From: Cephalotus follicularis
Taxonomy: Eukaryota > Streptophyta > Magnoliopsida > Oxalidales > Cephalotaceae
Length of the DNA: 64,000 nt
Reading direction: 5' to 3'
Assembly (NCBI GenBank): GCA_001972305.1
Contig: BDDD01000538.1
Coordinates: forward strand, 542,704-606,703
The notes under the pieces are model-generated. The model saw only the letters and a program-made list of their open reading frames with translations, was not told the origin of the DNA and made no database searches. The position numbers and the translations under genes were made by a program. The first letter of the stretch is position 1. The number at the start of each line of letters is the position of its first letter. Shown piece by piece: positions 1 to 64,000 of the stretch.

Positions 1-845
1 TATTATTGGCAGAAAGCAGGAGGTAGAAATCAAAACTGCTCCTTCTCTAGCAATCTCTAGCAACTCATGCATAGCATAACGATTTCTGGATAACATCAAT
101 ACATAATTATCACAGTAGGACAACAAACTAACCTGTAATGACGGCACAAACTGAAGAAGAACAAGATGTTCGACAGAATCAAAGGGGAAAGAATACACAT
201 TCAAAACTTTGACAATGCTATGCAATTAACCATAAAACAATTCTAAATTGAACCTTTGATGAAACCAACCTTATTGATGGTGTTAGAAACACGAAAATCA
301 CAGCCCCTAATGCACAACAATTTCGGCAGTGGCAACACACAAGAAGAGAGGCAGCCGACTCAAACGTATGGCCTCACATATATAGCAAAAGAGACCCAAA
401 CGGGAAGGATAGAAAGAAAAGGAAACCGAATTTGCTAGGATAAGGAATGTGGGATGATTTTTGGGGAGATAAGAAGGAAAGAAGATAGAGTTGTGAGGGA
501 GAGGGAGAAAGGAAAGAGTGGGATACGGGAGAGAGTGTTTGAGAGGGAGAAGGAAAGTGAATAAAGGAATAGCTTTTATTTTTTTGAAAACAAATTCTGA
601 AAATATAATTAAATAAATCAATTTAAATAATCATTATATGAATATAAGGTAATAATTATGTATTAATAAATGGGTTTTTATAGTATTAATAATACAACTA
701 AATTTATCCAACAAAAGCCCATACTAACAAACCCAAAACAAAGGCTGGTATCAGTCAGCCGAAAACATAAACGAAACATAAAACATGCCCGAAACATAAA
801 TGAAACAAATAAAACCCGTAAGAATATACGTACAGGCAAGCAGGG
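1..845. other. AT-rich flank, no gene recognised
   Basis: I see no credible coding region here. The short open frames have no recognisable motif. The right part is A-rich, and the block ends in GGGTATTACA (843-852), which resembles the terminal bases of a plant LTR such as the end of element B's LTR. It may be the tail of another LTR or the target into which B inserted. The exact junction with B is unclear. Confidence 0.4.
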
Positions 846-3117
846 TATTACACCATGGGTCAACCCCCAAGGTTTGACGCGCTACCAATAGTATCATTCA
901 ATAAATTGAAAAAATTTAAAAACATTTAATCAATATAATAATGCTTGCAGAAATTCAATAAAACATAATCTTCGTGGATAAAACCTAGTTCATACAACAT
1001 TATTTAAACGGTAGCTCTGCCACAGACCAGCTGGTCATAATACTATCACATCATAAAGCTGCTAGGTCATCGAACTGCAACTGGAAGGAGGAGACTTACC
1101 CTAGTTCAATCTTCGGTTTGCTGCGAAGCTCCACCAGTACCTGACCCATTACATTAGAATGCAATGGGTCAGCAACCACTGGTTGTGTAGGAACCCCTAC
1201 CCATGAATATGTGGAGTGCAATGCAGCAGATATAAATATGTATGCTATGAGAGATGCAGTAAGAATAGTACAATACATTCAGTACATTTATTCATTCCAT
1301 AACGGTTATTAACAATCATTACGCAAATATAAGTAGTCATTAACAGTCCATAACAGTCATTATAGATCCTTCTACAACATTCCCTACTTAAGGATGAGCG
1401 GTAACGCACTCTAGACGTTGAAGGCAAAGAACCCAGGAGGAATAAACATTACAATTTAGGCAGACCAGTTCCTCAAGTCCTCAGCTTTAGGAAGAGCAAC
1501 ATCGCGCTATATGCGTTATTGGCAGAGGAGAGGAAAAAGAAAACAAACATTCATATGCAGTAACAATCATTCAGTCAGTGTGGCTCATCTCGGTTGATGA
1601 TCCATTGGCTCTTCTCAAATCGGTGATCCATTCGGCTATCTCAGTGATCCACCTGGTTCAGCTCAATTTGGTGACCCATTAGGTCATCTCAGAAATAACC
1701 TTGCTGGCTCATCTCAGTCGGTGATCCCTGTAGGGCTTATCTCGATGGTGATCCAGTCCATTACATTACACGAACATTATTAGTACATTAATATTACATT
1801 AATAATTTACCATAAGGTCTGCCTTTATCACTACATTAGACCATGTTCCTTGTCTAAGTCACAATATACTGCATTAATATAATTTCCTACTGTTGTACTT
1901 CATTCACTAGTTCATGCTATGGTATGCATTGAGCATGTACAAGGCCCAAACTCTACACGCATGCATAATTTGGACGAGCCCAGGCGCTAAGTACGCATCA
2001 TGAATAGCCCAGCATTCGTTACGTGGCAAGCTTGGCGCTGTATTCATCTTCATTGTGTATTCTATTTACAAGGCGCATGAAGCAGCCTGTTGGGATATAG
2101 GGTAGAGGATGATACATGCTTGAAATGCATGCTCTACTCAAGGTTTTCTGCTTGGGACGCGTAGCAGTGGACGACGCATGCTCGGTAGACATGGTCGGCT
2201 CATGAGTGCATGCATGGGGTGCAGGGCAGAGGACAACTCAATGTATGCATGGTGGCCAAGGAGCTCTGCTCTGGCGCATCCTTGGGCATATGGTAGAGGA
2301 GAGCTCTGGCGTTTAGCACCTCGGGCGTCTTGGATGCACAGGACGCATGCAGTGAACAATGGCATCTTCGGCACTGGGTGTCCTCGGCCGTTTGCAGTGG
2401 ACGGGACGCATGCAGAGGACAATGGTGTCCTTCGCAGTTGGTGTCCTCGGGCGTTTGCAGTGGACGGGAAGCATGCAGAGGACAATGGTGTCCTCCGCAC
2501 TTGGTGTCCTCAGGCGTAAAGCACTGGTGTGTCCTCAGCAGTGTCCTCGGCGCAAAGACGGATGGGTGGCTATGGCGCACCCCTGGCACAAGCAGAGGGG
2601 GACGCATGAATGGTTGAATGCATCCTCGACGCATGAAGGCCAAAACGCATCACTTGGCATCCTCGGCAATGGCACCTTGAACGCCCGTTATTGGCTCCTC
2701 GGACATATGTCGGTGGAGAGCTCAGGCTACATCTCGGCACCTCAGCATGTGACACCATTGTATGTAACGCACTGCTCAGTACATACAGGGACGCATAGCA
2801 ATGACGCTTAGCGGGACGTACCAGGACGCACGAATACGTGCTCGGGCGTACGTGTCTCAAACAGTGTTCAACGAGTAATTATGCACATTCTATCCTTGCA
2901 TTTGAAAGCATTCATTGTATACTAACAGTAGCACAAAATATTAATTAAAATTACTAGGGAGTGCTGGTAGGAGATCCTACCTCAAAGTTGATCCTTGAAC
3001 TGCTCTTTTCTTTGCTCAGCACAAATTCTTCAATTGCTCCTTGTTTTACACTAGGCTCCTTTTCTCCACTGGTTCTTCCTTTTCTTCCCATCTGTATCAA
3101 AGTTGAAGGTGAGTAGG
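846..3117 (-). mobile_element. Element B 3' LTR, first part
   Basis: This stretch matches 23162-25456, the other LTR of element B, nearly base for base from the GGGTCAACCCCC motif onward. It is cut at 3117 by insertion of element A and resumes at 15252. GTAGG occurs at 3113-3117 and again at 15247-15251 as the target duplication of A. The first bases of the LTR are altered relative to the right copy, and no clear 5-bp duplication around B as a whole could be found. Open frames within it follow a 63-bp repeat and are not genes. Confidence 0.8.
2341..2527. repeat. 63-bp tandem repeat, three copies, in B LTR
   Basis: Three imperfect units of about 63 bp, each holding GCATGCAGAGGACAATGG followed by a GTGTCCTC motif and TTTGCAGTGGAC. 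Because 63 is divisible by three, several overlapping open frames run through the array on both strands. They are products of the repeat, not proteins. The same array is in the other B LTR at about 24680-24866. Confidence 0.8.
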
Positions 3118-3949
3118 TGTCACGCCCCTGTTCTTAAGAGACAGGCATTAAAGCGGTAAAGGCAATTAACACATAAATACAGCTCATGTAAAAACCATAA
3201 AATTTAAACTTTAAACCAGGAACAGTTGCGGAAGCATAAAATATCCATAAGTTGTAAAACCCGTAACGTGTATCCCATACTACACGCAACCCAAACAACC
3301 CAACATTGTTAATCGCCTATAAACGGAGCGTGATTACAGTACATGTTTAAGATCCCTCATCAGACAAATCCGTAAGAACGGTACATCATAATCCCCTTAA
3401 CAATTTAGTTTATTACATAACAGGAGAATAGTAAAACTAAGAACAACATAACGCTTGCTCTTCGTCCATGTCAATCCAACAGGTCCACAGCATCAATCTG
3501 TAAAGTAGGGGGTTAGCCTTTGTCGTCACTCGGCTAAGTCATAAAAGCAGTTCGGGATTAAGATTATATGCATGTCATGATATGAATGCATGAATGATGC
3601 AGTGCAGTATAAATTACAGTTTATATATATACGAAAATATATAAATTTAACATTACGGTAAATATCAGTGGGTACATATATAAGAAAATATACGTATGCA
3701 GAAACAGTACAGTAGTAACCCGGCCAGGGCTACATCAACAAGCACAGTAATGTCCGAGAAGGACCAACAGGCAGTACAGGTTGTCCACACAGGACTACAA
3801 CAGGCAGGATGTCCACTTAGGACCACAACAGGCAGTATGTGTAGCGCTGCCAACTTGTGGCCCCACGCTACACTCCCACTCCAGCCCCTACATCAGGCAA
3901 CCGAGCGAGGCAACAGTACAGGATAGTGAGTTACCCAGCCATACTCCTG
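2519..3949. repeat. Left copy of gap-flanking duplication
   Basis: These 1431 bp are repeated at 4565-5998 on the other side of a run of N. The duplication contains the end of the B LTR fragment, the GTAGG target site and the first 832 bp of element A's LTR. It stops exactly at the N run. This fits two contig ends that overlap but were not merged, and not a biological duplication. Confidence 0.85.
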
Positions 3950-4564
3950 NNNNNNNNNNNNNNNNNNNNNNNNNNNNNNNNNNNNNNNNNNNNNNNNNNN
4001 NNNNNNNNNNNNNNNNNNNNNNNNNNNNNNNNNNNNNNNNNNNNNNNNNNNNNNNNNNNNNNNNNNNNNNNNNNNNNNNNNNNNNNNNNNNNNNNNNNNN
4101 NNNNNNNNNNNNNNNNNNNNNNNNNNNNNNNNNNNNNNNNNNNNNNNNNNNNNNNNNNNNNNNNNNNNNNNNNNNNNNNNNNNNNNNNNNNNNNNNNNNN
4201 NNNNNNNNNNNNNNNNNNNNNNNNNNNNNNNNNNNNNNNNNNNNNNNNNNNNNNNNNNNNNNNNNNNNNNNNNNNNNNNNNNNNNNNNNNNNNNNNNNNN
4301 NNNNNNNNNNNNNNNNNNNNNNNNNNNNNNNNNNNNNNNNNNNNNNNNNNNNNNNNNNNNNNNNNNNNNNNNNNNNNNNNNNNNNNNNNNNNNNNNNNNN
4401 NNNNNNNNNNNNNNNNNNNNNNNNNNNNNNNNNNNNNNNNNNNNNNNNNNNNNNNNNNNNNNNNNNNNNNNNNNNNNNNNNNNNNNNNNNNNNNNNNNNN
4501 NNNNNNNNNNNNNNNNNNNNNNNNNNNNNNNNNNNNNNNNNNNNNNNNNNNNNNNNNNNNNNNN
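3950..4564. other. Assembly gap (615 N)
   Basis: Run of undetermined bases. Long open frames drawn across it are not real. The sequences on its two sides overlap each other, so the true gap may be zero or negative in length. Confidence 0.99.
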
Positions 4565-5998
4565 AAGCACTGGTGTGTCCTCAGCAGTGTCCTCGGCGCA
4601 AAGACGGATGGGTGGCTATGGCGCACCCCTGGCACAAGCAGAGGGGGACGCATGAATGGTTGAATGCATCCCTCGACGCCATGAAGGCCAAAACGCATCA
4701 CTTGGCATCCTCGGCAATGGCACCTTGAACGGCCCGTTATTGGCTCCTCGGACATATGTCGGTGGAGAGCTCAGGCTACATCTCGGCACCTCGCATGTGA
4801 CACCATTGTATGTAACGCACTGCTCAGTACATACAGGGACGCATAGCAATGACGCTTAGCGGGACGTACCAGGACGCACGAATACGTGCTCGGGCGTACG
4901 TGTCTCAAACAGTGTTCAACGAGTAATTATGCACATTCTATCCTTGCATTTGAAAGGCATTCATTGTATACTAACAGTAGCACAAAATATTAATTAAAAT
5001 TACTAGGGAGTGCTGGTAGGAGATCCTACCTCAAAGTTGATCCTTGAACTGCTCTTTTCTTTGCTCAGCACAAATTCTTCAATTGCTCCTTGTTTTACAC
5101 TAGGCTCCTTTTCTCCACTGGTTCTTCCTTTTCTTCCCATCTGTATCAAAGTTGAAGGTGAGTAGGTGTCACGCCCCTGTTCTTAAGAGACAGGCATTAA
5201 AGCGGTAAAGGCAATTAACACATAAATACAGCTCATGTAAAAACCATAAAATTTAAACTTTAAACCAGGAACAGTTGCGGAAGCATAAAATATCCATAAG
5301 TTGTAAAACCCGTAACGTGTATCCCATACTACACGCAACCCAAACAACCCAACATTGTTAATCGCCTATAAACGGAGCGTGATTACAGTACATGTTTAAG
5401 ATCCCTCATCAGACAAATCCGTAAGAACGGTACATCATAATCCCCTTAACAATTTAGTTTATTACATAACAGGAGAATAGTAAAACTAAGAACAACATAA
5501 CGCTTGCTCTTCGTCCATGTCAATCCAACAGGTCCACAGCATCAATCTGTAAAGTAGGGGGTTAGCCTTTGTCGTCACTCGGCTAAGTCATAAAAGCAGT
5601 TCGGGATTAAGATTATATGCATGTCATGATATGAATGCATGAATGATGCAGTGCAGTATAAATTACAGTTTATATATATACGAAAATATATAAATTTAAC
5701 ATTACGGTAAATATCAGTGGGTACATATATAAGAAAATATACGTATGCAGAAACAGTACAGTAGTAACCCGGCCAGGGCTACATCAACAAGCACAGTAAT
5801 GTCCGAGAAGGACCAACAGGCAGTACAGGTTGTCCACACAGGACTACAACAGGCAGGATGTCCACTTAGGACCACAACAGGCAGTATGTGTAGCGCTGCC
5901 AACTTGTGGCCCCACGCTACACTCCCACTCCAGCCCCTACATCAGGCAACCGAGCGAGGCAACAGTACAGGATAGTGAGTTACCCAGCCATACTCCTG
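4565..5998. repeat. Right copy of gap-flanking duplication
   Basis: This is the near-identical partner of 2519-3949. It differs by a few single-base indels (net +3), all within the first 400 bp or so next to the N run. Examples are CATCCTCGACGCATG against CATCCCTCGACGCCATG, and GAAAGCATTC against GAAAGGCATTC. Indels clustered at a contig end look like sequencing error. This copy continues into the rest of element A, so it is the one to keep. Confidence 0.85.
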
Positions 5999-7862
5999 GA
6001 CCCTAGGTCAACCCTCCACTAGTCGGCGCTGGCAGTCTCCGCCATGCAACTAGTGGCTCAAGCACAAACATATAACAATTCACAGAGCAAACAGTGAATT
6101 CAAGCAGTAACAGTGCAGTAAACAATAATGATCGTTTAGATCAACAACAGGCAGGTTATTTCCAAAATGTTTCCAAAAGTGACAACATTTGAAATATTTG
6201 CATTTTCAGTAGAAAATACTTTTAAACTGTTTCAGTAGTAGAAATCGCTTTCCAAAGACGCTTGAAAATACGACATTAATATTCATACAGCAGTTTCAAT
6301 TTACGTATGAATTTCTAAGTAGCAACACATTAGAAATCATAATCCAAGTACAAGCAGTACAAAACAGGCAGTAAACAGTACATATGCAATGCATACAAAT
6401 GCTCAAATGTATTATAGCAGGAATCGGGATCGTTTCGCATCGTTTCAGGCAAACAGCAGTGCAACCAGTAGGCTGGAATCCTTACCAGTCGACTGTTTCT
6501 GGGTCGATCAGTATCAGTAGTCGACTGGTTCCTTCTACCAGTCGACTGTTCATTAGGCAGTCGGTTGTTGTTCTTCAACAGTCGCCTGTTCCAGTGCACC
6601 CATACGAGAACATTCCCAGAGTACCATTTATGGGCAGTATGTAGTATGAACAGTCGATTGCTTTCCATTGGCAGTCGACTGGTCTCATTGAGTAGTCGAC
6701 TGTCTTCCCTCGACAGTCGACTGCTCTGCGAACCAGTGGCATACAATCGATCTAACTACTCCAACGGATCACGGTAAGCAGATAAATTAAGCTCAGGGAC
6801 AGGAAATACCACTACAGGTTTTCATATCATCCATATAACAACTCATCCAACACTCATTCCATCATACAAGCCAAGCCATATAAGGTTCAACATGCATGCA
6901 CAATAATCACTTTGTTTCTCAGTAGGCAGGCATAGCAGTTGAAAACAGTAGTAACCACATTCAAAATTCAGTAGCTACAGCTCACAAGCCAGGCATTTCG
7001 AATCATGGAACATGCATTAAGTTTAAACTCAAAATGCCATTACAACTTCCCCTACCTTTGATTCAAAGTTAGGAATCTGTAAGTCCACCTCTTTGTGTTC
7101 CAATCAGTGGCTTTTCGAGCTCCCCAGAAGCTCCAATTCCAAGCCCAGCAGCTCCAAGAACAGCCCAACAGCTCCAACTCGAGCTCCAAGCCTCAACAAT
7201 GGTGAACACTCTCTTTTCTTTGTGTTTTTCTCACTACTATCCTCTTGGTTCTTTGTCTTATCAGTACCAGTACGAGGGAGGTGAGTGAAGACGTTTTATG
7301 CAGAGCTTTTCATCCGTTTCTTCCTTTACTCCTCACATGGCACTAAATGCCACACTCCCTCATTCACATGCATGCACACACTCGCAGGCCTGATTTCTCT
7401 GCCCCATGGAGTTGTGCATGATACACATGTGTCCTCTCCCTCCATCCTCTCGACTGCATGAAGCATAGATGGCCTCCTCTTCCATGTCAGTTGTAACATG
7501 TGATTTCTGTCACATGAAATAAACAGAGCATGATCCAGTCGGCTGCCTTCCCCTGGCAGTCTGCTGTTTGCCTGACAGTCTGTTGCCAAGTGTCACGATA
7601 GTTGACCAGTCGACTGGTTCATCCCACCAGTCGACTGCCCCCATATGCAGTCATCCAGTCGGCTTGTCCTCCATGCCAGTCGACTGCCCCCAGTATAATT
7701 ACCAAGTAATCACACTTCTAAGTATATGATTGATTAAAATCAACATCACCACAACTTGGGAAAACATCATCAAATTCAGAAAAATCCTTCACTTTATTAA
7801 TTCCAAAAATAAGGTACAAGTACATTGTGAAATTACATTACATGAAAATCTCGGGCGTTACA
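5167..7862 (-). repeat. Element A 3' LTR
   Basis: This 2696-bp LTR pairs with 12590-15246 along its length. It begins TGTCACGCCC and ends GGGCGTTACA. It is bounded on the left by GTAGG and on the right by the polypurine tract. The first 832 bp are also present as the redundant copy 3118-3949. It contains two clusters of AGTCGACT palindromes. Confidence 0.92.
6487..7685. repeat. AGTCGACT palindrome clusters in A 3' LTR
   Basis: Two clusters, about 6480-6725 and 7540-7685, hold nine exact AGTCGACT sites plus near matches such as AGTCGGCT, AGTCGATT and AGTCTGTT. Neighbouring sites are mostly set about 20-21 bp apart. The same layout occurs in the other LTR of A. The function is unknown. Confidence 0.8.
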
Positions 7863-7880
7863 TCCACCCCTCCTTCAAGG
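7863..7880 (-). other. Polypurine tract of element A
   Basis: Read on the minus strand this is CCTTGAAGGAGGGGTGGA, directly next to the LTR start TGTAACGCC. It is the expected primer for plus-strand DNA synthesis. Element F has the same AAGGAGGGGTGGA tract. Confidence 0.85.
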
Positions 7881-7906
7881 AATTTCATCCTCGAAATTAA
7901 AACAAT

Positions 7907-8635
7907 CTAGAACAAGTGCGGGTAGCGTTCTCGGATATCCTCCTCACGCTCCCAAGTTACTTCATCAGGTCGGTGGAACTGCCATTGAACCTTGACCATG
8001 GAGATGGTTCGGTTCCTCAAAATTTGCGTCTTCCAATAAAGAATCCGCACAGGCAATTCCTCACAGGATAGATCCTCTCGCATCGGAACAATATCATGAT
8101 CCAGGTCATGTGACGGGTCAGGGACATATCTCCTCAGCATCGATACATGGAAGACGTTGTGTACGTTTGACAGTACAGGAGGTAAGGCAAGCTTGTAGGC
8201 TACCTCCCCAACTCTCTCCAGAATCTCGAAAGGACCAATGTAGCGAGGAGCTAATTTTCCATTTCTTCGAAACCTTTGCACACCCTTTCATAGTGAAACC
8301 TTCAAGAACACATGATCACCCACGCTGAAGGTTAAAGGCCTTCTCTTGACACTGTCTACATAGCTCTTCTGCCGGCTTTGAGCAGCAAGTAGCTTCTCCT
8401 TGATCGACCTGATCTTCTCTGAAGTTTCCTCCACTAACTCAATCCCGAGTAAAGGTCGCTCCCCGACCTCATCCCAACACATAGGAGATCTGCACTTCCT
8501 CCCATACAGTGCCTCAAATGGTGCTATGCCGATACTGGAATGATAGCTGTTATTATAAGAGAACTCTATCAGAGGGATGTGATCCTCCCAAGTACCAGCA
8601 AAATCAATAATGCAAGTTCGTAGCATATCCTCCAA
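7907..8635 (-). pseudogene. Element A integrase C-terminus and chromodomain (broken)
   Basis: This is the end of the pol polyprotein. Frame 8635-8288 holds the end of the integrase core with the SYNNSYHSS and [10 protein letters not shown] motifs typical of gypsy integrase. It stops at a TGA near 8284 and continues in the same frame at 8281-7907 with RYIGPFEILERVG, FHVSMLRRYVPDP and a terminal chromodomain-like block containing VKVQWQF, TWERE and RYPHLF. In chromoviruses this tail binds chromatin and steers integration. The TGA stands where an arginine codon (CGA) would fit. A separate frameshift lies just upstream, near 8780. Confidence 0.87.
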
Positions 8636-8694
8636 GGTCTGGATGGTACGCTCAGACTGCCCATCGGTCTGAGGGTGGAAGGCAGTACTCAGGT

Positions 8695-10530
8695 TCAGCT
8701 TCGTCCCGAAAGCTGTCTGAAATCTCTTCCAAAAGTTGGAAGTGAAGATAGCATCTCTGTCACATACGATGCTGACTGGACACCGTGTAGCCTCACTATC
8801 TCCTTCACATACAATCGAGTCAGCTTGCTCGCAGAATCAGTAACGTGTGTGGGCAGAAAGTGCACTGATTTGGTGAGTCTATCCACGATAACCCACACGG
8901 CGTTATGACGGTTCTGAGTCAGAGGAAAACCTGAAACAAAATCCATCGTAACATGTTCCCACTTCCACTCTGGAATTAGCAAAGGTTGCAGCAAACCTGC
9001 CAGTCTCTGGTGCTCGGCCTTAACTGTCTGGCAAGTCAAACACCTTGCCACATACTCAGCGATCTCCCACTTCATGCCGGGCCACCAATAACACTTCTTC
9101 ATGTCTTGATACATTTTAGTGCTACCAGGATGAATACTGTACAGAGATTTATGAGCCCCACGAAGTAACTCATCCTTCAGTCTTGGTTCATTCGGAAAAC
9201 ACACACGTCCCCAATATCTCAGAATACCATCGGCATGCACTCGAAAATCGGATCCCGAGTCCAGGTTCTCTCGGATCCACTGCAACTCCGGATCATGTGG
9301 CCGTTCATCCCTGATGTGATGCAGTAACTCAGGCTGTACCCGCATGTCGGCTAGAAAGATCCCCGGTGCCTGATTAAATTGAGACCACTCTTGGAAGTTT
9401 TCCAACATCTTCCATTGCGACACCATCGCACTGGCAAGCATAGCCTTGCGGCTCAAGGCATCAGCGACCACATTCGCTTTCCCAGGGTGGCACTGAAAAC
9501 TGCAATCATAGTCATTAAAGAATTCCACCCACCTGCGCTGCCTCATGTTCAGTGTATCCTGACAAAACAAGTACCTCAAGCTTTTATGATCGGTAAAGAT
9601 CTCAAATTGCGCCCCATAAAGATAGTGCCTCCGCTTATGAAGGGCGAAGCTAATAACTGCAAGCTCAAGGTCATGAGTCGGGTAGTTTCCTTCATACGGC
9701 TTAAGCTTCCTCGAGGCATATGCAATCACTCTGCCTCGCTGCATCAATACACAACCCAAACCCTTACCTGATGCATCACTATAGACTGCGAAGCCCTCAC
9801 TACCATCAGGTAATGCCAAGATAGGAGCGGAAACCAACCGATCCTTCAGTTCATGAAAACTAGCCTCACAGCCTTCGTCCCAGACAAACAAGGTTTTCTT
9901 CTGGGTCAGTCTAGTCAAGGGTTCGGCTATCCTTGAAAAGTTCTGGATGAACCTCCGGTAATATCCCGCCAAACCAAGGAAACTGCGCACTTCCGTCACA
10001 TTCTTCGGTTGTGGCCAGTCTCTCACTACTTCAGTCTTTGACGGATCCACCGTCAAGCCTTCTCCAGATACTATGTGATCGAGAAAGATCACATGGTCAA
10101 GCCAGAACTCACAGTTGCCGAACTTGGCATACAACCGATGTTCTCTGAGAACCTGCAATACCATCCTCAGATGACGAGCGTGCTCCTCCTCGCTCCTCGA
10201 ATACACCAGTTTATCATCAATAAACACCACAACAAATTGGTCCAGGTATGGTCGGAATACGTCATTCATCAATGACATAAAAGCTGCCGGTGCATTGGTA
10301 ACACCAAACGGCATCACCAGGAACTCGTAATGACCATACCGTGTTCAGAAGGCAGTCTTCTCAATGTCCCCTTCCCTTACTCTCAGTTGGTGATATCCTG
10401 ACCTCAAGTCGAGCTTGGAAAACACCCTCGATCCTTGCAACTGATCAAACAAATCCTTGATGTGGGGTAAAGGATACTTGTTCTTGATAGTCGCCTTGTT
10501 CAACATTCTGTAGTCGATGCAGAGCCTCAT
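8695..10530 (-). pseudogene. Element A RT, RNase H and integrase (broken)
   Basis: This is the longest open frame of the window (10317-8695, 540 codons), preceded in frame by 10530-10345. The upstream part has the RT motifs [19 protein letters not shown] and, after an in-frame TGA near 10343, [13 protein letters not shown] and FIDDKLVYS. The last carries lysine where a hydrophobic residue normally follows the catalytic DD pair. RNase H follows ([24 protein letters not shown]), then the integrase H2C2 zinc domain ([15 protein letters not shown]) and the core with its first aspartate in MDFVSGFP. A one-base frameshift near 8780 ends the frame after RLHGV; the other frame carries the next catalytic region. 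The element could not make an active polyprotein. Confidence 0.9.
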
Positions 10531-11270
10531 CGACCCATCCTTCTTCTTGACAAACAGAACAGGAGCACCCCACGGAGAAACACTGGGTCTAACAAAACCC
10601 TTATCAATCAGGTCTTGTAACTATAGCTTTAGCTCTCGCAACTCAGCAGGAGCCATCCGATAAGCTGATTTAGAGATAGGAGCCGTTCCAGGAACAAGAT
10701 CAATAATGAACTCCATACTCCTCTTCGGTGGCAACGATCCCAAGTCATCAGGGAACACATCTGGAAATTCACACACAACTGGAATTTCCTCCAAACTCAA
10801 GCCTTTCTCCTTCCTATGATCAATCACATAGGCCAGATATCCCTCGCATCCTTTCTCCAGGTATCTCAATGCTCGAATAAAAGATATGATCGGTGTCAAG
10901 AACCCCTTGTCTCCCTTGAACTGGAAAGTCGTTCCGTCGGGCAGAATAAAATCCACATTCTTATGGTAGCAATCCATACGAGCACGGTGTGCTGCTAGCC
11001 AATCCATCCCCAGTATAACATCGAATTCACGAATAGGCAGCACTATCAAATCTGTATACAAAGGAATGCCTGCCATAGACATCTCACAACCTCTATATAC
11101 TGAGTCAGTATACATAGAAGTCCCAATCGGTGTGCTCACATCAAGTATATAAGACATGCAGTCAGGGGTGACATCTAAGCAAGATGCAAAATGTGCAGAT
11201 ATAAAGGAATGCGATGCTCCAGAATCCATCAGTACTCTAGCAGAATAACCATATATATATATACAGAGTA
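10531..11270 (-). pseudogene. Element A protease and start of RT (broken)
   Basis: Retropepsin with its catalytic triplet DSG at 11218-11226 (context VLMDSGASHSFIS) and the later conserved [16 protein letters not shown]. After the linker with [13 protein letters not shown] come the first RT blocks (RMAPAEL, then [17 protein letters not shown] just upstream of 10530). A TAG near 10621 stands where glutamine (CAG) is expected. Upstream, a TATATATATATA run at about 11253-11264 puts this frame out of register with gag. Expansion of a TA microsatellite is the likely cause. Confidence 0.87.
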
Positions 11271-12478
11271 CCTCCAACAACAGAAGTCGACTCTGGAACC
11301 TCTGTCTGAGCAAGTACAAAAACTCTACCTTTTGCGATGCCCTTGCCGGTGTCTCTCCTCTGTGAGGGTCCAGTAGCTGCACCGCTACTACTCCCCGACC
11401 AAGTAGGCGCTGTAGTAGGACTCTTTGGACAGTCCTTCACTGAATGACCATGTGCTCCACACCTCAAACACCAGCCATTGAACCTCCAGCATTCTTTCTG
11501 TTGGTGACCGGTACGACCACAGTAATAGCAACCTCCAGATCTAGCATTACTCCCTTGGATAGGAGTACCCTGTGAAGCTGTCTGCTGAGACTTGGTCTTC
11601 GTCGACTTCGTCGGAGAACCACCATCTTGCCATTTTGACGATGCCGGTTGGGACATTATAGGACTCTGTTTACTCTCCTTTGTACGGGCTCTCTTTGCCC
11701 GGTCCTCGCTGGATATCGTCTCCAACAGTCTTGCCTTCTGAGCAACCTCCACAAAAGTCCTCAGCTCCATAGCTCTAATCCTTGACCGAAGATCCGGTCG
11801 CAAACCTCTCAGGAATCTTCGTATCTTCTTCGCTTCATCAGCTACCAGATAAGGTGAATGTCTGGCTAGCTCCATGAACCTTGCTTGATACTCAGCCACA
11901 GTCATCTCACCCTGTCGCAACTCCAAGAGCTCAGTCTCTCATCGCTCTTGCTCAATATGCGGAACATAAGTCTCCAAGAACCCCGTCTGGAATCTGTCCC
12001 AAGTACTGTCCAGTCTCTGTGTTTCCCATTTTGCCCTAACCATCTCCCACAAATGAGTGGCCTCACCCCATAGGTGGTACACAGCAAACTTCATCTTCTG
12101 AGTATCAGTACAGTCCATCACTTCAAAGATCTTCTCTAGATCCTGCAGCCATCTCTCAGCAATAGTGGCATCAAGTTCCCCACGGAAACTGGGTGGATTC
12201 AGTCTCATGAACTTTTCAATATCTCTCCCAAACTGGTTACCATCATCCCCCGGGCAGTGGTCGGGAGCTCCACGTTGCGGTCGAGCCTGCGCGTGGTACT
12301 GGTGCATGTCCTCCTCATTAGCCCGATTAAAGGCCATCTGCTGCTAAAAATAGTCTGCGATCCGAGCCATCGGATCTCTGTCATCTTGGGGAAAATTCAT
12401 TCCTCGTGGATTATTGGCTTCGTCAAGGCCATCGGCTCCAACAGCTGTAGCCCTAGCGCGTGTTCTCCTTCGGTCCAT
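11237..12478 (-). pseudogene. Element A gag (broken)
   Basis: This is the capsid/nucleocapsid precursor. The chosen start is the ATG at 12478-12476, which opens MDRRRTRARA, as in the starts of D and E gag. An in-frame TAG follows about 44 codons later, then 12337-11939 carries the capsid core (FMRLNPPSFRGE, AERWLQDLEKIF, WGEATHLWE). A TGA near 11936 replaces an arginine codon, and 11926-11237 resumes in frame with LRQGEMTVAEYQARF and two CCHC zinc knuckles (CYYCGRTGHQQKEC and CLRCGAHGHSVKDC). These knuckles bind genomic RNA. The tail GRVFVLAQ leads toward the protease. Two stops prevent full-length translation. Confidence 0.9.
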
Positions 12479-12572
12479 TAGTTCCTATAAGAAGGATGAT
12501 GGTCAGTCACGACTTTAGGAAAACAATTCATTAATTTCCAAGGAAAGTATCCTAGCTAAGCATATATTGAAT

Positions 12573-12586
12573 ATGCTCTGATACCA
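12573..12586 (-). other. Primer binding site of element A (tRNA-iMet type)
   Basis: On the minus strand this reads TGGTATCAGAGCAT, three bases inside the 5' LTR. It is complementary to the 3' end of plant initiator methionine tRNA, the usual primer for many gypsy elements. Confidence 0.9.
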
Positions 12587-12589
12587 CTC

Positions 12590-15246
12590 TGTCACGCCCC
12601 CGTTCTTAAGAGACAGGCATTAAAGCGGTAAAGGCAATTAACACATAAATACAGCTCATGTAAAAACCATAAAATTTAAACTTTAAACCAGGAACAGTTG
12701 CGGAAGAATAAAATATCCATAAGCTGTAAAACCCGTAACGTGTATCCCATACTACACGCTACCCAAACAACCCAACATTGTTAATTGCCCATAAACGGAG
12801 CGTGATTACAGTACATGTTTAAGATCCCTCATCAGACAAATCCGTAAGAACGGTACATCAGAATCCCCTTAACAATTTAGTTTATTACATAACAGGAGAA
12901 TAGTAAAACTGAGAACAACATAACGCTTGCTCTTCGTCCATGTCAATCCAACAGGTCCACAACATCAATCTGTAAAGTAGGGGGTTAGCCTTTGTCCTCA
13001 CCCGGCTAAGTCATAAAAGCAGTTCGGGATTAAGATTATATACATGTCATGATATGAATGCATGAATGATGCAGTGCAGTATAAATTCCAGTTTATATAT
13101 ATACGAAAATATATATATTTAACATTGCGGTAAATATCAGTGGGTACATATATAAGAAAATATACGTATGCAGAAACAGTACAGTAGTAACCCGGCCAGG
13201 GCTACATCAACAAGCACAGTAATGTCCGAGAAGGACCAACAGGCAGTACAGGATGCCCACACACGACTACAACAGGCAGGATGTCCACATAGGACCACAA
13301 CAGGCAGTATGTGTAGCGCCGCCAACTCCTGGCCCCACGCTACACTCCCACTCCGGCCCCTACATCAGGCAACCGAGCGAGGCAACAGTACAGGACAGTG
13401 AGCTACCCAGCCATACTCCTGGCCCCTAGGTCAACCCTCCACTAGTCGGCCCTGGCAGTCTCCGCCATGCAACTAGTGGCTCAAGCACAAACACATAACA
13501 ATTCACAGAGCAAACAGTGAATTCAAGCAGTAACAGTGCAGTAAACAGTAATGATCGTTTAGATCAACAATAGGCAGGTTATTTCCAAAATGTTTCCAAA
13601 AGTGACAACATTTGAAATATTTGCATTTTTAGTAGAAAATACTTTTAAACAATTTCAGTAGTGAAAATCGCTTTCCAAAGATGCTTGAAAATACGACATT
13701 AATATCCATACAGCATTTTCAATTTACGTATGAATTTCTAAGTAGCAACACATTAGAAAACAAAATCCAAGTACAAGCAGTACAAAACAGGCAGTAAACA
13801 GTACATATGCAATGCATACAAATGCTCAAATGCATCCTAGCAGGAATCGGGATCGTTTCGCATCGTTTCAGGCAAACAGCAGTCCAACCAGTCGACTGGA
13901 ATCCTTACCAGTCGACTGTTTCTGGGTCAAGCAGTATCAGTAGTCGACTGGTTCCTTCTACCAGTCGACTGACCATTAGGCTGTTGTTCTTCAACAGTCG
14001 ACTGTTCCAGTGCTCCCATACGAGAACATTCCCAGATTACCAATTCTGGGTAGCATATAGTATGAACAGTCGACTTCTTTCCATTGGCAGTTGACTGGTC
14101 TCATTAAGTAGTCGACTGTCTTCCTTCGATAGTCGGCTGCTCTGCGAACCAGTGGAATACAATCGATCTAACTACTCCAACGGATCATGGTAAGCAGATA
14201 AATTAAGCTCAGGGACAGGAAATACAACTACAGGTTGTCATATCATCCATATAACGACTCATCCAACACTCATTTCATCATACAAGCCAAGCCATATAAG
14301 GTTCAACATGCATGCACAATAATCACTTTGTTTCTCAGTAGGCAAGCATAGTAGTTTAAAACAGTAGTAACCACATTAAAAATTCAGTAGCAACAACTCA
14401 CAAACCAGGCATTTTGAATCATGGAACATGCAGTAAGTTTAAACTCAAAATGCCATTACAACTTCCCCTACCTTTGATTCCAAGTTAGGAATCTGTAAGT
14501 CCACCTCTTTGTGTTCCAATCAGTGGCTTTTCGAGCTCCCCAGACGCTCCAATTCCAAGCCCAACAGCTCCAAGCCTCAACAATGGTAAACACTCTCTTT
14601 TGTTTGTGTTTTTCTCACTACTGTCCTCTTGGTTCTTTGTCTTATCAGTACCAGTACGAGGGAGGTGAGTGAAAACGTTTTATGCAAAGCTTTTCATCCT
14701 TTTCTTCCTTCACTCCTCACATGGCACTAAATGCCACACTCCCTCATTCACATGCATGCACACACTCACAGGCCTGATTTCTCTGCCCCATGGAGTTGTG
14801 CATGATGCACAGGTGTCGTCTCCCTCCATCCTCTCGACTGCATAAAGCACAGATGGCCTCCTCTTCCATGTCAGTTGTAACATGTGATTTCTGTCACATG
14901 AAATAAACAGAGCATGATCCAGTCGGCTGCCTTCCCCTGGCAGTCGGCTGTTCGCCTGGCAGTCTGTTGCCAAGTGTCACGACAGTTGGCCAGTCGACTG
15001 GTTCATCGCACCAGTCGACTGCCCCCATATGCAGTCATCCAGTCGGCTGGTCCTCCATGCCAGTCGATTGCCCCCAGTATAATTACCAAGTAATCACATT
15101 TCTAAGTATATGATTGATTAAAATCCACATCACCATAACTTGGAAAAACATCATAAAATTCAGAAAAATCCTTCACTTTATTAATTACACAAATAAGGTA
15201 CAAGTACATTGTGAAATTACATTACATGAAAATCTTGAGCGTTACA
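12590..15246 (-). repeat. Element A 5' LTR
   Basis: This 2657-bp LTR is the partner of 5167-7862. It begins TGTCACGCCC and ends GAGCGTTACA, followed by the target copy GTAGG. It should hold the promoter reading leftward, but I could not fix a TATA box or start site. It is slightly shorter than its partner because of small indels, for instance a shorter run near 14550-14590. No host sequence is inside. Confidence 0.92.
13891..15068. repeat. Paired GTCGAC palindromes in A 5' LTR
   Basis: GTCGAC or one-base variants start at 13891/13911, 13943/13964, 14069/14090, 14111/14132, 14922/14943, 14993/15014 and 15042/15063. Every listed pair is 20 or 21 bp apart. The usual extended site is CAGTCGACTG. 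This is the clearest example of the phased-pair layout described under findings. Confidence 0.85.
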
Positions 15247-15643
15247 GTAGGATTTAAGGAGAGATAAGGGGGAAACAAGAAGTCTCCAGAAATGGGCATT
15301 TCTTTGTCTCTTTCTCTCCCATAATTTCCCATCAGCCGTCCCCACTTCTCCTTTTTCCTTTTATAACCATTAATAGAGGTTTCTGGAATCTCCTACACAC
15401 TTCTTAGCCGAGCATTTGAGTTGGCGCAAAACTCCCATTCTCCCTTTATTGCAATTGACCCAACACATTAAATCATCTCAAGCCTTATTCCATTTTTGAC
15501 CAATACCATAAAAATTCCATTCAATGCCCAAAAGCCATTCAATTCCAACCAAGTAACAATACATTTTCGGCTCGTAATATCCTTCCTTAAAATACTGTAC
15601 ATTTATTCATAAAATTTTATTACAAAAAGTTCTGGGTATTACA
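15247..15643 (-). mobile_element. Element B 3' LTR, second part
   Basis: Continues the B LTR after the element A insertion, starting with the second GTAGG copy. It matches 25452-25671 joined to 27814-28013 in the other LTR and ends GGGTATTACA at 15643. It lacks about 20 bp present near 25615-25635 in the partner. Confidence 0.85.
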
Positions 15644-15662
15644 ATCCTCCCCCTCTTAAAAG
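15644..15662 (-). other. Polypurine tract of element B
   Basis: Minus strand CTTTTAAGAGGGGGAGGAT abuts the LTR start TGTAATACCC. It is placed as expected for priming of plus-strand synthesis. Confidence 0.75.
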
Positions 15663-16371
15663 AATCTCGTTACGAGATTCTGGGGTAAAAAAAAATGAGG
15701 GTAAGCCACTTTCATATCATCTTCACCTTCCCATGTAGCTTCTTCAATTCCATGACATTGCCATAGTACTTTCACTAACGGAATATTTTTACTCCTTAGC
15801 TGCTTAATCCGTCGGTCAAGGATGCAGACAGGAGTCTCAAAATAGCTCATGTTCAGTTCTAATTGTAGGATTTCCCAGTGAAGCACATGTACTTTCTTAA
15901 CATTGAAACGTGGAAGACATCATGTACATTCGATAAAGCAGGAGGTAAGTCAAGTCGGCAGGTAGCTACGCCCACTATCTCAAGGATCTCAAAGGGTCCA
16001 ATAAAGAGAGGGGATAACTTCCCTCTCTTGTCGAACCTCATAATACCCTTGAAGGTTGAGACTTTAAGAAAAACATGTTCTCCCACTGAAAATTCCAGTC
16101 CTCTTATATGGCGATCCGCATAACTTTTCTGTATTCTTTGAGCCATTAACAGTCTTTCTATAATCATTTTGGCCTTTTCCATGGTTTCTTGTACTAACTC
16201 TGGTCCCAAAAGACTTGCTTCTCCAACTTCGAACCAACATATTGGGGTTCTACACTTTCGTCCATAAAGAACTTTGAAAGGTGTCATTCCAATACTGGCG
16301 TGGAAGCTGTTATTATATGAGAATTTCACTAACGGCAGATGTACATCCCAACTGCCACCCCAATCCAACAC
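15663..16371 (-). pseudogene. Element B integrase C-terminus and chromodomain (broken)
   Basis: Frame 16371-15859 encodes the end of the integrase core (SYNNSFHAS, VLYGRKCRTPICW) and the following GPFEILEIVG and FHVSMLRKY blocks. It then goes out of frame near 15880, and 15886-15656 supplies the chromodomain-like tail with PVCILDRRIKQL, VKVLWQCHG and EEATWEGEDD. The expected link between the two parts is lost, so there is a deletion or frameshift at that point. Confidence 0.85.
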
Positions 16372-17075
16372 TCATGTTCTAATCATGTCTTCCAAAGTTT
16401 GGATGGTTCACTCAGATTGCCCATTAGTCTGAGGGTGAAAAGCACAACTGAAGAAGAGTTGGGTACTAAGAGCTGTTTGTAGTCTCTTCCAAAATCGTGA
16501 TGTAAAACGAGAGTCTCTATCAGAAACCATGTTGATGGGTACACCATGGAGTTTTACAATCTCAACAATGTACAAGGTTGCCAACAGTTCGAGGGAGTAG
16601 GTGATTTTGATTGCCAAGAAGTGAGCAGATTTAGAAAAGCAATCAACGATCACCCATATTGCATCACTATTGGTTCTTGTTCTCGCCAGGCCTGTCACAA
16701 AATCAATGGTGATGTGTTCCCATTTTCATTGTGCCACAGGTAAAGGCTGGAGTAAGCCTACCAGCCTTTGATGTTCTGCTTTGATTTACTGACATGTCAG
16801 ACAAGAGGAAACATACTCATTAATCTCCTTTTTCATGCCATTCCACCAATATTCAAGCTTCAGATCTCGATACATCTTGGTACTCGCCGGATACACCGAA
16901 AAGTTGGAGCGATGAGCTTGAGACAACAGCTCATCTTTCAATTCCTTATCATTGGGAACATAAATTATGTCTTGATATCTTATCAGTCCATCATTTTGCA
17001 TTGAAAAGTCTGGTTTCAAGCCTCCTTGATCATTCATTGCAGCCTTAAGTAACAATCCATCCGCAGCTTGTGCTT
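16372..17075 (-). pseudogene. Element B integrase N-terminus and core (broken)
   Basis: Frame 17055-16786 carries the zinc-binding N-terminal domain (YPASTKMYRDLKLEYWW, SSCLTCQ). Frame 16698-16408 carries the catalytic core with [13 protein letters not shown] and [13 protein letters not shown], the second conserved aspartate region, then [14 protein letters not shown] follows directly, and another lies just before 16371. The integrase would insert cDNA into chromatin, but it is not translatable here. Confidence 0.87.
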
Positions 17076-17076
17076 C

Positions 17077-18098
17077 TCAGATTCTTTCAAATAACATTGG
17101 ACGTACCTGTATATGAGAGATCATTAGGCATGCTAATTGGCAACTCAATGCGTCTGCCACAACATTAGCTTTGCCTGGATGGTATTGAATTTCACAATTG
17201 TAGTCATTAAGTAACTCCATCCATCTTCTCTGTCTCATGTTCAAGTCTTTCTGTGAAAATAGGCACTTCAGGATTTTGTGATCAGTATACACCTCGAACT
17301 TCGTTCCATAGAGGTAGTGCCTCCATTTCTGCAGAGCAAAAACTACTGCTGCCAACTCCAGGTCGTTAGTCGGAAAATTTTCTTCATGGGTCTTCAATTT
17401 CCTCGAGGTGTATGCGATCACCCTTCCATTTTGCATCAAGACACATCCCAAGCCACTGCCAGATGCATCACTGTATACCACAAAACCTTCCCTACCTTCT
17501 GGTAAAGCCATGATTGGCGCAGAAGTCAAACGATGTTTGAGCTCCTGGAATCTCCGTTCACACTGTTCATTCCATTCAAAAGCTACATTCTTCTGCATCA
17601 ATCGGGTTAGAGGAGTAGCTATACGTGAGAATCCTTCAACAAAACGGCGGTAGTATCCTGCCAAGCCTAAGAAGCTTTGGACCTCCGTCACATTCATTGG
17701 TCATTTCCAGCCTTTAACCGCTTCAATTTTTTAAGGATCCACCTTTAAACCATCACTGGATATGATATGACCAAGAAAAGCTACCTCTGACAACCAGAAT
17801 TCACATTTGCTGAACTTGGCATATAGCTGATGATCTCTGAGAGTCTGTAATGCCAAGTGCAGGTGTTCTCCTTGTTCTTCCATTGTTTTAGAGTACACCG
17901 GGATATCATCAATAAAAACTATGATAAAGCGATCAAGATATGGACTGAACACTCGATTCATCAAGATCATAAATGCAGCAGGGGAATTGGTCACCCCAAA
18001 CGGTGTAACTACAAATTCATAGTGTCCATATCGCGATCTAAAGGCAGATTTTGGAATGTCTACTTCTCAGACCTTGAGCTAATGATATCCGGATCTCA
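17077..18098 (-). pseudogene. Element B RT C-terminal half and RNase H (broken)
   Basis: This part lies downstream of the solo LTR that splits RT. After two in-frame stops near 18065-18082 (TAG after SGYH, then TGA), frame 17994-17731 has [17 protein letters not shown] (proline in place of the usual leucine after the DD pair) and [18 protein letters not shown] and a TGA near 17700-17732 follow. Frame 17697-17077 then gives the thumb/connection ([12 protein letters not shown]) and RNase H ([47 protein letters not shown]). Confidence 0.87.
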
Positions 18099-18103
18099 AA
18101 TCC

Positions 18104-20693
18104 TGTAATAACCGCAAATCCAATTAATGTATATTGACCCAATATTTAAATAAAATATACATTTTAATTGAGTTAATTGTCAAATTATAATAATTTCTGT
18201 GTTTAGTAAATGCTTGGGATGAATGGAGGTACAACTTGGTGAAAATCAAACTTAACAAACCCTAAAGCAGCTCAAACAGTCGACTGTCACAGGACAACAG
18301 TCGACTGTCTGATACGGGAGAGGACAGTCGACTGCCTGATACAGACAGTCGACTGGATCGGTACAGAACAGGTGTTTGTGCATGCCTGTGTGACTGAATC
18401 AGAAGGCATTGCATGAAGGGCAGGTGTCATGCGTGACAGTAGCTGCCAGAGCATGCAAAATGGAGTGCTTGTATGTCTTCCATCCCTCATGCAACCTGCA
18501 GATAGAAATGGGGAAGAGAGAAAGTAAATGTGAGCAAAGTGCATGTGAGAGAGAGAAGGAAATGAGAGGAAACTGAGTTATGGGAATCTGGCGAATTCAA
18601 GGTCGTTGAGCTCTATATCAGCTGTGCATGAGCTGTGAGTGAGTGTTAGAAACACTAAAGATTGAGGAGAATTGCTGAAATTGGTGAAAGCTTGCAATTG
18701 AGGAATAGGAGAGCTCAAAGAAAGAGAATTGAAGCTTTGGATTTTCTTGGTAAGTCTTCAATTCGAACTCACAGTTAATGTGATGATAATGTAACTAGGA
18801 GGATGTTAAGGTATCTCCTGTTAACATGATTAAGGTTAACAATCTCTAGAATGGAAATAGAAATGGTAATGAAAGGGAGAAAGAAATATGAATATTGAAT
18901 TAGAGAATTGTGATAAACCTACGATTCAATTAGGATTGTTATTATAGTTGTCTCTAAGTATGTGTATGCTGACTAAACATATATACACCTTCTGTAACAT
19001 GCAAGCATGGTAGTTACTAGAAGTTGAAGTGAATAATGGAGAAAAGTTATTGATAATGGAAAGAGGGACTTAATGAACTCTTGATTAACTACTGTTGAAG
19101 TAGTAATTGCAACTGGATAATTAGTTAACCTACTGATTAAGTGACTGAATCTCCAAACATGCATTGCATAGATTAATTCTGCTGGATTTGGAAGGACTGG
19201 TTGGTGGAAAAAGCTTGGAAACTCAAAGAGAAAGATCAATTCCAATTGATCTTGGGATAAGCAATTAAGGTAGGGGTAATGACATATTTTGGAAGATATG
19301 AGTATGCATGTCATGTATGTTTATTTTCTGCGTGATTTCATGCATGGATTGAATTGTATTAGGCTTTGGAATATACAAACCTGCTACTCCCTACATTTTT
19401 GGGCAGAAGCAGTTGACTGTTCTTCATGGAAGTCGACTACTCAACCCTATCCAGTCGACTGTTAAGACAAAACAGTCGACTGTTCATGAGAACAGCCGAC
19501 TGCCCTGGGCTAAAGTTCTGATATAGGTCCTGTTTGGACTTTAATTTGAATTGCTACTATCTTGCTACTGATTCTGTATATGCTACTGTTAATTAGTATA
19601 TACTAATGATTGTTATAAACCCTATTGTTCCATATTTCCAAAGATTGAACAAACTATGTGCTATATGCACAATTTATGATATCAACTATCATTTTCAAAT
19701 GAAAGATTATTGCTAAAAAGAACTACTGGTTTTCCTCCTATGAGGGGTACCTACTGTTTTGTTCCCAATTGGAAACCGCTACTGTATTGATATCGTTTTC
19801 CTCTTATGAGATGTACGATCACTGGATTGTTATATGTTTCTAAAGAAAACACTTTGATATTTCATATTATATATATATGTAATATTATTATTGAACCGAA
19901 ATGATTGAATTGATTGTCTTTGTTATTGCCGATTAGTCGAGTGATGGCAGATATTACTGGCTAACGGAGGTGGTCCTATGTGCCAGGAGTTGGCTAGAGT
20001 ACACACCCAAAACTGTCTGCATTGCATATCTTATTTGTTAAACTGCGCACTAATGTCGGTAGTAAATGTTACCTTATCTATCATCTTCAGAGTGTAGGGT
20101 GATAGATAGGTGGTGCGCAGTTGGTGCTAGGAGTTACCGACATGTGACACCCAAACCATAGTATGAATTGATTGTACCCTTGTGCGGTACTCTTGCATTG
20201 TATTGTTTATGGCCACTTGGCATGATTGCTTATATATTGGCATACTTAAATAATATTTCAAATATAAACTGTCATACATGTTGCATCCATATATTCCTTA
20301 ACATGCATTATCTTCCTACTTAGCCAAGTGACGACAACGGCTTACCCCTACAATTTCAGATTAAGCGAAGATTTCGGAGATGGCTGCTGAAGCTTGGAGA
20401 GCTCCTATTTTGGAGTTAAGGTTGCTATTTTATTAATGTTGTACTGTATTTTGAAATGAATGGATCATACCCCGTACTCTGTTGTACTTTCCTTATGTAA
20501 GGATAATTGTTGGATTATGCCTGCACGTAGTATGGGCTGCGTGCGGATGACTTGCATTTTATATTCTGGCTTACTGAATGCTTCTGCATATTGTTTATGA
20601 ATTGTTGAATGGAATGTTGGAATATTATATTTAATTTTTGATATCACCATATATGCTTGTGCCTATGTGGAAATGTTAAGGCGAGGTGTGACA
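18104..20693 (+). mobile_element. Solo LTR of the D/E family inside element B RT
   Basis: A 2590-bp LTR begins TGTAATAACCGC and ends GAGGTGTGACA. It is flanked by AATCC at 18099-18103 and 20694-20698. It has no internal region, so it is a solo LTR left by LTR-LTR recombination. It aligns along its length with D's LTR (49875-52474), including the CGATTAGTCGAGTGATGGCAG stretch near 19930. It interrupts B's RT inside the [11 protein letters not shown] motif. Seven exact AGTCGACT sites occur in two clusters (about 18275-18355 and 19430-19500). Confidence 0.92.
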
Positions 20694-21560
20694 AATCCAG
20701 TTTAGAGAACACAGTCGATCCCTTGAGTTGATTAAACAACTCATTAATATGCGGCAGTGGATATTTGTTCTTAATTGTCACTTTATTTAGCTACCGATAA
20801 TCGATGCACATTCTTAGCGATCCATCTTTCTTTTTAACAAATAAGACCGGTGCTCCCCATGGAGACACACTCGGTCGGATGAAGCCTGTATCGAGTAATT
20901 CCTGTAACTGTGTCTCCAATTCTTTCAATTCAGGGGGAGCCATTCGATAAGGAGCTCTTGATATAGGTGTTGTTCTGGGTAGTAAGTCTATAGTGACTTC
21001 CACGTCTCTGTCAGGAGGTAAGGACGTTAACTCTTCTAGAAACACATCCAGGTATTCACACACTACCGGAACATCATTCAAATCAGGCACCCATCTATTA
21101 TTGTCTACGATATGTGCCAGATAAGCATCACAACCTTGCTTCAAAAGCTGCTCAACCTGCATAGCAGATATCATTTGAATCGGCTGACATTCCAAGGTTC
21201 CAGAGAACTGGAAAGGAGATTGTTCTGGCACGTTGAAGGTTACGACCTTCCGGTTACAATCCACATAAGCATAGTGTGTCGCTAACCAATCCATTCCCAG
21301 TATTATGTCAATTTCACCCTTTGGAAACACTATCAGATCGGCCAATAGAATATGTCCATCGATACCAATGGCACAAGACTTACACACCCATTCGGAGGTA
21401 ACAGACTCTCCTACTGGTGTGCTAACTTCCATAACAGCTGGTAAAGGCTTGGGTTCCACATTAAGTCGTTGTATAAAATGCAATGCAAAAAAAGAGTGAG
21501 ATGAACCAGAGTCTATGAGGGCCTGTGCTTCACAATGAAATAAGTAAACAGTACCTCCAA
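20694..21560 (-). pseudogene. Element B protease and start of RT (broken)
   Basis: The protease triplet DSG is at 21505-21513 in the context [11 protein letters not shown]. Frame 21483-20791 continues in the same register with [27 protein letters not shown] and the RT entry [17 protein letters not shown] and MCIDYR. A TAG follows at about 20788. The frame then reaches FSKLD and is cut by the solo LTR. The protease would cut the Gag-Pol precursor. Confidence 0.87.
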
Positions 21561-22100
21561 TAACTTAGGCAGATCCTACTGCAGTTTGCTTGTCCAAAGT
21601 GTACACTCTACCTTGCACAGTAGGTGTTGATCCCATTGGTTGTTTCCCACGGTCTCCTCGTCCTGAGCTGGTGCTAGGACAGCCCTGTTGTTGCTATCCA
21701 GTATTACGATTTGATTGAGAACCTCCCTGTGAAGAAGCCATATTCTGTCCTGACTGATTACCATAACCATACCATCTGTAAGGACATTCTGCAACCTTAT
21801 GATCTGTAGCTTCGCATACCATACAATTTCCAGCCTTCCACCAGCAATCATCAGAGGCATGGTTCGTACACTGACAATGTATACATGGTTCGTAAGAGGC
21901 CTGACTGCTGGACTCGACAAGTCTGGATTGACTTTTCTGTGGTGACAGTAAGCCTTGATCTCTTCGTCGAGAGCCACGACCTCTTCTCCTCTGTTGTCTC
22001 CCAAATCTGGATGGACCAGCTACACTGCCTGTGCTGCCTGAGGATCCACTCTGACCAAGGCTACTGTTGTACCTCCATCTCTGAGATTTATTTCTACCTC
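21561..22100 (-). pseudogene. Element B gag C-terminus with two zinc knuckles
   Basis: The correct frame is not the longest open one here. Read on the minus strand, 21885-21784 encodes two CCHC knuckles, CIHCQCTNHASDDC and CMVCEATDHKVAEC, both with spacing C-x2-C-x4-H-x4-C. Upstream is a glycine/serine/arginine-rich linker. Stops occur on both sides, between the knuckles and the protease and after the capsid part. The knuckles bind retroelement RNA during packaging. Confidence 0.82.
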
Positions 22101-23034
22101 AATAACCTCTACCAGATTTTCCACTTGGGGATACTGATCTTTTATCACCCGTCAGGATCCTCAATCTCTGTATCTCATTGATCACAACTTCAATGTCTCT
22201 GGCTCTGCTAGACACCTCAAAAAGACATCTCAATCGGAGAGGTACCAAGTGTTGTCTGATCTCAGGTTTGAGGCCAATAAGGAACTTCTTGGCCTTTATG
22301 GTTTCAGTGTCAACCATATGGGGAGCTACTCTTGACAATTCAACAAATTTGGCCTCATACTGGCCCACTGTCAGGTCACCTTGAGTTAGGTTGAGAAACT
22401 CAGCTTCTCTTTTGTCCACTTCTGCTTTGGGATAGTACTGTTAATTAAATCCCTATTTGAATCTGTCGCACAATCTAACTATCCCTGATCATTCCCATGA
22501 TTCTACAATCATTTTCCACCAATGGTCTACTTCACCTTGCAGCATGTATGTGGTGAAGAGTATTTTATGAGAGTCAGAACACTCTAACACTATGAAGATC
22601 TTTTCGATTTGCATTATCCATCTCTCAACTGCTATAGCATCTGCATCTCCGGTGAACACTGGGGGATTCAATCTCAAGAACTCGGCTAAGGGATCCTCTA
22701 GGCGTGAATGTTGATCACCTGATCTTCTTGCAATCATTGAACGCCTAAGAGGTCTCGTTGCTAGAGGTTGTTCAAGTGCTTCAGCTACACATCTATCCGG
22801 TCTGGTTGCTGAGGTCTGTTCCGATGCAGTTGCATGTCGCTGCATAAATTCACTCATCTCGGCCATCATCGCCCGCATCCTTCTCATAAGACCCCCAGAC
22901 TCCCGTCTATCAGGGTCTGTAACTTCTGCCTCTTGGGCTACATTCGCTTCTTCTACATTTCTATTTTCTCGAGTACGTCTAGTCGACGACTCGACTCTTT
23001 CTCCTCGTGCAATTCTACTTTGACGACAGTCCAT
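22101..23034 (-). pseudogene. Element B gag capsid region (broken)
   Basis: Starts at ATG 23034 (MDCRQSRIARGERV), about 110 bp after the primer site. Frame 23034-22489 has FLRLNPPVFTGDADA and VERWIMQIEKIF, the capsid signature also seen in A, D and E but more diverged. TGA, TAA and further stops lie around 22440-22490. Frame 22419-22099 resumes in the same register with LTQGDLTVGQYEAKF and ARDIEVVINE. B's Gag is clearly a different family from A, D and E. Confidence 0.87.
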
Positions 23035-23140
23035 TTTCGCTTCTGTATAACAACAAAGGGTTAATATCCACTTATCTTATCCACATGCAATTAACTTTAT
23101 AAGCGAAGGACTCCTTATTGGCATACCCAGCGTAGGAGAA

Positions 23141-23157
23141 CCACGACTTTGATACCA
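23141..23157 (-). other. Primer binding site of element B
   Basis: Minus strand TGGTATCAAAGTCGTGG, four bases inside the 5' LTR. It resembles the initiator-Met primer site with a few changes. Confidence 0.7.
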
Positions 23158-23161
23158 AAAC

Positions 23162-25671
23162 TGTAACACCCCAAACCCCAAGGGTCAACCCCCAAAGTTT
23201 TATGCGCTACCAACAGTATCATTCAATAAATTTCAAAAATTATAAAACATTTAATCAATATAATAATGCATGCGCAAATTCAATAAACCATAATCTTCGT
23301 GGATAAAACCTACTTCGTGTAACATTATTTAAATGGTAGCTCTGCCACAGACCGGTAGGTGATAATACAATCACATCATAAAGCTCCTAGGTCATTGAAC
23401 TGCAACCGGAAGGAGGAGACTTACCCTGGTTCAGTCTTAAGTTTGCTGCAAAGCTCCACTTGTACCTGACCCATTATATTTTAATGCAATGGGTCAGCAA
23501 TCACTGGTTGTGTAGGAACCCCTACCCATGCATATGTGGAGTGCAATGTAGTAGATATAAATATGTATGCTATGGAGATGCATTAAGAATAGTACAACAC
23601 ATTCAATACATTTATTCATTCCATAACGTTTATTAAAAATCATTACGCAATCTTACGCAATCACTAGCAGTCCATAACAGTCATTATAAATCTTTCCACG
23701 ACATTCCCTACTTAAGGAGGAGTGGTAACGCACTCCAGATGTTGGAGGCGGAGAAGTCGGGAGGAATGAACATTACAATTTAGGCAGACCAATTCGTCAG
23801 GTCCTCGACTTTAGGAAGAGCAATATATGTGCTCTAGGCATTATAGGAATAGGAGAGGAAAACAAATAAACATTCATTATGCAATAATAATGATTCAATC
23901 AATGTGGCTCATCTCGATCGGTGATCCATTGGATCTTCTCAAATCGGTGATCCATTGCTCATCTCAGTCGGAGATCCATTGGGCTATCTCAGTGACCCAC
24001 CTGGCTTAGCTCAATTTGGTAACTCATTAGGTCATCTCGGAAATAACCTTACTGGCTCATCTCGATCGCTGATCCCCGTAGGGCTCATCTCGGTGGTGAT
24101 CCAGTCCATTACATTACACTAACATTATTAGTACATTAATACTACATTAACATTTTACCATAAGGTCTACCTTTATTACTACATTAGACCATGTTCCTTG
24201 TCTAAGTCACAGTACTACATTAATATAATTTCCTACTGTTGTACTTCATTTACTAGTTCACACTATGGTATACATTGTGCATGTACCAGGCTCAAGCTCG
24301 ACACGCATGCATAATTTGGGCGAGCCCAGGCGCTAAGTATGAATTATGAATAGCCCAGCGTTCGTTACGTGGCAAGCTTGGCGCTGGATTCATCTTCATT
24401 GTGTATTCTATACGCATGAAGCAGCCTGTTGGGATATAGGGTAGAGGACGATACATGCTGGAAACGCATGCTCTGCTCATCGTTGCCTACTTGGGACGCA
24501 TAGCAGTGGACGACGCATGCTTGGGAGACATCGTCAGCTCATGAGTGCATGCATGGGGTGCAGGGCAAAGGATAGCTCAATGTATGCATGGTGGCCCAGG
24601 CGCTCTGCTCTGGCTCATCCTTGGGTGTATGGCAGAGGAGAGCTCTGAGGTTTGGCACCTCAGGCGTCTTGGACGCACAGGACGCATGCAGTGAAAAATG
24701 GCATCCTTCGCACTTCGTGTCCTCGGGCATTTGCAGTGGACAGGACGCATGCAGAGGACAATGGCGTCCTCCATACTTGGTGTCCTCGGGTGTTTGCAGT
24801 GGATGGGACACATGCAGAGGACAATGGTGTCCTCCGCACTTGGTGTCCTCTGGCGTAAAGCACTGGTGCATCCTCGGCAGTTTCCTCGGTGCAAAGACAC
24901 ATGGGTGGCTATGGCGTACCCCTGGCACGAGCAGAGCAGGACGCGTGAATGGTGGAATGCGTCCTCGACACATGAAGGCCAAAACGCATCACTTGGAATC
25001 CTCGGTGATGGCACCTCGAATGCACGTTATTGGCTCCTCGGACATATGCTAGTGGAGAGCTCAGGCTCCATCTCGGCACCTCGGTATGTGACGCCATTGT
25101 ACATAACGCACTACTTAGCACATAGAGGGATGCATAGCAGTGACGCTTAGCGTGACGTACCAGGATGCACGAATGCGTGGTCAGGCACACGTGTCTCAAA
25201 CAATGTCCAAGGAGTAATTATGCACATTCTATCCTTGCATTTCTAACACATTCATTGTATACTAAAAGTATGACAACATATTAATTAAAATTACTAGGTA
25301 GTGCTGGTAGGAAATCCTACCTTAAAGTTGATCCTTGAACTGCTCTTTCCTTTGCTCAGCACAAATTCTTCAATTGCTCCTTTTTTTTACACAGGGCTCC
25401 TTTTCTCCAATGGTTCTTCCTTTGATTCCCATATCTATCAAATTTGAAGGTGAATAGGATTTAAGGAGAGAAAAGGGGGAAACAAGAAGTCTCCAGAAAT
25501 GGGCATTTCTTTGTCACTTTCTCTCCCACAATTTCCCATTAGTCGTCCCCACTTCTCCTTTTATCTTTTATAACAATTAATTGAATTGTCTGGAATCTCC
25601 TACACATTTCTCAGCCGTCACTCAAAAGGGTGGGCTGAGCATTTGAGTCGGGCCAAAACTCCCATTCTCGC
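23162..25671 (-). mobile_element. Element B 5' LTR, first part
   Basis: Starts TGTAACACCCC and pairs with 846-3117 and 15247 onward. It is interrupted at 25672 by a solo LTR and resumes at 27814. The last five bases, CTCGC, are the left target copy of that insertion. Confidence 0.88.
24680..24866. repeat. 63-bp tandem repeat, three copies, in B 5' LTR
   Basis: Counterpart of the 2341-2527 array, with the same three-unit structure and a few dozen substitutions. Overlapping open frames through it are repeat artefacts. Confidence 0.8.
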
Positions 25672-27808
25672 TGATGGAATCGGATTAACCAATTCCTATG
25701 CCATAAATGGGTTAAGGTATGTAGGGTGTAGAACAAAACTTAAACATACAAACATGGCGGCAGAAAACACCCAACAAAGGCTAAAAACCAGTCCATTATG
25801 GCGGCATGGCCACAAGCCACAAGGATCACCACATCAACACTTTAATTGAAAAGATGTCACCATTGCATTCAATGGTGACAAACAAGCAAGGCAATAAGAG
25901 AGAGAGACAAGGAGATATACCAGTGGGTGTTGGCTCTTTTGTCTTTGCCGCTACTAGCTTGAGAAGACTCCTTCCTTATTGCCCTCCAATTCGCGCTGCT
26001 ACTGCTCCCACCAACAACAACACAAAATCAACAAAAGATGCAATCACACAAAACTCTCTCTTTATAATAATGCTCACAAAAGATGCATTGGCAAAGACAA
26101 GGGATGTCAATGTCAATCCACCCTATATAAGCTCTTGCTTGGTGTATATCAAAGATGGGAACTTATGCAATCTCCAGAGAGAACGAACTTAATTGCCCAA
26201 CAATTTTTCTACCTCTTCTTACAAAACCAGAAATCTGCATAATAATGCATTCACAAGCCCACCAATCCACTCTCCCATCAACATGGAATCATGGTCCTCA
26301 CTCCCGAGGAGTCAGTAGCCATGATTCCCACGTTTCCATAATGTGCAAAGATGGGAGAAAACTGCTGGAGATGAGAGAGAAAATGTGCCCACGAACTGAG
26401 TTCATGCACAGGTTGCACAACCCGCGCTAATCGTCGACGCTTTCACCAACAGCGTCGATGCTTAAGCATTACATGTCACTAAATGTCTACATTTTTTTTT
26501 AAAGTCATCAATGCCTTTGTGAGCCTTAAGCATCGACGCATCCCAAAAGGCGTCGACGCTTTGTCCAACAAAATGCGTCGACACTTTCCTAGAAGGCGTC
26601 AACGCTTTGACTCGTTTATGAAGCAAATAGAGTATAAGTCCAACATATATAAACCCTTCTAATATTGATTAAGTAAGATCAAACAAATGTGTTTCCACAA
26701 AATGTAAAATCCATATAACCGATATTTGACACCGAGACTTAATATGTCCAACATATAAAAGAACTAATCATTATTGGGCAGGGACCCTATAAAATCTTGG
26801 TTAAAAACGGAGGTGTTCATAAATTATAGAAGTACCCCTAGGGTTTTGTTTAGCCATTCTAAATCATCTTAGACCAATTTAAATGCTCTCAGAATAATAT
26901 CTAATATTACCCAGATGGAAAAATTAATCTAATTAATTTTCCCATAATTTATTACATACCTCTTTAACCCTTGATTTTCTAAGTCATCGGTTCACGTGTA
27001 CTATAATATCTAATAGGACCGTTGGTAAACTCTCCGGAAATCTAATTTCCAGTCCGCCTCAACCTTGGGCAAGGATTTCATAAGTCCAAAGTATAATCAG
27101 ATCATAATAGAGTCAATCACCTCCGCTGAGGTGTGACAATCCCATATTGCGCACTCACTTATATTCGTATAGATTCGATCATACCCAAAGTGCACCCGAT
27201 TGCCAGCCCTGCGCAAGGACTGGGTAAGGTGGAGATCAAAGCATAACCGTCTCCATACAATATAGAGCAGTCGCTCAGGTCTAAGGATCAGACGAGTTTG
27301 AGAACTCGCTAAGTGATCATCACTTATACACAACCGTAATAAGCAGGAGTCACTACTGACACGAGAATAGCGACTATCCAAATAGTGTCTCCTACGCTGG
27401 TCTAGTTCAGTGTACACGCTCCCAGCGCGTACCCCGTATTTGCCCTAGTGTCCAACACAGATGGTAGAGAGAGAATCCATCATCCAATTCCATGAGCATG
27501 CAACATACGCGCAAGTCTATCCGGTTCAATAATGCCCACAAAGTGAACCTATGACTTGGAACTAATTTGACATAAGGAATAAGGTAACCAATCTCACAGC
27601 CTCCATGTTAGGCATCCAACCTTATGTCAGGGCATCACAAGTGTAAGCAGGTAAATAATAAACTACTTCAATTAAGTGATAAAACACAAGTGATATAGCC
27701 ATAACAAATTAGCACGCATCATATATATAAGGAATAAAATTGTTTAATACAAGACAAGATATAATATGACAGCTTATCCAATGACTTGTCGGGTCACTAC
27801 ATCTAACA
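25672..27808 (-). mobile_element. Solo LTR, TGTTAG type, in element B 5' LTR
   Basis: A 2137-bp insertion reads TGTTAGATGTAGTG at its start and CCGATTCCATCA at its end on the minus strand. It is flanked by CTCGC (25667-25671) and CTCCC (27809-27813), a 5-bp target duplication with one change. The uninterrupted site is visible in B's other LTR near 15452. No internal coding domains or primer site were found, so a solo LTR is the best call. The TGTTAG start suggests a Copia-type element, not proven. GCGTCGACGC-type sites lie at 26433/26454, 26532/26552 and 26577/26598. Confidence 0.78.
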
Positions 27809-27813
27809 CTCCC

Positions 27814-28013
27814 TTTATTTCAATTGACCCAACACATTAAATCATCTGAAGCCCAATTCCATTTTTGACCAATACCATAAAAATTCCATTCAAGGCCCAA
27901 AAGCCATTCAATTCCAGCCCAATAACAATACATTTGCGGCTCGCAATATCCTTCTTTAAAATACTGTACATTTATTCATACAATTTTATTTACAAAAATT
28001 TTTGGGTACTACA
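27814..28013 (-). mobile_element. Element B 5' LTR, second part
   Basis: Continuation of the B LTR after the solo LTR. It matches 15455-15643 and ends GGGTACTACA. The bases after it (ATAAT) do not match those before the left LTR, so B's target duplication is unresolved. Confidence 0.82.
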
Positions 28014-30462
28014 ATAATAGTCTGGGACTATTTATGGTAAATTTACTAGTGAGCGGGGGCACTGTGGTAATTTACCAACGTTACCGATTTTGATCCAGAC
28101 TTTTGAGTCCTGTCTGATTATCAAACAGTTATGTGTTTGACATAAGTCACTAGGTGGTAAAACTAGTTGTTTAACTAGTATATAATCATTGGACATTAGT
28201 GGGACATTTGGCATCACATGGATGTCATCGTTTCTATCTTACGCTATTAGATGTGTTATTAATATATAAAGAGAAGTTAATTATGAGGAGGATGAGACCG
28301 ATGTGTGTTTGTGTGCATATTAGTGGACACAGCATTATAAAGAAAAAAAGGAGAAAGGATGGCATTAAAAGCGTCGGCCATTTCATTAAAGCGCAAGACG
28401 CGTTATTCATAAGTGCAATGCATAACACACAAAAAGAAAGCGTGCATCTTTGGCTAATGGGCTATGGCATCCAAACATGGAAACAGAGAAGAGAGAGACT
28501 CTAGCGGCCTTGAGGCACTGGCGACCGGAGAGTGAGATGCCGAGCGGTTCACCGCAAAAGGTATGTATTCTCCTTCTCATCTTTATCCTTCTCCTTCTCT
28601 CCCTTTTCTCCCCGACGGCAAAGCTTGGAGCTTTTTCGTCACTGTCTACTTATCTTTGCCACCGGTAGTCCATATGGGTGGAGCTAATCTTTAGCTTTAC
28701 CTCTATTGATGTTAGTTTAGGAGTTGTCCATTTGTATCGGCGTTGATTTTTCTGGATTTAGGAAACTGAGTCAACTTAGTAGTTATGGCACGGTGAAGAC
28801 TGTGACTAGGCGTTGTGCACCGAGTCACGATGGGTCTTTGCTAAGAATGAGTAGATCAGACAATTTGGAGGCCAACGATGTCGTGGCTGGAGCTTAGGCG
28901 ATATGACACGAGCTCCGGCGAGATGACCCAGCTGTGAGTCTCGGTGATTCTTGAGCAGAGACGAGTAGGTTAGAGATATTGTGGCACTGTTATGTTATGT
29001 CCGAAGTCGCCATTGCCAGGTGAGTCAGCTCAGTGAGTTGGACTCACTGCTGACTGTGACTGTGCAATTCTTCATGAGTCATGGAAAGTCACTGGCACCA
29101 ATGTGTAGATCGACGGATTTGTGGGCCGAAAGTGGCCTAGTCGGTGCTTCGGGAGTTGGCCGGAATCAGGCCGAAGGTCTGGCGATGAACAGTGTCTACC
29201 GTAATAAGGAGGCTGCTTTGAGCTTGTAGCGGCAAATATGATGGTGCCTCCAAACAATGGTATGATCACTACAAGAAAAAATTGCTTTTTGAAATGCACC
29301 TTTTTGAATCAGCCGTGTGTGCCATTTGAAAAAGGTATCATTTGAAAGGGCTAGAGTTGACTGTTACAAAAAGTATAAGCATTTGAAACGGTTACAGTGA
29401 TCCGTTTCAAAAAGCTATACCTTATAGACATCTTTTTGTGAAGTGACCAGAATTTTTGGATGACCAGCGAGTTGACTGAGTGAGTCAAACTCACTGCCGG
29501 CAGTGGCTGCATGTTTCTGGCCGAGTCACAGGGAGTTTCGATCAGTAATGTGTGGATCAGTTTTTTTAGACGCTGTTGACATTGTGGCCAGAGCTTCGAT
29601 GTGGTGGCCGAAATCTGGCCAAAGCTCCGGTGACTCACAGTGTTACTTGCGTATGTGTAGGAAGTAATCGATATGTATTTTTTATGCAGAGTTAAGGATT
29701 TGATCGATGATAGTGGAGCTTCTGGTCCATGACATGGAATATGATAGCCGAACTAGATTTCAGTATCCGGTGAGACGCGGATCCTGTAGCTAATTCAGAG
29801 CATAGAGGGACTAGTTTGTGGGGGGTTATTAGCATTGATACTGGGAGTGGACATTCCCTTCCTTATTATTCTAAGATTTTTGTTTATTACATGTGCTCTG
29901 TTGTATGTTATATTATGATTCGGTCGGGATTTGTATGCCCGGTACGTCTTTGGTAACTTTTATTTCTTGGCTTGATATGATTTTGAGTAAGACTCAGATT
30001 TTGAGTGATTAGTTCACCTTCTTATATTGTGTTACATTGTGATCCTGCTATGATATTTGTATTCAAATGCTGGGTATTATATAGTATGTGATAGTAATAA
30101 TGGTATATTTGAGCGAGATTTGAATCCCCACATGTCTTATGTTGAGCATGTTTGTTGATTATATGTGTCAGATTCTGGGTGGCTAAACCATCTTCCAATA
30201 TTATCTATCATTGTGTTTGTGATATCGTATTTGTACTATGATGCAGGCACCAGTGATATGTCAGTTCAGCTATTGGTCCAGGGTGAGGAGTACATGCGAT
30301 GCTCAACTCTCCTTAGCAGGCCCATTGGTCTATGATGGGGTGTTATGTGGGATCTGCCCCCGGGTTCCATACCTGGATCTGCAGCATACTATTGTCTATG
30401 ATGGTATGCTGAGTGTGAGAGCAGTAGAGCTGCTATGTCACCTACCCCTTAGACCTAGTTTT

Positions 30463-30668
30463 AGATATTGTGCACCAGTGATGTTGTACCAGATATTGTG
30501 AGCCAGTGATGGTGTACCAGATATTGTGCACCAATTATGGTGTACCAGATTTTGTGCACCAGTGAAGGTGTACCAGATTTTGTACACCAGTGATGGTGTA
30601 CCAGATTTTGTGCACTGGATATTGTGCACCAAATTCAGATATTGTGCACCAGTTTGTGCACCAGATTT
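30463..30668. repeat. 28-bp tandem repeat in block H
   Basis: Five consecutive 28-bp units of the form AGATATTGTGCACCAGTGATG plus GTGTACC, followed by partial units. It is a minisatellite inside the LTR-like block. No coding role is suggested. Confidence 0.8.
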
Positions 30669-30906
30669 ATCCTTAGGCACTTTGTACCGGTGTATGTGGG
30701 ATATATACAGTCCTGTAGCCTATGGATGAGATAGTATTGCTGCAGCCAGATTAGTATTGCCAATAGATATGGCCAGATGGGAATTGAAGGATATATGGAA
30801 TTGACGGATATATTGGGAATTGACTGATATATGGAATTGACGAATATATTGGGAATTGGCGGATATATGTTGATGACAGCATAGCTATACCAGCATCCAG
30901 TATTCC

Positions 30907-31141
30907 AGATAGCACAGTTGTGTCAGTATTCCAGATAGCATAGTTGTGTCAGCATCCAGATAGCACAGTTGTGCCAGTATCCTAGATAGCACAGTTGTGT
31001 CAATATTCCAGATAGCACAGTTGTGTCAGCATTCAGATAGCATAGTTGTGTTTGTATTCCAGATAGCACAGTTGTGTCAGTATTCTAGATAGCACAGTTG
31101 TGTTTGCATCCTAGATTGCACAGTTATATAGACATCCTAGA
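30907..31141. repeat. 26-bp tandem repeat in block H, cut by the CACTA element
   Basis: About nine units of roughly 26 bp, AGATAGCACAGTTGTGTCAG with a short TATTCC tail. The CACTA transposon is inserted in this array, which continues for about one unit after 39347 (GATAGCATAGTTGTGTCAAT). Confidence 0.82.
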
Positions 31142-31330
31142 CACTACAAGAAAACAAGGCAACGGCGAGGGCAGATGGCGAGGGCATAATAATCCTCTCG
31201 TCGTTGAGCCGGGATTTTTTTTTGAAAAAAATGCATGGCGAGGGCACTGTTACCCTCGCCATGCCCTCACCAATAAAAAATACATGGAGAGGGCAATAAA
31301 TGCCCTCGGCTATCCCTATGCGTAACCCGT
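31142..31330. repeat. Left terminal and subterminal repeats of the CACTA element
   Basis: The CACTA terminus is followed by repeated GGCGAGGGCA and its complement TGCCCTCGCC in both directions up to about 31315. In En/Spm elements such subterminal motifs are bound by the TNPA protein to bring the ends together. That role is inferred here. Confidence 0.8.
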
Positions 31331-31520
31331 CACTTTCCTTTTTTTCTTCATCTCTCTTTTTTCTCACTCTCTCATCTCCCGCCGCTGTCCCTCTCTCCTT
31401 CCTCTCTCTCCCGCCGCTCTCACTCTATCCTCCCGCCGCTGCTCTCTTTCTTCTCCTCCAGCCAGCCTCCAAGCTTGGATTCCATGTATTGTCACCAATT
31501 TTTTGGGGTTTTATATTATA

Positions 31521-31543
31521 TGTGTGTGTGTGTGTGTGTGTGT
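31521..31543. repeat. (TG)n microsatellite
   Basis: Uninterrupted TG run of 23 bases next to TA-rich sequence in the CACTA element. Confidence 0.95.
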
Positions 31544-31663
31544 AAATAGGAATATTTTTTTTTGGGTTTTATTATATATATAAATTTCTGTTAGTATATA
31601 AATATATTAGTATATATTTTGGATTTTTTTAGTATATATTAGTATATAAATATATATAGTATA

Positions 31664-32414
31664 TGAAAGTTAAATGTATGGCAACCTTAAACAACAAATT
31701 TGTATGCGGAAAATACAAATTAAGCAATGAACATAAATAATCATCCAAGAACAATTAAATAAAGAGTTAAGGGATAGAAGGAGTGCAAACAAATTTTTAG
31801 TGGTTCGGCAAATCCGTGCCTACGTCCACTTTCTCAAGACCTCTTGAGTTTCCACTAGAATCCAAAGGCGTCGACTTCTTTTATAAAGGCGTCGATGTCT
31901 TTTCTGGGAAATCTCCAGGTGCTGAGGCTTTGAGTGTCACGTCGATCTCTTCCTTGGAGTCGATGCTTTTTCTGGGAATCTTGAAAATGGCGTCGATCTC
32001 TATTGAAAGGCGTCGATGTCTTTTACTTTGACGTCGATGTCTTTTGTTTAAGGATCGATGTCTTTGAGTGCAATTTCATATAGTAGCTTCTGTTTTGGAA
32101 AACGACTAAACGCGTCGATGTTATCCTGGAAGTGGTCGATGTCTTCTTGAATGTAGTCGACGTCTTTGGGAAGTAGTCGACTTCTTTTGGTACGGACGTC
32201 GATGCCAATACTGTGATGACGATGTCTTCCTTACAGTTAAACCTGTACAAAAGACGTCGATGCTATTTGGAAGAAGTCGACTTCTTTTTCAGTAGATTGG
32301 TTTTAGGTTTTGATATTCAACTTGTAATTTCTTGCACATCAAGTAAACAAGTTAAATGCAATTTGTAATCATTAAAACATATGATTGAGACTTATCATCA
32401 ATAAAGTCCCAACA
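31664..32414 (-). mobile_element. Copia-like solo LTR in the CACTA element
   Basis: A 751-bp insertion reads TGTTGGGACTTTATTG at its start and TTTAACTTTCA at its end on the minus strand. It is flanked by GTATA at 31659-31663 and 32415-32419. It has no interior. The TGTTGGGACTTTA start is common in plant Copia LTRs, so Copia is likely but not proven. The middle (31865-32290) is packed with GGCGTCGATGTCTT-like sites and half-sites, many 20-21 bp apart (for example 31870 and 31891). Confidence 0.85.
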
Positions 32415-33134
32415 GTATATATTTTGGATTTTAGTATATAAATATATATAGTATATATTAGTATATTATATATATATATATTTCAGATTTAATAAATATT
32501 TATGTATAATTTAGTTATATATAGTACATAATAGTTAGTGTATATATATAGTTTAGTTATATATGTATGCATAGTATACATATTACTATGTATAGTTAGT
32601 AGTTATATGTGTATGTATAATAGTTTAATAGTTAGTTGTATATATTTATGTATAATTTAGTTAGTATGTTAGTATCATGTTTAAATATATTGTAGAGTTC
32701 AATTACCTATTATGATTAAAGTCGAGAGAAACCTTAGATTCCCGTTCATGATTCATTCAATATGAGTGAATCATGAATTGTCCAGTTTGGATAGTTCTCG
32801 AATACGTACGTCCACTGCAGGATATATCGTTATCTTGTGTACATAGTTTTCTTCAAGAAAGTTTCGTTTACACTCCTTAAACATGTTCCTAGGATACATA
32901 ATTAAACCGATCAAATCAGTTAAATTCGGGTGTTTGAGGAACCATGGGGAAATGCTTCCTAAATTTTCTCGGAGTGAACTATGCACGCGGGATAACGATA
33001 TTAGTTGAGGTACGTAGACGGGAATGCGATAGGGCCATACCTTTTAGAGTTAGATGGTGAGATACACTTCAGTCAATGCATATCGAGAAAAGTATACTTG
33101 AATCTAACAATCTTCTATCCTACTTGTAGAAAAA

Positions 33135-36100
33135 ATGTCTGTTGACAATAGTTGGATGAGTAGGCAGGTTATCCAGGGGTTACTAACGGAGGAATTTAAC
33201 AAGGGTGTGCTCGCTTTCATAGATTTTTCATTTTCAAACCAAGATTTTGTCTGGGATAGTAAGATAAAATGTCCTTGTAGCCGTTGCAAGTTAAGGGCGT
33301 TTGGAACTCGATCTGAAGTTCGGTTACATTTGTTGAAGAAGGGTTTCACCCCTCATTACACGTTGTGGGATCAACATGGGGAAATGAGGGAACGCCGTCG
33401 GGCTGCAGTAGAGCATCCAGACCCCTCGGGTCTGAGCAATCCTTTTGTTGATCTCGTAATGGATGCCGGGGGGTTTGATTTTGACACTGGTGAACATGAC
33501 GAGACGGCCAATGAACTTTCGAACCCCAATGCAAAGAAGTTCTACGGCCTGCTTAAGGATGCCGACGAACCGTTGTGGAATGGCTGTAAAAAACACACCA
33601 AGTTGTCTATTGTGACGTGACTCATGAATGTCAAGTCCAAGTATGGGATTCCCAACAAAGGGGCCGAGGAAATTCTTCAGATCGTTGAGAGCGGAATGCC
33701 TGAAGATGAGAAGTTGCCAGAGTCTTATTACAAGCTGAAACAACTTATGAAGACATTGGGATTAGGCTACAAAAAGATAGATGCATGTGTCAATGATTGT
33801 ATGTTTTATTACGGGGATCAGTACAAGTGTGCTACAGAGTGTCCAACATTTAATCATCCTAGATTCAAACCTAGCGGCGACGGAAAGAGAAAGAAACAGT
33901 ACAAGGTTTTGCGTCACTTTCCAGTGGCACCCAGACTTCAGAGGTTGTTTCAATCAGACAAAACATCTGCTGATATGAGGTGGCACAGTAAGAAGAGGAA
34001 GGAGAACAACGGTGATGAAGTGGGAAGGGTAAACCCGGCTGACGGTGAATCTTGGAAGCACTTTGATATTACTTTTCCATCGTTTGCTACATAGGTTGGC
34101 AATGTTAGAATAGGGTTTTGTCCTTTTGGGGTCAGTAGTACTGTTTACTCTTGCTGGCCTGTGTTTGTTTTCCCATACAATCTTCCACCTTGGTTGTGTA
34201 TGACGAAGATATTCATGTTCTTATCATTGATTATACCTGGACCAAAGAGCTCATGGAAAGATATTGATATGTTTATGCGTCCACTCGTTCAAGAGTTGAA
34301 GATGTTGTGGGAAACTGGAGTTGAAACCTATGATGCATCGCGCAAGAAGAATTTTCAATTAATGGCAGCTTTAATGTGGGTGATTAGTGACTTTCCTGCC
34401 TATGGAATGTTGTCAGGCTAGAGTACTCATGGTCATTTGGCATGCCCCAACTGCATGGGTTGGACCAAGGGTTTTAGATTGAAGCATAGTCAGAAATGTT
34501 CGTGGTTTGACTGTCATCATCAATTGTTGCCCACAGACCACCAGTTTAGAAGAGACAATAAAAAATTCTTGAAGGGTCGACAGGTGACCGAGGTGGGTTT
34601 GGAGAGGTTATCAGGGGAAGAGGTAGAGGATCAACTCCCTAAGTTGAATGAAGTTGTGTTTGAAAAAGGTCTACCCACTTTTAAGATTCCTGGGTTCGAG
34701 AGAGTACACAATTGGACTAAACGAAGTATCTTTTTTGAACTTCCTTATTGGAGTAAAGTACTAGTCAGACACAAGCTGGACGTCATGCACATCGAGAAGA
34801 ATGTGTTTGAAAACATATTCAACACGGTCATGAATGTGATGGGAAAATCCAAGGACCACGTACAAGCTCGACTTGATCTGAAAGAGTTGAGAATAAGACC
34901 TGAACTGCATGCAGAAGAGGTGGATGGGCGGTTCATATTGCCACCAGCAAAATATTCACTGAACAGCGAATTGGTCAAACAAGTTTGTGAATGGATGACA
35001 AAGATCAGGTTTCTGGATGGATACGCCTCAAACATATGTCGGTGTGTGAATATTTTAGAGTTTAAGGTTTCGGGATTGAAGAGCCATGATTGCCATATCT
35101 TCATGCAGATGCTTCTTCCGATTGCATTTTCTGAGTTCATGCCAAGAAATATCATGGAGGTGTTGGCCGAGGTCAGTGATTTTTTCCGAAACTTATGCTC
35201 AACATCCAACAGTCCTGCGAAGATGGACTTGCTCCAGAGTAACATTGTGCAAACAATTTGCAAAATGGAGAAGATATTTCCTCCATCATTTTTTGATTCG
35301 ATGGAACATCTTCTCGTCCACCTAGCATATAAAGCGAAAGTATGTGGGCTGATTCAGAACACATGGATGTATCCTATTGAGAGTTACAGTTATTCGTTGT
35401 TTCTCTTTCTGAAAATTTTCATCTATTTTTCATGCATTCTAATTACATATTTAATTGCAGAGATCTGTTTGATCTGAAGAAGATGGTCAAGAACGAAGCT
35501 CGTGTAGAAGGGTCGATCACCGAGGCAGCATCGTTCGCGAGTTGACAACGTTTTGTTCGTATTATTTCAAACCTGATGTCCCGACGAGGCTGAATAGACC
35601 AGAGAGAAACTGGGATGGGGGCGCTGTTGCTAGTAATGGATTTCTATCCATATTTACTTATCCCGGTAAAGCAATGGGCCAGACAGAGAATAGACATGTG
35701 AGAGACCAAGAAAACGATGCTACATATTTGTACATCCTTCTGAACTGCGATGAAGTCAGCCCTCTAGTTGAGTAAGTACACATATATTTTGTACTAAGTT
35801 TATACTCAATTTATACGAATTGTGCAATTTGAACGTATCTCACTTATATTCTTTGCTGTAGTGAGTACGAACAACTAGTCATGGAATTAAACCCTAGAAT
35901 TACCCCAAACAAATCGAAGAAGAACGTGATGCACACTTTGTTAAATGGTTTCAAAGCCGTGTATGTAATGCTAGAATATGTCTACAAGGCGTTTGTAAGT
36001 TTAATGATTTTTAATTGTTGATGTTGATTTCTATGTTACGTGTGTACATTACACACTTAATAGGTTAAGAACGACCACGAAGTTGACGCCCGTCTACGAC

Positions 36101-36857
36101 ATTTAGCAAGTGCACCTGCAACAAAAGTGAGGTCGTGGAAGGGGTCGTCATTAACAGGTAAAGGTTTCACACTAAAGATGCATCGAGGACCTCAACAACT
36201 CAAAATTGGGGTGTAATGATCAAGGGAAGCACTTGGAATGATAGTTGTAGTGACTTGTAAGGATCCTTGGTCGACGTTGTGGATCTCGATTTCTACGGAA
36301 AAGACAACAAAGTTGTTTTATTCAAGTGCGATTGGGTTGACATTTCGGAGAGAGGTACCAGAGTGGATGAGTTTGGGATTGTTCGTCTGAACCCAAAAAA
36401 GGCACTCCCCACATGCTAGCCGTTCATGCTAGCAAGTCAAGTTGTGCAGGTGTTCTTCGCACCCAGTGTGTCCAACGATCGTAGGTACAAAGGGTGGGTT
36501 ACTGTGATAAAAACGAAACTCAGAAATGCCTACAGCCTTCCTGATTATGAAGAAGAAGATGACGATGCTTTGGGTATGGATATCACATTGCAAGAAGATG
36601 TCACCACCGATCCACTATGATCATTTGCAGCTGATTTAAGACCTAAAAGCGAGGATTCCCTTCAAGGAGATAGGGAATGGGAGGAGGTAGTATTATCTGC
36701 AAATGTTCAAATAAGGGATCCTACATCATACCACGACAATACGGATGACGAGGAAGATGAATGGGAAGACGATCTTTCTGACACGGATGAGGAGGATGGA
36801 GCGATGGAATATGATTCGGATAGTCAAGACGACATGGATATTGATAGCATAGATTAA
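33135..36857 (+). pseudogene. TNPD-type CACTA transposase (broken)
   Basis: The start ATG is at 33135. The first exon (33135 to about 35383) begins with the cysteine-containing N-terminal domain (CPCSRCKLR) and continues through the Transposase_21 region (YNLPPWLCM, IPGPKSSWKDIDMF, VETYDASRKKNF, LACPNCMGW) and the DUF4218-like part (KSHDCHIFMQMLLPIA). In-frame stops lie at 33618 (TGA), 34092 (TAG) and 34419 (TAG). Further exons are about 35461-35771, 35862-35994 and 36064-36857, the last holding the DUF4216-like part (FKCDWVD, LASQVVQVFF) and an acidic tail. The first intron's donor reads AG/TT, not GT, suggesting a splice-site loss. The segment RIGFCPFGVSS lacks the residues, including an aspartate, that normally precede PFG in this family. 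Confidence 0.87.
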
Positions 36858-37015
36858 AATGTAAGTTAATAGTGTAGTATATGTAGTAAATACTGTTTGC
36901 AATAGTATTCTTAATCTTCTAATTTGCTATGTTACAACATTGTTATTTCATAATATATAGTAGGACAACTGTATGTAGTTTATATGGTTTTTAAATACGG
37001 CGAGTTCTTGCAGAT

Positions 37016-38649
37016 ATGCCTCGCAGAGTCATGCGTTCCTCTATTCCTGGAGATTCCAACATACCCTCTGGATCTTCATTTCCTGAGACGGACTCCATGG
37101 AGTTAGACAGACGGGAGCAGGATACCGACGTTCCCAATGCTAGTAAGGAAATTTGTTATGTCACGATATTCTGTTTTTTGTATTGTTGAAGCTTTTTTTT
37201 GTTATATTTTGTTATATATGTTTACAGTGAAACATAACCATGATTTGAATTAGGTTCCCATCAGCGACAGATGAGGGAAGCTAGTAGGGGGGGCGGACTT
37301 GCCCCCGCGGGGGGTTGATTCTAGGCCTATTCGGCATATCAGTGCCAATGGGTAAGTAACTAGTAATTTAAGTGCATTTTTTTAAAAGTAACCTATGATG
37401 TTGGTGCTAATATTTGTTTAACTGCAGGTGTTTTGAGGAGATGTACGTAAAGAACACCATAGCGTCCATCATCAAGAGCAGAATACTACTGCCACGGAAC
37501 ACGTGGTGACAGTGGCCTGATTCAGAGAAGGAACTACTGTGGGAGAAGCTACTGGTGAGTGAAACTGTTGCAGTTAACAATCAATATTATTCAGGATTTT
37601 TTTTAACCTCGTTGTTTGACACTGATGTTTTGTAGGACTGCTTCCAGTTTCTTCCATCTGATGCACACAGCAGGCTTCCATTCTACAGTTACGTGCAAGA
37701 GAATTACCCGAAGTGGATGCGTAACTTTAGGAGGAATGCAATGAGGGGTGCTGGTGTGCAATAGATGAGCCTTGAGTGCATGCAACAAGGCCCTACAGAG
37801 ATACCACGACCAATGTGGGATCAAATGGTGAACAAGTGGATGTCCAAGGAATTTCAGGGGTGGGCAAGAACAAATGCCGCCAATAGGGCGAACGAAGCAC
37901 ACACCACCTACACTGCCGGTAATCACACGATGGAGAGACAGCTTCAGATTGGGGTAAGTAATAAACTTCATTTGTAATTATGGTGACAAACTTAATTTGT
38001 GTTTGAAACTTATTCAAGATAGAATTTGACTTACAGGAGTCGAAGTGGAAAGACTTTATGGATGTATTTTACGACACACATCGAAAGGCGGGAGATGATA
38101 CTCTTCCACCTCCTATTGTAGTGGAGAGGCTGGTGAGTCACAAACTGTAATGAATATGTTAATTACCGTTTATATGTCAATCACTTACCTGATTAATCTT
38201 GTATTTCTTTGTAGGACAAGTACCGGTTTGCTGCTGGGGTGGATACTAGGGAGGGATCCGACCGTACTAGAAAGGCGGCTTTCGACGTTGTGGCATGGAC
38301 AGAGGCGGCTGGAGGTCCACAGAAGGGCAAGATCCGTGGATTGGGAAACTATATGACTTCCACGAAGATGCTACCACAAGCACTTCGAGGTACTCAGTCG
38401 GGAGTGGGAAGTCAGAGTCGCCCATTCTGCTCACAGCCAACACAGATGGAACCAGGGCAGGACGGAGGCTCGCACATGCAACAGCAGATGGATCGGATGG
38501 AGTCGACGTTGCAGACTTTGATGGCTCAACTGTCGCAGTACATTGGGTCTCAGTCCACACACACACCATCTGAACAGATTTCATCGCGGACTCAGCACCC
38601 CTCCTTCCAGGCAACCCTAGACTAGGACGATAGCGATGACGAGTTGTAG
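37016..38649 (+). pseudogene. Second CACTA gene, TNPA-like (Ptta/En/Spm type), broken
   Basis: The probable start is ATG 37016 (MPRRVMRSSIPGDSN). Several exons can be followed by GT/AG borders. About 37429-37555 contains MYVKNTIASIIKSRILLPRNTW and then a TGA. About 37636-37953 contains QFLPSDAHSRLPFYSYVQ and a TAG after GAGVQ. About 38037-38132 contains SKWKDFMDVFYDTHRKAGD. 38215-38649 begins DKYRFAAGVDTREGS and has a glutamine-rich coiled stretch (MQQQMDRMESTLQTLMAQL), one TAG after ATLD, and the end DDSDDEL. The family binds the subterminal repeats and regulates the element; this is known for En/Spm and assumed here. Confidence 0.75.
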
Positions 38650-38904
38650 TTTGTTTAGTTTGACACATTTTAAAACTGATTGTAAAGGTATTACACTTTT
38701 TATATATATGCTATAAAGCTCGTTTACAGTGTTCTATTAGTTTACTGTGAATGAAATGTGTCGTTTATTAGTTATAGATGATAGAGTGAATTACACATTT
38801 GTGAAATATAAACTGTTGTTGTGGCTGCTGCTGAAATAAATTGTAGGTTTTGCTTGGAGATTAGGGAATGAATGCTGCCGATAGTTCCACCAGCAGGATC
38901 TGCA

Positions 38905-39347
38905 GAATGGCGAGGGCATAGCGAGGGTAATGCCCTCGCCATTCTGCATCAGACGCAACGGCGAGGGTCTTCAGCCTCACCGTACCCTCGCCATGGCGAG
39001 GGTACCACGAGGGTTGGCAATTGGATATCAATGTTCCAGCAGGTGACGGCGAGGGGTTACTGCCCTAGCTATACCCTCGCCATGGCGAGGGCATAACGAG
39101 GGTAGCTAACTACCCTCGCCACGGCGAGGGTATTATGCCGAGGCTTTACAGCCATAGCCAAACCCTCGTTCTTGTGAGGGCAATATATGGCGAGGGGAAG
39201 GTACCCTCGCTAGATACGCGCCATGCCCCCGAGAAATTGACGGCGAGGAGGCGTTTTGCGAGGGGTTTTTACCCTTGCAATGTCGTCGCGGTTACTGCAA
39301 CGGCGAGGGGATGGTGAGGGGAAGTGCTGCCATGTTTTTTAGTAGTG
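38905..39347. repeat. Right subterminal and terminal repeats of the CACTA element
   Basis: Dense GGCGAGGG(C/T)A motifs and their complements, often as inverted pairs (ATGGCGAGGGCAT then ATGCCCTCGCC, or TACCCTCGCCATGGCGAGGG), end in the inverted CACTA terminus. The right array is longer than the left one (about 440 against 190 bp). 38650-38904 before it is TA-rich with no gene. Confidence 0.82.
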
Positions 39348-39478
39348 AGATAGCATAGTTGTGTCAATATTCCAGACAATATAGATGAGTTAGTATTCCA
39401 GGTATTATATTATATGGGCACATTTCTTGTTTTTCTGATTTCATTCGAGACTCATGATATTTCATCCTACTCTGATTT
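39348..39478 (+). mobile_element. Block H, continuation after the CACTA element
   Basis: Starts with the second AGA target copy and one more 26-bp repeat unit. It ends where element G's LTR begins (TGTCACACTC). No gene is present. Confidence 0.65.
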
Positions 39479-42400
39479 TGTCACACTCATTCCCGACAAC
39501 AACCGATGACCTACTGAGAATGGATGTGACTATCACGTGACAAGCCTCCTTTCGGAAACTCCACGTGATAACTTAAAACCATTTTGAAAGCTGTTTAAAG
39601 CTATGTAATCAAATTTAAAAATCATAAAGTTAAAGACTCCAAAACTTTGAAAATTTTTCTAACTCTTAAATTTTTACGAAAATCGGGCATGTAGTATCCG
39701 TTTATCGGACTATGCCCCCTGTAAAGAAAAACAAAGTTTATAAAAACACACTTCCGAAGGAGGAATCAACAGTTTATAAGGTGGGCTCAGCCCTCAGCAA
39801 CCACAATTTTAAAGCAGTAAACATAGGTTGGGCTAAACATCAACCATTTCAACTAGCAATAAAAGTAAATCTATACGGCTCAGCCCTTTAAAAGCAAAAC
39901 TATAAAGGAAAACGTTTATATGAAAACATAAGTAAATGCATAAATTAAATGCTAATGTAGTTATGCTAGAAATCCTGGTAGCATGCCCTGCCTCCGTTGT
40001 CCATCATCTACTGAACAGATATATCTATCACCTTGCCTCTATCTGGAAGGGGAAAGAAAAAGAAGTGGGTTAGTCCAAATGACTAAGTCAGTAGAAACAA
40101 AAGAATACATCTCCCATAACTATATATCAAATAAAAGGAGAAATAATACAACTCAAAGTAGAATGCAATGTAAATCTACGACAAGAAATGAAGTTACGAA
40201 TCACAAAGGAAATCAAGATCCAAAGGATAATCAAAAACCACTGAAGATATCAAGATCCATAACAAATCACGATCCATAAAGGACATCGAGTTCCCAAAGA
40301 GTTATCGAGATCACAAAAGCTAACTCATAAAAAGGAATCAAGATAAACAAGTATAAGCGAAATCCAAGAAGGAAATCTCGATACTCAACAAATGGCTCCA
40401 TAAAAGAATGCTCAAACTCATCAAATGCAATAATGTAAGAATCCATGAAACAATCTCAATGATCAAGTAAATACTATACAATACGATGGACTTACAGTGA
40501 ATTAACCAAGGACTCAACAAGGAAGTCCACTAAACGAATATCCAATCAAGACAGAAATCAAATACATGAGAGTCACAATAAATCCAAGTATCAAACATCA
40601 AGAATGTAATATGTGCCCAAAGAATCATAAACAACAAAATATAAGGGGATGCTGGTACCAATCCCGTCACTGTCTCATATCCCCGCCAAATCACATGGCG
40701 TCATATCATATCCCCGCCAATTCACATGGCGTCATAACATAACCGATGCAGCAATAATATAGGCCAATAGGCTACAGGATGTGATCATCATCCATCATAC
40801 ACCGGTGCAGAGTGCCTATGGTAAGCATAACATCCATACCTCGCACGAGGGGCCGGCATATACCGCACGGACCCTAGCCCTCGCTGAGAAAACCCGTACT
40901 CACACTCAACCTCATCCGAGGGATCCGCGTGCAATATATATGTCAACAACCAAACACAGTCCAATAGGAGGGTAATGGAGCAACTCTGCTACACTCACAC
41001 TCAGCATACCATCATAGACAATAGTATGCCGCAGATCCAGGTATGGGAGTCGGGGGCAGTTTCCACATAACACCCCATCATAGACCAATGGGCATGCTAA
41101 GTAGAGTTGACCGTCAAACATATACCACTCCTTGGACCGGTAATACATATCCATAATCCTGGTACCCAGCATCAGAATATAACGTAGTATAATCATATAG
41201 AAAGTCACAATGTCACAAGTGTGAGAAGGTTACCAAGTCACCCAGAGCATCGAGCATATAACCGCTCAGAATCACATCACAATCACAAATACGTTAACAG
41301 AAGACAACTGGGATACAAATCCCAACCCAGATCACGTATCACAAGAAACCGGGCACATATGAAAACAACAGGACTCTCAAATAAAGAATTGTTCAACGGC
41401 CTCAACAACAAAGCTCAAGTATAAGAATGCGGAAACCAATCAAACTCAACGAATTCGGCCCTCAATAGCCATCTCATGATGGAACCACAAAAGAGCACAT
41501 ATCCAAAAACAAAACTCAAACATGACGATATGGAGCTAGAATGAATACAACAGTACTAATAGCACGAAATAGATCCTCGTAGAAGTTAAACAAATATAAC
41601 AACAGGAACAGAAACAATATATGCCCTTCAGGAGCCAATGCGGATACGACATCATGTGGCGAAATGAATATACGATCACAAAGATCTCATATCAATATAG
41701 AAGTTCAAACGAGAATACTCAAGGGGTTCCCGAATAACCAACGATGAAATCTTCATATAACCATTCACGTGGTGGAGTCAACAATAAGGTCTATCAACAA
41801 TATACAAATAAGAAGTACAATTAAAGCATGACCAATGATAGACACATCAAGAAACAAGTCATATCACAAGATGAAATCCAATAATAAAGGTTATCAGTAA
41901 GTCATGCCATCAACAAAACTTGGCATTTAAGAATTTCAATAAAAGAATCACACTCATCATCAATGAATAGCAATAACAAATAAGATAAAGGAAGGAGATG
42001 TTCTACTCACAATATCAATGCCAATTACTACCACGGACTAACCCCTTTAAGCTTTGAATCAACTATCGGATCTCCATCTACAATGCCATCGCATAATGTC
42101 TCGTTAATTACGACTCTTATGCTTATACACATGAGATGCAAGAAATGCACGCATGAGTCGTTATATGCATTAAGGAGCCATTTATACCCGATCCTCTACT
42201 AATCTTAACACTTATAACTTATAATTCATTCCATCACCCAAATTATCACATAATTACCCCTCTTAGATACATTTAACAATTTACTTATAGACACTTTTTA
42301 CTCATTTCAAGGCATCCACTATTACTATCACTACACCACTTGCATGCACATATAAGAGCTGTTTAGTTCCACTAACTCAGTTTCACTCCTAATTCCCAAC

Positions 42401-43638
42401 ATATTAGTTATTACAAACTTATTAATACATATCTTACTTCCATCATTCATTCTACTCACAATTCATTACCATTAGCTTATAACTCGTTCCAATACAGCCA
42501 TAAATATCTACTATCGTGTAATTACTACATCACATCGGTAAACTTATTAAACCATATTTGAGTAGAAAAAAGAAGGTGAATTGCGACTTACCGGAAAATG
42601 GGTTCGCCAGAAAAACTGTGGGTCGTCATCAATTGGAACTCCACCATCCTTCACGCTGCATAGACATAACACGTATCGTTACGACATACATACAAGAAAC
42701 ATGATTTGTCGTAATCGAAACTCCGTCCAGATTTCGGTCAACCTTTTAGGGTTCCATCGACAATAAAACCAACCCCCTAAACTGCTGTTCAACCCATTAT
42801 TGATCGAATCTCACCGTGACTCGCCTGGGAACGGGCAGCCACCATCGGCAATGAGTTTGACTCACTGAGTCAACTCACCGGTCATCCAACAATTATGGCC
42901 ACTTCACAAAAATGTCACAAAACGACCTGGTCCACAAGTCTCCACCCAACACTCACCGAAAATCGGCGGCTGTCGCCGCGTCATATCACCGGCCGAGTAG
43001 CCATTGCACCGATCACACCACCACTAGCCTCCACAGCATCCAGGCTACTCGTTGGTGGCCGAGATTCGTCGGGAATCGACGCCAAAAGTGGAGGCAGAGG
43101 CGGCAGCGAGTCAACTCGTTCAGTTAACTCAACCGCCAAAATCCGGCCGATTCCAGCCAAATCACGCCTCAACTGTCTTCCCAATGAACAGAGGTAGTCT
43201 TCATGGTGAAAACCCGCTCTAACCACGACGATATCGACGGTGAACGGTGGGCGATAGTGACGGCAGGGAGAAAAGAAGAAAACAAAGGAGAAGGAGAGGA
43301 AGGAGCAAAAGGAGCTTACCGGCGATGGAGGAGCCGCAGGGATGCTCACTGCCTCTTCCCGGCCGCCGGTCTGACATCTCTCCCGCTCTCTGCATCTCTC
43401 TCCCACCTCTCATCTCTCTGTTCTCTCTGCTCTATTTCTTCTTTCTTCACGTGCGCCAAGCGCCCCCGTCTTGTTTTATTTCAATTGGTGCCTAGGGCCT
43501 TCTAGGCGCCTCACGAGTACTCTGTTTTTTTTAACATAATATATTATAACACTATTAATAATACTAATATTCTACTCACGTGTTTTACACGCTCGCGTAT
43601 TTTGCAAATCAGCCTTGTAAATGTGACGGGGCGTCACA
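39479..43638 (-). repeat. Element G 3' LTR (4.16 kb)
   Basis: Begins TGTCACACTCATTCCCG and ends GGCGTCACA, with a polypurine tract directly to its right. The first 590 bp match 46530-47135, the visible start of G's other LTR. It is unusually long. It has no coding content; open frames at 42895-43505 sit in a GC-richer stretch without recognisable domains. Parts are inverted matches to block H. Confidence 0.85.
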
Positions 43639-43660
43639 ATCTCCCCCCCCCCCCCTTAAG
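43639..43660 (-). other. Polypurine tract of element G with 13-G run
   Basis: On the minus strand a run of 13 G (C at 43643-43655) precedes the LTR, next to AAATTTTGAGGACAAAATTT-like sequence as in A and F. The length of the homopolymer may include sequencing or assembly error. Confidence 0.75.
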
Positions 43661-46512
43661 AAATTTTGTCCTCAAAATTTACTCACATCACGTAGCATAT
43701 AAAACTGAGTACTGTCTGCTCATTTCCTCCATACTCCCCCAAGAAGTATCACTCTCAAAGAACTGATCTCGTATGTCATGGATCTGTACTTGTACTCTCT
43801 CAATATTGATACATGGAAACTATCATAGATGCATTCCAGCTCTATAGATAGGTTGAATTGGTAACCTAATGCACCAATACATAGAGTGGTCTCGAATGAT
43901 CCAATGTCGATGGAACTGAGCCTTTCGCAGCTTTCTAACTTAAACACTCTTGTACCATGATGCCCGTAGGAACACTTTTTCATCCAGCTGAAACTTCATG
44001 TTCACGCGACATCTGTTTACGAACTCCTTAACCTACTTTGGGATACCAATAGGCTCTTCACGTATTACTCTCACCGATATTATCCCAACACGAGTATCTC
44101 ATGTTGCCAACCGTACAACATTCTTGGAGGTGTCAACCCACTAGCCTGAATCTATGAAACTCATAAGACAAACTCGTCTTAGTACTATTCTCGCCCAATC
44201 ACGCCTCTGTTGTGCCACTCTGATGGAATCCCGTGCATTAGTGCTGATATGGTCGCTCCTCAAGGCGGTCTAGATCATAGGCGCAGAATCGATAGATGTG
44301 AGCCGTTTAGGCAAGTCATTTCAGTATGACTTATATTGCATCATACCTTAGCAGTGTGCATGTCGTTCATGTAATGAAGTCCATGACGACATGCTCTCAG
44401 ATGATGTTAAAAACTACATGAGCCACGCATTGAAGCCAACATGCAAGTTTGTGGGGTCAACAAGGCACATGGTCATCATACGTGTTGAGCAACAAATACT
44501 TCGACAGCAAATGAGGAACGAAGTCCCACGCTCATTTCATATCCTGTATTCAAATGCACGAGAAAGATCTAGTAGCCCACAAAAATGTCGAATCAACAAC
44601 ATATACTTGAAACACACGAACTTCAACATGGTCAGCAAACACCTGAAAAGCATCGAGCCAAAAATCTTCCGAGGAACATTGGGATTCCGTTTCATAAGTA
44701 TGCAGCACAGGATCTCAACGCAATCCATCAATAGCAAGGATGTCCGAAGAGAACTGAAGAGGCATGCGTATCGATCAATCGATGAATCAATATGGAGCCA
44801 ACCAAGCCACGCAACCAAAATACCACTCAAGCGCCCAACGTACACAAGGAAAAAGGTTATCTGGTCGATCCACAATTCAAGACGATGAATAGTCAAAGGC
44901 AAACATGTGGAAACATCGAGAGAACCAATTCTTGCATCGATAGGCGTGATATAAGAATGAGTATAAACTCCTGGTGCGGATAATCAAGGCTGACGATCAA
45001 AGCATCGTGTGCAAAATACACAAACTCAAGGCAACATGAAGGCAAGTTGCACATACTCATGTCTATCATGTGTACAAACGCCAGCACACGCAGAAAAACA
45101 TGCACATAAATACGCACACAAACCTCGTGCAAGCACCACATTATGCATTCATAATCGCTAAGCAAGCAGCAAGAAGTGCACATAATAGCATGAAAAACTC
45201 TTAATGTGGACAACGAATGCATCATCTGCCTAAAAAGCACACGAGCGCACATCAAGATGCACACGTAAAAGCCAGGCGCACGACAATTGCATCGCTAGCA
45301 CAAGGACACTGTAATCATAGCACACACTTCTGCTGTAAAGTATAGAGCAACTGTAATAACTTGAAGTTTCGTTGTTACTTCACATTAAATTGTCGGTATG
45401 TCGAACATCTGGTGATCAAAACGATGATATTCTCTTCATGTTGTTCTACCAAAAGTGCTCCCTCAAGCGAGGACACTACTACCAGACTGCATCGCATAAG
45501 ATGAACTATGGTCTTCAAAAGGACTTACGTTTTACGGTTTCATTGTGCGACGGACATAACCTGTCCCTATACATCAACGTTCCGTTACCTCGAAGCGAGC
45601 AGTCAATGTGATTACCATTCTATCACCGAGCATCACTGATCTTATCCTGCAATATCGGTCTCTCCCGAAGAGTAGACAATTGAGTCCCCATGCATAAGGC
45701 TAATAGGATCACGTGCAATGATCTGACTCCGCCAACAAAATGAATAACTCATCTAAAGAGAAGCCAGAGAAGTAGAAAACTTCTTACTCAAAGCATCTGT
45801 AATCACGTTTGCCTTGGGTATTTGTTAACGTAATCGTAATGTTTAATCATCTCCACGCAGCTCAGCTCGAAGCTCGAATCCCTGTCGATAAGGATCTACA
45901 TAGGGCCGACATCCATCCTCAATAGATGAGGTCATATAGATATAGCCCTTATAAGCTAAATCCTTCATTGTACTCCGCTAACGTTTCCTCCAAGTACTTA
46001 AGCAGAAAAGTATCATACTGGTTGCTTGAACCTCTTCTGAAAATCCGTTATTGTCAACAATTCATCACTATGATATTGCCCTAGAACATATGCAAGGACC
46101 ATAGAGTAGTTCATCTAATGTATCATGAACATCGTGCTCTAATAACTTATAAAGTCTAGAATAACTAGGCTACGGCCCGCTGGAACTCTGGCTTGGACTC
46201 ATCAATTAATCAAGGGTTAGAGGGAAGGTAACGTCCTCACGGCTAACTCGGCCGCTACTAAAATAGAGATAACATCTTAAAGTACCTCCGATCTTAAAAT
46301 CCCTAGCCTTACATCTTACTCTGGCTCTACATGAGCCGTCTATTAGGTAAACTTAAAAGATCTTACTATTTATGTCCACAGTGGGACCCTCTTACCGACC
46401 ACGGGGTAAGCTACCGAGCACATGACATGCAATGCATGATATGCATGAGTTTTAAAAAAAAACTTTTCTGAAAAACATTTTACTTTATAAGTCTAGAGAA
46501 TCTAAAACCAAA
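43661..46512 (-). pseudogene. Element G interior: strongly decayed pol remnants
   Basis: Only scraps of a gypsy polyprotein survive. Frame 43983-43720 retains the shape of the region after the integrase core (GSFETTLCIGALGYQ, DSFHVSILREY). Near 45820-45785 the minus strand gives KANVITDALSKK, the RNase H end motif. Only about 700 bp separate this from the primer site, so most of RNase H, RT, protease and gag has been deleted. Between 44000 and 45780 no frame is convincing, and open frames there on both strands carry no known motif. This is the oldest-looking interior in the window. Confidence 0.68.
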
Positions 46513-46513
46513 A

Positions 46514-46525
46514 GCTCTTATACCA
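46514..46525 (-). other. Primer binding site of element G
   Basis: Minus strand TGGTATAAGAGC, four bases inside the LTR that starts at 46530. One base differs from the TGGTATCAGAGC of A, D and E. Confidence 0.75.
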
Positions 46526-46529
46526 AAAC

Positions 46530-47135
46530 TGTCACACCCGTTCCCGACAACAATCGATAACCTACCGAGGATGGATGTGACTATCACGTGACAAGCCTCA
46601 TTTCGGAAACTCCACATGATAACTGAAAACCGTTTCGAAAGCCGTTTAAAGCTATGCAATCAAAATTGAAAATCATAAAGTTAAAGTCTCCAAAATTTTG
46701 AAAATTTTTCTAAACTCTTAAATTTTTACGAAAATCGGGCATGTAGTATCCGTTTATCAGACTATGCCCCCTGTAAAGAAAAACAAAGTTTATAAAAACA
46801 CACTCCCGAAGGAGGAATCAACAGTTTATAAGGTGGGCTCAGCCCTCAGCAACCACAATTTTAAAGCAGTAAACATAGGTTGGGCTCAGCCTCAACCATT
46901 TCAACTAGCAATAAAAGTAAATCTATAGAGCTCGGCCCTTTAAAAGCAAAACTATAAAGGAAAACGTTTATATGAAAACATAAGTAAATGCATAAATTAA
47001 ATGCTAATGTAGTTATGCTATGCATGTGTTGAAATCTTGGTAGCATGCCCTGCCTCCATGGTCCATCATCTACTGAAAAGATATAACTATCATCTTGCCT
47101 CTATCTGGAAGGGGAAAGAAAAAGAAGGGGGTTAG
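46530..47135 (-). repeat. Element G 5' LTR, visible part
   Basis: Starts TGTCACACCCGTTCCCG and matches the first 590 bp of 39479-43638. It is cut at 47135 by insertion of element E. GTTAG (47131-47135) should be the left target copy. The corresponding unbroken site is near 40065 (GGGTTAGTCC). The rest lies beyond the window. Confidence 0.85.
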
Positions 47136-49446
47136 TGTCACACCCCGTTATTTCCATTACATAGACAACATATGTGGTGATATCAGGAATAAGTAAAATA
47201 AATCCAGCATTCCAAATAACAATTCAAATATATAAGCGGAAGCATTTTAAACTGGATTACAAAGTCATCCGCACGCAGCCCATACTACGTGCGTATACAA
47301 TCCATCAAATTATCGTTATACATATGGAAAGGTAAAACAACAACGGAGTGCGAACCGTTCATTACAAATATAAATCATAAGGATAACAACCTTAAACAGA
47401 TAAAAACTCTCCAAAAGCTCCAACAGCACCTCCCGAATGCCTTCACTCAATCTGAAATTGTAGGGGTTAGCTGTTGTCCACACTTGGCTAAGTAGGAAGA
47501 TAAAGCATGTAATTGAATCTATAAATGTAAATATGCATGACAATTAAAAGAAATAACATATATATATGTATATAGTATTCCAATATATACGCAATCATGC
47601 CAAGTGGCCACAGACAGTACAATGCAAGAATACCGCGCAAGGGTACAATCAATCAGTACAGTGGTTTGGGTGTCACATGTCGCTAACTCCTAGCACCAAC
47701 TGTGCACCACCTATCTATCACCCTTCACTCCGAAGATGGTAGATTACGTCAGTTACTACCGGCATTAGCGGATAGCTTAACAATCAAGTTCTGCATTGCA
47801 GACAGTTTGGGTGGATACTCTAGCCAACTCCTGGCACATAGGACCACCTCCGTAGCCAGTGATGTCTCCTATCACTCGACTAACAGCAATAGCGTAGACA
47901 ATCAATTCAATCAATTCAATAATAATATTACATATATATATATGATATGCAATATAGTAGTTGTTTTCTTTTAGAAACATATAACAATTCAATGACTGTG
48001 CATCTCACATTTGTAGGAATAGTAACATTTCAATAGTGGTTCTCTTGGAGAACAAAACAGTAGCAATACCTCTAAAGAGGAAAATAGCAATTTGTGTAAC
48101 AATAAGCTTTTCTATTAGAAATCCGTTGTTAAAAATCATTATTTATGCTTTGAGCATTAAGTTGGTAAAATCCTTGAATATATGTATATAACAGTAGTAA
48201 TTTCATTGGATAAAAGTAATGATAGTTACAATATAGCAGATCAATGATAATTGCAACAACATCAAGTCAATCAATCAATCTGAACATTTCTATATTTACT
48301 GTTGTAAAGCGTCGACAGTTTCTGTGTAAGCGTCGACGGTTGTTGACTAAGCGTTGACACTACACACATGATCAAAGCTTAAGCGTCGACATTCTAAGCC
48401 TTAACAGACGTTTTCCACACCAAAGCGTCGACGGTCTTAATTTAACCGTCGGCGCTTCTGGCGTTCTTACGAATTCCAGGAGCAAAATCAAAACAGGGGA
48501 TGCACAAAATACACCCAAACTCAGTTCAATTCAACATGCAATCAAGTATTGACCATCACTACACATTATACATGTTATATGTTCAAAAACATGTCAAAAA
48601 CCCCTACCTCAATCGCTATCCCGAAAGCAATTCAAATTGATTTCTCTCTCTATGTCCAAAGTTCTTCACTCTCCTTCAATCTTCCAAAATTGCAGAATTA
48701 ATCAACTTCCAGGTGATGATCCAAGTTCAATTCTTCTGAACTTTAAGCTCCTTCAACTTCTAGAAATCTTCCAACAATTGTCCAGGTTGTCTCTGAATCT
48801 TTCAGTGTTTTCTAACACTCTCATCCAATCTCTCACAGTTGGTATAAAAATGTCAAAAGTGTGTCCTTCATTTCGCCAGATTCCTCTAACCTTCAAAGCA
48901 CATTTCTCTCTCCCTCATGCATGCACTCTTCTTTTTGTTCTTCCTCTTTAATTTTGCAGGTTGTGCAGATGAAAGAAATACATGCGAGACACCTTAGTCT
49001 GCCTTGGCAACAGTTGGTGAAGCCTTTTTGCATGGCCAACACGTTTATGGACACATGCCTATGTTACCATTATTTAAACTCTGCCCTTCCATTCCAACTA
49101 ACACATATATTTGCGCCAGAACACGTCTAAAGCATCGCCGGTTTATAGTGGGCGTCGACGCTTATACGCTTTTAAGCGTCGATGCTGGGCGTTTAAAGGT
49201 CGACGGTTTGGCGCCTTCACTCAGCCTTCAACTGTGCGTTTTGTGCACCTGTCTGGGCTTAAAGCGTCGACGGTATGACTTTAGGCGTCGGCGGTTTAGC
49301 ACCATAAATTTATTTCTTTAGTTTTCCATATAAGAATTTTATTCCAACCTCGTTCTATTCAAAAGGTTACCAACATAACATCTCAAAAAGTACATTTTAT
49401 TCATCGTTGGGTACAAAATACATGAATTGAAATTGCGGTTATTACA
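47136..49446 (-). repeat. Element E 3' LTR
   Basis: A 2311-bp LTR begins TGTCACACCCCG and ends GCGGTTATTACA. It matches 62030-64000 closely over the shared length, with only a few percent visible differences. It has GTCGAC-core sites at 48311/48332/48353, 48427/48448, 49134/49154, 49178/49199 and 49266/49287, mostly in the form GCGTCGACGG. The PBS-proximal half matches D's LTR, but the site arms differ from D's. Confidence 0.9.
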
Positions 49447-49462
49447 TTCCCCCATCCTTAAA
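49447..49462 (-). other. Polypurine tract of element E
   Basis: Minus strand TTAAGGATGGGGGAA next to the LTR start TGTAATAACCGC. Placed as expected. Confidence 0.8.
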
Positions 49463-49487
49463 GAAAATTCTTCCTCGAATTTAGCCT

Positions 49488-49869
49488 TTACATTCCGAAC
49501 AAGTGGGAAAATGTCTCCATCATTTCATCCTCACGCTCCCACGTAGCTTCCTCTGCTCCGTGAAAATGCCAAAGCACTTTTACCATAGGAATAGTCTTAT
49601 TCCTCAGCACCTTCTCCATTCGATCCACGATCCTCGTCGGCCTCTCTTCATAAGAATATCTAGGACTGATGAATCCAGGGTCGTAGCTCAATATGTGAGA
49701 TGGGTCGGGTACGTATTTCCGTAACATTGAAACAGGAAATACGTTATGCACATCTGAAAAACTAGGCGGTAGAGCAATCTGATATGCTACCTCCCCCACT
49801 CTTTCCAGTATCTCATAAGGTCCAATATACCTCGGAGCCAACTTTCCTTTTAGGCCAAAACAGTGTATC
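49488..49869 (-). pseudogene. Element E integrase C-terminus and chromodomain
   Basis: An intact stretch of 117 codons after the D insertion point. It has RYIGPYEILERVGEVAYQ, FPVSMLRKYVPDPSH and the chromodomain-like end RIVDRMEKVLRN, VKVLWHFHG and EEATWERED, ending at a TAA-type stop after HLFGM. The chromodomain is thought to direct integration to marked heterochromatin. It is separated from the rest of integrase by D and by a loss of roughly 130 codons. Confidence 0.87.
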
Positions 49870-49874
49870 CCTTT

Positions 49875-52474
49875 TGTAATAATCGCAAATTCAATTCGTG
49901 TACATTGTAATATTGATTAATAAAATGTACACTCATGTGAATTAATGTCCAATTATTATAAAATTTTGATTGGTATATGCTTGAGATGAATGGATGTACA
50001 ATTGGTGAAGTAGCAAACTTAGGAAACCCTAAAACAGCCATCGACAGCCGACTGTCACAGGGGAACAGTCGACTGTCTGATGCGTGAGTGGGCAGTCGAC
50101 TGCCTGCTAAAGACAGTCGACTGGATCGGTACAGAACAAGTGTCTGTGCATGCCTGTGAGACTGAATCAAAGGGGCATTGCATGGTGGGCAGGTGTCATG
50201 CGTGACACCAGCTACCAGAGCATGCAAGAAAGAGGGCTTGCATGTCCTCTATTCCCTCTGCAAGAATTCTAGACCTGCAGCCTGCAAAATAGAAGAGAAA
50301 AGGTAAGAAAAGATGTGCATGTGAGAGAGAGAAGAAGAGGAGAGAAGCTGAGTAATGGAGCCTGGCGAATTCAAGGTTCCTAAACCTTTATCTCAACTGT
50401 CCGGGAGCTGAATGTGTGTTAGAAAAACACTGGAGATAGAGGAGAGGGGCTGGAAAATCATTGGAACTTGCATTTGAGGAATTGGAGAGCTCAAAGAGAA
50501 AGAATTGAAGCTTGGATTCTCCTGGTAAGTTTCCAATTCGAACCCACTGTTAATGTGATGATAGTGTGACTAGGAAGATGTTTAATACCTTCTGTTAAGA
50601 TGGATAAAGATTAACAACTTCTAGAATTGAAATAGAAAGTGATAAATGGTTCAAGTGTAAATGGAGATTATAACCTCTAATTGGATTATAGTTATTGTTA
50701 GTTGTCAAGATAAATGTACATTGACTCCCTTAAGTATAGTCACACCTTCTGTTCACACGTTTAAGATCAAGAAGTTGGAATTGAAGGATACTTGACATAA
50801 GGTTCATAGAGATATGGTAATAAAGGATAGTTATGAAGCTTCTTGGACTAGTGATTAACTACTGTTGGAATTATAGTTGTCCTGAGATTACTGAAACCTA
50901 CTGGTACTAATGCATGTGTCCATAAACATGCATACATAGATTGATTCAGCTGGAATTGAAAGAGTGATTGGTGAAAGAGGCTTGGAAACTCAAAGAGAAA
51001 GATCATTCCAATTGATCTTGGGATAAGCTATTGAGGTAGGGGTAATGACATGTTTATGGAAGATATTTTATGCATATCATGTATGTTTATTTTCTGTATG
51101 ATTGCATGTGTTGAATTGGTTAGAAATTGAACATTGAAATACATACTACCTGCTACTGCCTGCATTTCTGGGCAGAAGCAGTCGACTGTTCTTCATGACA
51201 GTCGACTGCTCAATGCATCCAGTCGACTATTAAGAGAAAACAGTCGACTGTTCTTGAGAACAGCCGTCTGTCCTGGGTTAAAATCCTGCTATCGGCCCTG
51301 TTTGGACCCAAATGAATTGCTACTGTCTTTGTTATTGTTCCTGTATATGCTACTGTTAATTAGTATATACTAGTGATTGTTATAAACAATATTGTCCCAT
51401 ATTTCCAAAGTTTGAACGAACTATGTGCTATATGCACAATTCATGGTTTAACTATCATTTTCAAAATGAAAACTATTGTTTTAAAGGAACTACTGATTTT
51501 TCCTCCTATGTGAGGCACCTCCTGTTTTGTTTCCAAACTTGGAAACCACTACTGTATTGATATCGTTTTCCTCATACGAGATGTACGATCACTGAAATGT
51601 TATATGTTTCTAAAGAAAACCCTTTGATATTGCATATTATTTATATATGTGGTATTATTATTGAATTGCACTGATTGAATTGATTGTCTATGTGTATTGC
51701 CGATTAGTCGAGTGATGGCAGATGTCACTGGCTAACGGAGGTGGTCCTATGTGCCAGGAGTTGGCTACAGTACACACCAAAACTGCCTGCAATGCAGAGC
51801 TTGATTCTTAACTGCCCGCTAAATGCCGGTAGTACTGTTTACCTCCTATCATCAGCGGAGTTGGGGTGATAGCTAGGTGGCTCGATGTAGGCTAGGGGTT
51901 AGCGACGTCTTGATGCCCAATACTGGTCTTCAGACAACCACTGGATTGATTGATTGTACCCTTGTGCGGTATTCTTGCATATGTATTGTCTATGGCCACT
52001 TGGCATGACTGCTTATATATTGACACACTTAAATGTTATTTTCAATATAAATTGTCATACATGTTGCATTCATATATTCCTTAGCATGCATTATCTTCCT
52101 ACTTAGCCAAGTGAGGACAACGGCTAACCCCTACAATTTCAGATTAAGCGAAGACTTTGGAGATTGCTGCTGAAGCTTGGAGAGCTTCTACTTTCTATCT
52201 TAAGGTTGTTATTTCTTTTATGATGTATTGTATTGAATGGTTCATACCCCGTTGCTGTTGTACTTCCTTATGTATAAGGATGTTTTATTTTGACTTGTAC
52301 CCGCACGTAGTATAGGATGCGTGCGAACGACTTCTGCTTTATATTCCGGCCTATGAATGCTTCCGCAAATTCGTTTATGTATTGTTGAATGGAATGCTGG
52401 AATATGATTATGCTTGTTTCTGATATCACCATATATGCTTGTCTAAAATGTAAATCGAATGGCGGGGTGTCACA
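49875..52474 (+). repeat. Element D 5' LTR
   Basis: A 2600-bp LTR begins TGTAATAATCGC and ends GGGGTGTCACA. It aligns with the solo LTR 18104-20693. AGTCGACT sites cluster at about 50065-50125 and 51180-51250 (seven exact), mostly 20-21 bp apart. The downstream part (about 51660-52474) also aligns with E's LTR on the other strand. Confidence 0.9.
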
Positions 52475-52477
52475 GCA

Positions 52478-52491
52478 TGGTATCAGAGCAT
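52478..52491 (+). other. Primer binding site of element D (tRNA-iMet type)
   Basis: TGGTATCAGAGCAT, three bases after the LTR, complementary to initiator Met tRNA. Confidence 0.92.
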
Positions 52492-52579
52492 ATTCCATAT
52501 ATGCTAAGCTGGGATAAGTTTCTCAGAAATTTAAGTGAATTGTTTCCTAATGATTATGTCATTCCATATAGGAAACTGA

Positions 52580-53989
52580 ATGGATCTCCGAAGAGGAAGA
52601 AGAGGAAGGCATAGAGCCGACGAAGGTGTCAACGCACCGCGGGTACCTGGAAATGACCCAGCAGTGGATGAAGGAGTGAATGTTCCCCCAGTGTATGACG
52701 AGAGGAGTCACTTTGACTGCATGGCTGATCTCTTTCAACAGTAGATGCAAGCAAACGCGGCCAACATGGAACAGATTTGGCAAATGTACGAGGCTAACCG
52801 TACCTATCAGCAAGCACCTGAAGCTTTCCATACCGGTGGATTTGGCCGAGATCTGGAGCGGTTCATGAGACAGAATCCTCCAACTTTCAACGGTGAACTG
52901 AATGCTACGGCGGCCGAGCAGTGGATTAGAGATCTAGAGAAAATATTTGCTACTTTGGAGTGTATCGATGAGCAGAAACTTAATTTTGCTGTGTACCGCT
53001 TATGGGGCGAGGCTACTTACTGGTGGTTAAGAATTGAAGTAAAATGGGAAGCCCGCGGACTTGACCGGACTTGGGACATATTTCAGTCCGAGTTTCTTGA
53101 AACCTATGTGCCACAGATAGAGCGGGACCAAAGGGAGAGAGAATTGATGGAGTTACGTCAAGGAGACATGACGGTAGCACAGTACCAGACCAGATTTGTG
53201 GAGCTGGCAAGACACACACCTTATCTTGTGGATGGTGAATCCCGAATGATCCAAAGGTTCATGAAAGGCCTTCGACCTGACATCAGATCTAAGCCGTTGA
53301 TGTTGTAGCTAACTTCCTTTGTAGATGTTGCTGAGAGAGCGATGATTTTGGAAGTAGATGCGAATGAGAGAAGAGCAGAACAGTCTCGAACTAATCAATC
53401 GAGGGCCGCACAGTCACAGGGGCAGGGAAGTAATAATCCTGCTAAGTCAACAAAGTCTGGTAACCGGGGGCAAGGAGGATCTCGACGCAGTAACTCACGA
53501 CCCAGGACTCCTAGCCGAAACAGTCAACAGAATTTAGGAGGATGTACTTTTTGCGGTCGTCCATATCATGATAAGACCAAGTGCTGGAAGAAGATGGGAA
53601 AGTGCTTGAGGTTTGGTTCACAAGACCACATGGTGATTAGTTGCCCGATGACGAGGGATCAAGCACGCGGCCAACAAGGAAGTGCTGGTGCTAGTGGTAG
53701 TGTTGCGGCGGCTCAACCGCGGAGAGACACCGGAAAGGGGATTGTGAAAGGTAGGGTCTACACCTTATCCAAAGATGATGTGCCAGAATCTACTACTGTT
53801 GTGGGAGGTACTATTTGCATATCTGTCATATTAGCTCATGTATTGATTGACCCTGGTGCAACGCATTCATTCATTGCATCTGAGTTTGCTCGCAATTTGC
53901 ATGGCATTACTTCTAGGCTACCATATGTATTAGAGGTAAGTACTCTGGTGGGTACTTGTCTTCTATCTGATACTGTTATGAAAGACTGT
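52580..53989 (+). pseudogene. Element D gag and protease start (broken, truncated)
   Basis: The start ATG 52580 gives MDLRRGRRGR. A TAG follows FQQ near 52742, where CAG is expected. Frame 52745-53308 has FMRQNPPTFNGE, AEQWIRDLEKIF and LRQGDMTVAQYQTRF. A second TAG at about 53306 again replaces glutamine. The same frame continues from 53342 with a basic linker, one good zinc knuckle (CTFCGRPYHDKTKC) and a damaged one (CLRFGSQDHMVISC, second cysteine changed to phenylalanine). The protease site reads DPG, where DSG or DTG is needed. The frame ends at the D/E junction after VMKDC. Confidence 0.9.
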
Positions 53990-54045
53990 AAATCTAGCAT
54001 CTCGGTCACAAACAATACTGACCGCCACTCCATGCAATCTCACTA
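53987..54045 (-). pseudogene. Element E integrase core fragment between D and F
   Basis: Read on the minus strand from 54045 this gives [20 protein letters not shown], the stretch with the second catalytic aspartate. It continues 58234-59345 across the F insertion, with CACTA (54041-54045 and 58230-58234) as the shared 5 bp. The left end meets D at about 53987-53989, where TGT could belong to either side. Confidence 0.85.
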
Positions 54046-55651
54046 TGTAACACCCAGTATTTTCCTGAATGTAATATTCCATTTATGATGTAATTTGGAT
54101 TAATGAGAATGTTGAGTTTTAAACTCAAAGTATGCTAAAACCCTACTTATGGCCTTGGAAATGGAATGTGTGTTAGAAACTGAAACGGCACTGTATTGAC
54201 ACAATGACATCGACGTCTTTTGAAAAGACGTCGACTCCTTTAAGAGCCAGGGCACACGTGAAGAAAGGGACATGCACGTCGACATGGGGAGAAGGCATCG
54301 ACACCTTCTTGCCAAAAGGAGAAAAGACATCGACGTCTAATGAAAGACGTTGACGCCTTTGGTGCGAATGGACAGCACGTTCTTCATCGGCAGAATAACG
54401 TGCAAGGAGGATTGTTTAAAGGCTACCTAACGCCTTTTCTAGTGCATATTGACGTGTTGTGCATGTCTGTGTATTGCCAGGGATGCCCAGAACATGTCCT
54501 CACATGGAACATGCAAGGAATCATGCCATCCTAACATGCCACCTGCTAAAGAAAAGAAAAGAGAACAAAAAGAATTGCAGAAAGAGAGAAAGTGGGAGAG
54601 ATTTCGGGAGTGGCTGTTAGGTGACAAAATAAGTGTGTTAGGTGAGAGTCATATGCTTAATAACGACCCTCCCTACCTATCTCTCTCGTTTTATAACACC
54701 AGAAGAGAGAGAGATATTTGGACAGTGGGTATTCCTCCATTGTTGAGTTTCTTGGAGCCTGGAGCTTGGAATCGTTGGTGCAGCTTCGGGACGGACCTTG
54801 AGAAGCTGCTGTGACCTGTTTGGATACTAAAAGAGGTGGACTTTCTGGTTCCTAACTTGGAACAACAAGGTAGGGGAAAGTGATGGATTCATATGTGCAT
54901 TTTAAGTTCTAAGTTAATATATGGCATGGTGAATTGCATGTTATTGATTGGATTGAGATTCTGAACTTGTTGAAATGTTACTTTGATGTACTGAGTTAAT
55001 CATGTATGTATAGATACATGGATACATGTGTTGCTTGTGTAAAGGATTGATTTAGAATAGCTTGGTGTGTTGAAACCATGGAAAACACGTTCTGTAAGGT
55101 AACAGACATCGACGTCTTTTATAAAGACATCGACTCCTTTTCTGGGAAAATTGTTGGAATGTGATATTTATTGCAGACGGCCATTTTGGCCACTTGAAAT
55201 TATCTGTTTGGTTTCGGATTGATGTTATGGTTGTGTACCTGTTAATCAGTAGCATACCCTATACGTCTATGGAGTAAGATTCGTTTATATGAGAGATTAA
55301 GGGGTTGGATTTTAGCCTCTTGAATCAAGGCTTGCAACTAATACTCCCTGGTATGAAAAAGACATCGATGTCTTTGTCAAAGACATCGACGTCTTTGGTC
55401 CAGGAAAGCCTGGGAATATTTGAACATAAGATTTACACTTTAGGCTAAAAGACATCGACGCCTTAAGGAAAGACATCGACGCCTTTCCTCCTGGACAGTA
55501 GAATTTCACACGAATGAGTACCGTTAGACCCGGAACGACTCTAAAAATGAACCTAGATGCATTCTGAGCATATGATTGCATTGTTACTGTAACTTGCATT
55601 ATGGTTGCTTTCCTAAAAGTGTTAAACCATTTGAAAAGCTTGCATGATTAT
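54046..55651 (+). repeat. Element F 5' LTR, 3' end missing
   Basis: Matches 56142 to about 57770 with a few percent differences, then diverges after TTGCATGATTAT. About 480 bp of LTR end, including the primer-proximal part, are missing. It has ATCGAC/GTCGAC sites in pairs, for example 54209 and 54230 (21 bp), in the form GACATCGACGTC. Confidence 0.88.
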
Positions 55652-55816
55652 TATGATTATTTGGGTACGAAAATGTATATTTGTCAAATTATGAATTTAT
55701 ATAATTTAGAAATGTTTGGGGAAGTATTTCCAATAACAGAGAAATATTTTAAAGATTGATTATGAAACCAAATGAAATTACGAAAATGTATATTTGTCAA
55801 ATTATGAATTTATATA
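55652..55816. repeat. Filler at the F deletion junction with 38-bp direct repeat
   Basis: AT-rich sequence of unknown origin lies between the broken LTR and the pol tail. A 38-bp sequence starting TACGAAAATGTATATTTGTC is present twice, at 55666-55703 and 55779-55816. The second copy touches the pol fragment. Such filler with repeats is typical of end-joining repair. Confidence 0.75.
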
Positions 55817-56096
55817 TTTTCCTCCTGCACTGTCAAACGTACATGACGTCTTCCACATATCTATGCTGAGGAAGTATATCCCGGACCCGTCACATGTCCT
55901 GGATTATGATGGTGTTCCAGTACAGGATGATCTATCTTGTGAGGAGTTACCTGTGTGGATTCTCGATCGGAAGACGCAAACTTTGAGGAACCGAACCATT
56001 TCCATGGTCAAGGTTCAATGGCAGTTTCACAAACCTGATGAGGCAACTTGGGAGCGTGAGGAGGACATCCGAGAACGTTACCCGCATTTGTTCTAG
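55817..56096 (+). pseudogene. Element F integrase tail and chromodomain fragment
   Basis: The last 93 codons of pol: PPALSNVHDVFHISMLRKY, a linker with DLSCEELPVWILDRKTQTL, then VKVQWQFHKPDEATWERE and RYPHLF before the stop. It is closest in this window to element A's tail. The upstream open frame joins filler sequence and has no proper start, so it is not a gene by itself. Confidence 0.88.
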
Positions 56097-56128
56097 TACT
56101 GTGTAAATTTTGAGGACGAAATTTCTTG

Positions 56129-56141
56129 AAGGAGGGGTGGA
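56129..56141 (+). other. Polypurine tract of element F
   Basis: AAGGAGGGGTGGA directly before the LTR start TGTAACGCCC. The tract is the same as in element A. Confidence 0.87.
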
Positions 56142-58229
56142 TGTAACGCCCTGTATTTTCCTGAATGTAATATTCCATTTATGATGTAATTTGGATTAAT
56201 GAGAATGTTGAGTTTTAAACTCAAAGTATGGTAAAACCCTACTTATGGCCTTGGAAATGGAATGTGTGTTAGAAACTGAAACGGCGCTGTCTTGTCACAA
56301 TGACATCGACGTCTTTTGAAAAGACGTCGACTCCTTTAAGAGCCAGGGCACACGTGAAGAAAGGGACATGCACGTCGACATAGGGAGAAGGCATCGAAAC
56401 CTTCTTGCCAAAAGGAGAAAAGACATCGACGTCTAATGAAAGACGTCGACGCCTTTGGTGCGAATGGACAGCACGTTCTTCATCGGCAGAATAACGTGCA
56501 AGGAGGATTGTTTAAAGGCTACCTAACGCCTTTTCTAGTGCATATTGACGTGTTGTGCATGTCTGTGTATTGCCAGGGATGCCCAGAACATGTCCTCACA
56601 TGGAACATGCAAGGAATCATGCCATCCTAACATGCCACCTGCAAAAGAAAAGAAAAGAGAACAAAAAGAATTGTAGAAAGAGAGAAAGTGGGAGAGATTT
56701 CGGAAGTGGCTGTTAGGTGACAAAATAAGTGTGTTAGGTGAGAGTCATCTGCTTAATAACGACCCTCCCTACCTATCTCTCTCGTTTTATAACACCAGAA
56801 GAGAGAGAGAGAGATTTGGACAGTGGGTATTCCTCCATTGTTGAGTTTCTTGGAGCCTGGAGCTTGGAATCATTGGTACAGCTTCGGGACGGACCTTGAG
56901 AAGCTGCTGTGACCTTTTTGGATACTAAAAGCGGTGGACTTTCTGGTTCCTAACTTGGAACAACAAGGTAGGGGAAAGTGATGGATTCATATGTGCATTT
57001 TAAGTTCTAAGTTAATGTATTGCATGGTGAATTGCATGTTATTGATTGGATTGAGATTCTAGACTTGTTGAAATGTTACTTTGATGTACTGAGTTAATCA
57101 TGTATGTATAGATACATGGATACGTGTGTTGCTTGTGTAAAGGATTGATTTAGAATAGCTTGGTGTGTTGAAACCATGGAAAACACGTTCTGTAAGGTAA
57201 AAGACATCGACGTCTTTTATAAAGACATCGACTCCTTTTCTGGGAAAATTGTTGGAATGTGATATTTATTGCAGACGGCCATTTTGGCCACTTGAAATTA
57301 TTTGTTTGGTTTCGGATTGATGTTATGGTTGTGTACCTGTTAATCAGTAGCATACCCTATACGTCTATGGAGTAAGATTCGTTTATATGAGAGATTAAGG
57401 GGTTGGATTTTAGCCTCTTGAATCAAGGCTTGCAACTAATACTCCCTGGTATGAAAAAGACATCGACGTCTCTGTCAAAGACATCGACGTCTTTGGTCGA
57501 GGAAAGCCTGGGAATATTTGGACATAAGATTTACACTTTACGCTAAAAGACATCGACGCCTTAAGGAAAGACATCGACGCCTTAAGGAAAGACATCGACG
57601 CCTTTCCTCCTGGACAGTAGAATTTCACACGAATGAGAACCGTTAGACCCGGAACGACTCTAAAAATGAACCTAGATGCATTCTGAGCATATGATTGCAT
57701 TGTTACTGTAACTTGCATTATGGTTGCTTTCCTAAAAGTGTTAAACCATTTGAAAAGCTTGCATGATTATGCATTCATTCATGATGCTCATTGCCTTATT
57801 ACTTAAACTGTATTTATGGTTTTGTTCACTTAGCCGAGTGAGGACAAAGGCTAACCCCTACTGTAACAGATTGATGGAGTGATCTTTACATGGAGCATGC
57901 ACGGAGATTTGAAGAGAAGGCTTATTTTCTCTTATTTTGGCTTATTGAGCATTTATCGTGTTATTTGGTTTTGTAACATGGGATATTTGTCATCTTGTAT
58001 TGTATTATTTCACGCTCCGTTTTGGGCGATCAACAGTTATGTTTGGATTATCGGGCATCACGTAGTATGGGATGCGTGATGTGTTCGGCTTATATTTGAT
58101 GCTTACGCGAGATGTTTTTGGATAAGAAAAGTTTTAAATTTTATGGTAATTTTACATAAGCCGGATTTTTATGTTGATTGCCGTACCACTTTATATGTTG
58201 TCTATGTTCTGTGGAAACGGGGTGTGACA
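56142..58229 (+). repeat. Element F 3' LTR
   Basis: A complete 2088-bp LTR, from TGTAACGCCC to GGGGTGTGACA, followed by CACTA. The array near 57547-57605 has three GACATCGACGCC units spaced 21 bp apart, where the 5' LTR has two. This shows gain or loss of one unit since insertion. Confidence 0.92.
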
Positions 58230-59345
58230 CACTATCTCCTGGATATATAATCGAGCAAGCTTCTCGATAGAATATGTCATGTCCATCAGAAGGAAGTGAG
58301 CAGACTTAGTGAGTCTGTCCACTACTACCCATACTGCCTCATGCTGATTCCGTGACCTCGGTAATCCTGACACGAAGTCCATGGTCACATGCTCCCATTT
58401 CCATTCAACCACTGGTAGCGATTGTAGCAGTCCCGTAGGTTTCTGATATTCAGCCTTCACTCTTTGACAGGTCAAACATTTCGCTGCATATTCAGCAATC
58501 TCTCTTTTCATACCACTCCACCAGTAGTTCTTTTTCAGGTCGTGCCACATCTTGGAACTTCCTGGGTGAACACTGTATTTTGACTTGTGGGCTTGTTGCA
58601 GTAGCTCATTCTTGATGCTCTTGTCATACGGAATACATATCCTTCCTCGGAACCTCAGTATGCCATCAGTATGAATGGAGAACTCAGAATCAGTGTCTAG
58701 GTTCTCACGAATACTCCATAACTCAGAATCACTATACTGAGCAGTCAGAATTCGTTCCAGAAGTCCCGGTTGTGCTCTCAGACTTGCCACAATAATTCCG
58801 CGAGAAACCATGAACGGATTCCATCTCTGAAATTCCTCCAATAGCTTCCACTGTGAAACCATTGCTCCAGCAATCATTGCCTTGCGGCTTAGTGGATCAG
58901 CCACTACATTCGCCTTTCCCAGGTGGTATTGAATGTTGTTGTTGTAATCATTAAAGAATTCCACCCATCGTCTATGTCTCATGTTGAGCTCCTTCTGGGA
59001 AAACAAATATTTTAAGCTCTTATGGTCGGTGAAGATCTCAAATTGAGTACCGTAGAGGTAGTGCCTCCATTTTTGCAAAGCGAACACTATGGCCGCCAAC
59101 TCAAGATACTGTACGGGATAGTTTTCTTCGTACAGCTTTAACTTTCTTGATGCGTATACAATCACCCTACCATGTTGCATAAGAACGCATCCCAATCCCT
59201 TCATAAAAGCATCAGTATAGACAATAAAACCCCCATTACCTTCCGGTAATGCCAACACTGGAGTCGAAATTAACCGACTCTTCAACTCTTGGAAACTTGC
59301 CTCACAAGAATCATCCCACACAAAACTTGACTTCTTCTGAGTCAA
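58230..59345 (-). pseudogene. Element E RNase H and integrase N-terminus/core (broken)
   Basis: Minus frame 59345-58235. It opens with MTQKKSSFVWDDSCEASF after a TAG at about 59346. RNase H contains [28 protein letters not shown] and KANVVADPLSRK. The integrase zinc domain (HPGSSKMWHDLKKNYWW, CLTCQRVKAEYQ) and core start (MDFVSGLPRSR, VWVVVDRLTKSAHF) follow. The frame runs into F at 58229 after IQEIV. The protein would cleave RNA in hybrids and insert cDNA, but the copy is cut. Confidence 0.9.
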
Positions 59346-59744
59346 CTATGTCAAAGGTGCAGCAAGCTTTGAAAATCCTTTGATGAACTTTCGGTAGTAG
59401 CCAGCCAATCCCAAGAAACTACGGACCTTAGTAAAGTTCCTCGGTTGGGGCCAATCAACAATACTCTCTATATTCGAAGGATCCACTGACAATCCTTCAC
59501 TCGACACAATGTGACCTAGGAAAGTCACATGATCCAGCCAAAATTCACACTTGCTGAATTTGGCGTATAATAGTTCCTTCCGTAGTGTCTGTAATACAAT
59601 TCTCAAGTGTTGCATGTGTTCCTCGATGCTCTTCGAATAAATCAGGATGTCGTCTAGGAATATAACGACAAACTGGTCAAGATAGGGTTGGAACACTTTG
59701 TTCATCAGACACATAAAGGCTACAGGAGCATTTGTCAAAACCAA
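59346..59744 (-). pseudogene. Element E RT C-terminal half (broken)
   Basis: Frame 59744-59346 contains [12 protein letters not shown], the RT active-site block FLDDILIYS and [14 protein letters not shown]. It is out of register with the upstream RT frame (frameshift near 59735-59745, after [10 protein letters not shown]) and ends with a TAG after AAPLT. Confidence 0.88.
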
Positions 59745-60708
59745 ACTGCAGTATCAGGAATTCGTAATGCCCATATCTGGTTTGAAATGTGGTCTTCTCC
59801 ACATCACCCTCTCTGATCCTCAACTGATGATAACCTGTTCTCAGGTCCAGTTTGGAGAATACGGTTGAGCCTTGCAGTTGGTCGAACAACTCCTCAATAT
59901 GTGGCAGAGGATACTTGTTCTTCACCGTTACTTGATTTAGCAGCCTGTAATCAATGCATAACCGCATCGTTCCAGCCTTCTTTTTCACAAACAGAACCGG
60001 TGCTCCCCACGGTGATACACTCGACCTGATGAAGCCTTTATCAAGGTAATCCTGCAATTGAATCTTCACCTCCTTCAGTTCAGCATGAGCCATTCGGTAC
60101 GGAGCTTTAGATATAGGAGCAGTCCCAGGCAACAAGTCAATACTGAACTCTATATCCCTCTCCAGTGGCAACGAAGTGAGTTCATCTGGAAACACATCGG
60201 GAAATTCACATACAACAGGCACTTGCTCAATACTAGACGTACCTTTCGTATGATCAATCACATACGCCAAATAGCCCTTGCATCCTTGCTTGAGATACTT
60301 TTGTGTTCGAGTATATGAAATGATCGGAGCAGCAACATTCTTCTCCCCAATAAACTTGCACTCAGTCCCATCTTGAAGGTAAAAGGTCATCATCTTATTG
60401 TAGCAATCAACACAAGCATGATGAGCATACAACCATTCCATCCCCAAGATTATATCAAAATCCCGGATAGGTAACACTATCAAGTCAGCAGATAACTGAA
60501 TCCCAGCTACCATGATCTCACAATCTTTCATTATAGTGTCAGATAGAAGACAAGTACCCGCAGGAGTACTCACCTCCAATACATAAGGTAATCTAGAAGT
60601 AATACCATGCAAATTGCGAGCAAATTTATATGCAATGAATGAATGCGTCGCACCAAGGTCAATCAATACATGAGCTAGTATGCCAGATATATAGATAGTA
60701 CCTCCCAC
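59745..60708 (-). pseudogene. Element E protease and RT N-terminal half
   Basis: Frame 60708-59677. The protease site reads DLG ([12 protein letters not shown]), where DSG or DTG is needed, so it should be inactive. Conserved protease and linker blocks follow ([32 protein letters not shown]). RT starts with [10 protein letters not shown] and [17 protein letters not shown] and reaches [14 protein letters not shown]. It is out of register with gag upstream because one G has been lost near 60755. Confidence 0.88.
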
Positions 60709-61926
60709 AACAGTAGTAGATTCTGGACATCATCTCTAGATAAGGTGTAGACCTACCTTTCCCAATCCCTTTCCCGGTATCCTTCCGCGGTTGAGCAGCC
60801 GCAACACTACCACTCACACCAGCACTTCCCTGTTGGCCGCGTGCTTGATCCCTCATCATAGGACAACTGTTCAGCATATGTTCTTGTGAACCACACCTCA
60901 GGCATTTCCCCATCTTTTTCCAGCACTCGGTCTCATCATGGTTCTGACGACCACGAAAGTACATCCACCCGCATTCTGTTGACCGCTTCGATTAGGAGTC
61001 CTTGATCGTGAATTTCGTCATTGACAACCTCCTTGACCTTTGTTGTCAGACTTTGTTGACTTAGCAGGATTATTACTCGCTTGCCCCTGTGACTGTGCGG
61101 CCCTCGATTGATTAGTAGGAGTCCGTTCTGCCCTTCTTTCATTCGCATATGGTTCCAGAATCATCGCCCTCTCAGCAACATCTACAAAAGAGGTTAGCTG
61201 TAACATCAATAGTTTAGATCTGATGTCAGGTCGACGACCTTTTAGAAACCTTCAGATAATCCGTGATTCACCCTCCACAAGATAAGGTGTATGTCTTGCC
61301 AGCTCCACAAATCTAGTCTGGTATTGAGCTACCGTCATGTCCCCTTGACGTAACTCCATCAGTTCGGTCTCCCTCCGGTCACGTTCTATCTGTGGTACAT
61401 AAGTTTCAAGGAACTCAGACTGAAATCTGTCCCAAGTCCTGTCAAGTCCATGAGATTCCCACTTTGCTTCAGTCCTTTCCCACCAATAGGTAGCCTCGCC
61501 CCATAAGCGGTATACAGCAAAGTTGAGTTTCTGCTCATCAGTACACTCCAAGGCAGCAAATATTTTCTCCAAATCTCTAATCCATTGCTCGGCCACAGTA
61601 GCATTCAGTTCACCATTAAATGTCGAAGGATTTTGTCTCATGAACCGCTCTAGATCTCGTCCAAATCCACCGGTATGACAAGCTTCAGGAGCCTGATGAT
61701 AGGCCCGGTTAGCCTCGTACATTTGCCCAATCTATTCCATGTTTGCCGCATTAGCTTCCATCTGCTGTTGAAAGAGGTTAGTCATGCGGTCAAAATTACT
61801 CCTCTCGTCTTGTACTGGAGGAATATTCACTCCTTCATTCGTTGCCAGATCATTTCCAAGCACTGTCGGTGCATTGACTCCTTCGGGGGCTCTACGCCTT
61901 CCCCTTCTTCCTCTTCGTAGGTCCAT
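60709..61926 (-). pseudogene. Element E gag (broken)
   Basis: The start ATG 61926 gives MDLRRGRRGRRRAPEGVN, almost the same as D's start. Stops in frame are a TAG at about 61732 (after NME, where D has CAG), a TGA at about 61250 and a TGA near 61015. Capsid blocks FMRQNPSTFNGE and AEQWIRDLEKIF and the LRQGDMTVAQYQTRF motif are clear. The first zinc knuckle is damaged by a one-base loss near 60955. The second (CLRCGSQEHMLNSC) is intact in frame 60964-60659. Confidence 0.9.
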
Positions 61927-62012
61927 TCAGTTTCCTATATGGAATGACATAATCTCTAGGAAACAATTCACTTAATTTCCGAGAAACTTATCCCAGCTAG
62001 CATATATGGAAT

Positions 62013-62026
62013 ATGCTCTGATACCA
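62013..62026 (-). other. Primer binding site of element E (tRNA-iMet type)
   Basis: Minus strand TGGTATCAGAGCAT, three bases inside the 5' LTR. Confidence 0.92.
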
Positions 62027-62029
62027 CGT

Positions 62030-64000
62030 TGTCACACCCCGTTATTTCCATTACATAGACAACATATGTGGTGATATCAGGAATAAGTGAAATAAATCCA
62101 GCATTCCAAATAACAATTCAAATATATAAGCGGAAGCATATTAACTAGATTACAAAGTCATCCGCACATAGCCCATACTACGTCCGTATACAATCCATCA
62201 AATTATCCTTATACATAAGGAAAGGTAAAACAACAACGGAGTGCGAACCGTTCATTACAAATACAAATCATAAGGATAACAACCTTAAACAGATAAAAAC
62301 TCTCCAAAAGCTCTGACAACACCTCCCAAATGTCTTCACTTAATCAGAAATTGTATGGGTTATCCGTTGTCCTCACTTGGCTAAGTAGGAAGATAAAGCA
62401 TGTAATTGAATCTATAAATGTAAATATGCATGACAGTTAAAAGAAATAACATATATATATGTATATAGTATTCCAATATATACGCAATCATGCCAAGTGG
62501 CCATAGACAGTACAATGCAAGAATAACGCACAAGGGTACAATCAATCAGTACAGTGGTTTGGGTGTCACATGTCGCTAACTCCTAGCACCAACTGTGCAC
62601 CACCTATCTATCACCCTATACTCCGAAGATGATAGATCAGGTCAGTTACTACTGGCATTAGCGGGTAGTTTGACAATCAAGTTCTGCATTGCAGACAATT
62701 TGGGTGGATACTCTAGCCAACTCATGGCACATAGGACCACCTCCGTAGCCAGTGATGTCTCCTATCACTCGACTAACGGCAATAGCATAGACAATCAATT
62801 CAATCAATTCAACAACAATATTACATATATATATGATATGCAATATAGTAGTTGTTTTATTTTAGAAACATATAACAATTCAATGACTGTGCATCTCACA
62901 GTTGGAGGAACAGTAACATTTCAGTAGTGGTTCTCTTGGAGAACAAAACAGTAGCAATACCTCTAAAGTGGAAAATAGCAATTTGTGTAACAATAAGATT
63001 TTCTATTAGAAAGCCGTTGTTAAAAATCATTATTTATGCTTTGAGCATTAAGTTGGTAAAATCCTTGAATATATGTATATAACAATAGTAATTTCATTGG
63101 ATAACAGTAATGATAGTTACAATATAGCAGATCAATGATACTTGCAACCACAATCAAGTCAATCAATCAATCTGAACATTTATATATTTACTGATCTAAA
63201 GCGTCGACAATTTCTGTGTAAGCGTCGATGGTTGTTGACTAAGCGTTGACACTACACGCATGATCAAAGCTTAAGCGTCGACATTCTAAGCCTTAACAGG
63301 CGTTTTCCACACCAAAGCGTCGACGGTCTTAATTTAAGCGTCGGCGCTTCTGGCGTTCTTACGAATTCCAGGAGAAAAATCAAAACAGGGGATGCACAAA
63401 ATCATCCCAAACTCAGTTCAATTCAACATGCAATCAAGTATTGACCATCACTACACATTATACATGTTATACGTTCAAAAACATGTCAAAAACCCCTACC
63501 TCAATCACTATCCCGAAATCAATTCAAATTGATTTCTCTCTCTATGTCCAAAGTTCTTCACTCTCCTTCAATCTTCCAAAATTGCAGAATTAATCAACTT
63601 CCAGGTGATGATCCAAGTTCAATTCTTCTGAACTTTAAGCTCCTTCAACTTCTAGAAATCTTCCAACAATTGTCCAGGTTGTCTCTCAAAATCTCAGTGT
63701 TTTCTAACACTCTCTTTCAATCTCTCACAGTTGGTATAAGAAGGTCAAAAGTGTGTCCTTCATTTCGCCAGATTCCTCTAACCTTCAAAGCACATTTCTC
63801 TCTCCCTCATGCATGCACTCTTCTTTTTGTCCTTTCTCTTTAATTTTGCAGGCTGTGCAGGTGAAATGAATACATGCAAGACACCTCAGTCTGACTTGGC
63901 AACAGCTGGTGAAGCCTTTTTGCATGGCCAACACGTTTATGGACACATGCCTATGTTACCATCATTTAAACTCTGCCCTTCCATTCCAACTAATACATAT
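62030..64000 (-). repeat. Element E 5' LTR, cut by the window end
   Basis: Starts TGTCACACCCCG and follows 47136 onward nearly unchanged. About 340 bp of the LTR should lie beyond the window. It carries the same GCGTCGAC sites near 63200-63350. Short open frames (for example at 62595 and 63529) are the same as those in the other LTR and are not genes. Confidence 0.92.

Follow-up and report, generated by a model that had tools for sequence, protein, structure and literature searches.

LTR elements and palindrome arrays in the window

The window, i.e. the whole 64-kb stretch of DNA analysed, contains LTRs with arrays of short palindromes centred on TCGA, which fall into three flank types (I, II and III). 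The elements and arrays are as follows.

5167..7862, minus strand: 3' LTR of Gypsy element A, with type I arrays; 94% to 12590-15246; TSD gtagg
6474..6767, minus strand: cluster 2 of A, with type I CAGTCGACTG sites
7595..7700, minus strand: cluster 1 of A, type I
7907..8287, minus strand: integrase C-terminus of A, SH3_Tf2-1 plus a sub-threshold Chromo match
12590..15246, minus strand: 5' LTR of Gypsy element A; arrays at 13877-14183 and 14979-15084
18104..20693, plus strand: D solo LTR, TSD aatcc; type I arrays at 18265-18369 and 19418-19496
25672..27808, minus strand: TG (TGTTAG...CATCA) solo LTR of a Copia family; type II array at 26425-26598
31664..32414, minus strand: Co solo LTR of a Copia family, type III; TSD GTATA
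47136..49446, minus strand: 3' LTR of Gypsy element F; type II arrays at 48297-48448 and 49140-49287
49875..52474, plus strand: 5' LTR of P (Gypsy); type I arrays at 50026-50137 and 51167-51264
54046..55651, plus strand: truncated 5' LTR of the Gypsy-related element G; type III arrays at 54195-54350 and 55350-55496
56142..58229, plus strand: 3' LTR of G; type III arrays at 56291-56466, ~57200-57240 and 57448-57615
62030..64000, minus strand: 5' LTR of F, cut by the window end; type II array at 63189-63340

The internal regions of A, F, P and B were assigned to Gypsy by their RVP_2, RT_RNaseH and SH3_Tf2-1 domains; the Chromo match at the integrase C-terminus of A (E 6e-4, 20.1 bits) lies under the 25.1 cut-off. 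Downstream of the 5' LTR of P, a PBS-like site is followed by gag. A TATA-like block lies downstream of the clusters in A, D, P and F, and no clear TATA was found in G. The Gypsy LTRs A, D, P, F and G, called unrelated in the preliminary description, are divergent relatives with ends that align; D and F were compared by local alignment blocks, as global MAFFT misaligned them at the start. A Pfam scan of 20 window ORFs yielded transposon domains in 13 and no family in 7, and no known RNA family matched the window at gathering score. The segment 2519-3949 recurs at 4565-5998 with an N gap between the copies, which is an assembly artefact.

The TG solo LTR is flanked by CTCGC/CTCCC, and the Co solo LTR holds 15 TCGA sites within 31856-32297. 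CACTA subterminal repeats were considered as the source of this 31.9-32.3-kb cluster and rejected, the cluster being part of a solo LTR that has a TSD of its own and lies within a CACTA element. The Co family contains PF14223 (4.9e-32 at locus L011, 5.7e-17 at L018), and the TG family, at locus L026, gag_pre-integrs (28.9 bits, cut-off 28.4) and rve (32.5 bits, just under the 32.6 cut-off), both upstream of RVT_2 (6.1e-40). With a Copia gag, or an integrase before a Copia-type RT, both families are placed in Copia, and the arrays are therefore common to Gypsy and Copia, bearing out the earlier proposal that the two superfamilies share core and spacing.

A single, recently transferred LTR segment across all families was rejected, since masked spacers are unalike for D/F, A/G, G/Co and F/TG (Co and TG in both orientations) and give no sign of a common segment. 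Against this, cluster 2 of A and that of D retain a slight likeness in their masked spacers (3 of 200 shuffles), and G and Co share one identical 9-bp spacer, TTTTATAAA.

Core motif and spacing in the window and the genome

The common core is TCGA, mostly as GTCGAC or ATCGAC, and at up to three mismatches A, D, P, F, G and Co carry 8-14 motif sites each, and TG 7. All 19 coordinates listed in the preliminary description hold the GTCGAC core or a one-base variant: 11 are exact, and the others read GTCGAT (15063, 26454, 31891), GTCGGC (14132, 15042, 49287), GTTGAC (48353) or ATCGAC (54209). The commonest TCGA-TCGA distance in the 64-kb window is 21 bp (32 pairs), followed by 42 bp (11 pairs) and by 20, 51 and 53 bp (7 pairs each), with 0-5 pairs at every remaining distance from 4 to 120 bp. 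ACGT, which is part of type III, shows a mild 20-22-bp excess too (11 vs 5.6).

Against 2,000 dinucleotide shuffles of each LTR, the observed number of 20-22-bp pairs was never matched for A3, A5, D, P, G3 and Co, once for F3 and twice for TG; B5 has no such pair. When sites in six LTRs (A5, P and B5 being left out as relatives or controls) were jittered by up to 15 bp with their clustering kept, a mean of 4.3 and a maximum of 15 pairs were obtained vs 28 observed. The window contains 61 exact GTCGAC: 54 in the motif-bearing LTRs (22.2 kb, counting both LTR copies of each element), together with 40 pairs at 20-22 bp; 7 in the rest of the window (34.8 kb), with 2 such pairs; and none in the B and H LTRs (6.4 kb), which have no such pairs. 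Since B and H lack GTCGAC, the arrays do not extend to every LTR here.

The spacing is real and extends over the whole genome. Across the genome (1.58 Gb), GTCGACN{15}GTCGAC, i.e. a distance of exactly 21 bp, occurs at 105,145 places vs 1,224 for the reversed-pattern control. GTCGAC pairs number 1,443 at 14-18 bp, 176,266 at 19-23 bp, 5,964 at 25-27 bp, 7,931 at 30-32 bp, 964 at 35-37 bp, 70,175 at 40-42 bp and 6,357 at 45-47 bp. No genome-wide depletion of 25-27-bp pairs was seen; among the matches listed, many of these pairs represent a 27-bp gap of one family. Given the window peak, the shuffles and jitter, the counts inside and outside LTRs, and the genome-wide control, a chance origin of the spacing was rejected.

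Helical phasing

The phasing is helical and more than a 21-bp repeat. In a 200-kb genome sample (20 stretches of 10 kb), in-cluster distances follow a period of ~10.2 bp, with odd and even turns alike; for TCGA distances of 25-130 bp, 0 of 500 jittered sets were equally strong. The strength at 10.2 bp was 0.25 for TCGA vs 0.02-0.12 for six other palindromic tetramers. In the non-redundant set (24 of 34 sample clusters, the other 10 being left out as redundant, and clusters of fewer than three sites as well), the phasing was matched in 0 of 1,000 trials for 12-130 bp and in 3 of 1,000 for 25-130 bp; above 45 bp it is weak (56 of 1,000). Sample and window pooled give 106 in-phase pairs (59 at odd, 47 at even turns) vs 55 anti-phase pairs at 10.2 bp, and 95 vs 65 at 10.5 bp; the period itself has a broad bootstrap range (9.96-11.28 for distances of 12-130 bp). 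Sequence resembling a window LTR is present within 1.2 kb of 18 of the 34 sample clusters; 2 more lie in a direct-repeat pair, and 14 have no LTR assignment.

Placement of neighbouring sites on the same DNA face, as first proposed, thus stands for the genome sample, but not for the window alone at 10.5 bp, where no phasing was found outside the 21-bp peak (p 0.66) and in-phase pairs (23) are fewer than anti-phase pairs (32). The best period in the window is 9.9 bp (5 of 500).

These distances bear on minisatellite slippage, by which tandem duplication would spread a 21-bp unit with functionless spacing. G carries three identical 21-bp units in one LTR vs two in the other, and several arrays score as 21-bp tandem repeats. 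However, the spacers of adjacent units differ in A, D and F, odd-turn spacings are as common as even ones, and one cluster is spaced 31, 29, 32 and 29. As a period of ~10.2 bp fits better than 21, pure 21-bp tandem repetition was rejected, and we regard slippage as a very unlikely account.

Flank types, proposed function and known systems

Each LTR family carries one of the three flank types. Types I and II are symmetric, and type III is near-symmetric with a one-sided A(-3)/C(+3) mismatch, forming dense same-orientation arrays in G and Co; several sample clusters combine sites of both orientations. Within an LTR, the two clusters lie ~1 kb apart and change flank type jointly, whereas their spacers do not: flank identity is 0.67 between the two clusters of one LTR vs 0.36 between families, and that of the outer spacer bases 0.38 vs 0.31. 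This comparison was made without P (a near-copy of D), TG and Co, and without sites beyond the two cluster ranges or lacking a neighbour within 75 bp. In the genome sample, flank likeness within clusters is 0.58 vs 0.44 (maximum 0.48) over 1,000 reassignments. In one A-like LTR, a swapped U3 bears arrays of type III.

Between D and P, palindrome bases are better preserved than the remaining LTR bases (OR 0.40, p 0.002); since the spacers beside them are nearly as conserved (88.5% vs 90.4% for the palindromes), this speaks for selection on the module, unproven for single sites. Between the two LTRs of A, palindrome bases were lost faster (OR 2.1, p 0.024); such post-insertion loss is weak in G (96.8 vs 98.3%) and absent in F (96.7 vs 95.6%).

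We consider it rather probable that the arrays are U3 cis-regulatory modules read by one or more sequence-specific proteins on one DNA face. Seen directly are the core, the 21-bp spacing, the phasing in the sample, the U3 position in Gypsy, the concerted flank types, the module swap and the presence in both Gypsy and Copia. From these we infer protein binding, its dimeric state and an effect on transcription or silencing; most likely, a DNA-binding protein involved in switching the elements on or off would dock on the arrays. Each site would be a near-symmetric element of ~12-18 bp centred on TCGA within the U3 part of the LTR, probably bound by a protein dimer. Sites would recur at whole helical turns, mostly two, and neighbouring dimers would therefore lie on one DNA face, where they could cooperate or jointly meet the chromatin machinery that sets transcription from the downstream promoter. 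Lineages would retain the TCGA core and the phase and alter the flanking half-site simultaneously in every copy, either by a swap of the whole U3 module or by adaptation to another protein of the family. More tentatively, one host or element-borrowed family of DNA-binding proteins may have driven independent convergence of Gypsy and Copia on helix-phased TCGA arrays; its shifting half-site preference would be recorded as flank types jumping lineages via U3 exchange, and it would act as a trans-acting selector of which retrotransposons amplify.

RNA hairpins, the role suggested initially beside protein binding, would form where 3' LTR transcripts fold neighbouring palindromes into stem-loops for small-RNA production or RNA protection, as proposed for maize Sireviruses. 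Eight cluster stretches were folded, and those of type I fold beyond shuffles (z -5.8 in A, -6.2 and -4.6 in D), as does the type II stretch of TG (-4.4); the F values (-2.0 and -2.9) are not distinctive, since -2.4 was also reached by one of the two stretches of D folded as non-array controls. The suggestion thus fits type I but not type III: its two folded stretches are no better than shuffles (Co -0.7, G +0.25), so that hairpins are not the common denominator. The type III mismatch also counts against them, and whole helical turns between sites are unnecessary for hairpins, which we consider an unlikely explanation.

Alternatively, the arrays could dock a transposon-encoded or captured demethylation factor, comparable to the VANC motifs in VANDAL, with flank types marking co-evolving protein variants. 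We know of no LTR elements that encode VANC-like proteins, and no candidate was recognised among the 20 Pfam-scanned window ORFs, 7 of which match no family. Dense same-orientation non-coding arrays, concerted divergence and module turnover resemble VANC targets (PMC5735166), but the mixed orientation in several sample clusters speaks against VANC-like arrays, and such an anti-silencing role appears improbable.

To our knowledge, transcription recruitment and host recognition of plant LTR retrotransposons are mostly known for single families. A geometry-constrained code in two superfamilies, found at over 100,000 places of a single genome, would give a direct handle on the responsible factor; the flank types would provide built-in specificity controls, and the phasing could be tested cleanly by half-turn insertions.

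Among the literature matches listed for this sequence or for LTR palindromes, none describes such arrays. The patterns of types I, II and III had no match in viral contigs, nor were related loci found there; a pattern scan of genome contigs returned 9 bacterial stretches, viewed in a context of ~55 bases, vs 0.7 predicted at uniform base use. VANC targets likewise consist of short motifs in dense same-orientation non-coding arrays that diverge jointly between related elements, but VANDAL elements are of another kind and have a binding protein of their own, and the available descriptions contain no palindrome or phasing (PMC5735166, PMC10398659). In the Tnt1 superfamily, too, U3 varies as a module against an otherwise similar element; the available description contains no core motif or helical spacing common to superfamilies (PMC1838419). 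For maize Sireviruses, LTR palindromes are reported to be hotspots of small RNAs (Bousios et al., 2016, cited in PMC5311732 and PMC10760457); as here, they form a palindrome-rich, variable cis-region, but that model, in the portions available, invokes structure-based silencing, whereas the folded type III arrays lack strong RNA folds.

Judging from the available text of Bousios et al. (2010; PMC2829016), the repeated motifs (RMs) of Sireviruses are palindrome clusters in the upper LTR, upstream of the TATA box, with family-specific sequence; like the arrays described here, they have divergent flanks. Dyad symmetry is common to both, type III being only near-symmetric with its mismatch at +-3, as is clustering of at least eight copies upstream of TATA, TG having 7 sites and the TATA-like block occurring in A, D, P and F. 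TCGA occurs in two of the RMs listed, CGGTCGACCG of Vitis and ACAATCGATTGT of Tnd-1, and the latter differs by one base per half-site from the type I motif ACAGTCGACTGT (PMC2829016). That text treats RMs as specific to Sireviruses when these are compared with classic Ty1/copia elements, and as bearing a CGG-CCG signature, Tnd-1 excepted; the core here is TCGA instead of CGG-CCG, and the arrays also occur in Gypsy elements such as A, F and P, which are not Sireviruses, Co and TG being placed at superfamily level in Copia. Helical phasing, present here, is absent from the RM description in that text (PMC2829016). On the published descriptions available, the palindromic motifs of Sireviruses are the closest known system.

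Elements and GTCGAC sites of the window

The 64-kb window (C538:542704-606703) is composed of nested LTR elements, several of which carry arrays, i.e. clusters of short palindromes around TCGA, mostly GTCGAC.

LTR elements (window coordinates)
A, Gypsy: LTRs 5167-7862 and 12590-15246, minus strand
B, outer element, Gypsy or Gypsy-related
D, Gypsy or Gypsy-related: solo LTR
TG: array-bearing solo LTR, 25672-27808
Co: array-bearing solo LTR, 31664-32414
H: LTR-like pair, 39479-40074 and 46530-47135, 93% alike; second family without any GTCGAC
F, Gypsy or Gypsy-related: 47136-49446 and 62030 onward, minus strand
P, Gypsy or Gypsy-related: 49875-52474, plus strand
G, Gypsy or Gypsy-related: 54046-55651 and 56142-58229, plus strand

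Domains RVP, RT/RNaseH, H2C2 and SH3_Tf2-1 were detected in A, together with a sub-threshold chromodomain match. G has no coding domain of its own that could be seen, and was classed via its internal 3' end, which is 86% like that of A. The Gypsy pol fragment of F is 86% identical, over 80% of its length, to a Cephalotus follicularis protein; other named plants among the matches listed gave lower identity, one Tanacetum protein with a higher score.

GTCGAC occurs at 2.43/kb in motif-bearing LTRs and 0.20/kb in the remaining DNA; its absence from the LTRs of B and H indicates that it is not general to all LTRs of the window. In LTR B, a 63-bp tandem repeat (2319-2517 and 24658-24856) carries half-palindromes of the form GAGGACACC...GTCCTC, and CATGCATG words occur at other places; these may represent a different type of array. 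Co is located within a CACTA-like element (31142 to at least 39224; CACTACAAGAAAA end, Transpos_assoc, Transposase_21, DUF4218), which has palindromic repeats of its own, such as TACCCTCGCCATGGCGAGGGTA. Segments 2519-3949 and 4565-5998, flanking an N gap (3950-4564), are 99.7% identical, apparently an unmerged assembly overlap that mimics a duplicated LTR end.

Spacing and phasing of the sites

TCGA-TCGA distances in the window peak at 21 bp (32 pairs), followed by 42 bp (11 pairs) and 20, 51 and 53 bp (7 each), with 0-5 pairs at the remaining distances of 4-120 bp. The spacing of about 20-21 bp claimed for GTCGAC in the preliminary description is therefore real, and the excess is present genome-wide: in the assembly to which the window belongs (1.577 Gb, 9,746 contigs), 105,145 GTCGAC pairs lie exactly 21 bp apart vs 1,224 for the reversed-pattern control, counts that are weighted toward high-copy families.

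GTCGAC pairs in the assembly by distance (reversed-pattern control in brackets)
14-18 bp: 1,443 (519)
19-23 bp: 176,266 (1,828)
25-27 bp: 5,964 (241); many listed places are a single family's 27-bp gap
30-32 bp: 7,931 (146)
35-37 bp: 964 (153)
40-42 bp: 70,175 (700)
45-47 bp: 6,357 (291)

Nine bacterial stretches (L001-L009) have CAGTCGACTG pairs 20-22 bp apart, with 0.7 predicted under uniform base use; three of the nine come from one Myxococcales bin, and some resemble short tandem repeats.

Phasing was analysed in a 200-kb sample of 20 10-kb stretches at set places on 20 contigs. Among 64 palindromic hexamers GTCGAC was the most enriched (102 vs 16 expected) and the only one to pass the 20-22-bp excess criterion (17 vs 1.7). 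With the 21-bp peak excluded, TCGA distances of 25-130 bp showed a period of 10.2 bp near phase zero (strength 0.25), matched by none of 500 jittered sets. Six control tetramers reached 0.02-0.12 at 10.2 bp, the jitter test being run on TCGA alone; GCGC, with no more than 62 distances, gave 0.34 at a period of 9.3 bp, and ACGT had a mild 20-22-bp excess (11 vs 5.6). After removal of relatives (24 of 34 clusters retained), 0/1000 (12-130 bp) and 3/1000 (25-130 bp) jittered sets were as strong, and the phasing fades past 45 bp (56/1000). Eighteen of the 34 clusters lie within 1.2 kb of window-LTR-like sequence, two more in a direct-repeat pair, and 14 are without assignment. Pooling sample and window gave 106 in-phase vs 55 anti-phase pairs at 10.2 bp (59 at odd, 47 at even turns) and 95 vs 65 at 10.5 bp; a period of about 10.2 fits better than 21. 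The window alone was negative at 10.5 bp, with fewer in-phase (23) than anti-phase (32) pairs, and its best period was 9.9 bp (5/500). As the bootstrap range of the period is also wide, the proposed placement on the same face of the helix is carried mainly by the sample. Slippage has supplied copies, G having gained one unit, but it is not a source of phasing and is quite improbable as the origin of the arrays.

Array sharing and exchange of U3 modules

The suggestion that Gypsy and apparently Copia LTRs share the arrays is borne out by three further stretches: L018 has a Copia gag and zinc knuckle between two Co-type LTRs; L011 a Co-type LTR end, a primer-binding-like site TGGTATCAGAG and Copia gag (PF14223, 4.9e-32); and L026, between two TG-type LTRs, gag_pre-integrase, rve (just under cut-off) and RVT_2 (6.1e-40), in Copia order. 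The Co and TG solo LTRs thus belong to Copia families. Among the best 120 of 1,109 protein matches, a Copia gag of this genome matched at up to 94%, to Cephalotus follicularis wherever the displayed name gives the organism, many names being cut before it. Together with the F pol match, this makes Cephalotus follicularis the host with near certainty.

G and Co arrays match strongly when unmasked, mostly through the motif itself, and have one identical 9-bp spacer. With palindromes masked, likeness did not exceed that of shuffles for G/Co (152/500 and 448/500 as good, two orientations) or F/TG (190/500 and 159/500), which argues against an obvious recently transferred common segment; an older exchange between Gypsy and Copia followed by spacer turnover is possible.

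The sites fall into flank type I (CAGTCGACTG; A, D, P), type II (AGCGTCGACGCT; F, TG) and type III (AAAGACATCGACG[TC]CTTT, with a one-sided A/C mismatch; G, Co). RNA hairpins formed by the arrays, which we hold to be unlikely, would account for type I folding, but leave two type III stretches unexplained, and a non-array control reached z -2.4 in one of two cases. Gypsy LTRs have two clusters about 1 kb apart, which in A, D, P and F precede a TATA-like block, and flank types shift in concert between the clusters of an LTR: flank identity of paired clusters is 0.67 within an LTR vs 0.36 between families, self-matching ranking first of 24 pairings (the A-D swap, both type I, close behind) and seventh for the outer bases. 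Flank likeness inside sample clusters is 0.58 vs 0.44 (maximum 0.48) in 1,000 reassignments.

D and F align either side of each cluster, with masked scores of 78, 66 and 47 in three neighbouring blocks (shuffle means 15.4, 14.1, 17.2), but not inside the clusters (10.0 and 10.0; shuffle means 11.4, 8.7). A and G, despite their similar internal 3' ends, are of type I and III. An A-like LTR in stretch L036 is 86% identical to A 1-127 and 84% to A 1393-2696, while its middle is 64% identical to G over about 1 kb and 63% to A over a shorter part, with type III in both arrays; in stretch L035 a mixed type II/III array adjoins an A-like half (72.5%). These alignments, most directly that of L036, thus show that U3 modules undergo exchange or replacement, with breakpoints near array edges.

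Between the two LTRs of the A insertion, palindrome bases changed faster than the rest (13/175 vs 82/2218; these and the D/P counts are rounded from identities), as predicted from CpG decay. A similar tendency is seen in the G pair (96.8 vs 98.3% identity) but not in the F pair (96.7 vs 95.6%). Between D and P, palindromes changed less (11/114 vs 471/2234) and the bases immediately flanking them are conserved too, so that the whole array module may be the selected unit.

Interpretation and known systems

We favour, as the probable reading, that the arrays are protein-binding: a protein would bind their sites on one DNA face within U3, and this binding would then alter transcription or silencing. 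The same anatomy would be expected of anti-silencing targets like those of VANC, the binding proteins of VANDAL elements (PMC5735166); we give this version little weight. Among the literature search results, in which subscription papers were mostly outside coverage, no report was found of helical phasing in such arrays or of such arrays common to Gypsy and Copia. The closest known kind are the repeated motifs (RMs) of Sireviruses (PMC2829016), termed Sirevirus-specific in that paper as judged against classic Ty1/copia elements; TCGA is central in two of the RMs it lists. In L026, type II sites at 1656-1757, directly past the 5' LTR of the Copia TG element, resemble the extra-LTR copies of Sirevirus RMs.
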